The notes under the pieces were generated by a model. It ran no database searches, had not been told where the DNA came from, and worked only from the letters and a program-made list of their open reading frames with translations. This document shows positions 1 to 64,000 of a stretch of DNA of 64,000 nt, piece after piece. This stretch comes from Siniperca chuatsi. Taxonomy: Eukaryota > Chordata > Actinopteri > Centrarchiformes > Sinipercidae. Within the stretch, counting starts at the first letter, position 1. Every line of letters begins with the position of its first letter. A program made the translations under genes and the position numbers. The stretch is from positions 34,808,952 to 34,872,951 of the forward strand of contig NC_058044.1 in NCBI RefSeq assembly GCF_020085105.1. The letters run 5' to 3'.

Positions 1-368
1 GAACGCAGCATTTTTGTAATTGACCTTAACTGACACAAATCCAGTCTATTCCAGGCCTTTAGTCCTCAACTCAGAAGCAAACCTTTCCCTCTGTCATTAT
101 GGCCAGCCTGCCATATGGTGCATTGATGTGTGATAGAATGTGTGCCTGTATGACGCTGAGGTCCACATTAGAGCACAGTAGAGTCAGAGTGCGTGCTCAG
201 TCATGACAGCTGAGCTGGAGAAGTTAGGAAACAGGCATGTTCTCATATTGACAAAGACTGAACGCATCAGCTCTTTAATAAGCATATTACTGCATGTATG
301 AGGACATATCTGTGTCATGACTCTCACACACGTCATGTTTCTTGCCTCCTCCATCTCCATCTATTTAC

Positions 369-645
369 CTTCGGGTGGCCTAAAATGAACGGCGTGCATT
401 TCCTCCCGCTGACTCCGTCTCCTCATCTTCCTCTCGTAGCTCCGCATCTTGACATCCATTTCTCGTAGTTTCTGCCGCAGGGCATCGTTCTCCTTCTCGC
501 TCTTCTCCCGCTCCTGGTCCATCTGGGAGCGCAGCGCCGCGTACCCATCGTCCACCAGCTTGCAGATCTCCGCCACCGCCGAATTAGCCAATATCTCTAT
601 AATCGAGGCGATTTGCGCTTGAAAGCCAACACAGTCCGCCATCAT
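369..645 (-). CDS. First coding exon of a C2H2-type zinc-finger gene (partial, runs off left edge)
   Basis: Minus-strand exon starting at tandem ATGs (645 and 642) and ending in CCCGAAG followed by a GTAAAT donor at 368, phase 1. It encodes MMADCVGFQAQIASIIEILANSAVAEICKLVDDGY (first part), then a Lys/Glu/Arg-rich stretch with heptad-like spacing that probably forms a coiled coil. The same layout (ASI.E.LAN..VAEIC..VDDG) begins the two finger genes starting at 6313 and 18787, so I infer that this exon splices to a finger exon left of position 1. No finger is visible here, so the finger inference rests only on paralogy. The region around and upstream of the start (660-725) is CpG-rich, as expected for a promoter. 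The ORF reads on into the intron and stops at 361, which shows where coding ends. Confidence 0.75.
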
Positions 646-1259
646 CGCCAAGTCTGTCTGTCTGTTCCTGCACGGACAGTTGCGCGCGGCGGACGGCTGC
701 TCCCGCGGTGCACGCGCGCGAACAGATCCACACACTGATGTGTGACTGGTGACATGCAAACAGCTCACTGTTCAAATCACTCTGCCTTCTTTAATGTGCT
801 CAGCAATGTTGTCTCTTTGAGGTGCGAGAGTCGCCTCCTGATGACGTCAGTTTGTTGTTCAGCATCACTTCACAGGCAGCTGTGTCTGTCAAGAATCGTA
901 AATGTCCCCAACAAACGTGAAGAAGTCACAATAAAACATAGATTTTATGGCTGTTCCTACATTGTGGAGGATTATTTTGCAAATCATACAACTATGGTAG
1001 AAGCTAAAGATGTGATTTTATATTATGGAAACAAGAACCAGAAAAAATGTATTTTACATTAAAATGTATTCTATTTGGTAAATTTCATATTTGTAAGTCC
1101 AAGTTTTCTAAAGCACAGCCATTTGAATGATTTATTATTGAATTTGGACATTACACTCAGTCTATTAACCCTAATAACATTAGAAATGTTCTAATGCAGT
1201 TGGAAAAAAAGTCAGGATTTCTCCACCAGGTTAACGTTTTCAGTCACACAGGCAGAATT
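646..1259. other. Intergenic stretch between two minus-strand finger genes
   Basis: The first 130 bases hold a GC/CpG-rich block (GCGCGCGG-type runs near 676-720), the likely promoter and 5' UTR of the gene starting at 645. From about 780 to 1260 the sequence is AT-rich with no coding signal that I can support. Confidence 0.5.
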
Positions 1260-1299
1260 CATGAGGACCAAACAGTCATCTGGAGGCAGTTCTGTTTGT

Positions 1300-1305
1300 T
1301 TTATT
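1300..1305 (-). promoter_or_regulatory. Polyadenylation signal for the finger gene ending at 1400
   Basis: TTTATT on the plus strand reads AATAAA on the minus strand, about 95 bases after the stop codon at 1400-1402. Position and sequence fit a canonical signal; the cleavage site was not identified. Confidence 0.5.
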
Positions 1306-1399
1306 GTAGAAATGACAGCTACATACATTCTGACAGACATGATAACGAGCCCCGTGGACCTCGTATGCCCTCTTCAGACCATTCTGGTTTGGTGTGTGT

Positions 1400-4300
1400 T
1401 CACTTGCCGATGTGGACGCTCTGGTGGCGGACCAGGTTTCCCAGCACAGAGAAGCTCTTGCCACACTTGGTGCAGCTGTAGGGTCTCTCTCCAGTGTGGA
1501 CGGCCTGGTGCACCTTGAGGCTGCAGGCCTGCGAGAAGCGCTTCCCACACAGGCTGCAGCTGTAGCGCTTTTCCCCCGTGTGGACGCTCATGTGTCTCTT
1601 GATGTGGCTGGACTGGGAGAACCGTTTGCCGCACTGAGCGCAGCTGAACGGTTTCTCCCCGGTGTGCACCCGCTGGTGGGTTTTCAGCTGGTGCGGGTGG
1701 ACGAAGGGCTTCTTACAGAGGTGGCAGTGGTAGATCCTCTCTCCGGCGTGGGAGCGCTGGTGCACCACCAGGTCTCTGGAGGTGGAGAAGAGGCGGCCGC
1801 ACTGCTGGCAGCTGAACGCTCGCTCTGTGCTGCTGGGAAAGCTCCTGCTCCTGGAGTCAGAGGAGGCGTTACTGAAGGAGGAGACGGTAAGAGAGTCTGA
1901 CACGGAAGAGTTCCCGAAGCTGCTCAGGAAAGGAAAAGATGAGGATGACAATGGCTCCTCCATGCCTGTGACTCCATCTGTGGAGTGTTTGTGAGGAGCC
2001 GTCAGAGACCGGGCCACCTCTGGAGAGCAGAACAAGTCGTCGAAGGAGGACGAGTCTAAGCTGCGGGTGTCCAGCTCTGCTGGTTCACTCTCTGTGTGCT
2101 GACTGTTGGTTAATCTGCTGTTACTCAGACACTCATTTCTAATGACAGAAACGAAAGGATTCTGTGTCCAGGAAGGTTCAGCCTCCAGTTGGACTGCTGT
2201 TGATGCCTCTCCCCTCCAGTCTGCTGCAGCACCACACAAACCATTCACTCCAGTGTTTGTCAGTGACAGCTCCGAATCCAGTGTCTTTATCAGTGCGGTC
2301 TCTACATCAGGACCTGTACTACTACTGGACTCAGCAGACAGAGAGTCACTGGGATCCACAATATGTTTGTCTTCTCCTTTGGTCATTTCGCCGGCTCCGT
2401 TTGGACCAGAACCTCTTGGTGCGGCCCTGTGGCTCTGGTCTGCTGGATGAGAATACGGACCCAGTGTACCGGCCTCCGCCACACCCTCTTTCTCTTCCTG
2501 CTGCGGAGCTTCAGGTCTGCCAAAGTCCTGTTTTTCATAGCGACCTGACACACTGACTCTGGGGATTTCTGCTTCAACACTCAGAGGGCGGTCGCTCCCA
2601 GCAGCAAGACGGGGAGACGGAGGTCCAACTAGAGAATGAACAGAGGGACAAAAAAGACAAAGACTGTATCAGTCTTCCATTCTTACTCTTATGTAACTGT
2701 AGAGAGCATCAACACGCGTTAACTCAGCTACCGTGCATTACTCCACAGCTTCACACCACAACCTGTATTTACCAGTGTGAGTTTCCTTTCGACAAATAGA
2801 TGCAGACTACACACAGTGAGGTTTTTAAGGCTGATTATTACATAATCTAGACGCAATACATTGAAACTGACTGTTTTTAGGAAAAAATTAAATGCATGAA
2901 TTAATTCAAATAGAAAGGGATTTCATTTTGCAGAATTATATGACTGACAGTGTGGAGAGGGTGTTGAATCAATTTAGACCATCACCTAGGGAGACAAAAA
3001 TAGAATCAAGCAGTTAAACCATTAAAGACAATTTCAATAAAGAAAAAAATGAAACAATCCTTTTCTTGGGTAGCTCTGAGGGGGGATGGGGTTGCACTGG
3101 TGGAATTGAGGCGGAATGAGCAGTTTTCAATGAGACAAAGGGGCCCTAACTTATGGAACTCTTTGGTTAACATTACAATGTCCTTAAAGTCCTGCAGAGC
3201 TTTACATACTACTACAAACTACTTCAATCTCTGATTGATTTCATATCATATACTGTATATCTTTAATTGATATCAAAAAGATTTGACAGTCAGAGATTTC
3301 CTCTCCCTACACATTAAAAAATGTTTAAAAATGTGTGTGACCACTATGCATTGTGAGGCTGTGAGGTGGCTCCTGCCTTATACTAGTAGTCAGCAGTGTT
3401 TCTCATTTAACCACGACCGGCATCTTCCCTTAACCACACTGTAGTTGCTCCTTACTGATACAGAAGTAATATCCAGTGGAATAATATTGACAGTGAATAT
3501 CTTGTAAGCATTTTCAATAGGACTGTCCAAAAACAGCTGAGGAGAAACAGGTGCACACCAGGTGGCAGTGGCATTTCCGCTAAATCGATTTAGCTAAGGA
3601 ATGGATGTAATTAATAGGAGATAGGGCTGCATGAGATGGTAAAAAAATCACATTGCGATTATTTTGACAGATATTAGGATTGCGATGTGATTCACGATTA
3701 GTGGAAATGATCATTTTTGCATCACCATTTTCATTTTCACTGAAAAAATTATTAAAATCATGATGATGTGCCATTTGTTGGGGTCTATACCAAACAAACA
3801 TGCTGTCTTCCATCTGAGGAACAAGATTTATAGGCCGGGGCGTGTCTGCAGCACTACACTTCTTCATTATAATGTTGTTTTGTCACACATTTGACCTTCA
3901 TCAGAACATTGCAGCTTCTGTGATTTGGATATTGCACTTATTGCGATTTCAATAATATTTCAATTAATTGTGCAGCCCTAATAGGAGATAAGGTTGGCAA
4001 ACAGGTTTCCTGATAACGTGTAACACTTTCAAGACATAGCATCTGTAACACTGCTGGCTTCATCTATCTGTTAAAATAACAGCTTCTGGGCATTCAAAGA
4101 AAGACTTGAACTGTTATGTTAAAGTCTCTAACATGGGACCGACAATTCTTGGGTGATATTTGCCACATTTACTCTCTCTGTATTTCACCTTGTTGCCCTT
4201 ATATTAATGTGACAGCATTCACTTCAGACTTGTGCTGGAAATGTTATTAGGTGTGGCCTAGTAAGATTGTTGCTGTAGGTTTAGGCAGCAGCCTGACATG

Positions 4301-6313
4301 TAAAACTGCCAGCACATTTCTGTTGTAATGTAGCCAGCTAGCGGCTCCTTTAGTGAGCTGTATCTGCCCGTTCGATGTTTTGTCTCTGTACAGCATCTTA
4401 AAGTCTTCCATACATACTGCTGCTGTTGGGATCTGTCTGATGGTCTTCCAGCACGCTGCAGCCTGTCAGCTCCTCCTCCAGCCTTTCCTTCTTTATCACG
4501 ACCACCTCTGGCTCCACCGGCTGACAGACAGAAAACATGTATGTGAAGTCCACGGTGCTTTTTTTGTTTTTCATTCATTACATTTGGAAAATTACATACA
4601 TACTTATTTCAATGCCCGTTTAACACAATCTTTAACTGGTTGCATTTGAGCTAGCAAGCATGAATTCCTCACCTCTACTGTATGTGGACATTGATGTCCT
4701 TTTCCCTTTTGAGGCCTTACATTTTTATGACCTGATAAGGACAAGGAGGGAGGAGGGAGATGGACAGAAGAAGAGATAGCGTAAGACAAGCTGACCTTTG
4801 CACAGATTGCAGCACTAACCTGGAAGCGCTGAGTGTCAGTATTCTCCAGCGTGCTGGACTTAATATATATTACTTAAAATAGTTGGTTTTTGTCCCCTGC
4901 ATGGCAGAGTGTTGTTAGATGTTAAAGTTGACACGTTTACCAGGGTTGTCCATGTTGTCTTTGTCCAGCCTGGAAAACCCTCACTACTGTACCCCTCTTG
5001 CTGACAGTGCTCTATTGGAACAAAGAGGACCAAACCAGGACAACAGACCCAGACCAAAAGTAGACTAAAGTATGTGGACATATAGTGATGAAGATGATGA
5101 TGATGCACTGTAATGTGCCTCCCTCCAAGACTCTGCTCACTAAAGCTCACTAACTACAGCAGCGCATTGCTGCCATCATGACACAGACATTTTGTTCAGT
5201 TGTTATTATGATGAAGATGAAAATGCTTAATGGGATCCTTTTTACATTATAACAAGCTGTTTTCATGTTATTACTACATATTTTATTTGAACAAGAAACT
5301 TTTCTCCCAGAACAACATACAGTAACACTTTATCTTGTCATATCAAGACACTTTCTCATTGTTACATAAATTATTCATTATAAGAACATAGCTACTTCTC
5401 ACGTTATAACGACAAACATATGCTGTCATAATGACAAAAGTATATTGTTTCAACAAGGTATGTTGGTGCCGTGTAAAAGAGTCACTCCACATAAATGATG
5501 TGTTATTACAGGAGAAGGGTTTACAGTTAAAAGAAATTTATTTAATATGTAGTAATAATGAGAGAAATACATCATTCTAACATGTTAATATACTGTCGTA
5601 AAAAGGTTTTATTGTTAGAACAAGAACATTTTCTCATTTTAGAATGACAAACGGTCAGCAATGTGCTGCCGTACATATTACATCATATTTAGTGTACACA
5701 CACACACACACACACAAGCCTATGTAGTACTGCTGGGAGTGCAGCAGGTGTAACTCATTAACACACATGCACCTCCTGCGCTCCATACTACCATCAATAA
5801 TCATGTTGTGTTCCCGCGATATGACAACATGCCTTACCTAGCTGTAACGACAAAGCTTCCTTCTTCTGAGATAAATATATTCCATATTCCATTATAACAA
5901 CAAAACGTTCTCTTAACATAAAAGTATCTTGTTAGAAGGAAAAAAGGAACGACCACGCATCATCATGTGAAGTGCCTATCATGATATGCTGTTAAAATGT
6001 CTAATTTCTGAGTGGAGCCTGGTGTCTAATGTTCTCCACGCAGGACACAAAGCTGGGTTAGTTTCGGATGAAGCAGCTAACCTTTCCCGGTACAGGAGAC
6101 CACCAGCTCTCTGTGGGAGTGCTCTCCGGAACGGACCTCCATCAGCCGCAGTCTGCTCTTCAGGGCCAGGTTCTCCCTCTGGCTGCGGGATATTTCCAGC
6201 CTCAGGGAGGCAAACCCGTCGTCCACGAGCTGACAGATCTCAGCCACCGCCGCGTTAGCTAACACCTCCATGATGGACGCGAGCTGAGCGTGGAAATCCA
6301 CAGAGCTCGCCAT
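1400..6313 (-). CDS. C2H2 zinc-finger protein, 5 fingers, two exons
   Basis: Two minus-strand exons, 6313-6082 and 2628-1400. The donor at 6081 (AAAG then gttagc) and acceptor at 2630-2629 (ctctag) are both phase 1, so the join is in frame and gives 486 aa. Residues 1-77 carry the shared N-terminal segment ([20 protein letters not shown] then AAVAEIC) and a charged helical stretch. A long Ser/Glu-rich linker follows. Five C2H2 fingers fill about residues 348-486, with canonical TGEKP/TGERP-like linkers between most of them (the first linker is AGERI and the last ends VHIGK). Tandem C2H2 arrays of this kind normally bind DNA in the nucleus; the target is unknown. No KRAB, SCAN or BTB domain is seen. 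The intron holds an hAT-type MITE and a possible LINE scrap. I cannot assign a one-to-one orthologue, so no symbol is given. Confidence 0.85.
3045..3235 (+). mobile_element. Possible scrap of a LINE reverse-transcriptase C-terminus
   Basis: A short plus-strand reading frame contains RRNEQFSMRQRGPNLWNSL, which resembles the 'G..LWNSLP' block near the end of many L2/CR1-type LINE proteins. Nothing else of a LINE is recognisable around it. It lies in the intron of the finger gene 1400-6313. Weak call. Confidence 0.3.
3622..3980. mobile_element. hAT-type MITE with perfect 8-bp target duplication
   Basis: The element starts TAGGGCTGCA and ends TGCAGCCCTA, a perfect 10-bp terminal inverted repeat. 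It is flanked on both sides by ATAGGAGA (3614-3621 and 3981-3988), an exact 8-bp duplication as made by hAT transposases. The 359-bp interior has inverted AT-rich ends (GATTATTT-like) and no transposase, so it is non-autonomous. Confidence 0.9.
3989..6081. other. Intron remainder without recognisable genes
   Basis: AT-rich intronic sequence of the finger gene 1400-6313. It contains a short (AC)n run at 5696-5716 and several TTATAACGACAAA-like near-repeats between about 5330 and 5930. Short open frames here lack codon structure or homology that I recognise. Confidence 0.5.
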
Positions 6314-8297
6314 CCTGCCCTAACGGTCCGGCACTGCTTCTCCCAGCAAAACTACTCTCAAGTCGTTTGTTGGAAATGAAGTCAGCCTCACATGGTCACA
6401 CCGGAGACTCGTGAGAGCAATGAGTCTCCGTGGTGACTGCCGTTAGAAAAACGGCGCTTCTCAATGGAAATGTTGTTTGTTTACTTCCGGGTGTGCAGCA
6501 AGCTTGTTCCTTCGAGTACCGTAATTACCAGATTAAAAAGAAATTGGTGAATCTTTGTTGCACTAAAAAGCGTTGGCTCTGCAGCCAGGGCCGTGGCCAG
6601 GATTTTAGAAATACTGGTCAGGTGATGAGTTCAAGGCCCGTAATGTAGCCTACACATAATGTACACACCAATAAGAACGCCTTGCTAACGGTTCCTTCAA
6701 AAAATGTGTTTTATTATTTTATTAAGCATATTGGTTTATTTCTGAAGCCCTCTCCACACTGCCAGGAACAAGGGGAAACCTGAACCTTTTGTTTTTGAAT
6801 GTATTTTGCTGGCCCAAAACTACACTGATCCTAAAAATTCTGGATTTGCCAGCTAACTACTAGTTGTAGTAGTACAAAATTTCATTATGTTTTAAATACG
6901 ATTTTATTATTTTATTGTTCTGGGTTTGTTAACACTATTTGATTTCCGCATTACAATTACAGGAGACGATAGATGCTGAATGGATGCATGGAAATCAAAT
7001 TACCATGTCATATTTGGGTGTCTTGACTTTAAACCGTCGGATTGTTTCTGCAATCAGTCTTTAAAGGATAAGTCCAAGTCCAGTTGCAAGTCCTCGTTTT
7101 GGTGACTGAAGTCTGAGTGGAGTCCAAGTCTCGATTCTACAGCTCTGAATGGAGCTAACAGAGATGCTGGACTGACATCCATCAGGAGACACAGACTCGC
7201 CTCTTGATGAAGCGTCATGTCGCTCCGTAGCTGCTGGACCGGGAAATAAGCAGCTGTTTGATCACAAGTTCAACATATCAACTGAAAAGGTGAAGATATG
7301 CCAAAGATGTGTGTTCACAGCTTGTTTCTACTCCCACCAAGTGGCCAAAAAGCTGTTAATGCTGCTTTAAACTTGCTTTCCTTTTTCATTTGTTTTCTTC
7401 TACATGTTTTCTTCTTCCATTTTCCATTTACGCTATAAATGTGAGCATTTCTATTTTGCATTTCAATTTTTTTTTTTACTTTCCAAATGACTCAACATCC
7501 ATTTGTCAAAGTTCCTTTTTTAGTTTCCTTTACCTTTTAGTACAATACTAATTAATTCACTGTTCTCTCATGTTTCTCCCCCTTTTCCTTTTAATTTGAT
7601 TTCTGGGTGAAATGATCCTCCATATTTAAGTATTGTGATGAATTCACTGGGTGTCAGCATCACCTCATCAGCTGCTTGTGCAAACTGTTCGTCCGTTCAA
7701 GTCATTAAGCTTGTTTTGCCTGGAAGCAACTACTGTAGATTAGCACACGTAAGTTAAGTGTACATGACGCAAAGTAAAGAGAGCTGTTAACATGACAGGA
7801 CAGAGGAGATCTGTTTGAGTTTCTTCAAATGTCTACATGCCACAATCCCAGTAGAAATGATCAAGTACATCACTAATTTTTCATCAATTCTTTTCAAAAC
7901 TAAACCTGATTCAGTAACTACAGGAAGACTCATGATCCTTTTAATGACCAGGAATGCTACTGCTGTGCTATCTAAGACTTTCCAAACATTTTTCCAAAGT
8001 GAATCCAAAGAAAAACAGAGTAACATGGATGAATACTTCCCAACAATACAGTAATCAGTGACAGCATTCATGAAATGGCACTAAATGATGACCAAATGCT
8101 GTTGAAATGAAGACCAGACATATCTATCCACGGCGGGTGGACTCGATAATACGAACAGTTGAACAGTTTAATGCTATAGCCTTGGATGGTCGTGGTGTTG
8201 TCCTGATTGCATCACATTGGAAGGTGTTCGTGTTCATTTGTCCTCTCAGGTACATACAGGGGGTTTACGAAGCAGTCTCGTCCCTGTGTAACTTGCT
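6314..8297. other. Intergenic region and 3' UTR of the next finger gene
   Basis: Just upstream of the start at 6313 lies a moderately GC-rich likely promoter (6314-6480). The rest is AT-rich with homopolymer T runs near 7470. The last few hundred bases before 8298 are probably 3' UTR of the minus-strand finger gene. The open frames at 7787-8071 look like chance. Confidence 0.45.
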
Positions 8298-10472
8298 CTA
8301 CTTGGCGGTGTGCAGAGCCTGGTGCCTGATGAGGTTGCTGAGGAAGGAGAAGTTCTTGCCACACTTGGAGCAGTGGAACCTCTTCTCCCCGGTGTGGACG
8401 CTCTGGTGGACCTTCAGGTTGGTGGAGGTGGAGAACTGCTTCCCGCAGTGGGGGCAGGGGAACGGCCTCTCCCCCGTGTGGACCATCTGGTGGCGCTTGA
8501 GGCTGCAGACCTGGCCAAAGCTCTTCCCGCACTGGACGCACTGGTATGGCTTCTCCCCCGTGTGGACACGCTCGTGGATGCGCAGCTGGCACTGGTGGGC
8601 GTAGCGGCGTGAACAGAAGGTGCAGGCATAGGGGAGGCAGGGCGGCTGCTGCTGGGACTGGGCTGACCCAGACTCCTGGTTGTGACTGCTGGATGCTTGA
8701 TAAAGGTGGTTTTGACTGGAGAAGTGGGCGTTGTCCATCTGCCGGACCCCAGACCAAGAATGCTTGGTTTGTTGTTGCTGGGAGTCCACTGTCCCCATGG
8801 CAACAGGGGGGTTGTTAAAGGTAGAAATGTGATTACTGTAGGCTGCATTACCTTCAAACATCACATCACTGGGTGGCTCATTGATCTGAATACACAGCAG
8901 CGGCTGATACTGTGACCTCACAGTGGTGTTGCCCTGACCCATGAGAGATGTCACGTCCTCAGCTCCGTCATCTCCGCGTCGTCCAGACAACAACGCCCCG
9001 CCGCTGGTGTCCTCCGCTGCACTGGGAAGTGAGTTGATCACGACGATGTCGAGCTTCGACGCAGGGCTTACCTGGTCCATGTCGCACTGAGGCCTTTTAG
9101 AAACAGCGGGGAAGCTAGAGGCAGCATTTGTCCTTATTTGGCTAAATGATGAGTTTCCTGCTACGGTTTCTGGTGTGTATGTGGAACAAGATGGCCGCTT
9201 CAGATCTTCAGTCTCGCTGCTCTCCTGCCATTCCAGCAGCGTTTGGGAGGGAGTGTGTTTCTCGGGGGTGCCACCTGATGAGCCCACAGCAAAGAAAACA
9301 GAATGAGATTCTTTTTACATGCAGTGCAGTACAACAAGGGTTTACATAGAAATATACTGTCTCACCAGCTTCAAAGAGTATGCAAGCTGCACGTTTCTGC
9401 TTAATAACTACAACTGTGTATTCTTGACATCCCTGCCGACCAGCTGTGAGCAGTTACTGTATTGAAAATTGTGAGAAAATGCTGGAAAACATCCCATTCA
9501 TGAGAAATCAAACTACAAATTCTAAAAAAAACATGGACATTTTGAATAGATTATATTAGTTTGGTCATTTCCTGCACTGCTGTTTGGCAGATGAGTCAGA
9601 AACCTTGGATGTTTTTATAACAGTTCTTGCTTGCTTGCAACTGTATTACCACATACTGTAACTGTATTACCACATACTGTTTCATACTGAAACCTTTTCT
9701 ACGACACATACTGTAACAATAATGACATTTTGAAAATGTTTATGGAGATGATGACCTACAGTATAAATGGTAAGGTTCCAGTCTCATGTTCAGACTCAAA
9801 CCAACACTGAATGCATCTACTAACAAGTATTAAATCTTCTTCCTCTGAGCCGCAGAGCTCCACTGTTGTCCAGAAACTATTACAACACATCAGTGAGCCG
9901 CTCTGCTGCACTGGGTGACATGTCGCTTCATCACCATGAACACACACACTGGATTCATCCGCCGCTGGAAATAGTCCCCAACAGATGCACTGTTTCCTCC
10001 TGTCTGATAAAAACTACAGCGAGCAGCTGTTTGAGGAATTGACTGAGCCTTTTTAAACATTAAGCTTTACGTCTTCAGCAGGAACCAATGGGCTCGGAGC
10101 TGAGAGCCGCAGACAGGAACTGTCTGTACTGAGAGACGGACTGACACATTGCTGGTTTGAGTCTGGGATTTTTTGACAATAAGGAAATTCTTTAAAAGTG
10201 AAATCTATTGTTTTATCAACAGCGTTATGTTTTGCCTCCTTTCTGTCTTTTGATATGAAACATCACAGAACAGCTGAGGAGGTAAACATGGACGTGCTCT
10301 GTACAGTTTGGTGAGGACTAAACTTTAGTCAAAATAAGGCACCCTCACCATTGAGTGCATGAAGTTGCAATGATTGAATGGTATTTCCACCGCAGGAAAC
10401 GATGTGACAGAAAAACAGATTGATACCTTGCACTTCATCCATCTTTTCCTCCTTGCTCTGAGGGCTGCTCAT
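8298..10472 (-). CDS. C2H2 zinc-finger protein, 4 fingers
   Basis: Coding exons on the minus strand: 10493-10427 (acceptor tttccag, donor CAAG/gtatca, phase 1) and 9274-8298 (acceptor gctcatcag). If translation starts at the ATG at 10472 (A at -3), the product is 340 aa. The large exon carries a Ser/Gln-rich linker and four C2H2 fingers in about the last 112 residues, with HTGEKP/HTGERP linkers. It is probably a nuclear DNA-binding protein. Unlike its neighbours, no ASIxEVLAN-type first exon lies between it and the next gene. The small exon is open in phase 0 upstream of its ATG, so it could also accept the donor at 17307 of the gene starting at 18787; that would make this locus an alternative 3' end of that gene. 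The fingers are secure; the 5' structure is not. Confidence 0.75.
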
Positions 10473-10493
10473 GTTTTTCAGACATCCGTGGCC

Positions 10494-11332
10494 CTGGAAA
10501 GAGGAGGGAGGTATTTAGCTGACACAAAGAACCCATGAGGCTCTGACACAGTAGTAATTATTATTTCAAATAGGAGCCATTGGGTTGATGTTTATATGAT
10601 ATATGTGCTAGATATTATCAAATCATTTCATGGAGATCAGTTATTCACTTGTGTAAATCTTCTTTTCAGCTGCAGGAAAGAGGTGCATCCCACACCTGCT
10701 TCCACTGTGACTAAAATGTGAAATGACACCATACAATGAAACTCTTTGAAAATATGATTTATTAGCATATTTACACTACACTATATATATACAGGAGTAT
10801 AAATGTATGTGTAAATTTCCCTCTCTTCTTTGGTGAGCCCATAGCTCTGATTAAAAGGATATTTTAAATGGTTAAACATGCAGTTACATGTTGAAAATGA
10901 TGTGAGAAGGTCTAAGAGGTTGAGTGACAGAAGGTCTAAAGTGTAAAAGCAGTCTACACATGTGGAAAACCTCAGCCAGGTTTTTAAAGCAGTTTACTGC
11001 AGAATACAAACAGTGAAAGCACGCTACAACTGCTCACATGCAGCATCCATGTCCACACGCTGTATTTATTTAGAAATGTAGTATGCAGTATCATCACAAC
11101 TGTGATCATACATATATATTCATATATTTGTTAATATGAGCAAAAGAGAAACAGGAATTCTCATTAGAAAACAAAACATGTGATGGTATGATGTGAAAAC
11201 TCATATCTGTAAATATTTTATTAATTCGATAGAAAATAGAAATCTATGAAAAAGAAGCCAAACACCTGATTCCACTACTCTCTTATTAAAACATACACAA
11301 CAATGGTAATGATGTTCAGTTAATGTCAGTCA
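10494..11332. other. AT-rich stretch upstream of the 4-finger gene exon
   Basis: No coding signal, no inverted repeat and no complete transposon recognised. Short TA/AC-rich runs occur near 10780 and 11110. It could be an intron or an upstream flank, depending on which first exon the 4-finger gene uses. Confidence 0.4.
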
Positions 11333-11837
11333 GTTTTGTGCTTTGTCGTTTCTCTCCTCTCTCCTTCTGTCGCTTTCAGCAGGTATTTCTGCCTCCAGAG
11401 CTGCAGAGTCTGGATCTGTGGTTGTGGGCCGCCTGCTGCCAACTGCTACTACAATTGTTGTTATTGGCTGTGTTACTGATGCTGACATTATTATTCCTAT
11501 AACTGTCATTCCTATTATTACTAATTTATTAATATTAATGTTACCACTGCCATTACATTATTACTATTTTAAAATTCTAGGTGGTATTTGCATTGTGCCC
11601 CCCCCCACCTTTCTCTCTGATGGCCGCCCACAATTGAGTCTGGTTCTGTCCGAGGTTTCTGCCTCTTAAAGGAAGTTTTTCCTTGCCACTGTCGCCAAAT
11701 GCTTGCTCACGGTGGGATTTGTTGGGTCTCTGTAAATAATATTATAAAGAGTACGGTCTAGACCTGCTCTGTAGGAAAAGTGCAATGAAATAACCTGAAT
11801 TGGTGCTATATAAATAAAATTGAATTGGATTGAATTT
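11333..11837 (+). mobile_element. L2-like LINE, 3'-end fragment
   Basis: Contains the non-coding tail that recurs across the window: the GCCGCCCA..TTGAGTCTGGTTCTG block, GGTCTAGACCTGCTCT, and a terminal TATAAATAAAATTGAATTG. Upstream of it is the end of the reverse-transcriptase ORF's 3' flank (CCTCCAGAGCTGCAGAGTC). It is 5'-truncated, as is usual for LINE copies. Confidence 0.8.
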
Positions 11838-12400
11838 ATACTGATGTTCTTTTATTGCCTTTTATCTAGTATGCAGACACTAAAGAACTGATGAGTGATT
11901 TCACTAAATACATCCCAATTTAATGACATCATGGGAGGAAATGAAATCAAAGGAAAATAATTTATTTATTTGTTGAAGTGACAGCTTCTTGTCACTCGGA
12001 CATACAGTCGGTGTCTGTCACATAAATGTTCCTTGCGGCTTCGTTCAGACTTCAAAGAGTCAAAATGCTGGGTGATATTTAGCACCTGGTGCACAGAGGG
12101 AGTGGTATCACAGCAGGAGTGAGTTGGAAAATAATAATATGAAGGAAGAGGAGGCAGGCGTCCCTCATGCTCACCATGCGTCATTCATTAAGGCTGCACA
12201 CATCACATTTGACTTTTTACTGCATCATGTTTTCGTCTGCTCTGCATTTCTTCCATCTCGTGCTGTTTCTAATAAAAAATGGAGTGCTCTGAAAAGTCTT
12301 AAAAGGTAAGCCTCAGGATTAAAAAGTGAAACAGTATTGTGTAAAACAGCCTTGTCTAGTCCTTAAACCCAGCTATAAAACTTTGGTCTGGTCTTTGGGT
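11838..12400. other. Likely 3' UTR and flank of the 3-finger gene
   Basis: No repeat or coding signal is recognised. The part adjacent to 12401 should be 3' UTR of the minus-strand finger gene; I saw no clear AATAAA on that strand within 300 bases. Confidence 0.35.
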
Positions 12401-15400
12401 TCAATGCTGGATCTTCTGGTGCCTCTTGAGGTTGCTGGGATGGGAGAAGCGGCGGTTGCAGACAGAGCAGCTGAAAGGCCTCTCTCCGGTGTGCACGTTG
12501 CGGTGGATGTCCAGCTGGCTCTGGCACACGAAGCTCTTACCGCACAGCAGGCAGGTGTAGGGCTTCTCCCTGGTGTGCCTGGCCATGTGCTTCTGCAGGT
12601 CGGACTCCAGAAAGAAGCGCTTGGTGCAACTGGTGCAGCCGTACGGGCGCTCCATGGTGACGGCATGGTAGAAAGCCAGGTGGAAGCTGCTGGAGAAGGG
12701 TTTGTGGTGGCCTGCAGGGCGGTGCAGAGCCACGCTGTGTGCATCACTGGAGGAGTTGATACTGCAGGTGGTTCCACCACTGGATGTTCCTGGATTGTCA
12801 TCATGAGGGAGAACAGACCCTGCCTGCAGAGAGGACTTCACCTGCACTGACTCCAGCCCAGCACACTGAATCATTGGTGATGTAGTTTTTTCATGTCTAT
12901 CTCTTCTTCTGCCTGCTTCTCTCTTTGTCTGGTCTATGTCTGACCACTCACACTCCTCCCCCTCCTTGTCTGATGTCCCCCCTCCATCAATGACTATCAC
13001 CTCTGACAGGCAGGACTTGGATGTGTCTAACGCAGCCTCATTATCTTTCCTGCCGTCCATTACGTCATCACAGGAAGCTGGCACGCCGTCCCTGCGTGGC
13101 GTCGTGTCAGCGTCTGAGTTCGGCGGTTCACTGTCCCCTGCTCTGACATCACTTCCTGTCAGCTCTGGCTGGGAACTGTGGGTAGTGTCACCTCCGCTGC
13201 TGTCAGTTTTGGCTGTCCTGCCGACAACAAAGGTGTCTATGTCAGATCCACTGACCTCCGTTTCGCTGTGGCGTCCGGCTGGCTGGCCGTCGCTGGCGTC
13301 CTTCGAGGCGGCAGTGTCTGCGTCTCCTCTGCTGCTCATGCAGGCGTCTACTGGCATCGCGTGGTTGGTGGTTCTGGTCTCCATCGCTCCCTCCACCTTA
13401 ACTATCAGCAGCTCCCCGTCCTCCTCAGGCTCTGCTGACTGAGAGGACAAACCAATTAAAAATAAAGGTCCATGGTTTTTGTAACTCCCATTATAAAACA
13501 ATTACAAGAATAAACCTGCTGCCTATAGTTTTATACTAAATGATAAACAATGATAAAGGACTGCACTTTCAGAAGTTGGAGGGGTTCTTTAACCACTATT
13601 TCCTGTATTCATATACATTCATATCAATCTAGCAAACACGTAATGATGAAACTGGCTATTGTTTTCCACAATAACGGAAGCCCAATTTTTTCTTTTTTCT
13701 CTACTACAAAGAACCCTGTCCTTTACTACTTTTTCTTTGACAGATGTTCCATTGTAGTTTTTTAAGGAGAATATTAACTGTAAATTAAAATAGAGAATTG
13801 TTTTTAACTCAACAAACATGTAGAGGAAGTGCAGTTGTTTTCCTCATCCCAGAGCACTGTATGTGGCCCATCAGAGGGTAGGGCAGCCTGTATGGAGCCT
13901 GAGAGGTGAAACCCAGGGCAAACAAACGTCCACAGAAGACTTGCTGCTGTTCCTAACGCTTCTCACTGTGAGCGTGTGGTAGCATATTAACACTGTGATC
14001 ACCTCCTCTCCCATCTGGATTATAACAGCTGGACAGTCTGTTAGTGGAACAGTGCAAATGACACCCTTTGTATTAGATGTCATGTACATGTGGTGTAATC
14101 AGCTATACATCCTGTCTGCTTCATTTTCACCACTAACCTGAAAAACGTCACTGCACTAATGTGAAATGATTGCAAACTGTTAAAGGTGCAAATAGATGTT
14201 TTCAAGGGGGAAACTGCTGGGTAGTTTACTGCTTTCATTCTGAACACTGGTGAAAGACACTGTGGGCCAGATTTACTATTTGTAGCTAATTTCTCCTTCA
14301 TGTGTATATGTGACTCATGCAAGACAAAACGGATGTATGACACACCCTACTGAAGCCCATTCCCAGTCTGCTGCTGTATTCTCATGAACACATTAGAAGT
14401 GCAGACTTCACAAGCACTAACATTTGACTTCAGTTTCTCTGTGGTCCTCCTGTTCTCTGTCACCTGTCCACTCGTGCTGCTCTTCTTCAGCTGGTAGCAA
14501 AGCTGGAGCGCTGAAACAACACACAATGTAGCATCCAAACTGTATGAGAGGACAAATGGAATGCATGTGAGTGACTTCAGAGACTTCACTCATTAAAGGG
14601 GTAGTCCAGGGATTTCGTTTTGCACTTCCACAGAGTTATGAGACAGACTCATTAATAAAAGTCACTGTCTATGATGCACAGGCCGAGAAATCCTGACTTT
14701 TAGTCTCTAATATGGTTTGAGTTCCAAACACATCTCCAGTTTGTAACTCAGGTGTTCTTTCTTTGTAGTCTCCATGCCCAAGCTGAAATAACTGCCGACA
14801 CACAAGCTTCCTCTCAGCAGTCTGAAAGGATGCGTTCAAGAGTTGTCTTTAATAACTACTGCACTATTACATCATTAGCCTCTTAAACTTCACTAGGACA
14901 CCTACGTCCTCGGCCGTCATTACTGTCTTCAGAGGCGGCTTTTAAAGTGAAGATACTGCTATCATATGAAACTAGATAACCTAAGGCATCCACTGGTACC
15001 AACCATGTCACGCTATCTTGTTGGGAGGGGTGCTGAACAACGCTCCAAAGTTCGGCTACATTTGGCAAGCGAAAAACTGGCATGGCCTTTTTAAAAGGGG
15101 TCCCTTGACCTCTCAAAATATGAATGAAAATGGGTCCTATGGGGACCCACGAGTCTCCCCTTTATAGACATGCCCACTTTATACTAATCCCATGCAGGGT
15201 TTTTTTGCATGCTGTATAAATGTGTTATTATCTCCTATTTTAAAATTTGTGTTTCTGCATACCGGGGTCCCTAAACAGTATTGGGTATGACTGGAAAGCT
15301 GAGGTTCTTGTGGATTCAATGAATTCCAATTGTATTCATGTGTGATCATGTTAGTCCCCATAGCCATTTCATCGTAGTGAGACCATTTTTTGAAACTAGA

Positions 15401-18400
15401 CCTCACTGTATAAAATGACCTATTGTGACCTCGAGGATAATCACAGTCTCATAAAACTTTACAACCACAAACTAGAGACCCAGGGCACTCAGAGGATGTG
15501 CGGCTTCCCTAGGTATATTGACAATAAGGAGGTTTTTGAGCAATTTCCAGAACAGAAGTGCTTGCCATCCGATTGCCGAAAAATGCAATTCTTACTGAAA
15601 TCTCCAAATGTCAAAAGTTTTTGATACCAAATCGCAGCATGAATTTGTCTATGGTGTTCCTCAAGGTCTTGGTGTCTTAATCTGGTATTCTGGAGGGGAT
15701 TTTTGACCTTTTTTTTAAATCAATTTCTAGTGGTCAAAAATGGTTAAATTTTGCACCAAATCTGTGTAACAAATGGTAACAACCAAAAACTGCTGCAACA
15801 ACTTTTGAGACATAATTGAGCATCATATACTTCCATCATAATGTTCTAAACCCTTATACTACAATATTTATTACAGATTTATGATTAGAAAAACTTGACG
15901 CACAGTGCCGAGCTGCATCTCAAATTAATCTTCAGGTTTCCAGCATTCAGATGATGTACACCACTTATATGTGGCATATACTGTTGACCTGCTATCTCCT
16001 CCTAAAGACACCCCCCCCCAAAAAAAAAGACAAAAATAGGTCTATGGTACGGAGGGGTGGAGCGGAAGAGGTTAGAACATCACAGGAAGATGTGATGTGA
16101 AAGACTATCTATGCTTCACTACAACAATACAAAGTAGAAGCTGTTTGTCTGTTTACAGCAGCGGCGGACGGCCGCCCCCCCTGAGTCTGCTTCTGTCCAA
16201 GGTTTCTGCCTCAAGGAAGTTTTTCCTTGCCACTGTCGCCAAGTGCTTGCTCGTGGGATTTGTTGGGTCTCTGTAAATAATATTATAAAGAGTTCAGTCT
16301 AGACCTGCTCTGTAGGAAAAGTGCAATGAGATAACTTCTTTTATGAATTGGCGCTGTATAAATAAATAAAATTTAATTGAATTAAATAGAAGCTGTTTGA
16401 AAGTAATTCAGCAAACTGTCACTGTGTCATCCTGCTCCTGTGTATAGTATAACTGTGTGTCAGTTCTGTTAGTGGAACACCTCCAAATCACCATATATGG
16501 TAAACAATCATCTATTCAAATATGGAGCCAGTAACACGACCAGGTCTGTGTGTGTGTGCATATTTAAGTCCATGGCTCATTGTCAGCTCACAACAGCAGA
16601 AGCGTTGTGGTAGACCACTCAAAGTGCTTCACACCACTTCACAGGTGCCAACTGCTCAACAGTACAAAGAAACTAACTCATTCACACACATCGAAGGCAC
16701 AGCCTTTGGGAGCAATTTGGGGTTAAGTATCTTGCTCAAGGACACTTCGACATGCGGGCTAAGGGAGGCCGGGATCGAACCGCCGACCTTCCAATTAGAG
16801 GACGACTCGCTCTACCTTCATACCACAGTCTTTCTTCAGCTTGTTGCCTTCACCCTCAACTATCTCCACCAGCATCAGAAACACGCTGACCAATCACAGT
16901 TCTTGCAGTCTCCGTGTGGTGTCTAATAGCCTAAGACGTAGCTACGGAGACAGTGCACATAGCCATGGTAACCCCTTAACTTATAGCTATGATTCCAGCT
17001 TAAAACACTAGAACTGATGCTGTTTGCTTGATAACATTAGGGCTGCAGCTAATGATTATTGTCATTATCAATTGATCTTTTGTTCATTTTTTCCATTAAT
17101 CGATTAATCGTTTAGTCCATAAGATATAGTGGAAAATGCCTGTCACAGTTTCCACGGTGACATCTTCAAATGTCTCATTTTGTCCGACCAACAGTCCAAA
17201 ACCCACAGAGATTAATTTCCTGTGACATTTTGACATTTTGGAATCCTGCACAGAGCGGCCTATATGAAGATGGTTTTCTGGTGTTGGCGCACTGTGGAAT
17301 AGCTACCTCAGTTTTGGTGGTGGTGACGACCTCCTGATCAGGATCCTGGTCCAGGTTGATAGGCTGGGTCTTCTGCACAGACTGCTGAGCCCCTGGACCT
17401 CGGTTCAGAAACCTGGTCCTGCCCTGCAGAGAGGGGCCTGCTGGAACATTAGAAGAAGAAGAGTAATTAGCCACTAATTACTACAACTAAACTCAATATA
17501 GCATTCTCTGTGAAAAGAACAGATGTAGCCTGTAAACACGTCCCATTTGTGTTGAGATAGTATCTCTGCACAGAGTTAAATCAACTAAGCAGCACAGCTT
17601 ATTAGTGAGACACAATTTAACACCTAGTCTAACTCCTGTGTTACGGCAGGTTATTACAATCTTACTTTCTTGGTATGTTGCTCCTCAAACTGTTATTAAA
17701 GATGACACCAACAATGATAGTGGCAAACCTGGTGCTCAGGGAGTCAATGAGTGGCTGTATTTGTTTAAAGGCGTGTTCATAGCTGATGGTGACAACCTCT
17801 GTGTAGCTTTGTAAAGAGATGTTATGATGACATAAACATACACAGAGAAAACCCACCAGGATCCAGAGCGGATCCTTGAGGTATTCCACATTTGATCTCA
17901 GCATTTGATCAAGGAAAACTAACAGAAACAAAGAACTTCCTGAGCTGCTAAAGATGGGCTACTGTTAAAGCAGGTGAGTTTATCAAAGTCAGCAGCTAAC
18001 AAAGGCCTCCAGAGCAGCGAGGAGGGCTTTCAAAGCTGATGGTGTTCAACCAAAAATTATGGAGGTGGCAAAATATGCTTTTGAAATTTTCTGTGATAGA
18101 ATTTACTTTTTCTGACATAATTTCCTATATCTCCTCCCACCAGAATGAATGAATCTACAGTAAAATATATGTAATCTAATATAATACTGTGGCTAATCCA
18201 CGGGCCACAGTCAGCTGTTCTCACAGAGACTTTTGATAGAAAGAGAGCTGTGTCTGTTATAAAGATCATTTTTAATGCTGACAGTAGCAGGACATAAAGT
18301 CCATTCCCCTCCGCTGTACTGGGTGGACTTAACTGTTTCCACATTTAACGTGTCGCGGCCCTTTAAAGCTGAGGTCCAGTTGAAATAAGACACTGTTAGC

Positions 18401-18787
18401 TTCATCCATAACGCTGAGCTCACCAGGATGGGCTGACGTACCTGTGAATACACGCTGAACAGATTATGCACAACGTTATAGGTGTCGGCGCTACATACCC
18501 GCCAGCGAGTCCCTGTTCTGCCGGGTGAGGAGGCGGACCCCGGGGAAGCGGCTGCTGGAGGAGCCCTCCGCTCCCTTCGCTCTCTCCGCTCGGTACCTGG
18601 CGATCTGCAGCTCCAGCAGTTTGATTTTCCTCCGCAGGAACTCGTTCTCCTTCTGGCTCCGGGACATTTCCAGATGAACCACCGCGTATCCGTCGTCCAC
18701 AACTTTACAAATCTCTGCGACGGCCGCGTTAGCCAGCACCTCCATGATGGAGGCAATCTGAGAGTGGAAGTCCATGGCAGTCGACAT
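12401..18787 (-). CDS. C2H2 zinc-finger protein, 3 fingers, three exons
   Basis: Exons on the minus strand: 18787-18499 (donor GCGG/gtatgt, phase 1), 17440-17307 (acceptor gttccag, donor TGAG/gtagct, phase 0) and 13438-12401 (acceptor cctctcag, phase 0). All joins are in frame and give 486 aa. An alternative ATG at 18793 adds two residues. Exon 1 has the shared N-terminal segment ([20 protein letters not shown]) followed by a Lys/Arg/Glu-rich, probably coiled-coil stretch. Exon 3 opens with a [13 protein letters not shown] acidic motif and a long Ser/Asp-rich linker, and ends in three C2H2 fingers (about residues 404-486). Expected to be a nuclear DNA-binding protein. Introns contain L2 tails, a SINE and a MITE. 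No KRAB domain is visible. Confidence 0.85.
13439..14600. other. Intron segment without recognisable content
   Basis: Part of the intron between the second and third exons of the 3-finger gene. The short minus-strand frames at 13619, 13871, 14080 and 14347 have no recognisable motif and no splice-flanked structure. Confidence 0.4.
14600..16020. repeat. Probable dispersed repeats of unclear class
   Basis: The segment starting TTAAAGGGGTAGTCCAGGGA (14595) and the block near 15090-15200 (GGGGTCCCTTGACCTCTCAA, GGGGACCCACGAGTCTCC) look like pieces of dispersed fish repeats that I have seen described by similar wording, but no matching second end or target duplication is visible here. The call rests on recognition rather than on structure in the window. 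Confidence 0.35.
16157..16386 (+). mobile_element. L2-like LINE 3' tail
   Basis: Same tail blocks as the other copies (GCAGCGGCGGACGGCCGCCC, GGTCTCTGTAAATAATATTA, AGACCTGCTCTGTAGGAAAA) ending in an ATAAAATTTAATTGAATT tract. Only about 230 bases remain. Confidence 0.8.
16590..16830 (-). mobile_element. tRNA-derived SINE, minus strand
   Basis: Reverse complement of the layout at 39962-40262: a tRNA-like head (GGTAGAGCGAGTCGTC, then box-B-like GGTTCGATCCCGG) and then GTCCTTGAGCAAGAT.CTTAACCCC, CTGTGCCTTCGATGTG and CGTGAAGC.CTTTGAGTGGT. The recurrence of these blocks in order in two places supports one SINE family. It lies in an intron of the 3-finger gene. Confidence 0.75.
17038..17235. mobile_element. 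Fragment of an hAT-like MITE (ATTAGGGCTGC family)
   Basis: Begins ATTAGGGCTGCAGCTAATGA, continues with ATTAATCGATTAATCGTTTA and then GTCCGACCAACAGTCCAAAA. The same order of blocks appears in a diverged copy at 44625-44882. No intact right end or target duplication was found, so it is an old or truncated copy. Exon 2 of the 3-finger gene begins only about 70 bases further on. Confidence 0.6.
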
Positions 18788-19739
18788 TGTCATAGCGAGC
18801 TTTAAACACTCGGCCTTTTTGATGTTTGTCCTAAAAACAACACCGACAGTTGGAAACGCTGCAGGGCTAAATGAAATGCATGACTGGGCGGTACTACTAC
18901 TATAGTATAACGCAGAAAAAGTGGACCCCCGGACTGTGGAGTCTTTGTTGATATGATGGCTGCACGGAAGCTCTAATTTTTGACAGTATTTTTCCAGTAG
19001 GAACGATGAATACATTACAATAGCGCCCCCTGTGTTCAGGAGCGGACCTGCCACACAGCAGCCTACAGTTCACAGTACATTTGCTGCGGTAATTCCACGT
19101 GGAGAAGTGCAGATCAGATGCAACTTTATTCATCCATGTGGGCAAAATGGGTCTCTGCACCAGCGAAATGAAAACGGAAAGTAAACTAAAGTGTGAGTGC
19201 AGCAAATAACTATGGCTATCTGGAATATGGCAGTTATATCTAGTGGTGGAAGAAGTATTCAGACATTTTACTTAAAAGGTAAAAAATAGCAATAGTACAA
19301 TGTAAAAATACTCCATTACCAGTAAAATTACTTCGTTCAAAATCCTGCTCAAGTAAATGGACAGAAGTATCAAAAGTAAAAGTACTCATTTTGTAGAATA
19401 CCCCCTGCCAGTGTTATATTACAGTATTATAATTAGGGGTGGGAGATAGGATGATTTATACCTTGAGACAATAAGAATTATTCAACCGTCAGACATTTTG
19501 GTATATACTGAGGTGTCTATCCCTTCAATATTTCTGGTTGTATGTGTGTGGGCACATCAGTAAGCAGGACTACTTTATGGTCAGTTTGGATTTACAAGAC
19601 TGTTGCATCAATGTGGTGAAATACCTTCATTTGTATATATAATTAAATACATTATATATATATGATGTTCTTGTGTTTCGAATACATGGGCCAGACGTGG
19701 ACATTGAACAGGCCGGGGGGGGGGGCATATATATACAGT

Positions 19740-19741
19740 GT

Positions 19742-19778
<37 letters not shown>
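19740..19778. repeat. (TA)n microsatellite
   Basis: About 19 uninterrupted TA units. It explains the IYIYIY open frames seen on both strands, which are not genes. Confidence 0.95.
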
Positions 19779-19779
<1 letters not shown>

Positions 19780-20061
19780 AAAATATTATATATTGAAAAC
19801 TTTTGGACTTGTCGCAGTAGAAAAATCGCAGGTGTTAGTAAAAACATTAATGATGGTGCCCGAAATGTCCTAGTGAGCCATGGCAGTGTGAGCCAGCATG
19901 AACAATAGGACCCTGACACTGAATTCAGCCATCATTCATTTGATTATTTACACCGGCGCTTTTCCTACTGTCACATGTGCTGAGTGAAAAAGGCCTGTTA
20001 TTATGGCTGTGCATTAACATGTAAGCAGCATGTTAGTGTTGTAGCTAGTCAAGGTGGGTAG

Positions 20062-20193
20062 TTTCAATTCAGTTCAATTTTATTTCTATAGCGCCAAATC
20101 ATAACAGAAGTTATCTCATTGCACTTTTCCTATAGAGCAGGTCTAGACTGTACTCTTTATAATATTATTAACAGAGACCCAACAATCGATTGA
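20062..20193 (-). mobile_element. L2-like LINE 3' tail, minus strand
   Basis: Starts with TTCAATTCAGTTCAATTTTA and reads backwards through ATAACAGAAGTTATCTCATT, AGCAGGTCTAGACTGTACTC and ACAGAGACCCAACAA, the reverse complement of the tail at 35640-35760. Confidence 0.85.
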
Positions 20194-20404
20194 TCATAAC
20201 CTTTCTTTTGTATGTAAAATATGTATCTGTAAAGTAACTAGTAACTACAGCTGTCATAAATGTAGTGGAGTATTTCCCTCTGAAATGTAGTGGAGTAGAA
20301 GTATAAAGTAGCATAAAATTGATGTAGTGGCTGCATTGTTCTCATCTTTATCCTAAACTTTCTTAATCAATAACCACATCATAAGGACGACATGAGATTG
20401 TCTT

Positions 20405-21391
20405 ACGTGTCGAGTCAGCTCAGTGGCAAAGCCAACGGTAAAACAACCGTGTTGCTCCACCATCCACTCATTTATTTTTTACTTTTCTGAACACTTCAAA
20501 AAACAAAACTCCACTTCCTGTTCATTTGTCACATGTGTATGGATGCCACACAGGAAGACAGCAAAATTCACAGAGTTCAAATATACAGGAATTAAATCAC
20601 GCCAAATATTCAACAATATTCCCCAAAATTACACTGAAATATATTCCCTCACTATACTCCAACAAGTCATACCATCTAACAGGAACCTTAGAAACAACTG
20701 TAAAACCTGATATATATTTGACTGCTTTGCTCCTGTCAACCTTCTTTAACTAACTTCAACAATTAATTCATCTATGCCATCAACCTGTCTCTTAGACCCT
20801 ATTCCAACTAGGCTGTTTAAAGATGTTTTACCCTTAATTAGCACTTCTTTACTGGATATGACCAATCTGTCTTTATTAACAGGCTATGTACCACAATCTT
20901 TTAAAGTAGCTGTAATTAAACCGCTTCTTAAAAAGCCCACTCTTGATCCACAGGTTTTAACCAACTATAAACCTACATCTAACCTTCCCTTTCTCTCTAA
21001 GATCCTTCAGAAAGCAGTCGACAATCAGTTGTGTGACTTTCTAAATAACAATAATTTGAGGACTTTCAGTCAGGATTTAGAGTGCATCACAGCACAGAGA
21101 CAGCACCGGTGTAAATGACAAATGACCTTTTAATGCATCAGACAATGGGCTTGTCTCTGTACTTGTCTTGTTAGATCTTAGTGCTGCGTTCGACACCATT
21201 GACCATCACATCCTATTACAGAGACTGGACATGTAATGGCATTAAAGGAACCGCACTAAGCCATTTAAATCCTATCTATCAGATTTATCTCAGTTTGTAC
21301 ATGTTAATGGTGAGTCCTCTGTGTATGCTCAAGTTAGTCACAGAGTTCCACAAGGTTCTGTACTTGGACCTATTTTATTCACTGGGCACAG
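20405..21391 (+). mobile_element. L2-like LINE reverse-transcriptase fragment
   Basis: The plus-strand frame at 20774 contains [20 protein letters not shown] and LPFLSKILQKAVDNQLCDFL, a conserved L2 segment just upstream of RT motif A. Motif A itself ([13 protein letters not shown]) is visible near 21175-21215 in another frame. Frameshifts and stops make it dead. The copy ends abruptly at about 21391 where an LTR-type sequence begins. Confidence 0.8.
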
Positions 21392-21829
21392 AAACCAGGT
21401 ACAATGAACAGTGCACCAACGGCAATACACACAAATGTCAGGAACACACACAAGACAGGAACAACAATTGGCAGCACAGGCAGAAGGTTACAGGAGGCCA
21501 GCGAAGACAGAGACCTTCTGGAGACCGGCGGCGAAGGCGGAGACCATCTGGAGGCTGGCGGCGAAGGTGGAACCACTCTGGAGGACGGAGAACCAGATCA
21601 TGGCCGGGACAGCAGGACAGGGAGCCGGCAATGGGACAGCAGGACAGGAAGCCGGCGGTGGAGAGACTGGTAGAGGAGCTGGCAGACCCAGTGATGTCTG
21701 GGAACTCAGAGCCTGCCACTTTGGCAGAAAAGGATTGTACTGCTGGTGCTGCAACCCAGCAGAGAATTCAGGGAAGTCAGCAGCCGGTCCAGTGGCATGC
21801 TGCGGTCCAACCGGGGCAGGAGACGGCTG

Positions 21830-22210
21830 CGATTCAGCGGTGACGAGGGATTGGTGCTGCTGCGAGCCAATGGCGACTAGGGATTGGTGCTGCTGTGAGC
21901 CAGTGGCGGCGAGGGACCAGTGCTGCCGCGATCGGCTGCTGTGGAAAGGAGGCGACTGCGATCCGGAGCCGACTGCGATCCAGCGGCGACGAGGGATCGG
22001 TGCCACTGCGATCCAGCCGTGAAAGGAGGCGGTTGCGATCCAGTGGCAAAGAAGGATCGGTGCTGCTGCGATCCAGCAGGGAAAGGAGGCGACTGCGATC
22101 CAGCGGCGACGAGGGATTGGTGCTGCTGCGATCTAGCCGGGAAAGGAGGCGACTGCGATCCGGTGGCGACAAGGGACTGGGTGCTGCTGCGATCCAGCCG
22201 GGAAAAGAGG
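21830..22210. repeat. 60-bp coding-type minisatellite
   Basis: Imperfect tandem array with a 60-bp period made of two related halves, one containing GCGATCCAGCGGCGACGAGG and the other GCGATCCAGCCGGGAAAGGA. Because 60 is divisible by 3, the minus frame stays open and encodes a 20-residue repeat (LDRSRLLSRLDRSSTNPSSP). It sits inside the decayed LTR element, downstream of its gag-like start. Confidence 0.85.
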
Positions 22211-22437
22211 CTCAGGCGAGCAGCAGGGCAGGCGAGTGGCTGTGGGAGCCACGCTTCCTCCTGGGGGGTTTTCCAGAAGGCACCGAGACAGCAACAGGCT
22301 GAGGTGCCTGGCTTGCAGGCTGAGATGCTGACTGGAGACTAGCACGCAGGAGGTAAGCATGCAGGGATATGAACTGGGGACCAGCAGGCAGGGTTGCAGG
22401 CTGGGGTGTCTGGGTATGCAGGTAGTCCGTGAGCCAC

Positions 22438-22602
22438 TCAGGGATGGCCTCCCTCAGGCCTCAATGTTGAAAGTTTTGTTTCTACCGAACATTTAATTGC
22501 CTCTCTGCGGGACTCATCGCTTATTTCCCCCCACATGTCCTTAAGGCACATCAAGTCACGGACCACTTGGTCCGCTTCCTCGGAATGGTCTGCTAGGTCC
22601 AT
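22438..22602 (-). pseudogene. Gag-like N-terminal remnant of the decayed LTR element
   Basis: A 54-residue frame starting MDLADHSEEADQVVRDLM and rich in Glu/Asp/Lys, placed just inside the LTR where gag normally begins. It stops early at 22438. Its position, rather than any domain, suggests gag; I do not recognise a named family. Confidence 0.4.
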
Positions 22603-22990
22603 GGTTGGTCGGATCATTCTGTCGTATGTGGTGTGGTATGTGGACCCAAATGCAGATGACCAGGAAGCTGTATGGAGTAGCCGGATGACTACAATGTTTA
22701 TTGGGTTCAGTGGCTTACAGGCAGACAGACCGGTAAGCAGACAGGCAACAAACAGGTAACAGGCAAATGGGCAGATACAGGTCCAGGTACAAGAATAAGG
22801 GCTGACAGTGGTGGAAACAAGGAAGATAGTCCAATGACGCTAACCAAATCCAATAGGGAGCAGGCAAAGTTCAAAATCCAGAATCCAGACACGGTCCAAA
22901 GGGAGACAAAGAATCCAAAACAGAACTCACGGTAAGAATGCCGGAGAGCTGGGCACGGGAACCAGGTAAAACGAACAGTGCACCAACAGC

Positions 22991-23402
22991 TGTCAGCAGG
23001 TAGACACGGGACACAGAGGTTAGTACTGAGACGAGGGAGTTCATTCAAACAGCCAAGACAGAGAAAAGCAATGACAGGAGCTAAGCTAGGAAAGTCTATG
23101 GGTCTTATCTTGATGTAGCGCTGGTAGTAGGATCCACAGGAGGAGACGGGTGACAGGAAAGCCAGGAGCTGACGAAACACACAACGGAGAAGTCCAAAGT
23201 CCAAAAGGGGTTGTCAAGAGAAGCTGTGGTCAGGTTGAGTTCTCGTAAGAGGTTTGAGACCAAACAGTGAGTGAACCGGGAAAGTGAGACTATATAGTGT
23301 GGAGTAGATGATTAGTGGCAGGTGTGTAATCAATACTCAGGTGAGTGCGATCTGTTGATTGCAGTGGGTGGAGCTGGTGGTGTCTGTGTTGGCTCTCTGA
23401 CA
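22991..23402 (-). repeat. 3' LTR of the minus-strand gypsy
   Basis: 412 bp. It differs from its partner by about ten substitutions or indels, for example an extra A within CCAAGACAG and AGACCAAAC in place of AGACCAGAC. Its terminal TGTCAG/CTGACA is intact. Confidence 0.95.
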
Positions 23403-26400
23403 GTACCCCCTCCTCCAGGGGCGGCTCCTGACGCCCGCTGACGGCGACGGGGTCGGCCTCGGCCTCTGGGTGCAGGACGATCCGGATGAGCACTGTGAAA
23501 GTCCGTCAGTAACGCCGGGTCGAGGATGTCGTCTCGTGGAACCCAAGATCTTTCTTCGGGCCCGTATCCTTCCCAGTCCACCAAGTACTCTAGCCGGCTG
23601 CCCCGTCGCCTGGAATCCATAATGGCCTCCACCCGGTAGATTAGGGGTTCCTCGATCACATCTGGAGGAGGAGTTAGGGGTAGCTCCTCGGGTTCTGTGG
23701 AAGATGGAGACACAGGTTTTAGGAGGGAGACATGAAATGAAGGGTGAATGCGGTACCTTGGGGGGAGCTGGAGCCGGTAGGTGACGTCATTAATCTGCCT
23801 CTCGATGGGGAATGGACCTATGTAGCGGGGACTCAGCTTACGGCAAGGCTGACGGAGACGTAGATCCCGAGTGGAAAGCCAGACGCGATCCCCTGGATGA
23901 TAGACCGGGGTAGGGGATCGGTGGGCATCAGCAAACTGCTTGTCTCCATACAGCATGCTGCAGGTGGATATGAGTCCCACACTCTCTCGCTCGCTCGAAA
24001 CCAGTGGTCAATGGCTGGGACTTCAGAGGGTTCCTCTGTCCAGGGGAACAACGGGGGTTGGTAGCCGCACTGGAACGGGGTGAGACCCGTGGTGTTCTGC
24101 TTTAGCGAGTTTTGTGCGTACTCGGCCCACGGAAGGAAGCGGTTCCAGCTGGTTTGGGTGTTGTGACAGTAGGTCCGAAGATATCTCCCTATCTCATGTA
24201 TCTTCTGCTCAGTCTGGCCGTTGGTCTGAGGGTGATAACCGGAGGAGAGTTTGACTGCTACTTGGAGGAGTTTGAAGAAAGCCTTCCACACACGTGAGGT
24301 GAACTGTGGTCCTCGGTCAGAGACGATTTCTTCCGGGATACCAAAGTTGCGGAATACCTGTTGGAAAAGGGCCTCTGCGGTTTCAAGAGTGGTAGGCAAG
24401 CCCTTCAAGGGAATGAGCCTGCAGGCCTTGGAGAAACGGTCCACCGCGACGAGTATGCAGGTGAAACCGTCTGATTTGGGTAAGTCTGTGACGAAATCGA
24501 CTCCGACGTGGGACCAGGGTCTACGTGGTATCGGAAGGGGTACCAGTTTGCCAGCAGGAAGTTGACGTGGCGTGCGGGAGATGGTGCAGACTGAGCATCC
24601 TTCCACGAATTGGGAGACATCCCGGACCATACTGGGCCACCAGTAACGAGCCTGAAGGAGCGAGAGAGTACGCTGGCTGCCTGGGTGTCCAGAGCCCGGA
24701 GAAGCATGCGCTGAGCCCAGAAGGTCTTTACGTAGGCTGGTTGGGACGTAGATCTTACCCTCTGGGCCTACCGGCGGAGCAGGTTCCGAAACTGCAGCGG
24801 CCTGTATTTGGTCGTTCAGGTCCCACTGGATAGGGCTGACAAGTATGGCTGGAGGAAGGATGGGTTCTGGTGTGAGGGATTCCTCGGGAGCATGGATTCT
24901 GGAGAGGGAATCCACTTTCACGTTCTTGTCTCCGGGTCTATAGGTGATGGAGAAGTGGAAACGGGTGAAAAAGAGGGACCAGCGGGCTTGGCGAGGGTTC
25001 AATCTTTTAGCAGTACGGAGGTATTCCAGGTTCTTATGGTCGGTGATGACAGTGAATGGGTGATTTGCTCCCTCCAGCCAATGCCTCCACTCTTCTAATG
25101 CCAACTTTATAGCCAGCAACTCCCGGTTGCCGATGTCATAATTCTGCTCCGCCGGGGACAGCTTCTTAGAGAAGAAGGCACAAGGATGGAGTTGAGGAGG
25201 CTCTCCGTGGCGTTGGGATAGCACTGCTCCCGCGCGGTAGTGGAGGCGTCCACTTCTACCACGAAGGGGAGATCTGGATTAGGATGAGTGAGCACGGGAG
25301 CAGTGCAGAAGGCTCTCTTTAGCTCTTCAAACGCGGCTCGAGCTTCGGGGTTCCAGGACAGTGACTTGGGTTTACGATGGAGCAGGGAGGTGAGAGGAGA
25401 GGACATGAAACTGAAGCTCTTTATGAATCTGCGATAGAAGTTTGCAAACCCTAGGAAACGTTGGAGTTCCTTAACTGATTGAGGAAGTGGCCAGTTTTGG
25501 ATGGCTTGGATCTTCCCCTGGTCCATATGAATGCCCTCTGCACTGACGATGTACCCAAGGAACTGGCCCGTGGGGTGATGGAACTCACACTTTTCACGTT
25601 TTAAGTAAAGCCGATGTTTCCGGAGCTGTTGGAGAACCTGCGTGACGTGGTGGCGATGTTCAGCCAAGTTCCGGGAGTAGATGAGGATGTCATCAATGTA
25701 GACGATCACAAAACGATGAAGAAACTCCCGGAATACCTCGTTCATGAAGCCCTGGAAGACCGCTGGAGCATTGGACAGCCCGTACGGCATCACCAGGTAT
25801 TCGTAGTGGCCTGAAGGGGTGATGAACGCCGTCTTCCATTCGTCTCCCTCCCGGATTAGAACGAGGTTGTAGGCACTCCGCAAATCCAGCTTGGTGAAGA
25901 TGCGAGCCCCACGGAGTTCCTCGAGGGCGGCAGGGACCAGAGGAAGCGGATAGGGGAGCTTGACAGTTTGGCTGTTGAGGGTCCGGTAGTCAATGCAAGG
26001 CCGCAAGCCACCATCCTTCTTTCCCACGAAGAAGAAGCTCGAGGCCACAGGTGAGGTAGAAGGTCGAATGAACTTCTGTTGGAGAGCCTCCTCGTTGTAG
26101 TCCTCCATAGCCGTGCGCTCTGGGATGGACAAAGGATACACGCGTCCTTTAGGCGGTGTAGCCCCAGGCAGCAGGTCAATGGCACAGTCCCATGGCCGAT
26201 GTGGTGGTAAGAGGGTGGCTGCCTGTTTGCTGAAGACATCCTGGAACGCCACATAGTCAGATGGGACGTTGAGATCTGGCGGTGGATCCGGACTCTCCAC
26301 ACGAGTGGCATGTACCTGGACAGGAGAGTGACTGATCGGAGGTTTAGGAACCGAGGAGATGCACTGTTGAAGGCAGGCTGGACTCCATCGCAGAATCTCA

Positions 26401-27563
26401 CTGGACTCCCATCTGACTTCCGGAGAGTGTTGAGCGAGCCTTGGGCATCCCAGGATGACGTCGACGGTGGGGTCCTCCAGTACCAGGAAGGAGATCTGTT
26501 CTTTGTGCAGGCAACCAACACGTAGGATGATGGGTGGTGTTTGATACTTCACTCTACCACGTCCCAGCGGTTTTCCCTGGATGGTTTCCACCTTGAGTTC
26601 AGCGTGAGGCAAAAAAGGTAACTCAAGTCGTTTTAATAACGACGGGGAGATGAAGTTGCCAGAGGAGCCCGAGTCGAGGAGGGCTCGTACTGCAACGACA
26701 GACTGAGGGGTGAGTAATTGAATTTCTAGAAGAGTTAATTTCGAAATTGCAGGAGAACTGGGAATGGTACTCACCGCAGGACGTGGAGGACGGGTTGGGC
26801 ATGTCCTGATCTGATGCCCAGAGGCCCCGCAATACAGGCACCGGCCCTGGTTTAAACGGAGTACACGTTCCTGGGGAGAGAGTCGGTGAGAATCAACCTG
26901 CATGGGCTCTGGTACTGGAGGACAGGCTTCGGGTGAGAGCGGCAAATGAGCGGTTTCTTCTGGCTGGCATGCGGTAAGTAGCTGAGCGATTTTCACTGTT
27001 TTCTGCATGAAGTTCTCAAGTCCAATACTGTCTTCGTAGATTACCATCTTCTTACGGAGTTGGAAATTCAAACCCGTGGCTGTCATCAGTGCAGCCTCAT
27101 TCCATCCACTAGCTGCCGCTAGCGTATGGAACTGTAGTGTGTAATCACTCGCCGATGAATTTCCCTGACGTAAGCAGAAGAGCTGGTCGGAGACCGCCAG
27201 TTCCCCGGTGGCGAGACCGAATACTTCCTGGCAGTGGGACGAGATGTTGGAGAAGGAGTTAATCATGTGAGATTGTGAGCTCCAAAGAGTCTGAGCCCAT
27301 AGCAATGCTCTTCCGGAGAGGAGGGAAATGAGGAATGCCACTGTAGCTCGTTCGGTGTTGAATTTATGAGAATGCATCTCGATGTACAGAGAAACTTGCA
27401 GCAAAAAAACGCTACATCCTACCGCCTCACCCGAATAGCTGGGAGGAAGGGCCATGGGACTGGCAGAGGCAGATTGGGGTTGAGGATCCGGAGACAGAGC
27501 CGCACGAAGGGTGCTGACCAATCCTTCGTATGGATTCTCCGTGGGGGAAGCGGAGCGCTCCAT
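23330..27563 (-). pseudogene. Gypsy gag-pol with two frame breaks
   Basis: Starts at ATG 27563. The first frame (to 25107) holds gag with a CCHC knuckle ([14 protein letters not shown]), an aspartic protease motif ([12 protein letters not shown]) and RT including the catalytic VIVYIDDIL motif. Near 25220 the reading shifts, and RNase H and integrase continue in another frame to about 23965 ([16 protein letters not shown] zinc region, then DFVTDLP, SDRGPQF and [12 protein letters not shown] core motifs). A second shift near 23970 leads into the C-terminal frame with a chromodomain ([24 protein letters not shown]), ending at 23330. Gag and pol lie in one frame without a stop between them, as in Tf1/sushi elements. 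Confidence 0.9.
23403..23418 (-). promoter_or_regulatory. Polypurine tract of the minus-strand gypsy
   Basis: On the coding strand a GGAGGAGGGGGTAC run lies directly against the 3' LTR, the expected primer site for plus-strand DNA synthesis. Confidence 0.8.
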
Positions 27564-27580
27564 CTCCAGATGTTTTAAAG

Positions 27581-27589
27581 GTCTGGTCT
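27581..27589 (-). promoter_or_regulatory. Self-primer binding site of the minus-strand gypsy
   Basis: AGACCAGAC on the coding strand, two bases inside the 5' LTR end. It is exactly complementary to GTCTGGTCT at 27865-27857 within the same LTR, which lies about 31 bases after a TATATA motif and thus at the predicted RNA 5' end. This fits Tf1/sushi self-priming rather than tRNA priming. Confidence 0.65.
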
Positions 27590-27591
27590 TC

Positions 27592-28002
27592 TGTCAGCAG
27601 GTAGACACGGGACACAGAGGTTAGTACTGAGACGAGGGAGTTTATTCAAACAGCCAGACAGAGAAAAGCAATGACAGGAGCTAAGCTAGGAAAGTCTATG
27701 GGTCTTATCTTGATGTAGCGCTGGTAGTAGGATCCACAGGAGGAGACGGTTGACAGGAAAGCCGGGAGCTGATGAAACACACAACGGAGAAGTCCAAAGT
27801 CCAAAAGGGGTTGTCAAGAGAAGCTGTGGTCGGGTTGAGTTCTCGTAAGAGGTTTGAGACCAGACAGTGAGTGAACCGGGGAAGTGAGACTATATAGTGT
27901 GGAGTAGATGATTAGTGGCAGGTGTGTAATCAATACTCAGGTGAGTGCAATCTGCTGATTGCAGTGGGTGGAGCTGGTGGTGTCTGTGTTGGCTCTCTGA
28001 CA
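27592..28002 (-). repeat. 5' LTR of the minus-strand gypsy
   Basis: 411 bp. It carries a TATATA box (27896-27891) and the predicted transcription start near 27865. Confidence 0.95.
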
Positions 28003-28119
28003 ACGGCAATACACACAAATGTCGGCAATACACACAAATGTCGGCAATACACACAAGACAGGAATAACAATGACCCGACACTAAACAAAGAAAGAGACCC
28101 GCACTAAATACCCTAGGGG

Positions 28120-31085
28120 AGGTGAGCAGTTTGTTGGTGAAATGCAAAAATGTGGAGCAGAGAAATAAAGGGATGAAACTGCTAACATTGTGTAAAAAAG
28201 AAATAATAGAAAGAAGTATCGTTGGTGAGAGGAGAGGAGCTAGGGGAGTGATAACAGGAATCCCCATCGGAGAAAATTTGGAAGAACTAAGGAAAGTGCT
28301 GAAAGGAGGAAAAATCACAGGAGTTAGACGGCTGCAGGCCTTCAGGAACGGGGAAAAAGTGGAAAGTGAGTCAGTACAGTACAGTTCAATGATGAGGTGC
28401 TTCCTGGAAAAGTGATAGTAGGCTACATGAGCTTTAATGTAAGAGAATATGTTCCTCCTCCAATAAGATGTTATAAATGTCAGCGATATGGTCATACGGC
28501 CAATGTATGTAAAGGAAAACAAAGATGTGGAAGATGTGGAGGAGAATGTTAGATAAGAAAGTTAAATGCTGTAATTGCAGAGGAAACCACACAGCAGCGC
28601 ATGGTGGTTGCACCGTCAGGAAGCCGGCAGTGGAGACATGGCTCAAGCCAAATCTGGAGTTCATTATTAATGGATATACATACGCAAAGATAGATACAAA
28701 GGAAATGGTGGAGGGTGTGCGAAATTTATTAAAGAAGGTATAAAATATAGACAGTTAAGTACAGTACAAGAAATGGAAGAAGTAGTTGTTGAAATATGGT
28801 GCAAGTATAAAAATATTAAACTTCTATAACCCATGCAAAAAAACAGAGAAAGTAAAACTAGAATAAATACTGGAACATTGGAGAGGTAATACCATCTGGT
28901 GTGGAGACTTCAATGCTCACAGCACAGCATGGGGCGAACAAGAAGATTTAAATGGAGAAATCTTAGAGGAGCTAATGGACGAAAAGGAACTGGTGTGTTT
29001 AAATAGATGGATCAGGCACACGGGTAAATTTGGTGAAGGGTACAGAGTCTGCAATAGATCTTACTTTGGTATCACGGTCTTTGGTCTGGGAAAGTAGTTG
29101 GGAAGTAATTAAAGGAAACACTATAGGGAGTGATCACTATCCTATATTCACAAGTATTGGAGTAGAATGGGAAGTAGAACAGGATGAGAGAGAAAGAAGA
29201 TGGAAATTTGAAGAAGCAAATTGGAACAAGTATAGAATAATAACTGAAGGGAAATTAAAGGAGGTAAATATGAACCAGACAATTGATGACCTCAATGCAG
29301 AAATAAATTGTATTATATTAGGAGCAGCAAAAGAGTCAATACCAAAAAGAAACAGTAGGAAAGGGAAAAATATAGTTCCGTGGTGGACACAAGAATGCAC
29401 TTCTGCAATTATAAAAAAAACAAAAAACGAAAGATTAAGGTTTCATATAGAGACAAAAGATCTGATAAAGAATTACCAAAGCGGATTTAGAAAAGGAAGA
29501 AGTACAACTGATCCAGCTCTGTGTTTAGAAAATGAAATTAGGAAAGCTCAAATGAATAAAGAGAGTTTAGTAGCTGTATTCTTTGATGTTGAGAAGGCGT
29601 ATGACATGTTGTGGAAGGAAGGGTTAATGATCAGGTTACATCAAATGGGAATAAGAGGGAGAATGTGTAGATGGGTTAAAAACTTCTTAACAGCGAGGTG
29701 GACATCAGTAAGATTAGGGAAAGAATATAGTTCCAAGTATTTAGTGGAAAATGGAGAGAATCAGTCCAGTTATTTTCTCAGTTATGATAAATGAAATGTT
29801 TAGTAGTATAGATAGGTTGATTGGTGTTGCATTATTTGCAGATGACGGAGTTTTGTGGAAAAAGGGAAGGAATATAGATTATGTAGTCAGGAAAATGCAA
29901 GAGGCAATAAGGAAAGTAGAGGGCTGGGCAATGGAGTGGGGGTTTCGATTTTCAGTGGCAAAGACAAAGGCAGTATGGAGAAAGTTTAGAGAGAGTAGAC
30001 TGTTTGAAGTATCTAGGTATCTGGTTCGACCAGAATCTTACTTGGACTACTCATATTGGAAAAACTGTTGAAAAGTGTAAAAAGGTTCTGAATATTTTAA
30101 GGTGTTTGAGGGGTAGAGAGTGGGGAGCAAGCAGGATTTCTCTGAAAACTGTATGTATTGGGTTAATCAGGGCAGTGCTAGACTATGGCAGCATAGTTTA
30201 CCAATCAGCATCAAAAACATTATTAAAGAAGTTGGATACAATTCAATATCAGGCCTTTAGACTCTGCTGTGGTGCCATAAAAACTACCCCAGTATCAGCC
30301 CTGCAGGTGGAAATGAATGAAATGTCACTGGAAATCAGAAGAACCCAATTAGCACTAACATACTGGGCAAACTTAGAGGGCCACAAGGAAAATCTCCCTA
30401 CGCAGAAGGTGTTAAAACCATGCCAAGAGAAAGAAAAATGGCAGAGCAAGAGCTTTGGCTGGACGATAGGAAACACAGCGAATGGAACAGGGATAGGGGA
30501 GATCATGTTAAGCCCCATGGTACCGTTCTCCGTAGTCCCACCTTGGTTATTAGGAGAGATAGTGGTGGACCTGCACCTTCTGGAAAGGAAGAAAGAGAGA
30601 AATACAGATAGGAACGAAGTCAACAGATATATAGAGGGAAATTACTCTGAGTATATTAAAATATACACTGATCATCAGCATCAATAGTAGATAATAACAG
30701 AGTAGGAGTTGCATTCATAATCCCAGATTTAAATGTAGTGTCAAATAAAAGAGTTAGTAACAACCTTTCAGTATTTGCAGGGGAAATGTTGGCTATTCTT
30801 TTAGTCCTTCACTGGACAGAAAGCATCAAACCAGGCAATTGTTAGGTTCAGAGTCTAGTAGTGTGTTAACCAGTTTCACGAGTTAACAGGCAGAAGACAG
30901 GACAAGATGCTGGAAATAGCTCAAAGTATCTGCAGAATTATTACAGCAGGAGTAACAGTGAGAACCATCTGGATTCCAGCACAGGGAATAGGGGTGGAGG
31001 GAAATGAACTGGCAGACAAATATGCAAAAGATGCAACTAAGAAAGTAGAAGGAAATATGACAATATATTTTTGTCTGACGTCTTA
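28120..31085 (+). mobile_element. I/Nimb-like LINE, broken
   Basis: Plus-strand fragments in order. A gag-like ORF1 contains cysteine knuckles (CYKCQRYGHTANVC, then CGRCGGE and CCNCRGNHTAAHGGC; 28110-28680). An APE-type endonuclease follows (WCGDFNAHSTAWGEQ near 28900; GSDHYPIFTS near 29130). Reverse transcriptase follows (YQSGFRKGRSTTDPA, VFFDVEKAYDMLW; FADDG near 29840) and then an RNase-H-like tail (VGVAFIIPDLN; 30690-31080). Gag knuckles plus APE plus RNase H point to the I superclade, most like the fish Nimb group. Several frameshifts and an apparent internal deletion near 29440 show that it is dead. It ends about 250 bases before CHCHD10. Confidence 0.8.
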
Positions 31086-31205
31086 AAGACACGCCTGCAC
31101 TCCAGTCCAGCAGGTGGCGGTGTGCCCACAGTTGCGATGCTCGGCCCAACAACCCACGACCCACGGCAGAAGCAAAGACCAGGAATTTTGGGATAGCGCG
31201 TTAAG

Positions 31206-31213
31206 TCTCGCGA
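31206..31213 (+). promoter_or_regulatory. TCTCGCGA promoter motif upstream of CHCHD10
   Basis: TCTCGCGA matches 8 of 10 bases of the TCTCGCGAGA element found in TATA-less CpG promoters. It lies 118 bases before the CHCHD10 start codon, in a locally CpG-containing segment without a TATA box. Function inferred from sequence and position only. Confidence 0.4.
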
Positions 31214-31330
31214 CATTTGTGTACATAGCAGGCATAGTAGCAAGCCAACAAGCCTCACAAGGTCAGCGGGACGTGCACGAGCTGCCGCTGCCAGCCATCC
31301 TGTGGTGACCCGAGCAGAGCGCCTCCTGAG

Positions 31331-34300
31331 ATGGCCAGAGGAAGCCGCAGCCGTTCCTCAGCTCCAGCCAGGTAAATACATTTACACTAACTTTCCAACT
31401 GGCTCAGTCTGTGCTGTTGGATTATTGCAGATGGTGTTCTTTAAAGCGCAGGAAGTGGCGCTAATTCAGCCCATATTGAGTCTTCAAAACAGATATGATA
31501 TTGACAGTAAAGCCAAGATAGTTGGACTGTAGTCATGCTAATAACTGCATCATACACCTGACGGCATATAGCCTAGTTATTGTTGTGTCATAAGTCACTG
31601 AGACCACTCAAGTCTAAAGTGAAGTTAGGTCTTGGCAAGGTCACGTTCCCGTCGAGCTGCGCAGGTTTGTCGTGGAGGCTGGAGATTTGAAGCCTCTGTG
31701 AGCTTATTCCCACATATGACACTCAGCTGTATGGAGATTACATCATGCCAAAGCCTCTGACAGTTGAATATGTTTTGGTTTTGCCTTATGACAATAAGTT
31801 AGTTCACTGAACATCTCTTATAATCGTCAAGGAACCACAATGCCGAGTTATTGGGTTGTGATTGGGGTGAAACAGAAATAACTTGCAACTCCCCAACACA
31901 AAATAGTGTAGTTTCACTGTGTACTTCTGGCCTAAATATCTATCTTATAATGTGACAAGTAAATGTCAGTGGGGGTTACTAATGTTAGAGAGCAACACTG
32001 ACTCTATACATTTAATAAGTGAAATATAAAAAACTCTCCCAAAACTTTGAGAACTCAGAATTGGACTTTGTAAGCTTTTGTCTGAAGGCCATCCTACCTG
32101 CTTGGGTTGCACTCTGTCCCTCACCATCCATGCAGCTTGACTTGAGGTTTGCGACAGTTAGGTAACACTGTCTGGATAACTGATTAATTAGTCAATTAAT
32201 CATTTAGTCTCTTGTGACAGTTTGGCATGTGATTTTTCTGTTTGAGGAATTTATCAACTAAATCATCAACATTAGCTGGTTCCCATTTCTCCAATGTGAA
32301 CATCCCATAACAACTATAACTTTTGTTATTATAAAATGGTCCCTTGAGGTTTTACAGTAGCAATTGACATCATTAGATATCCTGTGATGGACATTTTAAA
32401 TTTATTATTGTAAATATAATTCATAGTCTACATTTCTAGAAATGGACTGTTTTTGTTCTGTTTGTAGCCCAGCTCCATCCCATGCTCCGGCTCCCACTCA
32501 TTCACCTCCTGCCGCCCTGGCCCCGGCTCCAGCTCAGTCCCAGGGGCCGGGCCTCATGGCCCAGATGGCTACCACAGCTGCTGGGGTGGCAGTAGGCTCA
32601 GCTGTGGGCCACGTCGTTGGCAACGCCCTCACAGGAGCGTTTAGTGGGGGCAGCAGCAGTTCAGAGCCAGCCAAGCCTTCATACCAGGTAAGAGGTGGAG
32701 TGTGATCAGACAGAGGATTAGGATGGCTGGATAACTGAACCTAGCTGGACTTAAACATGTCTTAACTTGCACTTGTGTGTTTTGAGTCTGACGTCTATTG
32801 GTGTTTTGTTCCCTCGCTTATCTGGAAATGTTCAAAGGCAGAATTTTCTCCACGTGGCCCATGGATTTGAAGTATAGAGCCCTTGCAGATCAGTTTACTA
32901 ACTTTGATCTAGCATTATTATTATTCGAAAATAGAGATCACCCTACCTGCTTGGTTTGTTGCCTGCTGTGATCTTGGTTATCATTAGGACTGCATTAGTC
33001 TGTAAAGACACTGGTGCAGGTTTGGTTTGCTGCACAACTGACTGTATAGAGCCCCACTGACTTACAGTCTGATGATCAAACATTGGCAAAAGCCAGAGCA
33101 TTAATACTAATGCATACCAGCCTGCACGAGGGTAGTTCCTCGTGCAGGCTGCTCCTTTTGTCATATGGTGTAGAATCCTCTAAAGCATTAGAACTCAAAT
33201 TTAAAAACTGTGCACTGCCACCACAGAATGAGGAAGCTGCTTCTGTGCGCTGCTGCTTATAGCACTTGTCATGTATTATTTAGTAAAAATAAAATGATCT
33301 GATCTGAAATGATCTAATTCTTTGGAAAACGTGGCAAGGTTGACAAAATATTACAATGCATGACAGATTTTGGTCAATTTATTTATTCAGTGAGATATGA
33401 AAACAGTGAACCATGCTAGATGGATATGGGAATTTTGTCATCAAAGTTGACATTGAATGTCTAGTCAGATTCATAATCTTGTTTACTTATTATTATCAGT
33501 TGTTATTATCAGGTAGTTCCTGATTTTAAATGATCATATTGCCAATTTTAGACTGTATTTTATTAAGGGAAAGTTCTTGTACATCTGCTTGTGTTTCAAC
33601 AAAATGTAACATTTGAGAACTTTGGTTTATTTTGTTAAATACATTTTTTTAATAGAAATATAAACTGAAAATAGGTTTATATTCCTCATCAGTAGTAAAA
33701 ACTCAGATATTATATTGGCACTGGTATTGAAACTGGGAGTACGAATGGACACTAAGGGTTGAAATGTTTCTTTTTACAGGTACTTGGGACAAAGAAGTGA
33801 TTCACCAAGTAGCTAATATTTGAAGACATTTTGAATATGCTTGTTGATTCAAAATAACACACAGACTGTTGCTTGTAAAATTGTGGCCAACCAGAAGTTG
33901 ACCTCAACCACTAAACCCATTTCTAACTTTCTAGCAGCTCTGCTCTTGTGAAATGTGAGATTATAACTCAAATGTGTGATGTGTTTCTTTTCTTGACCTT
34001 TTAAATTACAAATGACCTTTTATTTGCATCAGACAATGGAATTGTCTCTGTACTTGTCTTGTTAGATCTTAGTGCTGCGTTCGACACCATTGACCATCAC
34101 ATCCTATTACAGAGACTGGAACATGTAATTGGCATTAATGGAGCCGCACTAAGTTGGTTTGAATCCTATCTATCAGATCGATCTCAGTTTGTACATGTTA
34201 ATGGTGAGTCCTCCCTGCACGCCAAAGTTAGTCACGGAGTTCCACAAGGTTCTGTGCTTGGACCGATTCTATTCACCTTATATATGCTTCCTCTAGGCAA

Positions 34301-35935
34301 TATTATTAGGAAACACTCCATAAACTTTCATTACTATGCAGATGATACCTAATTATATCCATCGATCAACCCAGATGAAACTAGTTAACTAAACTTCAAG
34401 CATGCCTTAAAGACATAAAGACCTGGATGACCTGCAACTTTCTGATGTTAAACTCTGACAAAACTGAAGTTATTGTACTTGGTCCCAAACACCTCCGAGA
34501 CAAATGATCTAAAGATATAGTTACTGTAGATGGCATTGCCCTGGTCTCCAGCACCACCGTAAGGAACCTCTGAGTTATCTTTGATCAGGATTTATCCTTT
34601 AACTGCCACATGAAACAAACTTCAAGGACGTAACATTGCAAAAATCAGACACATCCTGTCTCAAAATGATGTTGAAAAATTAGTGCATGCATTTGTTACT
34701 TCTAGGCTGGACTGCTGCAATTCCTTATTATCCGGCTGCCCGAATAAGTCCCTTAAGACTCTCCAGTTGATCCAGAATGCTGCGGCACGTGTACTGACAA
34801 GAACTAGGAAAAGAGATCATATTTCTCCAATATTAGCTTCTCTGCACTGGCTCCCTGTGAAATCCAGAATAGAATTTAAAATCCTTCTCCTCACCTACAA
34901 AGCTCTTAATGGTCAGGCACCATCGTATCTTAAAGATCTCATAATACCATATTATCTGACTAGAACACTGCACTCTCAGAATGCAGGGTTACTTGTGGTT
35001 CCTAGAGTCTCCAAAAGTACAACGGGAGCCAGAGCCTTCAGTTATCAAGCTCCTCTCCTGTGGAATCAGATCCCAGTTTGGGTTCAGGAGGCAGACACCA
35101 TCTTCGCATTTAAGAGTAGGCTTAAGACTTTCCTCTTTGATAAAGCTTCCCATGATGTGCCTCTTTCCTCTCTCCTCCTCTCCCTCTCCATCTGTATGCA
35201 TTTTTATCCCATTACTGCATGTTACTAACTCGACATCTTCTCTCTCCCGTAGTTCTGTGCTTTCTCGTTTCTGTCCTCTCTCCTTCTGTCGCTTTCAGCA
35301 GGTATTTCTGCCTCCGGAGCTGCGGGGTCTGGATCTGTGGTTGTGGGCCACCTGCTGCCCCCATGTTCCTGCTCAACAACTGCTACTACAGTTGTTGTTA
35401 TTCACTCTGTTACTAATACTGACATTATTTTTCCTATATTCCTTTTATTGCTAACTTATTAATATTAACACTACAATTACTATTCTATTTTAAAAAAAAT
35501 AAATCTAAGTGGTCTTTGTATTGTGCCCCCCCCCTCTCACAGCAGCGGCGGATGGCCGCCCATCATTGAGTTTGGTTCTGTCCGAGGTTTCTGCCTCTTA
35601 AAGGAAGTTTTTCCTTGCCGCTGTGGCCAAATGCTTGCTAATGGTGGGATTTGTTGGGTCTCTGTAATTAATATTATAAAGAGTACGGTCTAGACCTGCT
35701 CTATAGGAAAAGTGCAATGAGATAACTTCTGTTATGAATTGGCACTATATAAATAAAATTGAATAACATTCTTGCTTATATAATTCCAGGAGCCCCCCCG
35801 GCCTGCTCCAGGCCAGCCAGGCCCCTGTCACTTTGAGGTCAAACAATTCCTGGACTGTGCCACCAACCAGACTGACCTGAGTTTATGTGAGGGCTTCAAT
35901 GAAGCTCTCAAACAGTGCAAGTACTCCCACGGTGA

Positions 35936-36021
<86 letters not shown>

Positions 36022-36178
36022 TTGAACTACATTGTTGTTGTTGTCCCGGCATAACAAGCTTCGGCGACTTCTTGTAAGGAGCTACAGCAACTGCTTGCAA
36101 CATAAGTTAAAAACAACGCAATATGATTTTAGTATTTATAACTTCTGTTTTTCTGTAGGTGTGACATCACTGGTGTGA
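31331..36178 (+). CDS. chchd10: Coiled-coil-helix-coiled-coil-helix protein 10 (mitochondrial), complete
   Basis: Four exons: 31331-31371, 32468-32687, 35790-35931 and 36159-36178, all with GT/AG borders and compatible phases, giving 140 aa. The N-terminus ([14 protein letters not shown]) is Arg/Ser-rich, like a mitochondrial targeting sequence. A Pro/Ala stretch and the hydrophobic glycine-zipper block ([16 protein letters not shown], about residues 45-65) follow. The CHCH domain has twin CX9C motifs ([11 protein letters not shown] and [11 protein letters not shown]). The family protein sits in the mitochondrial intermembrane space, with roles in cristae/MICOS and stress signalling. The block [18 protein letters not shown] matches CHCHD10 better than CHCHD2. 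Intron 2 carries an L2 insertion. DDT lies downstream as in mammals. Confidence 0.93.
32165..32315. mobile_element. Degenerate hAT-like MITE fragment in CHCHD10 intron 1
   Basis: GATTAATTAGTCAATTAATC and CATTTAGTCTCTTGTGACAG followed by AAATCATCAACATTAGCTGG resemble the inner part of the ATTAGGGCTGC family (17038, 44625). Ends are missing. Confidence 0.35.
33990..35765 (+). mobile_element. L2-like LINE, 5'-truncated, in CHCHD10 intron 2
   Basis: Contains RT motif A ([13 protein letters not shown], 34062), motif B ([17 protein letters not shown]), motif C (HYYADDT, 34350), and then, after several stops, the C-terminal block [35 protein letters not shown] (34700-34820). It ends with the full non-coding tail and TATAAATAAAATTGAATAAC. 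It is the longest L2 copy in the window and lies in the same orientation as the gene. Its end is about 25 bases from the exon 3 acceptor. Confidence 0.9.
35937..36018. repeat. (GT)n(TA)n microsatellite just after CHCHD10 exon 3
   Basis: About 26 GT units followed by about 14 TA units, starting six bases after the exon 3 donor. The run is uninterrupted and is likely polymorphic. Confidence 0.95.
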
Positions 36179-36343
36179 AGGACGAGTGTCAGCTGTCATG
36201 GACATATTTCAATAATGAAACATACTGTAGACATGTTGTAGACACCACATAACCTCAGGCAGTGAGCATGTTGGGTTTTGTTTTTGTCAGTTGATGACTG
36301 TAAAGTATGAAATGTTTTTGGCAATGTACAGTGATAAACCTTT

Positions 36344-36349
36344 AATAAA
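36344..36349 (+). promoter_or_regulatory. CHCHD10 polyadenylation signal
   Basis: AATAAA 166 bases after the stop codon, followed by a TGTGTTG-type downstream element near 36382. Confidence 0.7.
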
Positions 36350-36657
36350 TAGCTGCTATCTACTTGCACATTCTCTCAGCATGTGTTGTCTTTATTTCTG
36401 CCATGTTTTCAACCACAAATTGATGTGAACGCTGTGAAAGCAACTTAACTAGTTCCACATTTGTCAACGTTGATACTTCATTCAAACATCAAACCATTCA
36501 ACTCGATTAGGACATTATTGCTAGTCCTTTTATTGTTCATACCTTTCATACTTTGCGAAATATGCAACATTTTCTGGGAATTTGTCCCCATTAAAATGAA
36601 TGACTGAAAATATTCAGAATTGACAGATTTGAGTGTTTATCAGAGTGTTGTTGAGTA

Positions 36658-37332
36658 ATGGGAAACGTTAATTCCGTGGTAAACACGCCGACCTTCGGGC
36701 ACAGCTCCGGATCTGGACCTGCCGGCGGCGGCGCTAGCGGTCTGCCAGGCTTGTGAGCTGACTAGTGTCAAGTGACCGGTCTCATAGAAAATAGGCTTTT
36801 GTTTCGCTGGATGCTTTAAATATCACAACACAAGCTTTTGCTTCACAACACAAGCTTTTGCTTCGGCATTTCATATTAACTATTACGTAGGATGCAACAA
36901 GCGGGAACAAAAACGTAAGCTGCCGTGACTCAGTTTTCTCTCTCCCTGTTGCAGCCAGCTCATTGCGGGGTCTGTGAGCGTGACTGGCCGGCTTGCTAGC
37001 GACCCCCGCAGGCACTTGCTTGCTGTCGCGTTTGTGGAGCTTCTCTCTGCTGTTTTGGTGCGGGAGAGACTTGACTCGTTATCAAAACACCCCACAGGAG
37101 AACAAGGCGGCAGATAATTACAGGTTCCCGTTAATATTATTCATTTTATAATGGACATGTGTGGTGTGATATTTAAACCATCCGTCAACAGGGAAATAAA
37201 AGTATCTTTTCTATGAGGTCGGTCACTTGAGAGCTCCAGCCAGCGCCGACATCGGCAAGTACCGGTCCGGGTCCGGAGGTGTGTTTACCGGGGAAACTGT
37301 TAACTCATTCCTTCAGAATTAACGTTTCCCAT
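36658..37332. mobile_element. Long-inverted-repeat (fold-back) element between CHCHD10 and DDT
   Basis: The left end ATGGGAAACGTTAATTC is the exact reverse complement of the right end GAATTAACGTTTCCCAT. The homology continues inward for about 180 bases on each side: GGTAAACAC, then TCAAGTGACC.G.CTCATAG with CTTTT.TTTC, then TTTAAATATCACA. Left arm about 36658-36840, right arm about 37150-37332. The arms are GC-rich at their outer part. No ORF is recognised inside. TTAA sits in both ends, but no clear target duplication was found. The family is unknown to me; a non-autonomous DNA transposon is the simplest reading. Confidence 0.75.
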
Positions 37333-38032
37333 TTCATCATATTCGGTGCCCCCTGTCGCGATTTTCCAAGCATATATTTGTATTATTTGCCTACATACAT
37401 TATTTGACAGTGTCGAAAAAAGGATTGGCCATGCTCACAGCAAGCCTCTGATCACAAGCACGCGTGCGTGTAACGAGTCAATCACAGTACAGTAGGGCGG
37501 GGCTTGACGAAAAGCGATTAGGGAAAAATAATGCGCTCCAGCTTGGTACCTTGCTCGAAGCTGCGTCAAGATAACTGCAGCTAGCTACATCCGGTTCTGC
37601 TTTCAAAATAAAAGTTGGAGAAAACTTGCACGCTTCAATTTCCAAAAGGGATTTACTTGTCCTCAGAAATAAGTGGTATTTTTATTTGTTCTTTAATTTT
37701 TTTATTCTTTACATAAATGATAATTAGGACTGTTGCTGTGTTTTTGTGTCCTATGACTAGAATAAGACTAATTGAAACACACTTCCAATTCTTTAGCATT
37801 CAAAATGAACATCCTAAAGTAGAAAATATTAATATCGCCCTTCATTACACATGAGCACAAGATACAAGCAGCAGCAATGTTTCATCATTCTAACGTACCG
37901 AACGTATTTTGAAAGTTACAAGCGGAAGAAGTAGGCTATATTTGCTGTCATATTACTGGTCTTTCGTTCTCGTCGTCTCCACCAAGTCTCTACACACAGT
38001 TGTCGGCAGACTTGATTCCAGTAGTCATTAAG
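37333..38032. other. DDT promoter region and 5' UTR
   Basis: Contains a GC box (GGGCGGGGC, about 37495-37503) and is followed by AT-rich DNA up to the DDT start. There is no TATA box at an obvious position. Confidence 0.4.
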
Positions 38033-41000
38033 ATGCCTTTCATCGACGTACAGAGTAATTTACCAGCCAGCTCATTCTCTGAGGACTTTCTGAAGAAGCT
38101 GTGCTCCAGCGCCGCCGCTGCTCTGGGAAAACCCGAGGACGTGAGTAACATTTACAGTTCCAGCTAATCCCGCTTCTAACGCTACACTTGGGGTGCATCG
38201 AAGTCTCTTAATTGCATCCACGTTTCCCTCACTTGCGTCTTAGTCCCTCCCACCGCGGATGCATGGAGAGGCCGTGCGAGGAGCGAGGAAAGGAGGAAAC
38301 ATGTTTTAAGAGTAAAAAACTTTATTTAGAAGATAGTAGACACAGATACAGTGACAAACTCAGTGATGTACAATACAAGTGAGCCTCCTTTCAAAACCAG
38401 AATCACACCTGAAAAAAGGAGGTTTTCATAAAGTCCAAACTGTCAGATGTGTTGGATGTCTGTAAATATTATAAAGAGTTCGGTCTAGACCTGCTCTATA
38501 GGAAAAGTGCAATGAGATGACTTCTGTTATGAATGGGCGCTATATAAATATAATTGAATAGATACCCTTAGGCCTCAAATACTTATTTGAAGTAATAGCA
38601 AAAAAATTATAAGTGAACATTAGAGAGAAAAAATAGAATACATAACAAATACCTTCCACAGAACAAACAGGCTCGACTATTCAAGTAGTGCCACCACATG
38701 CATATACCAGTAGATGGTTGTGCAATTAACCTAGCACTAAACAAAAATAAGGAACTGAGCAAGGGGCTAGAAAAAGTTCTATTCAGACATAAGACTATAA
38801 AGTTTCTTGGCATGGGTGCTCTTAACCATTTTCACACATTTGTAAAGCAAAATAAAATCATTTTTTAGTACATTCCACACTGGGGGGATTAGGCAAATCA
38901 ACATTTGTGTATATAGAATTTGGTTATGATGATTATATTATTAATTAGAAATTCAGTATCTTATAAATGTTCAATACTTTTTAAGTATTACTCCTAACTG
39001 GATAGTTTGGAAAGACAAAAAAATCCACATTTATGGATTTGGAGCTTAGCCAATCATGCAAGCATTTCCATATGTTTTTGATCGAGCCACAATCATAGAA
39101 CAGGTCCTCTGTTGTCGCCACATGTTGTGTTTCATAGGTGACAATAATCTTACGTCAAACTTAAATCTTGTTCTGCTGAACACATTTGAAGGGTAAATTT
39201 CATTTACAGTTTTAAAGTGTATTTCTTTATGTTTTGGAAAAATTGGAAATTTTAGGAATTTTGTTCTAATAACCATTATTTAAATTTTGTTATTTTTTAG
39301 ACTGTCTTCCTCAATAAACCAGGGCACATAGTGTTTACCAAGTATTGCCACAGAAATGTATTATTGTATCTTTTGTGTAAAAAGTTCACATCGTTTGTTT
39401 TAATATTTTGTAATTTAGGTATAGGTGTATTGTCTAGATTGTTTTTAATTACCTGAATAAGTTCTGTTGGAATGTTTTGTGTTACTTTTAATATAGTCTT
39501 TAACGGAGCAATTCAAGTTACCTACCTATTATTAAACTCCTCCAGTTTCAGTATATTCCCATTATCATCCATTAGATGCATGATTGACCATATTTTATTC
39601 TTCATCCAGTCATCCATAAATATATATTTTCTTTTACTTAATATGCCTGTTATTCCACAGTGGGACATTGTGGGGGCTGAAATTATGTTTATAAATAATT
39701 TTCCAGTATGAACTTGTTGGTGAAAGGCAGACAGTTTAACAGGCAATTTAAGTATGTCAAAGTCACATTTTGGCAAAAATTCAACCACACCTCTTTACCA
39801 TTCCTCAGAAAAGATTGAAGCCATTTCATTTTTAACACTCCATTCATGACTGCAAAATCTATTGCTTTTATCCCGCCTTCTTCATAATTTTTAAGCAAAT
39901 CTCCCTTTCTGATGTAATGGTGCTTATTCTTCCAAATTAAATTAAAGTTTAGTTTATTAATTTAGTGATAGAGCGGGTCGTCCACCAATCAGAAGATTGG
40001 CAGTTCGATCCCGGCTTCCCTCAGTCCACATGTCGACGTGTCCTTGGGCAAGACACTGAACCCCAAATTGCTCCAGAGGGCTGTGCCTTCGGTGTGTGAG
40101 TGTGTGTGAATGATTTGTTTCTTTGTTTGATCAGTTGAGCAGTTCTGCCATCAGTGTATGAATGTGTGTGAACGGGGTGAATGCGATATGTAGTGTGTGA
40201 AGCGCTTTGAGTGGTCGGAAGACTAGAAAGGTGCTATACAAGTACAGTCCATTTACCATTTATAACCTTGGGAGATTTAGCTAAGGAGTATGCCAGGTAG
40301 ATCAGCCTAGAAATAGTTTCCATTTTGGTTAGCAGCTTTCTTCCAAACAATATCATGTTGCCAAATCCAAAGTGTTTGTGTGTCAAAGATAAATGTATGT
40401 TTTACTGAGTGAATGCTTTATAGAAATCCAAGAATAGCATAAAACCATCATCCTCAATTAGATGACCATAATCAATAAGGTCCAGGACCAAGCAGACATT
40501 ATGGTGGATAGATCTTTTCCTTGAGGAATCCTAATAATTTTTGATATGCCTCTTTTTAATCTTACTGCCAAGACTGTTGTGAGAATCTTGTAGTGTGTGT
40601 TTAGAAGAGTCATAGGTCATAAGTTGTTTAAGTATCGTTTGTCTTTCCTGGGTTTAGTTATTAATTTTATCATGCCTTGTTTCATTGTTGTCATTAGTTT
40701 CTTTTTTTTATTAATGCATTCATTTATTGCCTGGAGTAGTAACATTTTGATTTCTTCCCATAAATGTTTGTAAAAGTTAGCTGTAATTCCATCTGGGCCC
40801 GGTGAACGTCAGAAGCTGTCTTCTTAAAAATACAATCAAATTCTCCAATTCTGAAGTCCTCCTCGCAGATCTCTCTAAAAGAATCATCGATTGCAGGAAT
40901 CTTACTGTTTATTTTTTCAAAAAACAACTTAGCATTTTGTTCAGAGTATGCTGATGTATAAAGGTAGCTGTAAAAATTCAAAATTTCTTATTGAATCTGA

Positions 41001-44000
41001 GCATTCTTCCTCATTTATTCAATTTTTATATATATATATATATAAAAAACTTCGTCCTTCTCCCTCCGCGGGTGGTCTCATCTTTCGAGCTCGGGTCCTC
41101 TACCAGAGGCCTGGGAGCTTGAGGGTTCTGTGCAGTATCTTTGCTGTTCCTAGTACTGCACTTTTCTGGACCGAGATGTCTGGTGTTCTTCCAGGGATCT
41201 GCTGTAGCCACTCCTCCAGTTTGGGGGTCACTGCCCCGAGTGCTCCGATGACCACGGGCACCACTGTCGCCTTCACCTTCCAGGCCTTCTCCAGCTCTTC
41301 TCTGAGCCCTTGGTATTTCTCTAGTTTCTCATGTTCCTTTCTCCTGATGTTGCCATCACTTGGTATTGCCACGTCAACCACAACGGCTTTCCTCTGCTGT
41401 TTGTCCACCACCACAATGTCTGGTTGGTTCGCCATTACCATTCTGTCAGTCTGAATCTGGAAGTCCCACAGGATCTTGTCTCGGTCATTCTCTACCACCT
41501 TTGGAGTTGTTTCCCACTTTGACCTTGGGGTTTCCAGTCCATACTCCGTGCAGATGTTCCTCAAGCGTATAGCTTGATGTCATCCATGTAGAGGAGGTGA
41601 CTGATGGTGGCCCCATTCCTGAGTCGGTATCCATAGCCAGTCTTGTTGATTATTTGGCTGAGGGGGTTCAGACCTATGCAGAACAGCAGTGGGGACAGAG
41701 CATCTCCTTGATCCATGTGTCCACTTATCTTAGCCGTGATGATGCCTGACATGAGCTTCCATGTTGTGGAGAGACAGGTTATTGGCCGATAGTTGGATGG
41801 GACTGTACCCTTTGCAGGATCCTTCAGGATCAGGATTGTACGCCCTTCGGTAAGCCATTCAGGGTGCGTCCCATCTCTTAGCAGCTGGTTCATTTGTGCT
41901 ACTAGGTGCTCGTGGAGTGCAGTGAGCTTCTTTAGCCAGTAGGTGTGGATCCTGTCAGGTCCCGGTGCTGTCCAGTTCTTCATACCTGAGACTCTTTCTT
42001 GGATGTCTGCCACTGTGATGGTGACTGGATTCTGTTCAGGGAGGTTGCTGTGGCTCACTTCTCTCTGGGCCTCCTTGATTTTTGCCTCCAGCCTTCGTTT
42101 CCATGATGGGTACTGTTTCTCATGGCTCCCATGGTTGCTCTTGTAGCCAAGCATCTCGAGGATCACTGCTGCTGAGGCGTATATCAGCTCATTGGTTTCA
42201 GTGATGGTTGTGGTAGGGATCGCCCTCAATGCTGCATTCACATCTTCAGGTCAGTCGCTGCCTCGTTCAGTGTGATTGCACTTGGGGCTTCGTACCCAAT
42301 CTATGGTTGGGGAGCCGCCGCTGGCTCCCCTCTGACCTGTTGTCCTGACTCCCCCTTGCCGTAGCATTTGTGTTGTATCTCATCAATCTCAAGTTGTGAT
42401 AGCAGTTGCCGCTTGTGGATGTTGGAACACTGAGCTACTAGTTGCTTCGCTTACAGCGATTGTGGGTTTCGAAGTAACCATTCATCCCACATCCTTTGCA
42501 TGTAACCCCTCTGACTAGGGTTACTGGAGTAGTAGCATTCCAACAGAACCTTGTTATCGCATCTCGCCCATCACCGTCTTGTTCCAGTAGCCCATTTGTC
42601 ATCTTGATGCTCTGGTTCCCCAACACCTGATGCAGACCTTGTTTGGCCGGGATCTGATTCCACAGGAGAGGAGCTTGATAACTGAAGGCTCTGGCTCCCA
42701 TTCTACTTTTGGAGACTCTAGGAACCACAAGTAACCCTGCATTCTGGGAGCGCAGTGTTCTAGTCGGGTAATACGGTATTATGAGCTCTTTAAGATATGA
42801 TGGTGCCTGACCATTAAGAGGTTTGTAGGTGAGGAGAAGGATTCTATTCTGGATTTTACAGGGAGCCAGTGCAGAGAAGCTAATATTGGAGAAATAGGAT
42901 CTCTTTTCCTAGTTCTCGTCAGTACACGTGCTGCAGCATTCTGGATCAACTGGAGATCCTTATGGGACTTATTCGGGCAGCCTTATAATAAGGAATTGCA
43001 ATAGTCCAACCTAGAAGTAACAAATGCATGCACTAGTTTTTCGGCATCATTTTGAGACAGGATGTGCTTGATTTTTGCAACGTTGCGTAGGTGAAAGAAG
43101 GCAGTCCTTGAAGTTTGTTTCATGTGGGAGTTAAAGGATAAATCCTGATCAAAGATAACTCAGAGGTTCCTTACGGTGGTGCTGGAGGCCCGGGTAATGC
43201 CATCTAGAGTAACTATATCTTTAGATAATGTGTCTCAGAGGTGTTTGGACCAAGTACAATAACTTACAACTTACTTCAGTGTGTGAACACTGAACAACTT
43301 ACTTACAATAACAATAACTTCAGTTTTGTCTGAGTTTAACACAGTGTAGTCCCTCATTCATCCAGGAGTGTTCTGTCATAGAAAAGGTTTCAGTCGTAGT
43401 CATCTAGACGTTTCGGCTCCCATCCGGAAGTCATTCTCAATTGAGAATGTCTTGATTCTGAAAACAGTGTCCAGATGACTACGACTGAAACCTTTTCTAC
43501 GTCTGAGTTTAACATTAGATAATTGCAGGTCATCCATGGCTTGATCAATAGATATAATTGGGTATCATCCACATAACAATGAAAGTTTATGGAGTGTTTC
43601 CTAATAATATTGCCTAGAGGAAGCATGTATAAGGTGAATAGAATCGGTCCAAGCACAGAACCTTGTGGAACTCCGTGAGGACTCACCGTTAACATGTACA
43701 AACTGAGAATGATCTGATAGATAGGATTTAAACCGGCTTAGTGTGGTTCCTTTAATGCCAATTGAATGTTCCAGTCTCTGTAAGAGGATGTGATGGTCAA
43801 TGGTGTCGAACGCAGCACTAAGATCTAACAAGACAAGTCCAGAGACAAGTCCATTGTCTGATGCAATTAAAAAGTAATTTGTAATTTTCACCAGTGCTGT
43901 CTCTTTGCTGTGATGCACTCTAAATCCTGACTGAAAATCCTAAAAATGAACTGTTATTTAGAAAGTCACACAACTGATTGGCGACAGCTTTCTCAAAGAT

Positions 44001-47000
44001 CTTAGAGAGAAAGGGAAGGTTAGATATAGGTCTATAGCTGGCTGAAACCCCTGGATCAAGAGAGGGTTTTTTAAGAAGAGGTTTAATTATAGTTACTTTA
44101 AAGGATTGTGGTACATAGCCAGTTAATAAAGACAGATTGATCATATCCAGTAAAGAGGTGCTAACTAAGGGTAAAACGTCAATAGACTTTTAAAATAATA
44201 TATGTTAGCTATGGTGGACCTGGTAGCCTGTGGGTGTGAGGGGTAGCTGCATCATATAAACAGGATAAAAAAAGCTTTGTGTGGTTCTTTGACCCCTCCT
44301 CATACATTACAATCATGGGATGTACAATTTATCGGTATTGTCCCTTACATATAACAGTAGGGCATAAGCATGCAGCAGTGGCATATATCAGTAAGGATCG
44401 TCATATGCCACTGGCAAGCTGTATGTGTCAGTGGACCATGAGTGACATACTGTTTATAAGTGCCATATGCCAATAGAGGAGCAGCATAACAGTGACAGAC
44501 AGTACCACACATAATCTTCATATGCCACTAAAACAACCACTTTTTGATCTGTTTAATTTCTGTCCCTGAAGCTGGTGTTGGAAGACAGGACAGGCTTGTT
44601 ACACACATGTATGTATGTGATATAGCTCATAACTAATGATTATTTTCATCGTTGATTAATCTGTCGATTATGTTTGGATTAAATGATTAGTTGTATAGTC
44701 TATAAAGTGTCCATCAAAATTTCTCCAACTCCAAGGTGATGTCTTAAAATGTCTTGTTTTGTCCCCAAGAGATTCAGAAGAAAGCCAGCAAATATTCAAC
44801 ATTTGGAAGCTGGAACCAGTTAACCCGTTAATTTTCTGTTGATCGACTAATCGATTGATCCAGTAATTGTCTCAGCTCTAATTTACTATACGTGTATATA
44901 CATGTTTAAACCCACTTCATGTAACACAACACACACCCACATATGCAGCATATATTGGCCTCCTTCTAATGTCCTTTAAGCCATACTCCTATCACCTAAA
45001 AACGTACAAGGTTTGAGTGACTGAAGTAACGTTCATTTAGCAGGTTACTCACGGTTTGATGTCCAGTGCAGTCCAGTTGATGAATGAAAGGCAACTTGTG
45101 TGTGTGTTAAACCAAAATAAACTAACCAAATAAACTATGCTGTGGCAACCCAAAGTAAAGAAAGAAAATAAACTTAAACTTCCACATGAACTGGTAACTT
45201 AATTAAACCTGTTGAAAAACCATTTTGCTCTTGGCGTCCTGAAGCTGCATGCGCTGTGCACAGTTGGTACATTTAACTTGTCTGTTTAATATTTGGCTCC
45301 TACACATGTGACAATCTCATACAATGATGTGGACACACATATTCACAGTTGTATGTACATGAATACATTCTTAGGATATATATTGTTATCATACAAACTT
45401 CATACCTGTATTGTATCTGCTTCACCTCTCACCTGTCTGTGAGAATATCCAGGCTGCAGGTCTATAACAATGGCTAATGGCAGACTAGAGTTACGCACAC
45501 AGTTAGCATAAACATTGGTTCTGTTTTGAATAACTGGATTTGATCTTTTAAGATTCAGTCCCTCACATGGTGAGCATAGAGTTCAGTGTGTTGCTCAAGC
45601 ACACTTGGGCAGGCCTCGACACACAGGAGAACGAACTCTGACCTTGTGGAGGGGAAATGTGCTCACTGTGTCTTTGTTTCATAGATATAGCTTTCAAATG
45701 AAGAATTGTGCACTGTTGCTCACTCCTCCCTCTCTGTCCTGTTGATCCATATTTAACTGCTGTACCCTCACTAATGTTCGTCATGGTGGTTGTTTTCAGA
45801 GGATGAACGTGGTGGTGAAGCCTGGATTGCCAATGCTGATAGCTGGCTCTTGCTCTCCGTGTGTGATGCTGTCAGTGTCTGCAATTGGTGTGACTGACAC
45901 TGCTGACAAGAACAAGGAGCACAGTGCCAAGATCTTTGAGTTTCTGACCAGAGAACTTGGTCTGACTGAAGAAAGGTGAGCTCTTAGTAGTGATGTTAAG
46001 TTTACGAACGATGCGATTCTTTTCAACGGCTCTTTGGTACGTACGAAGGGAATTGAGTCGTACTTGGTGAGAGCCGTTCTTTTTATCGTTGTGCCTAAAT
46101 TCCACTGCCTGCCCTAAACCCACTCCCCTTTACTTGAACGGTGTACCAGTAATGTTACCACTCACAAACACAAACTGTCTGCGACTCACAGCGCCATAGT
46201 GGGTCCACCTGATTACTATCCCAGTGTATGCTGGTATCGCATCAGCTGGGCGGAGTTAAAAAGTTTTCTAATATTAAGTGTTGCATGAATTCAAGATAAG
46301 GGAACTCATATAAGGGAATTTATATAACACATTTCATACAGAGGATAAATTCAAAGAAGTAAATTCACTGACAAAGCAGAGGGACATAGCCTCAAAGCAA
46401 GTTAGTGCTGCTAAACCTAGCCCATACCTGCGAAATGAAATTGTATTGGTGGGATACCCTATCATTATCCTAGTGATTATTTCGCAGATAAACCTAGTAA
46501 CCCCCGCCCCCTAAAGAAAAAAGAACGATGAGACGGCTCTCGGAAAGGAACTGAGCCATAAGATCCAGCTCCCTTCAAAGAGCCTGCCTGCTCACATATC
46601 ATCATCATTGCATAACAATGTGAAGACATACTGGAGTAGTACAGGCACAGTCTGCAGAGTTGTTTTAGAATAACAAGGCCTGCACTTAATCCAGACTTTT
46701 TCCTATGACTACCTTCAATCACCCCCACACACAAATTCAGTAGATTTTTATTTATTTTTTTATTCAAAAATGGGACTGGTGGAATTCTTTTACTGAGCAA
46801 CAGACCCAAATTAGAAAGAATCTGAGGGAATATTCTCTAATACAATCAGTAATTAGAAATTTGAAAGTAACTTAAAGGGATCCTTAAATGTGGTTTTCAC
46901 TTTACCAGGTATTCCCCTTTGCTGTAAAGATTTTACGTTTTTCAAGGACTGTGCTTCTTCACTGATAACCTTGTTACAGTACAAGCAGACAACCTAGCAA

Positions 47001-48436
47001 GGCTACTGAAAACTAGCCTACTGATGCCTTTGACTCTGTCACCCTCACCTGGCAGGTCATAGAGGTCCCTAGAGAGTCTCCCCACTCACTATGCGGTATT
47101 TTAATACAGTTAATTCAAGAAAACATATTTGTACCATCCATTCCTGTCTGATGACTGACTGCAGATCTCATTATACCTTATTACCCGACTAGAACACTGC
47201 GCTCCCAGAATGCAGGATTACTTGTGGTTCCTAGAGTCTCCAAAAGTAGAATGGGAGCCAGAGCCTTCAGTTATCAAGCTCCTCTCCTGTGGAATCAGAT
47301 CCCAGTTTGGGTTCAGGAGGCAGACACCATCTCCACATTTAAGAGTAGGCTAAAGACCTCCTCTTTGACAAAGCTTATAGTTAGGGCTGGCTTGGGTGAG
47401 TCCTGAACCATCCTTTAGTTATGCTGCTATAGGCTTAGACTGCCAGGAGACTTCCCATGATACACCTCTCTCCTTCTCTCTCTCTCATTTGCATTTTTAT
47501 CCCATTACTGCATGTTACTAACTCGACATCTTCTCTCTCCCGTAGTCCTGTGCTTTGTCGTTTCTCTCCTCTCTCCTTCTGTCGCTTTCAGCAGGTATTT
47601 CTGCCTCCAGAGCTGCAGAGTCTGGATCTGTGGTTGTGGGCCACCTGCTGCCCCAGTGTTCCTGCTTGACCACTGCTACCACAGTTGTTGTTATTGGCTC
47701 TGTTACTAATACTGTCATTATTTTTCCTGCTATTTTTTTAGCTGTCATTCATATTATTACTAATGTATTAATATTAACACTACAATTACATTTCTACTAT
47801 TTTAAAAATTCTAGGTAGTATTTGCATGATGCGTCCCTCTTGATGATAATAATATGGTATAAAGTAATAGTGCATGAACTGTCAAGTTAAGTGTAGCTTA
47901 ATAAGATTATAATGAGACAGCATATTGCACAGCAGTAATAGAGGTATGAATAAATATCAATATCAAATAGGGAATTTTAAACTGAAAAGGGTATATTGCA
48001 CTGGAGTATTAACACAGGATATTGCACAATTATCTCAAGTATTGCAGAGATGTAATGATCAATGTCCAATTTAGTGACTTTGGGTCATACAGACTAACCC
48101 TTAGAGGGAAGATTTAAAGAGTTTGATGGCCACAGGCAGGAATGACTTCCTGTGGCGCTTTGTGGTGCTTTTTGGGGGGATGAGTCTAACGCGAACTAAC
48201 TCTTGAAGACTGAGAGCAGCACTCCTTTAGTCCTTGAAACAGCACCCAGCAGCTGAGGGATTTAGAGCTGCACTTTAACCCACCAAACTGTGTTCTTTTC
48301 ATATTTGAATGATTGCACTGGGTAAATGATTGACAGCTCTGTTCGGATTGTTCTGATTCACAGGATTGTTATTCAGTTCCATGCACTGCAGCCTCACCAG
48401 GTTGGGAAGAAGGGAACCGTCATGAGCTTCTTGTGA
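38033..48436 (+). CDS. ddt: D-dopachrome tautomerase (MIF family), complete
   Basis: Three exons: 38033-38140, 45800-45975 and 48364-48436, with GT/AG borders and compatible phases (0, then 2), giving 118 aa, exactly the usual DDT length. It starts [20 protein letters not shown]; after removal of Met, Pro1 would be the catalytic base of the tautomerase fold. GTVMSFL at the C-terminus matches the family ending. The family forms homotrimers, tautomerises D-dopachrome and acts as a MIF-like cytokine. Intron 1 (7.7 kb) is filled with L1-like, SINE, R2-like and L2 insertions on the minus strand. Intron 2 holds an inverted-repeat element and an L2 fragment. MIF itself is not seen in this window. 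Confidence 0.93.
38452..38565 (+). mobile_element. L2-like LINE 3' tail scrap
   Basis: TGTAAATATTATAAAGAGTT, GGTCTAGACCTGCTCTATAG and CGCTATATAAATATAATTGA, the last part of the recurring L2 tail, in DDT intron 1. Confidence 0.8.
38585..41025 (-). mobile_element. L1-like LINE fragment, minus strand
   Basis: Minus-strand pieces read like an L1/Tx1-type ORF2: [20 protein letters not shown] and [20 protein letters not shown] near 40730-40980; further RT pieces to about 40270; [20 protein letters not shown] near 39200 towards the C-terminus. Many stops. It is interrupted by the SINE at 39962-40262. Confidence 0.7.
39962..40262 (+). mobile_element. tRNA-derived SINE inserted in the L1-like LINE
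   Basis: tRNA-like head with box-A-like GATAGAGCGGGTCGTCC and box-B-like AGTTCGATCCCGG, and then GTCCTTGGGCAAGACACTGA. A GTGTGTGAATG-rich middle follows, and a 3' part AAGCGCTTTGAGTGGTCGGA ending CAGTCCATTTACCATTT. The same blocks in reverse occur at 16590-16830. The flanking L1 sequence continues on both sides. Confidence 0.8.
41045..42650 (-). mobile_element. R2-superclade LINE with restriction-like endonuclease, internally deleted
   Basis: Minus strand. A region upstream of the RT lies at 42240-42650. RT finger/palm pieces follow ([40 protein letters not shown]), then [20 protein letters not shown] and [12 protein letters not shown]. After a second jump come the C-terminal domain and the restriction-like endonuclease motif [22 protein letters not shown] motif A is missing: the protein passes straight from SGHMD to QGDALSP. 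A further segment after YMDDIKLYA is also missing. The RLE-type endonuclease places it with R2/R4/NeSL-type LINEs; I cannot name the clade. Confidence 0.75.
42650..44195 (-). mobile_element. L2-like LINE fragment, minus strand
   Basis: Reverse complement of the 34000-35100 type copy. Minus-strand frames contain [60 protein letters not shown] and [17 protein letters not shown]. It abuts the R2-like element directly at about 42650, and is interrupted by the fold-back insertion at 43342-43500 and a small duplication near 43266-43316. Confidence 0.85.
43342..43500. mobile_element. 159-bp fold-back insertion with 14-bp target duplication
   Basis: The flanking L2 sequence GTCTGAGTTTAACA occurs at 43328-43341 and again at 43501-43514. 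Between them are perfect 26-bp inverted arms (43380-43405 and 43473-43498, starting AGAAAAGGTTTCAG) and an 18-bp perfect palindrome CATTCTCAATTGAGAATG at 43432-43449. No ORF. A long exact duplication suggests insertion through a staggered cut, as in retroposition; the class is unknown. Confidence 0.75.
44625..44882. mobile_element. hAT-like MITE, diverged copy of the 17038 family
   Basis: AACTAATGATTATTTTCATC, GATTAATCTGTCGATTATGT, AAATGTCTTGTTTTGTCCCC near the middle and GATCGACTAATCGATTGATC near the right end, finishing TCTCAGCTCTAA. Ends are degraded. Lies in DDT intron 1. Confidence 0.6.
44883..45799. other. End of DDT intron 1
   Basis: No repeat or gene recognised; AT-rich, with short open frames that lack motifs. 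Confidence 0.4.
46000..46600. mobile_element. Inverted-repeat element in DDT intron 2, probably a non-autonomous DNA transposon
   Basis: The left arm near 46010-46085 (AACGGCTCTTTGGTA, GAGAGCCGTTCTTTTTATCG) matches the reverse complement of the right arm near 46518-46595 (CGAGAGCCGTCTCATCGTTC, GGCTCTTTGAAGGGAGC). The arms are imperfect, about 80 bases each, with about 430 bases between them. Exact ends and the target duplication could not be fixed. An hAT-like origin is only a guess. Confidence 0.5.
47160..47840 (+). mobile_element. L2-like LINE fragment in DDT intron 2
   Basis: Encodes [20 protein letters not shown] and [15 protein letters not shown], the C-terminal L2 block also seen at 34990-35110, followed by its 3' flank (TTCAGCAGGTATTTCTGCCT). 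It stops before the final tail. Confidence 0.85.
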
Positions 48437-48719
48437 AGGATGCATCCCACAATCTCATTCCTAAAAGAAGAAGACAGATTAGATCAGCATTAATCACACA
48501 CTGAAGTAGATCGATAGTCATTTTAAGGCCACTTACTGTATTTTCATGTCACATCCAGGTGCACTGTCTGAACCATGTTTTACACATCTGTAGTTGTTCC
48601 TAAAACTGTAAAACATGATGTTTAATGTTTTATTTTTAATGATTAAAAGACCTGTGACTGTTAGCATCCTGAAATCACTTGTAATACATACTATTGAAGG
48701 CCATAGTAGAAGCATATGT

Positions 48720-48725
48720 AATAAA
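48720..48725 (+). promoter_or_regulatory. Candidate DDT polyadenylation signal
   Basis: AATAAA 284 bases after the DDT stop codon; a second AATAAA lies at 49042. Confidence 0.5.
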
Positions 48726-49494
48726 AGAAATTGACTTTAAATCTCAGAACTTTGTCATGTGGCCTTATCCTTTTCTGTACAGAGGACTGCAATTAAATAT
48801 GTTTTCACTAAAGAAATGGATGAGATGAACTGGACTCTGTCTCTTCTGTGAATCTTGTAGCCTCCAGGAATGGAATGGTGTGGGTGATGGATTTTTTTTT
48901 TTTTTTTGAAAGGATCCACACTGAGTTTTACTTTGCTGTCAGACGAGAATTTGTAATGCAGCAGAAGAGCTCACATTCTTCACTTAGTGGATATCTCAGT
49001 TTGGGAACAAAGTTGCTGTTTTAGCTATTAAATCTGGATGAAATAAAGACAGCTTGTGTTTTTGCTTACCTTTACTTTTGGTACTGCAGTAAATGAATAA
49101 TATCCAATCTAATAGTACTTTTAATACATCTAAAGGTTTACATCTACTTTTATCTTCTGAAGTCAAAAAGTTTGAATGCAGGACTATTTTTCCATCATGA
49201 TAGTGCCACTTTCACTCAAGTTAATAATGACAGAACACTGAAAGACAAACGTAAATAGTAGTAAATGACGATCATTCAGTTGGGACTGATGTTTTTATAA
49301 AGTGATTCTATCAAAAAGAAATGCTCTCTTCAATAGAACAGACAAAAGAAGAGAGTCCTCATAGCATATTTTGTATTGGAAAGTTCAAAATGGTCAACGA
49401 TAGACCTGCTGTATGTTTGCTCATTCAAAGTTCTCCTGGAAGCACCTTCAACCTCTTCCTGAACCTGAACAATTCATCATGACAACAAGCTTCT

Positions 49495-49562
49495 TCGAGC
49501 TAGATTCAAACTAGCGACCTAAGGATGACGGTACAGCAACGTCTACCAACTGAGCTAACAGA
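49495..49562 (-). other. tRNA-like pseudogene or SINE head
   Basis: On the minus strand TTAGCTCAGTTGGTAGACG fits box A, and CTAGTTTGAATCTAGCTC resembles a box B with its T-stem. The anticodon arm does not pair well, so it is not called a working tRNA gene. Confidence 0.4.
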
Positions 49563-51103
49563 GGGACAGAGAGACAGTACAGCATACAGACTGCAGGGGT
49601 CGCCATGTCTCATAAACCCTGGAACATGATAGCGAGGGTTTAATGATTGCTATTCTGCCTGTTGCTGCCACCATGCTCCATGACTGTACACGTATCACTT
49701 TATCCACGTTTGCCTTCCGTTTACCATGCCACTTTTTCTGGCGTGGTGTCGGCCTGTTTCTTGCCTCAGAGGGCCAGTTCCGGAGAAATACACTGGCATT
49801 TAAATACCCTGTTCGGAGATTATTCCATGTTTTTTATGTCATAAAAATGTCATACAATAATCAATCAGTGCAGTTAGATTAAATTCATATGTTGTTTTTG
49901 TTTGAAATCGTTTGTTACAGTAGATTATGTAACATAGTATTAAACAGCAGGAACCTTCTGAGTTATATAAACTGTTACTGTTAGTCTGTCACCTTCCACC
50001 CAGTGCTCTAATCTACAGTATCATGTCTCATGACATGATTACTGGTTAGACTTTTCACTGCTGGAGACAGATCAGAGAGTACAGAGATGAAACAAGAGGA
50101 TTCACTCTATTACTTTCACTGAATTCCTGTCGGCCAGACAAATTCCCAACTCTATTCTCTCAGTTGAACGTTCATATTACTAGCGCCCTCTAGCAGCAGT
50201 AAGAGAAAACAAGAGAAAATGACTTGGGCCAGAAGGCTGAAGTCACATGAAACTGATATGTAATCCCCATGTGTTTGTAGTTTTGACACATGCTGTTCAT
50301 CAAAATGCTATGGTTTGTGCAACTCTTGTTTTATGACACATCCTTGCTAACTCAGTGGCTAACCAACAGCTATTGGTAAAGCAGACCATGGACATTAAAA
50401 TATGTTACAAACTCACTCAGTGCTCTGTGATGACGTTTAGCTTTAAGCAGTGAAAATAACACCCTACTAGTGAAATATTATGGTTAATAAATAATTACAC
50501 AACACTATAATATGAAAAAAAAATTTCTGTTCTGTTCAAAAGTGTCATTTGTTCATTGTCATGCATTTCTTTTTCCGCGGGGGTTTGGCGCTCAGATGGG
50601 AGCCGGCTCGTAGAGCCAACTCGTTCGCGACTGACACATCAAACAACGAACAAACCTGCATACTGGACTCGACCTGACTGGACTCGGCTGCTGCTGGTAC
50701 CAGGAGCACGTTCAATCTGAAAATGGCACTTGGCGGCACAGGAGATCATTCCTGCCGGTGGCCATCAAACCGTTTAACTCATCCCCCTCTGTCGCAGTGT
50801 GGACATCATTAGACTGGGAGGCTCCATCCATCCATCTTATTGCTTCACTTCCACTTGATACCCACACATCATGTTAGTGTGCCTTGCACTCTGTGGAGTA
50901 ATAGGTGTAATACTTGAAATGCTTGACTCTAGAGGTCCAGAAGTGGGTATACCGAGGCAACATAGCACTCAAACCTTGGTCGACCTTGACTCGATCCTCT
51001 GACTTTTCATCTAGCGCCATCATCAGGTTAAATTTTTAATTTGTCCAATACTTTGGTTTAGGACCAAATACCTGCAGAACTAATGACAGTGTGGCTCATT
51101 TAA

Positions 51104-51486
51104 AAGTCTAGTGTGTAAGATTTAGTGGCATCTAGTGGTGAAATTGCAGTTTGCAACCATTTGAATATCGCTCGCCTCACCCTCCCCTTCCAAGTGTGTA
51201 GGAGAAACTACGGTGGCCACGAAACTCGCAAAAAGACGTGAAAGGCCATATCTAGAGCCAGTGATTGGTTTGTCCTTTCTGGGCTACTGTAGAAACATGG
51301 TGGTGCAACATGGTCACCTCTGTGCAAGGGAACCCGCTCCCTCTGAAGATAAAAATGGCTGATTCTAAGGTAATGAAAACACAATGATTATTATTTTGAG
51401 TTGATTATACACTAATGAAAACATACTTATGAATATTATATTCCATTTCTGCCAATAGCTTCTCCTAAATGTTACACACTGGACCT
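51104..51486. mobile_element. MITE with TTAA target duplication (piggyBac-like)
   Basis: Flanked by TTAA at 51100-51103 and 51487-51490. The left end AAGTCTAGTGTGTAAGATTT matches the reverse complement of the right end (AGGTCCAGTGTGTAACATTT) at 16 of 20 positions. 383 bp, no transposase. The TTAA duplication is typical of piggyBac-type insertion. Confidence 0.8.
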
Positions 51487-51875
51487 TTAAATCTTGTGCC
51501 AGTTTAACCACCGTCCTAAAAGCCAACAACTGCCATTATTAGGCTTATGCTATTAAAACTTTATTGTGGTAAATTGTTGTTTTATCGGGATTAAAATGGT
51601 GAGGTGCTCAAATTGACTTTCCAGTACAGTAGTGATTATCATTTATCATTTATGGAGAAATCATCCGTTATCAGAAAGGCAGATGAGAAAGCTTGTATGA
51701 GGAAACACTTTGTCTAGCTGAGGTTCAAGCTAGTAGCACTTGTCCCCTACAGTCTGTCGCTGGAATAGGAGGGACGTGAACTATCTTAGTCAAATAAATG
51801 CTCTTTGGTGCTAACTTGCAGAACTGCCATCAGACCGTGACCGAGGGAAGACCCCGGCCTCTTACAGAAGCACTA

Positions 51876-54210
51876 ATGGCGTTAGAGCTGTATTTGGACC
51901 TTTTCTCTCAGCCATGTCGCTCAGTTTATATCTTCGCCAAGAAGAACAACATCCCCTTCGAATTCAAAAAACTTTCTCTGCTGGACGGTGAGTTCAAGTT
52001 CACACACAGACGAAGGAAAACTATCCTTTTCTGAATCAGAAATTAGACGGAACCGTGACACTGTTTGGAGTTCAGAACAGAGCTCGATAAACACGTAGAA
52101 TTATGACCTGCAAGTCATAATTCTAATTCAGAGGATAGAGAAACTGTCATGTCACAATCTGCTGGATTATAAAGTAGAGACAAAGTCAGAAAGCAGTTTT
52201 CATTGTCACAACAGTAACTACTGATCAGCTCAGGTGTTTTCTATTCACGTCTCTTCATGTTTTATCAGTAATATCACAGAAATGCATTATTATGTTACAA
52301 ACAATTTCGCCCATGTAGTAAGTCTTGTGTTTCTGAATCTATAACAGCAGGGATGGGTATCATTTGAAAGTTTCTGTTACCCTTGCTAAAAGGGCCTTTC
52401 AGTAAGACACTGCTATTTTGATATCTAATTTACTTTTTACTTAACAAAACTCTTCTTTTCATTTAACAAAGCAGCCATTCATGAGGACAGGGTATGAAAT
52501 TAACAAAATTCGCATTTAAAATAGGAAGTAGGCCTATCTGATCCAAATATAAGTAGGTTAAGTAACCAGTTTGAGCCGCTGTCTCTTTACTCCTCTAAAG
52601 GAAATTTTTGGTTTTATGAAACCTTCAGCTTGTCCCACAGATGTTGTCCCCCATCGCCTTTTTAAAGAGGTTTGTGAAATTATTGGACCAAATGTCCAAA
52701 TAACTTTAAACAGCAGTCTCACCTCAGGTGTTGTACCAGCATGATTCAATCACAATCAAAAAATCCAACCTGGACACCTCAGTCCTCTCCAACTTTAGAC
52801 CGATTTCTGAACTCCACTTTCTTTCAAAAATCTTAGAGAAAGCTGTACTCATGCATTGCAATCTTTTTTAGACCCACATGGCACTCTTGAGATGTTCCAG
52901 TCTTTTTTAAAGCACTTCACAGCCCTGAATCTGCACTTTTAAAAGTTTTTAACAATATTTTATTAACCACTGAGTCTGGGGATTCCACCATTCTCATGCT
53001 TTTAGATCTCCTCATCCAACTTTCCAACTGAGGCTGTATTCCAGGTTGTGCAATGAGATAACTTCTGTTATGAATTGGCGCTATATAAATACATTTAATT
53101 GAATTGAAATTCCAAGGTCAAGTCCTTTTCATAATTTAGTGATTTTGAAAAGGTTATCCATGCTTTATTTAGACCCGACTTGACTGCTGTAATGCCCTCT
53201 ATGTTGGTATTAGCCAGGCCTCTTTCACGCTTGCAGTTGGTCCAGAATGCTGCAGCTCGTCTTTTAACAGGCAAGCGAGAGCACATTTTCCCCGTACTGG
53301 CTCCCTGTACGTTTTAGGACTGATTTTAAGATTTTATTGTTTACCTATAAATCATTAAATGGGCTTGCTCCATCCTATCTCGCTGACCTTCTACAACGTT
53401 ATGTCCCAACAAGGTCACTCAGGTCAGCTGAACATTTACTCTTCGTCGTCCCAAGAACAAGGCTGAAGCACAGCGGTAATCGTGCCCCCAAACTCTGGAA
53501 TAAGTTGCCTCTGTATCTCAGGCTAGCCCCTACAATGCCTGCTTTGAAACCCCGTCTTAAAACCCATTTGTTCTGGCTTTTAACTCACTATGAGAGTAGC
53601 CTTTCTTTATTACTGTCCTTTTGAACTCGTCTTTTAAATTGTGCTTTGTGTTTTTACCGTGTCAGTAACAAACATGTACTGAGGTTGGAGTCCCGTCCCT
53701 AAGTGTAAGTAAATAAGACTAGGAATCTGAAGTAGTCAGTGCTCAAAAAATTGAGGTTTCAGCTCTATCTGTCGGTAGCTACATATGTAGACCAGCAAGT
53801 AGTGTCTTTGTGAATAGCTATAGATAGTTCCAGACTAAAATCGTATTACTGCTGCTGATTTGACCCAGGTGTGTGTGTTGGTTTCAGGTGAACAGTATGC
53901 TGAAGAGTTTGGGAAGATCAGCTTGATAAGAAAAGTCCCTGCTCTGCGAGATGGGGACTTCTGCCTGGCTGAAAGGTGATTATTTAAATGTTCCTCGACA
54001 TAAATCATTGCACAGTAATAAACCTATACAAACCCATGTCATTATGTTTGCCTCTGCAGCATTGCCATCCTGCTGTATCTGGCAGAGAAGTTTAAGACTC
54101 CAGACTTCTGGTACCCTGCTGACCTCCAGCAGCGTGCTCGCATCAATGAGTATCTGTCATGGCAGCACACGGCCATCCGTTGGCATGGGTCCAAGATGTT
54201 CTGGCTCCGG
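51876..54210 (+). CDS. gstt1: Glutathione S-transferase theta (GSTT1-like), exons 1-3, 3' part outside window
   Basis: Exons 51876-51987, 53888-53975 and 54060-54210 (112, 88 and 151 nt) with GT/AG borders and phases 1, 2 and 0 encode the first 117 residues. The N-terminal thioredoxin-like domain reads [20 protein letters not shown]; Ser11 sits in the SQPCR motif, which is the theta-class catalytic serine. [14 protein letters not shown] followed by IAILLYL forms the glutathione-binding region. The start of the alpha-helical domain ([20 protein letters not shown]) is present. Theta GSTs are cytosolic and conjugate glutathione to electrophiles. I could not find exons 4-5 before 64000; intron 3 already exceeds 9.7 kb because of a gypsy insertion. 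GSTT1 versus another theta paralogue is not resolved by the part seen. Confidence 0.88.
52560..53640 (+). mobile_element. Decayed L2-type LINE of a second family in GSTT intron 1
   Basis: Plus-strand pieces: [20 protein letters not shown], then [10 protein letters not shown]-like and [12 protein letters not shown] pieces (52620-52900). After a gap comes the C-terminal block [20 protein letters not shown] and [18 protein letters not shown] (53337-53600). It differs from the common L2 copies in the window. Stops and frameshifts throughout. Confidence 0.7.
53045..53108 (+). mobile_element. L2-like LINE tail scrap
   Basis: CAATGAGATAACTTCTGTTA and GGCGCTATATAAATACATTT ending in TTAATTGAATTGAA, within or next to the second-family LINE. 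Confidence 0.7.
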
Positions 54211-55305
54211 GTACGTTCACTGACACCTGTCGTGGTCTCCTGCTTGTTAAACTGTAGGCTTTTACCTCCAGCTTTTCTCCAGACTGAGACACTGAGGAGT
54301 GAAGTCAGCTGGAAGGAAAACACCAGGTTCTAAGTTAGAGCCACTGATGGAGGTTTCCTGCTGCTTTCCACTGTTCTGCTGGTGTGTGCACTTAGATGTC
54401 ACCCTTCACTGCCACTGATCCCCATACTGTGAGAGAGATAACCCATTACTAGAAACACAAAGCTTTAAACTGGCTTAAACGGGACGTTTCTGTTGTATCC
54501 TATTTCATTTTCTTTTCATACTGTAACAGTGTGACAGTAATTGTGCTCTGCTTTCTGTAAATGACCTAGAAGTAAAGGGCGGAGATTATTCCAGCAGAAA
54601 CATACCAACAGAAGAGTTTTACATGGAACATAGAGAAACCTCCCTGTATACATGACTCTAACTTTATCCAGGTTTCTGATGGTCTGTTCTGTGCCTCCAG
54701 CTGCTCTCTGTTTCTGCACAAACAGAGTGAGATCAGCAGTAACAGTAAGACAAAAGCATCAATGTAATACATTCTTTGCATGACCAGTCTTAGACTTTGA
54801 TTTCAGCAGGTAGATCATTTTACATCATTTAAAACAACCTTCTGGCCTGTGGCCGGTTTGTATATGTCTATTATTTTGAGCAGTTGCCCTAAAGAAGTCT
54901 CTGCAAAATATCTCACGAGGGGAAAAAAAGCAAAGATTAGAGAAAAGTCTAGAAAATGAGTTTGTGTGGTAGAATGATCATTTTCTTCTGTCCTGTCCAA
55001 GGAACCCCTCACCTTTCTCTTGTGACCTCTGACTTCAAGTTATATTTGCTGGAGCAGCACACATCTCTCAAGCATAAAATTCACTTGTGAATGTATATAA
55101 ATGCCTATATTTATGAGCAATTGACTTCAAATGAATATTTAATGATGTATTTCATATGTTACTGACTTCATCTTAACACATAGGCCTATGCAGCACAAGC
55201 AGAGAGAAAGAGTGAGGGAGGGAGAACAGTTTTCCTGTTGTTACATATCTTTTCTCTTGACAAATGCCAGAATAAATATACTGTATAAAATATAAATACT
55301 ATAAC

Positions 55306-55347
<42 letters not shown>

Positions 55348-56248
55348 ATTAATGATGAACTTAATGTTTAAAATGTGTGATCACAGACAGTTTTCAGCCC
55401 TGACCCTCAGGCAGGCATACATCGTCGTTTTGCCAAAGCTCTGTTTCAGGTGATTAAAAACACTGGTCTAGTGAGGACAGAGGGCCAAGAAAAATGTGCT
55501 TTTATGCATTTTACCGGCTGAATGTGGACGTACTCTATTAGTCAGGAGATACAGATAGACAGTGTGGGGTAGTACAATCGTTAAACCCAGTAAAGGACAA
55601 GCACAAAGCACCTGTTACCATCTAAATAAGCTACATACGTGTATTTAATAGGCTTGTACAACACAAACAAAAGTCACTCCACTTCTAGACCACTTCTCGT
55701 GGACATTGGAACCACGACAGAGCCGTAAATCAACCAGAACACGTCACAGCCGGATCCTGTAGACATAAAGTGTTAGGCTCTGATCAGACACCTGGATAAG
55801 GTGGTAATACAGTATGATAAAGTTTCCCAGTTTGCTCCGACTAGCATATTCAGGTTTCTCAAAACCACAATAAGGTTTTGTTCAGACCAGCATTAGCTCT
55901 TTGTGAAAAAATCCAGCCACCTCATTAATTTCAGTGAACCTGTACCAACATGCAGGGCTCCAGCAAAAAAGAAAAAGTCAGAGTCATCCAGCAAAAAAGT
56001 TGAACCAGGCTCAACTGCACCACAAAGCAATCTGACACCATCTGGCATTACACTGTGTTGGCCAATCAAATACCGGCAAGTGCACATGAAGACAACATAG
56101 AAGGAAGTTGTATCTTTACACACAAAATCCCCACATATAGACCCCTTTTCACAAACATTTTCATGGTCCTAAGAATGAATCCACATCGCCATTTTGGCAT
56201 CTCAAAAAGGCAACAAATTGCAACCTTTGCTTGCCATACTTGTCATAT
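54211..56248. other. GSTT intron 3, left part
   Basis: No exon 4 of GSTT and no further gene recognised. An (AAT)n run of about 13 units lies at 55306-55345. Confidence 0.5.
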
Positions 56249-56253
56249 ATCAG

Positions 56254-56793
56254 TGTTACAGACACGCCAGGCTCCACCTCATCACAGCCACACCGCACTC
56301 CCTCACCGGAATACTAATTCCCAACACCTGTCACCCATCACACACCTGCACTTAATCAGCCACTCTACTCCCTATAAAACCCAGCTCCTCACCTCAGTCA
56401 GTGTCCGGTCTCGTTTATACTAAGGACAGATCAGAGCAGTCTTCCTGTATATGCTTCACGGACTCACCACTAAGATTATTGGATCTTTCTCCCTGAGAAC
56501 TCTGAACCCCAGCTTCTGTCGATCTACAGTCTCCAGATTGTGCCGCTCTATCTCCCGGCTCCAGTCCATCTCGTATCTCCTGAGTGTGCCGCTCCGAATC
56601 CTGGCTCCCGTCTGTCTCCTGTGTCCGGAGCTCCTGTGTGTTCCCCGTCTTCGGTGTGTGGCGCCCCAGTGCCCACACACCTCTGCCATCAGTAAGAGAA
56701 AGGACAGTATCTATTCTTCTCTATAATACTTCTGTGTTTGCAATAAACTCTCAGTATCCTTACCACTCGCCTCCGGTTGTTCTGTTCGTAACA
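56254..56793 (+). repeat. 5' LTR of the young gypsy
   Basis: Runs from TGTTACAG to CGTAACA. TATAAAA at 56373-56379 and AATAAA at 56742-56747 mark promoter and poly(A) signal; the predicted RNA start is about 56403. Confidence 0.97.
56373..56379 (+). promoter_or_regulatory. LTR TATA box
   Basis: TATAAAA exactly 30 bases before the GTCCGGTCT motif that pairs with the primer site, which supports both the start-site and self-priming predictions. Confidence 0.75.
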
Positions 56794-56795
56794 GA

Positions 56796-56804
56796 AGACC
56801 GGAC
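56796..56804 (+). promoter_or_regulatory. Self-primer binding site of the young gypsy
   Basis: AGACCGGAC, two bases inside the 5' LTR end, exactly complementary to GTCCGGTCT at 56403-56411 in the LTR. The position matches that in the other gypsy (27581-27589). Confidence 0.7.
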
Positions 56805-56827
56805 CAAGAAAAACAACTATACACAGC

Positions 56828-59800
56828 ATGAGTACCTCGGATCCAGTACAGGAGTTATTGGAGATTCTACGCCGGGGTCTCATCGCTTCCTCACCATCTA
56901 CCTCCACCTCCGATGCTTCGCGCTCCGCTCCGGTCACTCCAGCAGTTCCGCCATGTCCCAGTCCCATGGCCAAACCAGCGCCATTCTCTGGCCTGGCGGA
57001 GGACTGCAATGGATTTATTCTACAATGTTCCCTGGTCCTGGAGATGCAATCTTCCTTGTATCCCACTGAGCGCTCCAAAGTGGCTTTCGTCATCTCTCAG
57101 CTACAGGGGAGAGCGTTGCAGTGGGCCGAGTCTATCTGGTCCCAAAACGGTTCTGTCACTCAATCCCTGACGAGTTTCCTGGAGCACTTCCGCGAGGTGT
57201 TCGGAAGACCAGCTGGAGACTCCTCGGCCGGAGAAAAGTTATATCAACTAAAACAAGGTCAGCGGTCGATCCAGGACTACGCCCTGGAATTCCGAACCCT
57301 CGCGGCAGCCAGTGGATGGAACGAGCAGTCCCTGATCACCACCTTCCGTCAGGGATTGGAACCCTGGGTAAGATTGCATCTCGCTGCATACGAGGACACC
57401 ATCGGCCTCGAACGGTTTATCCAGTTAGCCATCCGGGTGGCTACTCGTATGCAGACGTGTTTCTCAGAACACCAGGACCAGCCATCACTCACGCGCAACC
57501 TCCGTCAGCCAGAGAAACTCCGCCCTCCAGAACCAGAACCCGAACCCATGCAGTTGGACTCCTACCGACTAACCTCGACGGAGCGGCAGAGACGGCTGAC
57601 CCGAGGATTGTGCTTGTACTGTGGAGCTTCTGGACATAATAGGGCCACCTGTCCAGTGAGACCACCACGTCCCATGGTGAGTGTAATTCTTCCTAGTCTC
57701 CCATGCAGTAAACCCCTGTCTACCGAAATAACTCTGGTGACCCAAAATTTTTCCATTCCAGTACAAGCCCTCATTGATTCCGGGTCAGCCGGCAATTTCA
57801 TCTCCGGTTCCCTCTGCCGTCAACTCGGCATCAAGACATCCGTCACACCCACCAGTTACCAGGTCCGAGCCATAACCGGGAAAGCCATCAGTCGCCGCGG
57901 CATTCAGAGGGCTACCTATCCTGTCACCGTCCGGGTAGGCCTACTGCATGAGGAACAACAGCACTTAATGGTTCTGGAGGGCGCCCATGGTTGGAACAAC
58001 ATGACCCCATCATTTCCTGGGCTACAGGTGAAGTGCTGAAATGGGGTAAGTCCTGTTTCCCTGGCTGTTTCCCTCGTCGACCCAAACCATCGTCATCCCA
58101 CCTTCATAGGCTTCACTTGTGCACCACCTCCATCGAAAGTCCCAGAGAGAAGCAGTCAGTGGAAATCCCACCATGCTACGCCGCCTATAAGGATGTCTTC
58201 TGCCCTAAGAGAGCCTCTCAGTTACCTCCGCACCGGCCATGGGACTGCGCAATAGACCTCATCCCGGGTGAACCAGTGCCCCATGGAAAGATCTATCCGT
58301 TATCCATTCCTGAACAGAAAGCCATGGGGGAGTACATTGAGGAGGCCCTTGCCCAGGGCTACATCAGACCATCCACTTCTCCAGCAGACTCAAGCTTCTT
58401 CTTCGTGGCCAAAAAGGACGGAGGCTTGCGGCCCTGTGTGGATTACTGAGCCCTCAACAAGATTACTGTCAAATTTCGGTATCCACTTCCCCTTGTCCCT
58501 GCTGCGCTGGAACAACTTCGTGGTGCCACTATCTACACCAAGTTGGACCTCCGCAGCGCCTACAACCTGATCCGGATACGTGAGGGGGACGAATGGAAGA
58601 CGGCATTCGTAACACCTACGGGCCATTATGAGTACCTGGTAATGCCCTACGGTCTGGCCAACGCCCCCTCCGTCTTCCAAGACTTCATTCATGAGGTACT
58701 CCGGGAGTTCCTTCATAAATTGTAATCGTATACATTGACGACATACTGATCTACTCCCGGAACCTAGAGGACCATCACCTACATGTTGCGGAGGTCCTAG
58801 AACGCCTGAGAAGTCATCACCTCTTCCTCAAAGCCGAGAAATGCGAATTCCATCAAACCTCTGTGCAGTTCCTTGGTTATGTCATCAGTGGTAGTGGCAT
58901 CCAGATGGACGAGGGGAAGGTGGATTCCATCCGGAATTGGCCCACTCCAACCACTGTAAAAGAACTGCAACGATTTCTGGGGTTCGCAAACTTTTACCGT
59001 TGCTTCATCCGCAACTACAGCAGGATAGTCCATCCCTTAACCAACCTCCTTCACAATAAGCCCAAGTCTCTGTCCTGGCCACCAGCTGCTCAAGAAGCAT
59101 TTGACCTCCTCAAGAGGACCTTCACCAGCGCACCGCTCCTTACCCATCCTGATCCTGAGAAACCATTTACAGTCGAGGTGGACGCCTCTACTACTGGGGT
59201 AGGAGCGGTGCTATCTCAACCTCATGGAAACCCAGCTAAACTCCACCCATGTGCTTTCTTCTCCCGGAAACTCAGCCCGGCGGAGATGAACTACGACATC
59301 GGTGACCGAGAACTGCTGGCCGTGAAGTTGGCCTTAGAGGAATGGAGGCATTGGTTGGAGGGCGCCCAGCACCCCTTTACTGTGTTAACTGACCATAAGA
59401 ATCTGGAGTATATCAAACAGGCCAAACGTCTTAACCCACGGCAGGCACGCTGGGCTCTGTTTTTCACCAGATTTCACTTCCATATCTCTTACCGTCCCGG
59501 TTCTAAGAACATAAAGGCAGACGCTTTATCCCGGCTACACGCTCCCGAAATCACTACAGATGACCCTGAACCTATTATACCTCAGCACGTGTTCGTCAAC
59601 CCCATTCAATGGTCCGATAACTCAGTTCCCTCCTCCAATGTCTCCACCAGTACTCCGCCGGGCTGTCCCCCCGGTCTACAGTACGTTCCGAGAACCCAGC
59701 GTAATCAACTCATCCATACTTCTCATACCTCGTTGGGCACTGGTCACCCAGGGGCCAATGGAACCCTCTCGCTGCTACGGGAACACTTCTGGTGGCCAAG

Positions 59801-60923
59801 CATGGCAAGGGATGTGAGAAGGTACATCCAGGGTTGTACTGAATGTGCCATGTCTAAATCTCCACGTCATCTTCCCGCAGGCAAACTATGTCCCCTGGCG
59901 ACGCCCAATAGACCCTGGTCACACCTAGGAGTGGACTTCATCACAGATCTCCCTCCTTCAGACAACAACACCTGTGTCCTTGTGGTCGTGGACCGGTTCT
60001 CGAAGTCCTGCCGCCTCATCCCACTTCGAGGACTACCCACGGCTATGGAAACAGCTAAGTGCATCTTTAACCATGTCTTTCGGTACTACGGATTACCGGA
60101 GGATATAGTTTCAGATCGAGGACCACAATTCATCTCCCGGTTCTGGAAAGCCTTCTTTTCACTCCTGGGTGTGACCGTCAGCCTCTCCTCTGGCTATCAT
60201 CCCCAAAGCAACGGTCAGACGGAGAGGAAGATTCAGGACATTGGGCGTTTTCTACGTACCTTCTGCCATGACCACCTGGACTCTTGGAACCAGTTCCTGG
60301 GCTGGGCCGAGTACGCCCAGAACTCTCTACGTCAACCATCCACTGGACTCACTCCCTTCCAGTGCGTACTCGGTTACCAGCCCCCTCTCTTCCCATGGTC
60401 TGGGGAACCCTCGGAAGTTCCTGCCGTGGACCACTGGTTCCGAGAGAGCGAGAGGGTCTGGGACGCAGCTCATCATCAACTCCGGAGGGCACTCTGCAGG
60501 CGCAGGCTGACGGCCGATCATAGGAGATCCACGACTCCTAGATACCTGCCCGGCCAGAAGGTCTGGTTATCCACCCGTGACATCAGGATGCGCCTGCCCT
60601 GCAGAAAGCTAAGTCCCAGATTCATTGGCCCCTTTACCATAATCGAACAAATCAACCCTGTCACATATAAACTCCAGTTACCAGCCCAGTACAAGATCCA
60701 TCCTACTTTCCATGTCTCACTACTTAAACCGTTTTATCCTTCTGTTCCTGTCTCCACAGAGCCTGGCGAAACGACAGATACCCCCTTACCGCTTCTCTTA
60801 GAGGATGGTACCGCTTACCAGGTCCGCGAGATCTTGGACTCCCGACGCCGTGGTGGCCTTCTGGAATATTTGGTGGATTGGGAGGGTACGGTCCAGAGGA
60901 GAGGTCATGGGTTCCCGACATGA
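56828..60923 (+). pseudogene. Gypsy gag-pol of the young element, broken at four or more points
   Basis: From ATG 56828: gag with CCHC knuckle ([14 protein letters not shown]), then protease (LIDSGSAGNFIS). A short deletion near 57985 shifts the frame. RT resumes (GKIYPLSIPEQKAMGEYIEE, then DGGLRPCVDY) but meets an in-frame TGA at 58447-58449 and a single-base frame loss near 58722, just before the catalytic YIDD block. From 58863 a 686-residue frame carries the end of RT, RNase H (VEVDASTTG), integrase ([34 protein letters not shown]) and the start of a chromodomain ([13 protein letters not shown]), broken again near 60885. As it stands it cannot make a full Pol. Confidence 0.9.
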
Positions 60924-61041
60924 CATTCTCGACCCTTCTCTTCTGACAGAATTCCACGCTGACCATCCGGATCGTCCAGCCCCCCGAGGAAGAGGACGGC
61001 CGCCACGACGTCGGGGTCCCCGGTCCTCAGGAGTGGACCGT

Positions 61042-61055
61042 GAGGGGGGGGGTAC
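61042..61055 (+). promoter_or_regulatory. Polypurine tract of the young gypsy
   Basis: GAGGGGGGGGGTAC directly before the 3' LTR, matching the same feature of the other gypsy (GGAGGAGGGGGTAC). Confidence 0.85.
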
Positions 61056-61595
61056 TGTTACAGACACGCCAGGCTCCACCTCATCACAGCCACACCGCAC
61101 TCCCTCACCGGAATACTAATTCCCAACACCTGTCACCCATCACACACCTGCACTTAATCAGCCACTCTACTCCCTATAAAACCCAGCTCCTCACCTCAGT
61201 CAGTGTCCGGTCTCGTTTATACTAAGGACAGATCAGAGCAGTCTTCCTGTATATGCTTCACGGACTCACCACTAAGATTATTGGATCTTTCTCCCTGAGA
61301 ACTCTGAACCCCAGCTTCTGTCGATCTACAGTCTCCAGATTGTGCCGCTCTATCTCCCGGCTCCAGTCCATCTCGTATCTCCTGAGTGTGCCGCTCCGAA
61401 TCCTGGCTCCCGTCTGTCTCCTGTGTCCGGAGCTCCTGTGTGTTCCCCGTCTTCGGTGTGTGGCGCCCCAGTGCCCACACACCTCTGCCATCAGTAAGAG
61501 AAAGGACAGTATCTATTCTTCTCTATAATACTTCTGTGTTTGCAATAAACTCTCAGTATCCTTACCACTCGCCTCCGGTTGTTCTGTCCGTAACA
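61056..61595 (+). repeat. 3' LTR of the young gypsy
   Basis: 540 bp, essentially identical to the 5' copy, with AATAAA at 61544-61549. Confidence 0.97.
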
Positions 61596-61791
61596 ATCAG
61601 ATTCTGTTTATGTTAGAGCCCCTGAAATTTGGTATAACAATCAAATACTGTATTTTTAGCCAGAAGTATGGAAACGTCCATATGTATATACTTTGGGGGA
61701 CTGCCTGGAGCCTGGGGCCAAAACCACCCATTTTGCACTTTTTTCCATTTTCAAGGGCCAGTGAAGAAAAACTGAGTGGCAAACTATGACA

Positions 61792-62448
61792 TTTTCAATT
61801 TAATTTTATTTATATAGCGCCAATTCATAACAGAAGTTATCATATTGCACTTTTCCGAGAGAGAGAGAGAGAGAGACAGAGAGGGTTTGGGGGGGACGCA
61901 CAATGCAAATACCACCTAAAATTTTTAAAATAGTTATAATGTAATGGTAGTGTTAACATTATTAATAAATTAATAATAATAGGAATGACAGCTATAGAAA
62001 AATAATGTCAGTATTAGTAACAGAGCCAATAACAACAACTGTAATAGCAGTTGTTGAGCAGGAACACTGGGGCAGCAGGTGGCCCACAACCACAGATCCA
62101 GACTCTGCAGCTCTGGAGGCAGAAATACCTGCTGAAAGCGACAGAAGGAGAGAGGAGAGAAATGAGAAAGCACAGAACTACAGGAGAGAAGATGTCGAGT
62201 TAGTAACATGCAGTAATGGGATAAAAACGCGTACAGATGGAGAGGGAGAGGAGGAGAGAGGTGCATCATGGGAAGTGTCCTGGCAGTCTAGGCCTATAGC
62301 AGCATAACTAAAGGATAGGTCAGGGCTCACCCAAGCCAGCCCTAACTATAAGCTTTATCAAAGAGGAAAGTCTTAAGCCTACTCTTAAATGTGGAGATGG
62401 TGCCTGCCTCCCGAACCCAAACTGGGATCTGATTCCACAGGAGAGGAG

Positions 62449-62452
<4 letters not shown>
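61792..62452 (-). mobile_element. L2-like LINE 3' part, minus strand
   Basis: Starts with the reversed tail (TTCAATTTAATTTTATTTAT, AGCGCCAATTCATAACAGAA) and proceeds through the 3' flank to the C-terminal block (LLWNQIPVW region reversed near 62410-62450). A (GA)n run at 61856-61877 replaces part of the tail. The copy stops where a long TA run begins. Confidence 0.85.

Positions 62453-62525
<73 letters not shown>
62453..62525. repeat. (TA)n microsatellite
   Basis: About 36 uninterrupted TA units at the broken edge of an L2 copy. Confidence 0.95.
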
Positions 62526-62536
<11 letters not shown>

Positions 62537-62904
62537 GGTTTGAACAAAATCTAAAATGCAAACAAAAACCCCATCTGATTTGACACGGAATGACCCTTGG
62601 GTCAATCTCCAGAAATACTGGGTCCTACATTTCCCATAATTCAACTCAATAGCGTCTTTTATTAGAGCCTCCCTGCCTGATAAATGCCCACATCTTTCAA
62701 ACTTCACTTCAGTTTGTAGCACAGACTTAACTCTGCTGAGATAACCCTGATGACATCACTATGACATCATCAGAGTTATTTTTTCAGACTTGACATAATA
62801 CCACTGTTTTCAGAGGCGTACTCCTCATGACGTGTAAAATTTGTGGAGTGGCCCTTTTAAAATACATACCATGTGCATTGTATCACCCCCCCCCCTCAAA
62901 ACCT

Positions 62905-63140
62905 AACACGGCAGCGGCGGATGGCCGCCCACCATTGAGTCTGGTTCTGTCCAAGGTTTCTGCCTCTTAAGTTTTTCCTTGCCACAGTCGCCAAATGCTT
63001 GCTCATGGTGGGATTTGTTGGGTCTCTGTTAATAATATTATAAAGAGTACGGTCTAGACCTGCTCTATAGGAAAAGCGCAATGAGATAACTTCTGTTATG
63101 AATCGCCGCTACATAAATAAAATTGAAATGAATTGAATTT
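62905..63140 (+). mobile_element. L2-like LINE 3' tail
   Basis: GGCAGCGGCGGATGGCCGCC, ATTGAGTCTGGTTCTGTCC and GGTCTAGACCTGCTCTATAG, ending ATAAAATTGAAATGAATTGA. Confidence 0.85.
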
Positions 63141-63454
63141 CATGTAAAAATAGTAAACTATTGTTTATTGTCTGAAGGTTTGTGATCATAATGTCCTGAG
63201 TTTGAATCTTAATTGGCTTTAAACTGGCATGTGAGGAAAGAGTTAACCTTTTTCCTCCCCGGCACTATGAGAGAAGAGAGGAAGACTATGTGCTCACAAG
63301 CTGAACCCTCTGACCTTTGTTTTCCTCATGCTGTCTCGGAGTGTTATGAGGTAAAATGCTGCATATTTTCTGGCCGTCTTTCAGGAAAAACATCTTCTTG
63401 ACATGATCTGCTCAGTCATTGTATATACTTTCATCTCTTCCTGAAAAGTGTTAA
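63141..63454. other. GSTT intron sequence without recognisable content
   Basis: No exon, repeat end or RNA gene recognised. Confidence 0.4.
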
Positions 63455-64000
63455 TTTAATTTAATTTATTGGTTTATTTAAAACACGGACAGTGTACAAT
63501 AAATGTATTGTACAAGATTCTAATTTCCATCTGTTGTCCCTGGGCATGTATACAATGCACATATAACAATATAAAAATGATAATTCCATATAACACTAAT
63601 AAATACACTTGTAGGACAGACCAGTGCGAATACATTCAGAGGGCATTATCAGACCTTAATGACAACATGACTATCTTTCAACCATATTTTAACATTAGTT
63701 TTAAACTGATTAAAACTATTACACTCTCTAATATTTGTAGGGATAGCATTCCATTGTTTTGTTGCTGTTGTTGAAAAAGCAGTTTGAGCAAATTTTGTCA
63801 AGCAATGTTTTATATAACGGTCTCTCCTCGATGATCCTGTTTGTCTTATTTCACCATGAGCTGTTAGAATGAATTGTTTAAAGGGCAGAGGCGCTAAACC
63901 ATGCAGTATCTTATAAAATAAACAAACATTGATCATAAAAAAAATTGTTTATGATCAAAGTTCAATAAGTTGTATTTTTCAACAATATTGCAATAGTCGT
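63455..64000 (-). mobile_element. LINE C-terminal fragment at the window edge, minus strand
   Basis: The minus-strand frame 63936-63649 reads VCLFYKILHGLAPLPFKQFI and FSTTATKQWNAIPTNIRECN, the C-terminal block shared by many L2/CR1/Rex-type LINEs. A TTTAATTTAATTTAATTTAT tail lies at 63455-63475. The rest lies beyond 64000. It differs from the common L2 family of this window. Confidence 0.65.

Follow-up and report, generated by a model that had tools for sequence, protein, structure and literature searches.

Reverse transcription of most LTR elements is usually primed by a tRNA. The vertebrate Tf1/sushi group, sushi-ichi and its relatives, is reportedly treated in Butler et al. 2001. For Tf1, one report describes pairing of the first 11 RNA bases with the primer-binding site and an RNase H cut between bases 11 and 12 (PMC7175516). 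Self-priming is reported to be common among Tf1/sushi elements and to have been described, or implicated, for vertebrate members (PMC6317226, PMC4600332, PMC10085805). In the last of these papers, the fission yeast elements Tosmo, Tcry1 and Tj1 have a 'pretzel' RNA, with the central duplex between primer and primer-binding site known for several elements (PMC10085805). Self-pairing of such a kind was not found in SM-Tcn1 (PMC2864245) or in Skipper (PMC5006619).

How might reverse transcription start in the two retrotransposons of the 64,000-nucleotide stretch of Siniperca chuatsi DNA analysed here (the window)? One lies on the minus strand and the other, a young copy, on the plus strand. The minus-strand element is laid out as follows:

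27592..28002, minus strand: 5' LTR (TGTCAG...CTGACA)
22991..23402, minus strand: 3' LTR
27893..27896, minus strand: TATA motif, starting 31 bases upstream of the self-primer site
27857..27865, minus strand: presumed RNA 5' end and self-primer, GTCTGGTCT, exact reverse complement of 27589-27581
27590..27591, minus strand: GA spacer
27581..27589, minus strand: candidate primer-binding site, AGACCAGAC, from its complementarity
25107..27593, minus strand: reading frame with gag, protease and RT domains
23833..25278, minus strand: reading frame with RNase H and integrase domains
23330..24007, minus strand: reading frame with Tf2-1-like SH3 domain and chromodomain

Its LTRs are identical at 403 of 413 positions, in an alignment that takes in a base or two past the LTR, and its outer flanks read GCCGT and GCTGT. 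At the place of the self-primer, the 3' LTR has GTTTGGTCT, one base off the 5' LTR. The young element has the following features:

56249..56253 and 61596-61600, plus strand: left and right copies of a 5-bp target-site duplication, ATCAG, seen in the flanks
56254..56793, plus strand: 5' LTR (TGTTAC...GTAACA), 539/540 identical to the 3' LTR
61056..61595, plus strand: 3' LTR, by alignment to the 5' LTR
56373..56376, plus strand: TATA motif, starting 30 bases upstream of the self-primer site
56403..56411, plus strand: presumed RNA 5' end and self-primer, GTCCGGTCT, exact reverse complement of 56796-56804
56794..56795, plus strand: GA spacer separating the LTR from the primer-binding site, the same spacer as in the C21 family (below)
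56796..56804, plus strand: candidate primer-binding site, AGACCGGAC, from its complementarity
56772..56803, plus strand: predicted hairpin of the U5 end and primer-binding site, a rival pairing partner, from folding against shuffles
61042..61052, plus strand: polypurine tract upstream of the 3' LTR, from the sequence
56792..58039, plus strand: reading frame with gag and protease domains
58719..60923, plus strand: reading frame with RT end, RNase H, integrase and Tf2-1-like SH3 domain

Both elements exhibit the Pfam domain order of Ty3/gypsy, gag-PR-RT-RNaseH-IN, split across several frames, with an SH3_Tf2-1 domain at the integrase end (1.8e-23 and 4e-22). A Chromo domain (4.1e-12) is present in the minus-strand element, and the Pfam domain search called none in the frame of the young element, whose pol has Ty3 Gag-Pol as its best solved relative (1.6e-100). 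Across 424 residues of RNase H-integrase the two elements share 68% amino-acid identity, and because they are thus related, their pairings are not independent.

In each element nine LTR bases, located 30 (young) or 31 (minus) bases 3' of the TATA, are the exact complement of a site just past the LTR, and on the nine perfect pairs and the TATA distance the initial annotation was right. It had placed the site two bases inside the LTR end, which is not the case: pairing begins two bases after the terminal CA in both elements (CA-GA-AGACC). How readily would this arise by chance? With the leader held fixed, the LTR resampled with its own dinucleotide frequencies and the site allowed to begin 0-4 bases past the LTR, a perfect complement of at least nine bases appeared in 230 of 20000 runs for the young element and 260 of 20000 for the minus-strand element. 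At about 1.2-1.3% per element, one compensatory base is weak support when taken alone, and the self-priming reading of the initial annotation, insofar as it leaned on a single position changed on both sides between two related elements, was thinly based; what sustains it is covariation among relatives and a third family.

Relatives in the window's own genome were collected as matches to one pattern with one gap range, giving 32 elements. At the varying pair, 11 of them carry C:G, 20 T:A, one T·G and none C·A (L148, which carries C·A, lies outside the set); the reversed pattern, as a control, had no matches. The 32 elements fall into two clades, so there are few independent events, and the Fisher value of 9e-8 counts copies, not events. 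Both sites could be read at 34 places, including L191 and L158, the latter missed by the motif filter; 27 are perfectly paired and six contain one or two mispairs. The window itself accounts for L122, and L125-L129 are without the primer-binding-site motif. From the first 20 stretches, L130, L134, L142 and L147 were dropped for a missing or broken 5' end, and L137, which has the primer-binding site, for lack of the R site (the self-primer place in the LTR). The 20 further places lost L151, which has the R site and lacks the primer-binding site, and L164 with its extensions, where a primer-binding site is present and the R site was not found. L153, L154, L157, L159, L165 and L168 had no usable pair in the sequence examined, and neither did 12 of the 16 in the last batch. 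L193, a candidate LTR end with TGG, was rejected as LINE-like by eye.

Three sequence classes coexist in this genome (GG, AG and C21), each paired with itself at nine of nine positions, and the two sites vary very little within the GG class. C21 is a third family, with pol 54% identical and with different sequences, GCCAGATCGT in the LTR and ACGATCTGGC in the leader, that form ten complementary pairs after the two-base GA spacer; its LTR end was set by its 3' LTR and by matching GTTTC flanks on both sides. Ten pairs were found in 45 of 20000 resampled LTRs at offsets 0-4, and in 4 of 5000 at offset 2. Compared with the GG class, four of nine pairs (2, 4, 6 and 9) have changed on both sides and all are still paired, and swapping sites between C21 and the other classes leaves five Watson-Crick pairs and at most two G·U. 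The covariation expected among relatives is therefore borne out both by the missing C·A in the pattern-matched set and by the perfect ten-base pairing of C21 with a different sequence.

By analogy with Tf1, transcription would probably begin about 30 bases 3' of the TATA, giving an RNA 5' end of GTC(C/U)GGUCU that could fold back on the primer-binding site two bases past the 5' LTR. Cleavage by the element's RNase H past the paired bases would then yield a short 5' fragment that may prime minus-strand DNA; the GA between the LTR and the primer-binding site could be the two bases trimmed by integrase. The best-supported explanation of the observed anatomy, exact pairing, its conservation and the compensatory change between families is, on this analogy, self-primed reverse transcription of the Tf1/sushi type, already reported in vertebrate elements. 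What marks Tf1/sushi elements, a primer-binding site able to pair with the LTR of the same element near the putative RNA start, is found here, and we put at roughly 0.9 the probability that both window elements are Tf1/sushi-like Ty3/gypsy retrotransposons whose reverse transcription is started with their own RNA, a placement made from domains and pairing.

Could the LTR site instead be a core promoter motif, with the leader kept for another reason, the complementarity ancestral and the compensatory base due to chance? The near-invariance of the GG class at both sites would fit, as would the conservation on the R side, which mostly extends one unpaired base beyond the pairing. Set against this are C21, where another R site and another leader are still exactly complementary, and the lack of C·A in the pattern-matched set, L148 notwithstanding, and we regard the promoter and ancestry explanation as very improbable. 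A tRNA or tRNA fragment as primer, with the LTR complement incidental, has in its favor the general habit of LTR elements and the C21 leader, in which a TGG lies 8 bases past the LTR end, inside the paired stretch. Priming by a tRNA 3' end needs TGG near the LTR end, whereas the first TGG of the window elements comes 65 and 23 bases past it, which leaves no ordinary tRNA site; a matching change in the LTR is not what fixed tRNAs would bring about, and ARAGORN found no tRNA gene in the window. The initial annotation's doubts about a tRNA primer were well placed, and from the TGG positions and the covariation we find that alternative scarcely credible.

Pairing by itself is no proof of priming, and the pairing of the 5' end with the leader could serve RNA circularization, packaging or translation control; the primer-binding site of the young element also pairs with U5. 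The site two bases after the LTR is, however, where a primer is expected, and the window elements have no ordinary tRNA site in that place, making a role other than priming highly unlikely. When the start of the young element's RNA (502 nt) was modeled, the primer helix had a predicted probability of about 0.002 because the U5 end folds onto the primer-binding site. Forcing the helix would cost 0 to 9.5 kcal/mol in this element, depending on the chosen 3' end, and up to 15.5 kcal/mol in one relative. An equally stable U5 hairpin appeared in 3 of 2000 and 1 of 500 shuffles of the young element. As a general feature the hairpin was dropped: only in 14 of 25 rows was it matched by at most 19 of 500 shuffles, and in the other 11, which include all three minus-family rows, by 32 to 440 of 500. 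The primer-binding site of the young subfamily might be viewed as a switch, paired either with the RNA 5' end (priming) or with U5 in the hairpin (closed) and never with both at once, in which case reverse transcription would be held back until the hairpin opens; from the modeled folds this is a speculative and rather unlikely proposal.

Self-primed reverse transcription makes simple predictions that can be checked, the RNA 5' end and the cut site, and primer-site finders restricted to tRNA matches would overlook these elements. Beyond the fish genome, no relative was confirmed in the viral contigs or genome contigs collections and none was found in phages. Pattern matches in viral contigs (at least 120 stretches) were taken for chance matches, and three plasmid matches (28-32% identity), which probably represent retrotransposons of the host recorded with the plasmids, were not used.

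The window elements resemble Tf1 of Schizosaccharomyces pombe in a putative RNA 5' end able to pair with the primer-binding site, in their Ty3/gypsy domains and Tf2-1-like SH3 domain and, in the minus-strand element, in the chromodomain, a likeness of features. Unlike Tf1, they and C21 have 9-10 pairs and a GA spacer after the LTR. With Tosmo, Tcry1 and Tj1 they share the central primer duplex, predicted here from the pairing, but not clearly the flanking 'pretzel' duplexes. For one of the two flanks, many GG-class elements accommodate GGACAGA/TCTGTCC, and swapping partners between elements did not worsen the pairing (2854 of 5000 permutations over 29 distinct rows). Like the vertebrate Tf1/sushi group, they are vertebrate elements with probable self-priming. 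The initial annotation stressed that the covariation is seen directly here; directly seen complementarity is not new, self-priming being already in print for Tf1/sushi elements, vertebrate ones included, and the known mechanism is unchanged by our result. What is added here is the set of compensatory changes worked out among three classes of one genome, which turns an observation on two elements into a within-genome comparative test of self-priming.

How might reverse transcription be primed in the two Ty3/gypsy elements of the window? The initial annotation had read self-priming from a 9-base complementarity between an R site in the LTR, the presumed RNA 5' end and self-primer, and a primer-binding site (PBS) just past the 5' LTR. 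Comparison of R sites with PBSs upholds this pairing and, in substance, the meaning given to it. The LTR pairs were defined separately from this pairing, by matching one end of each element against the other:

LTR pairs of the two window elements, from end-to-end comparison
56254-56793 and 61056-61595, + strand: LTRs of the young element, duplication ATCAG
28002-27592 and 23402-22991, - strand: LTRs of the minus element, flanks GCCGT and GCTGT

R site and PBS are exact reverse complements in the young element (56403-56411 and 56796-56804) and in the minus element (27857-27865 and 27581-27589) alike, and TATA lies 30 and 31 bases upstream of the R site in the two elements. The spacing of the PBS from the LTR end is likewise equal in both: the PBS starts two bases after the LTR terminal CA, not two bases inside the LTR as first described. 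The R and leader motifs common to both elements stand out because the LTRs of one find no blastn match in the other at 1e-3 and the RNase H-integrase regions are 68% identical over 424 residues. The likeness of the young gag-pol (56792-60923) to that of the minus element spans three frames, with switches near 57979 and 58720. The minus 3' LTR (23402-22991) carries GTTTGGTCT in place of the GTCTGGTCT of the 5' LTR, a change that would keep the PBS paired through a G·U wobble. Some 0.8 kb beyond this LTR, downstream in the orientation of the minus element, a G+C-rich repeat occurs in four copies that stay in register (21819-22176), the last three at 60-base spacing. Elsewhere in the window, repeat families that overlap and occur in either orientation (34003-35765, 42649-44187, 47163-47728 and 61997-62451) are possibly one LINE, judged by eye.

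When the leader was kept and the LTR resampled, a perfect match of at least nine bases to a site 0-4 bases past the LTR arose in 230 of 20000 runs for the young element and 260 of 20000 for the minus element, a chance rate of little over 1% per element with the position after TATA not yet required. Given this rate and the kinship of the two elements, the single compensatory base that had been taken as direct covariation is present, but is only suggestive as evidence.

The strongest single piece of evidence, by sequence comparison, is a third family, C21, since four of the nine pairs in its sites are unlike those of the young and minus families. The pol of its element at C21:24231376 is 54% identical to the young pol, and its LTR of ~650 bases was bounded via its own 3' LTR, with GTTTC on both outer sides. 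After the terminal ACA the leader reads GA and then ACGATCTGGC. A complement scan of the leader's first 40 bases showed this stretch to be exactly complementary to GCCAGATCGT, which lies 231 bases into the LTR; the offset of ACGATCTGGC past the LTR end is that of the young and minus families. Relative to the GG class of R site and PBS, pairs 2, 4, 6 and 9 are changed on both sides with pairing kept in all. Self-pairing is 9/9 within each class (GG, AG and C21), whereas sites swapped between C21 and the other classes retain five Watson-Crick pairs and at most two G·U. Resampled C21 LTRs reached 10 pairs in 45 of 20000 runs at offsets 0-4 and in 4 of 5000 at offset 2. Two further copies of the family were read, one perfectly paired (L190) and one with a single mispair (L191). 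A TGG in the C21 leader was considered as a tRNA site and not accepted, being, at 8 bases past the LTR end, too distant from it.

The wider test covered the same genome (718.8 Mb, 65 contigs), in which the young pol found at least 69 matches and a Tf2-1-like SH3 family search at least 150, the best candidates being scored in each. We read 20 whole neighbourhoods, 20 five-prime stretches, mainly of lower identity, with 11 extension pieces, and 16 stretches from the SH3 list; the sample thus comprises 56 listed places, the two window elements and locus L123. Both sites were readable at 34 places (32 plus L158 and L191), and pairing is perfect at 27 of the 34, a share that is a biased estimate in that most places were chosen by motif filters like the expected sites. 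One place has a single T·G (L152), five have one mispair (L150, C5, C2, L158 and L191) and one has two (L148). The young pol also has a 32% match in a 5.3-kb 'plasmid' of an insect Wolbachia (NZ_CP087956.1), whose annotation lists a retropepsin, reverse transcriptase and RNase H-like protein; this circle was probably assembled from host retrotransposon DNA. Matches at 28-30% lie in two plasmid records of Bacillus licheniformis.

A pattern allowing C or T in the R site and G or A in the PBS, with a gap of 250-280 that excludes the young element's own spacing, matches 32 places in the genome, and the reversed-pattern control matched none there. Of these places, five of them taken from loci read earlier, 11 have C with G at the varying pair, 20 have T with A, one has T with G and none has C with A. 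The Fisher value of 9e-8 takes copies as its unit; as these sit in two clades, independent changes are few, perhaps one. T stands with G in two cases, L152 and C14:28125925, where a G-type PBS retains wobble pairing; L148, outside the 32, has C with A and a second mispair.

Does the RNA favour this helix? At standard energies its pair probabilities are 0.71-1.0 in a 385-nt model of the minus RNA start and ~0.002 in a 502-nt model of the young one, where the U5 end forms a hairpin with the PBS (56772-56803; 14 pairs, one bulge) that accounts for the low value. This rival fold was equalled or bettered in 3 of 2000 shuffles, and a junction fold that at most 19 of 500 shuffles reach occurs in 14 of 25 rows; the other 11, all three minus-family rows included, have no such significant fold by 500 shuffles. 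The penalty for imposing the helix varies with the model end, from 0 to 9.5 kcal/mol for the young element and from 0 to 2.1 for the minus one; for relatives the range is 0 to 15.5. Such a cost could be offset by proteins or by folding while the RNA is transcribed, and on these models the hairpin of the young element's subfamily would compete with the primer helix.

Known systems include exceptions: neither tRNA priming nor self-priming is evident in SM-Tcn1 (PMC2864245), and Skipper LTRs are described without a complementary region (PMC5006619). Self-primers are described in the Tf1/sushi elements of yeast and vertebrates (PMC6317226), the primer of Tf1 having 11 bases and being cut between bases 11 and 12 (PMC7175516), and a 5' hairpin serves priming in several chromoviruses (PMC3601003). 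No novelty is claimed for such covariation. The R site-PBS pairing is a well-supported candidate, on comparative grounds, for a further case of this known self-priming mechanism, and it gains strength from the C21 family, in which primer and PBS are both different.
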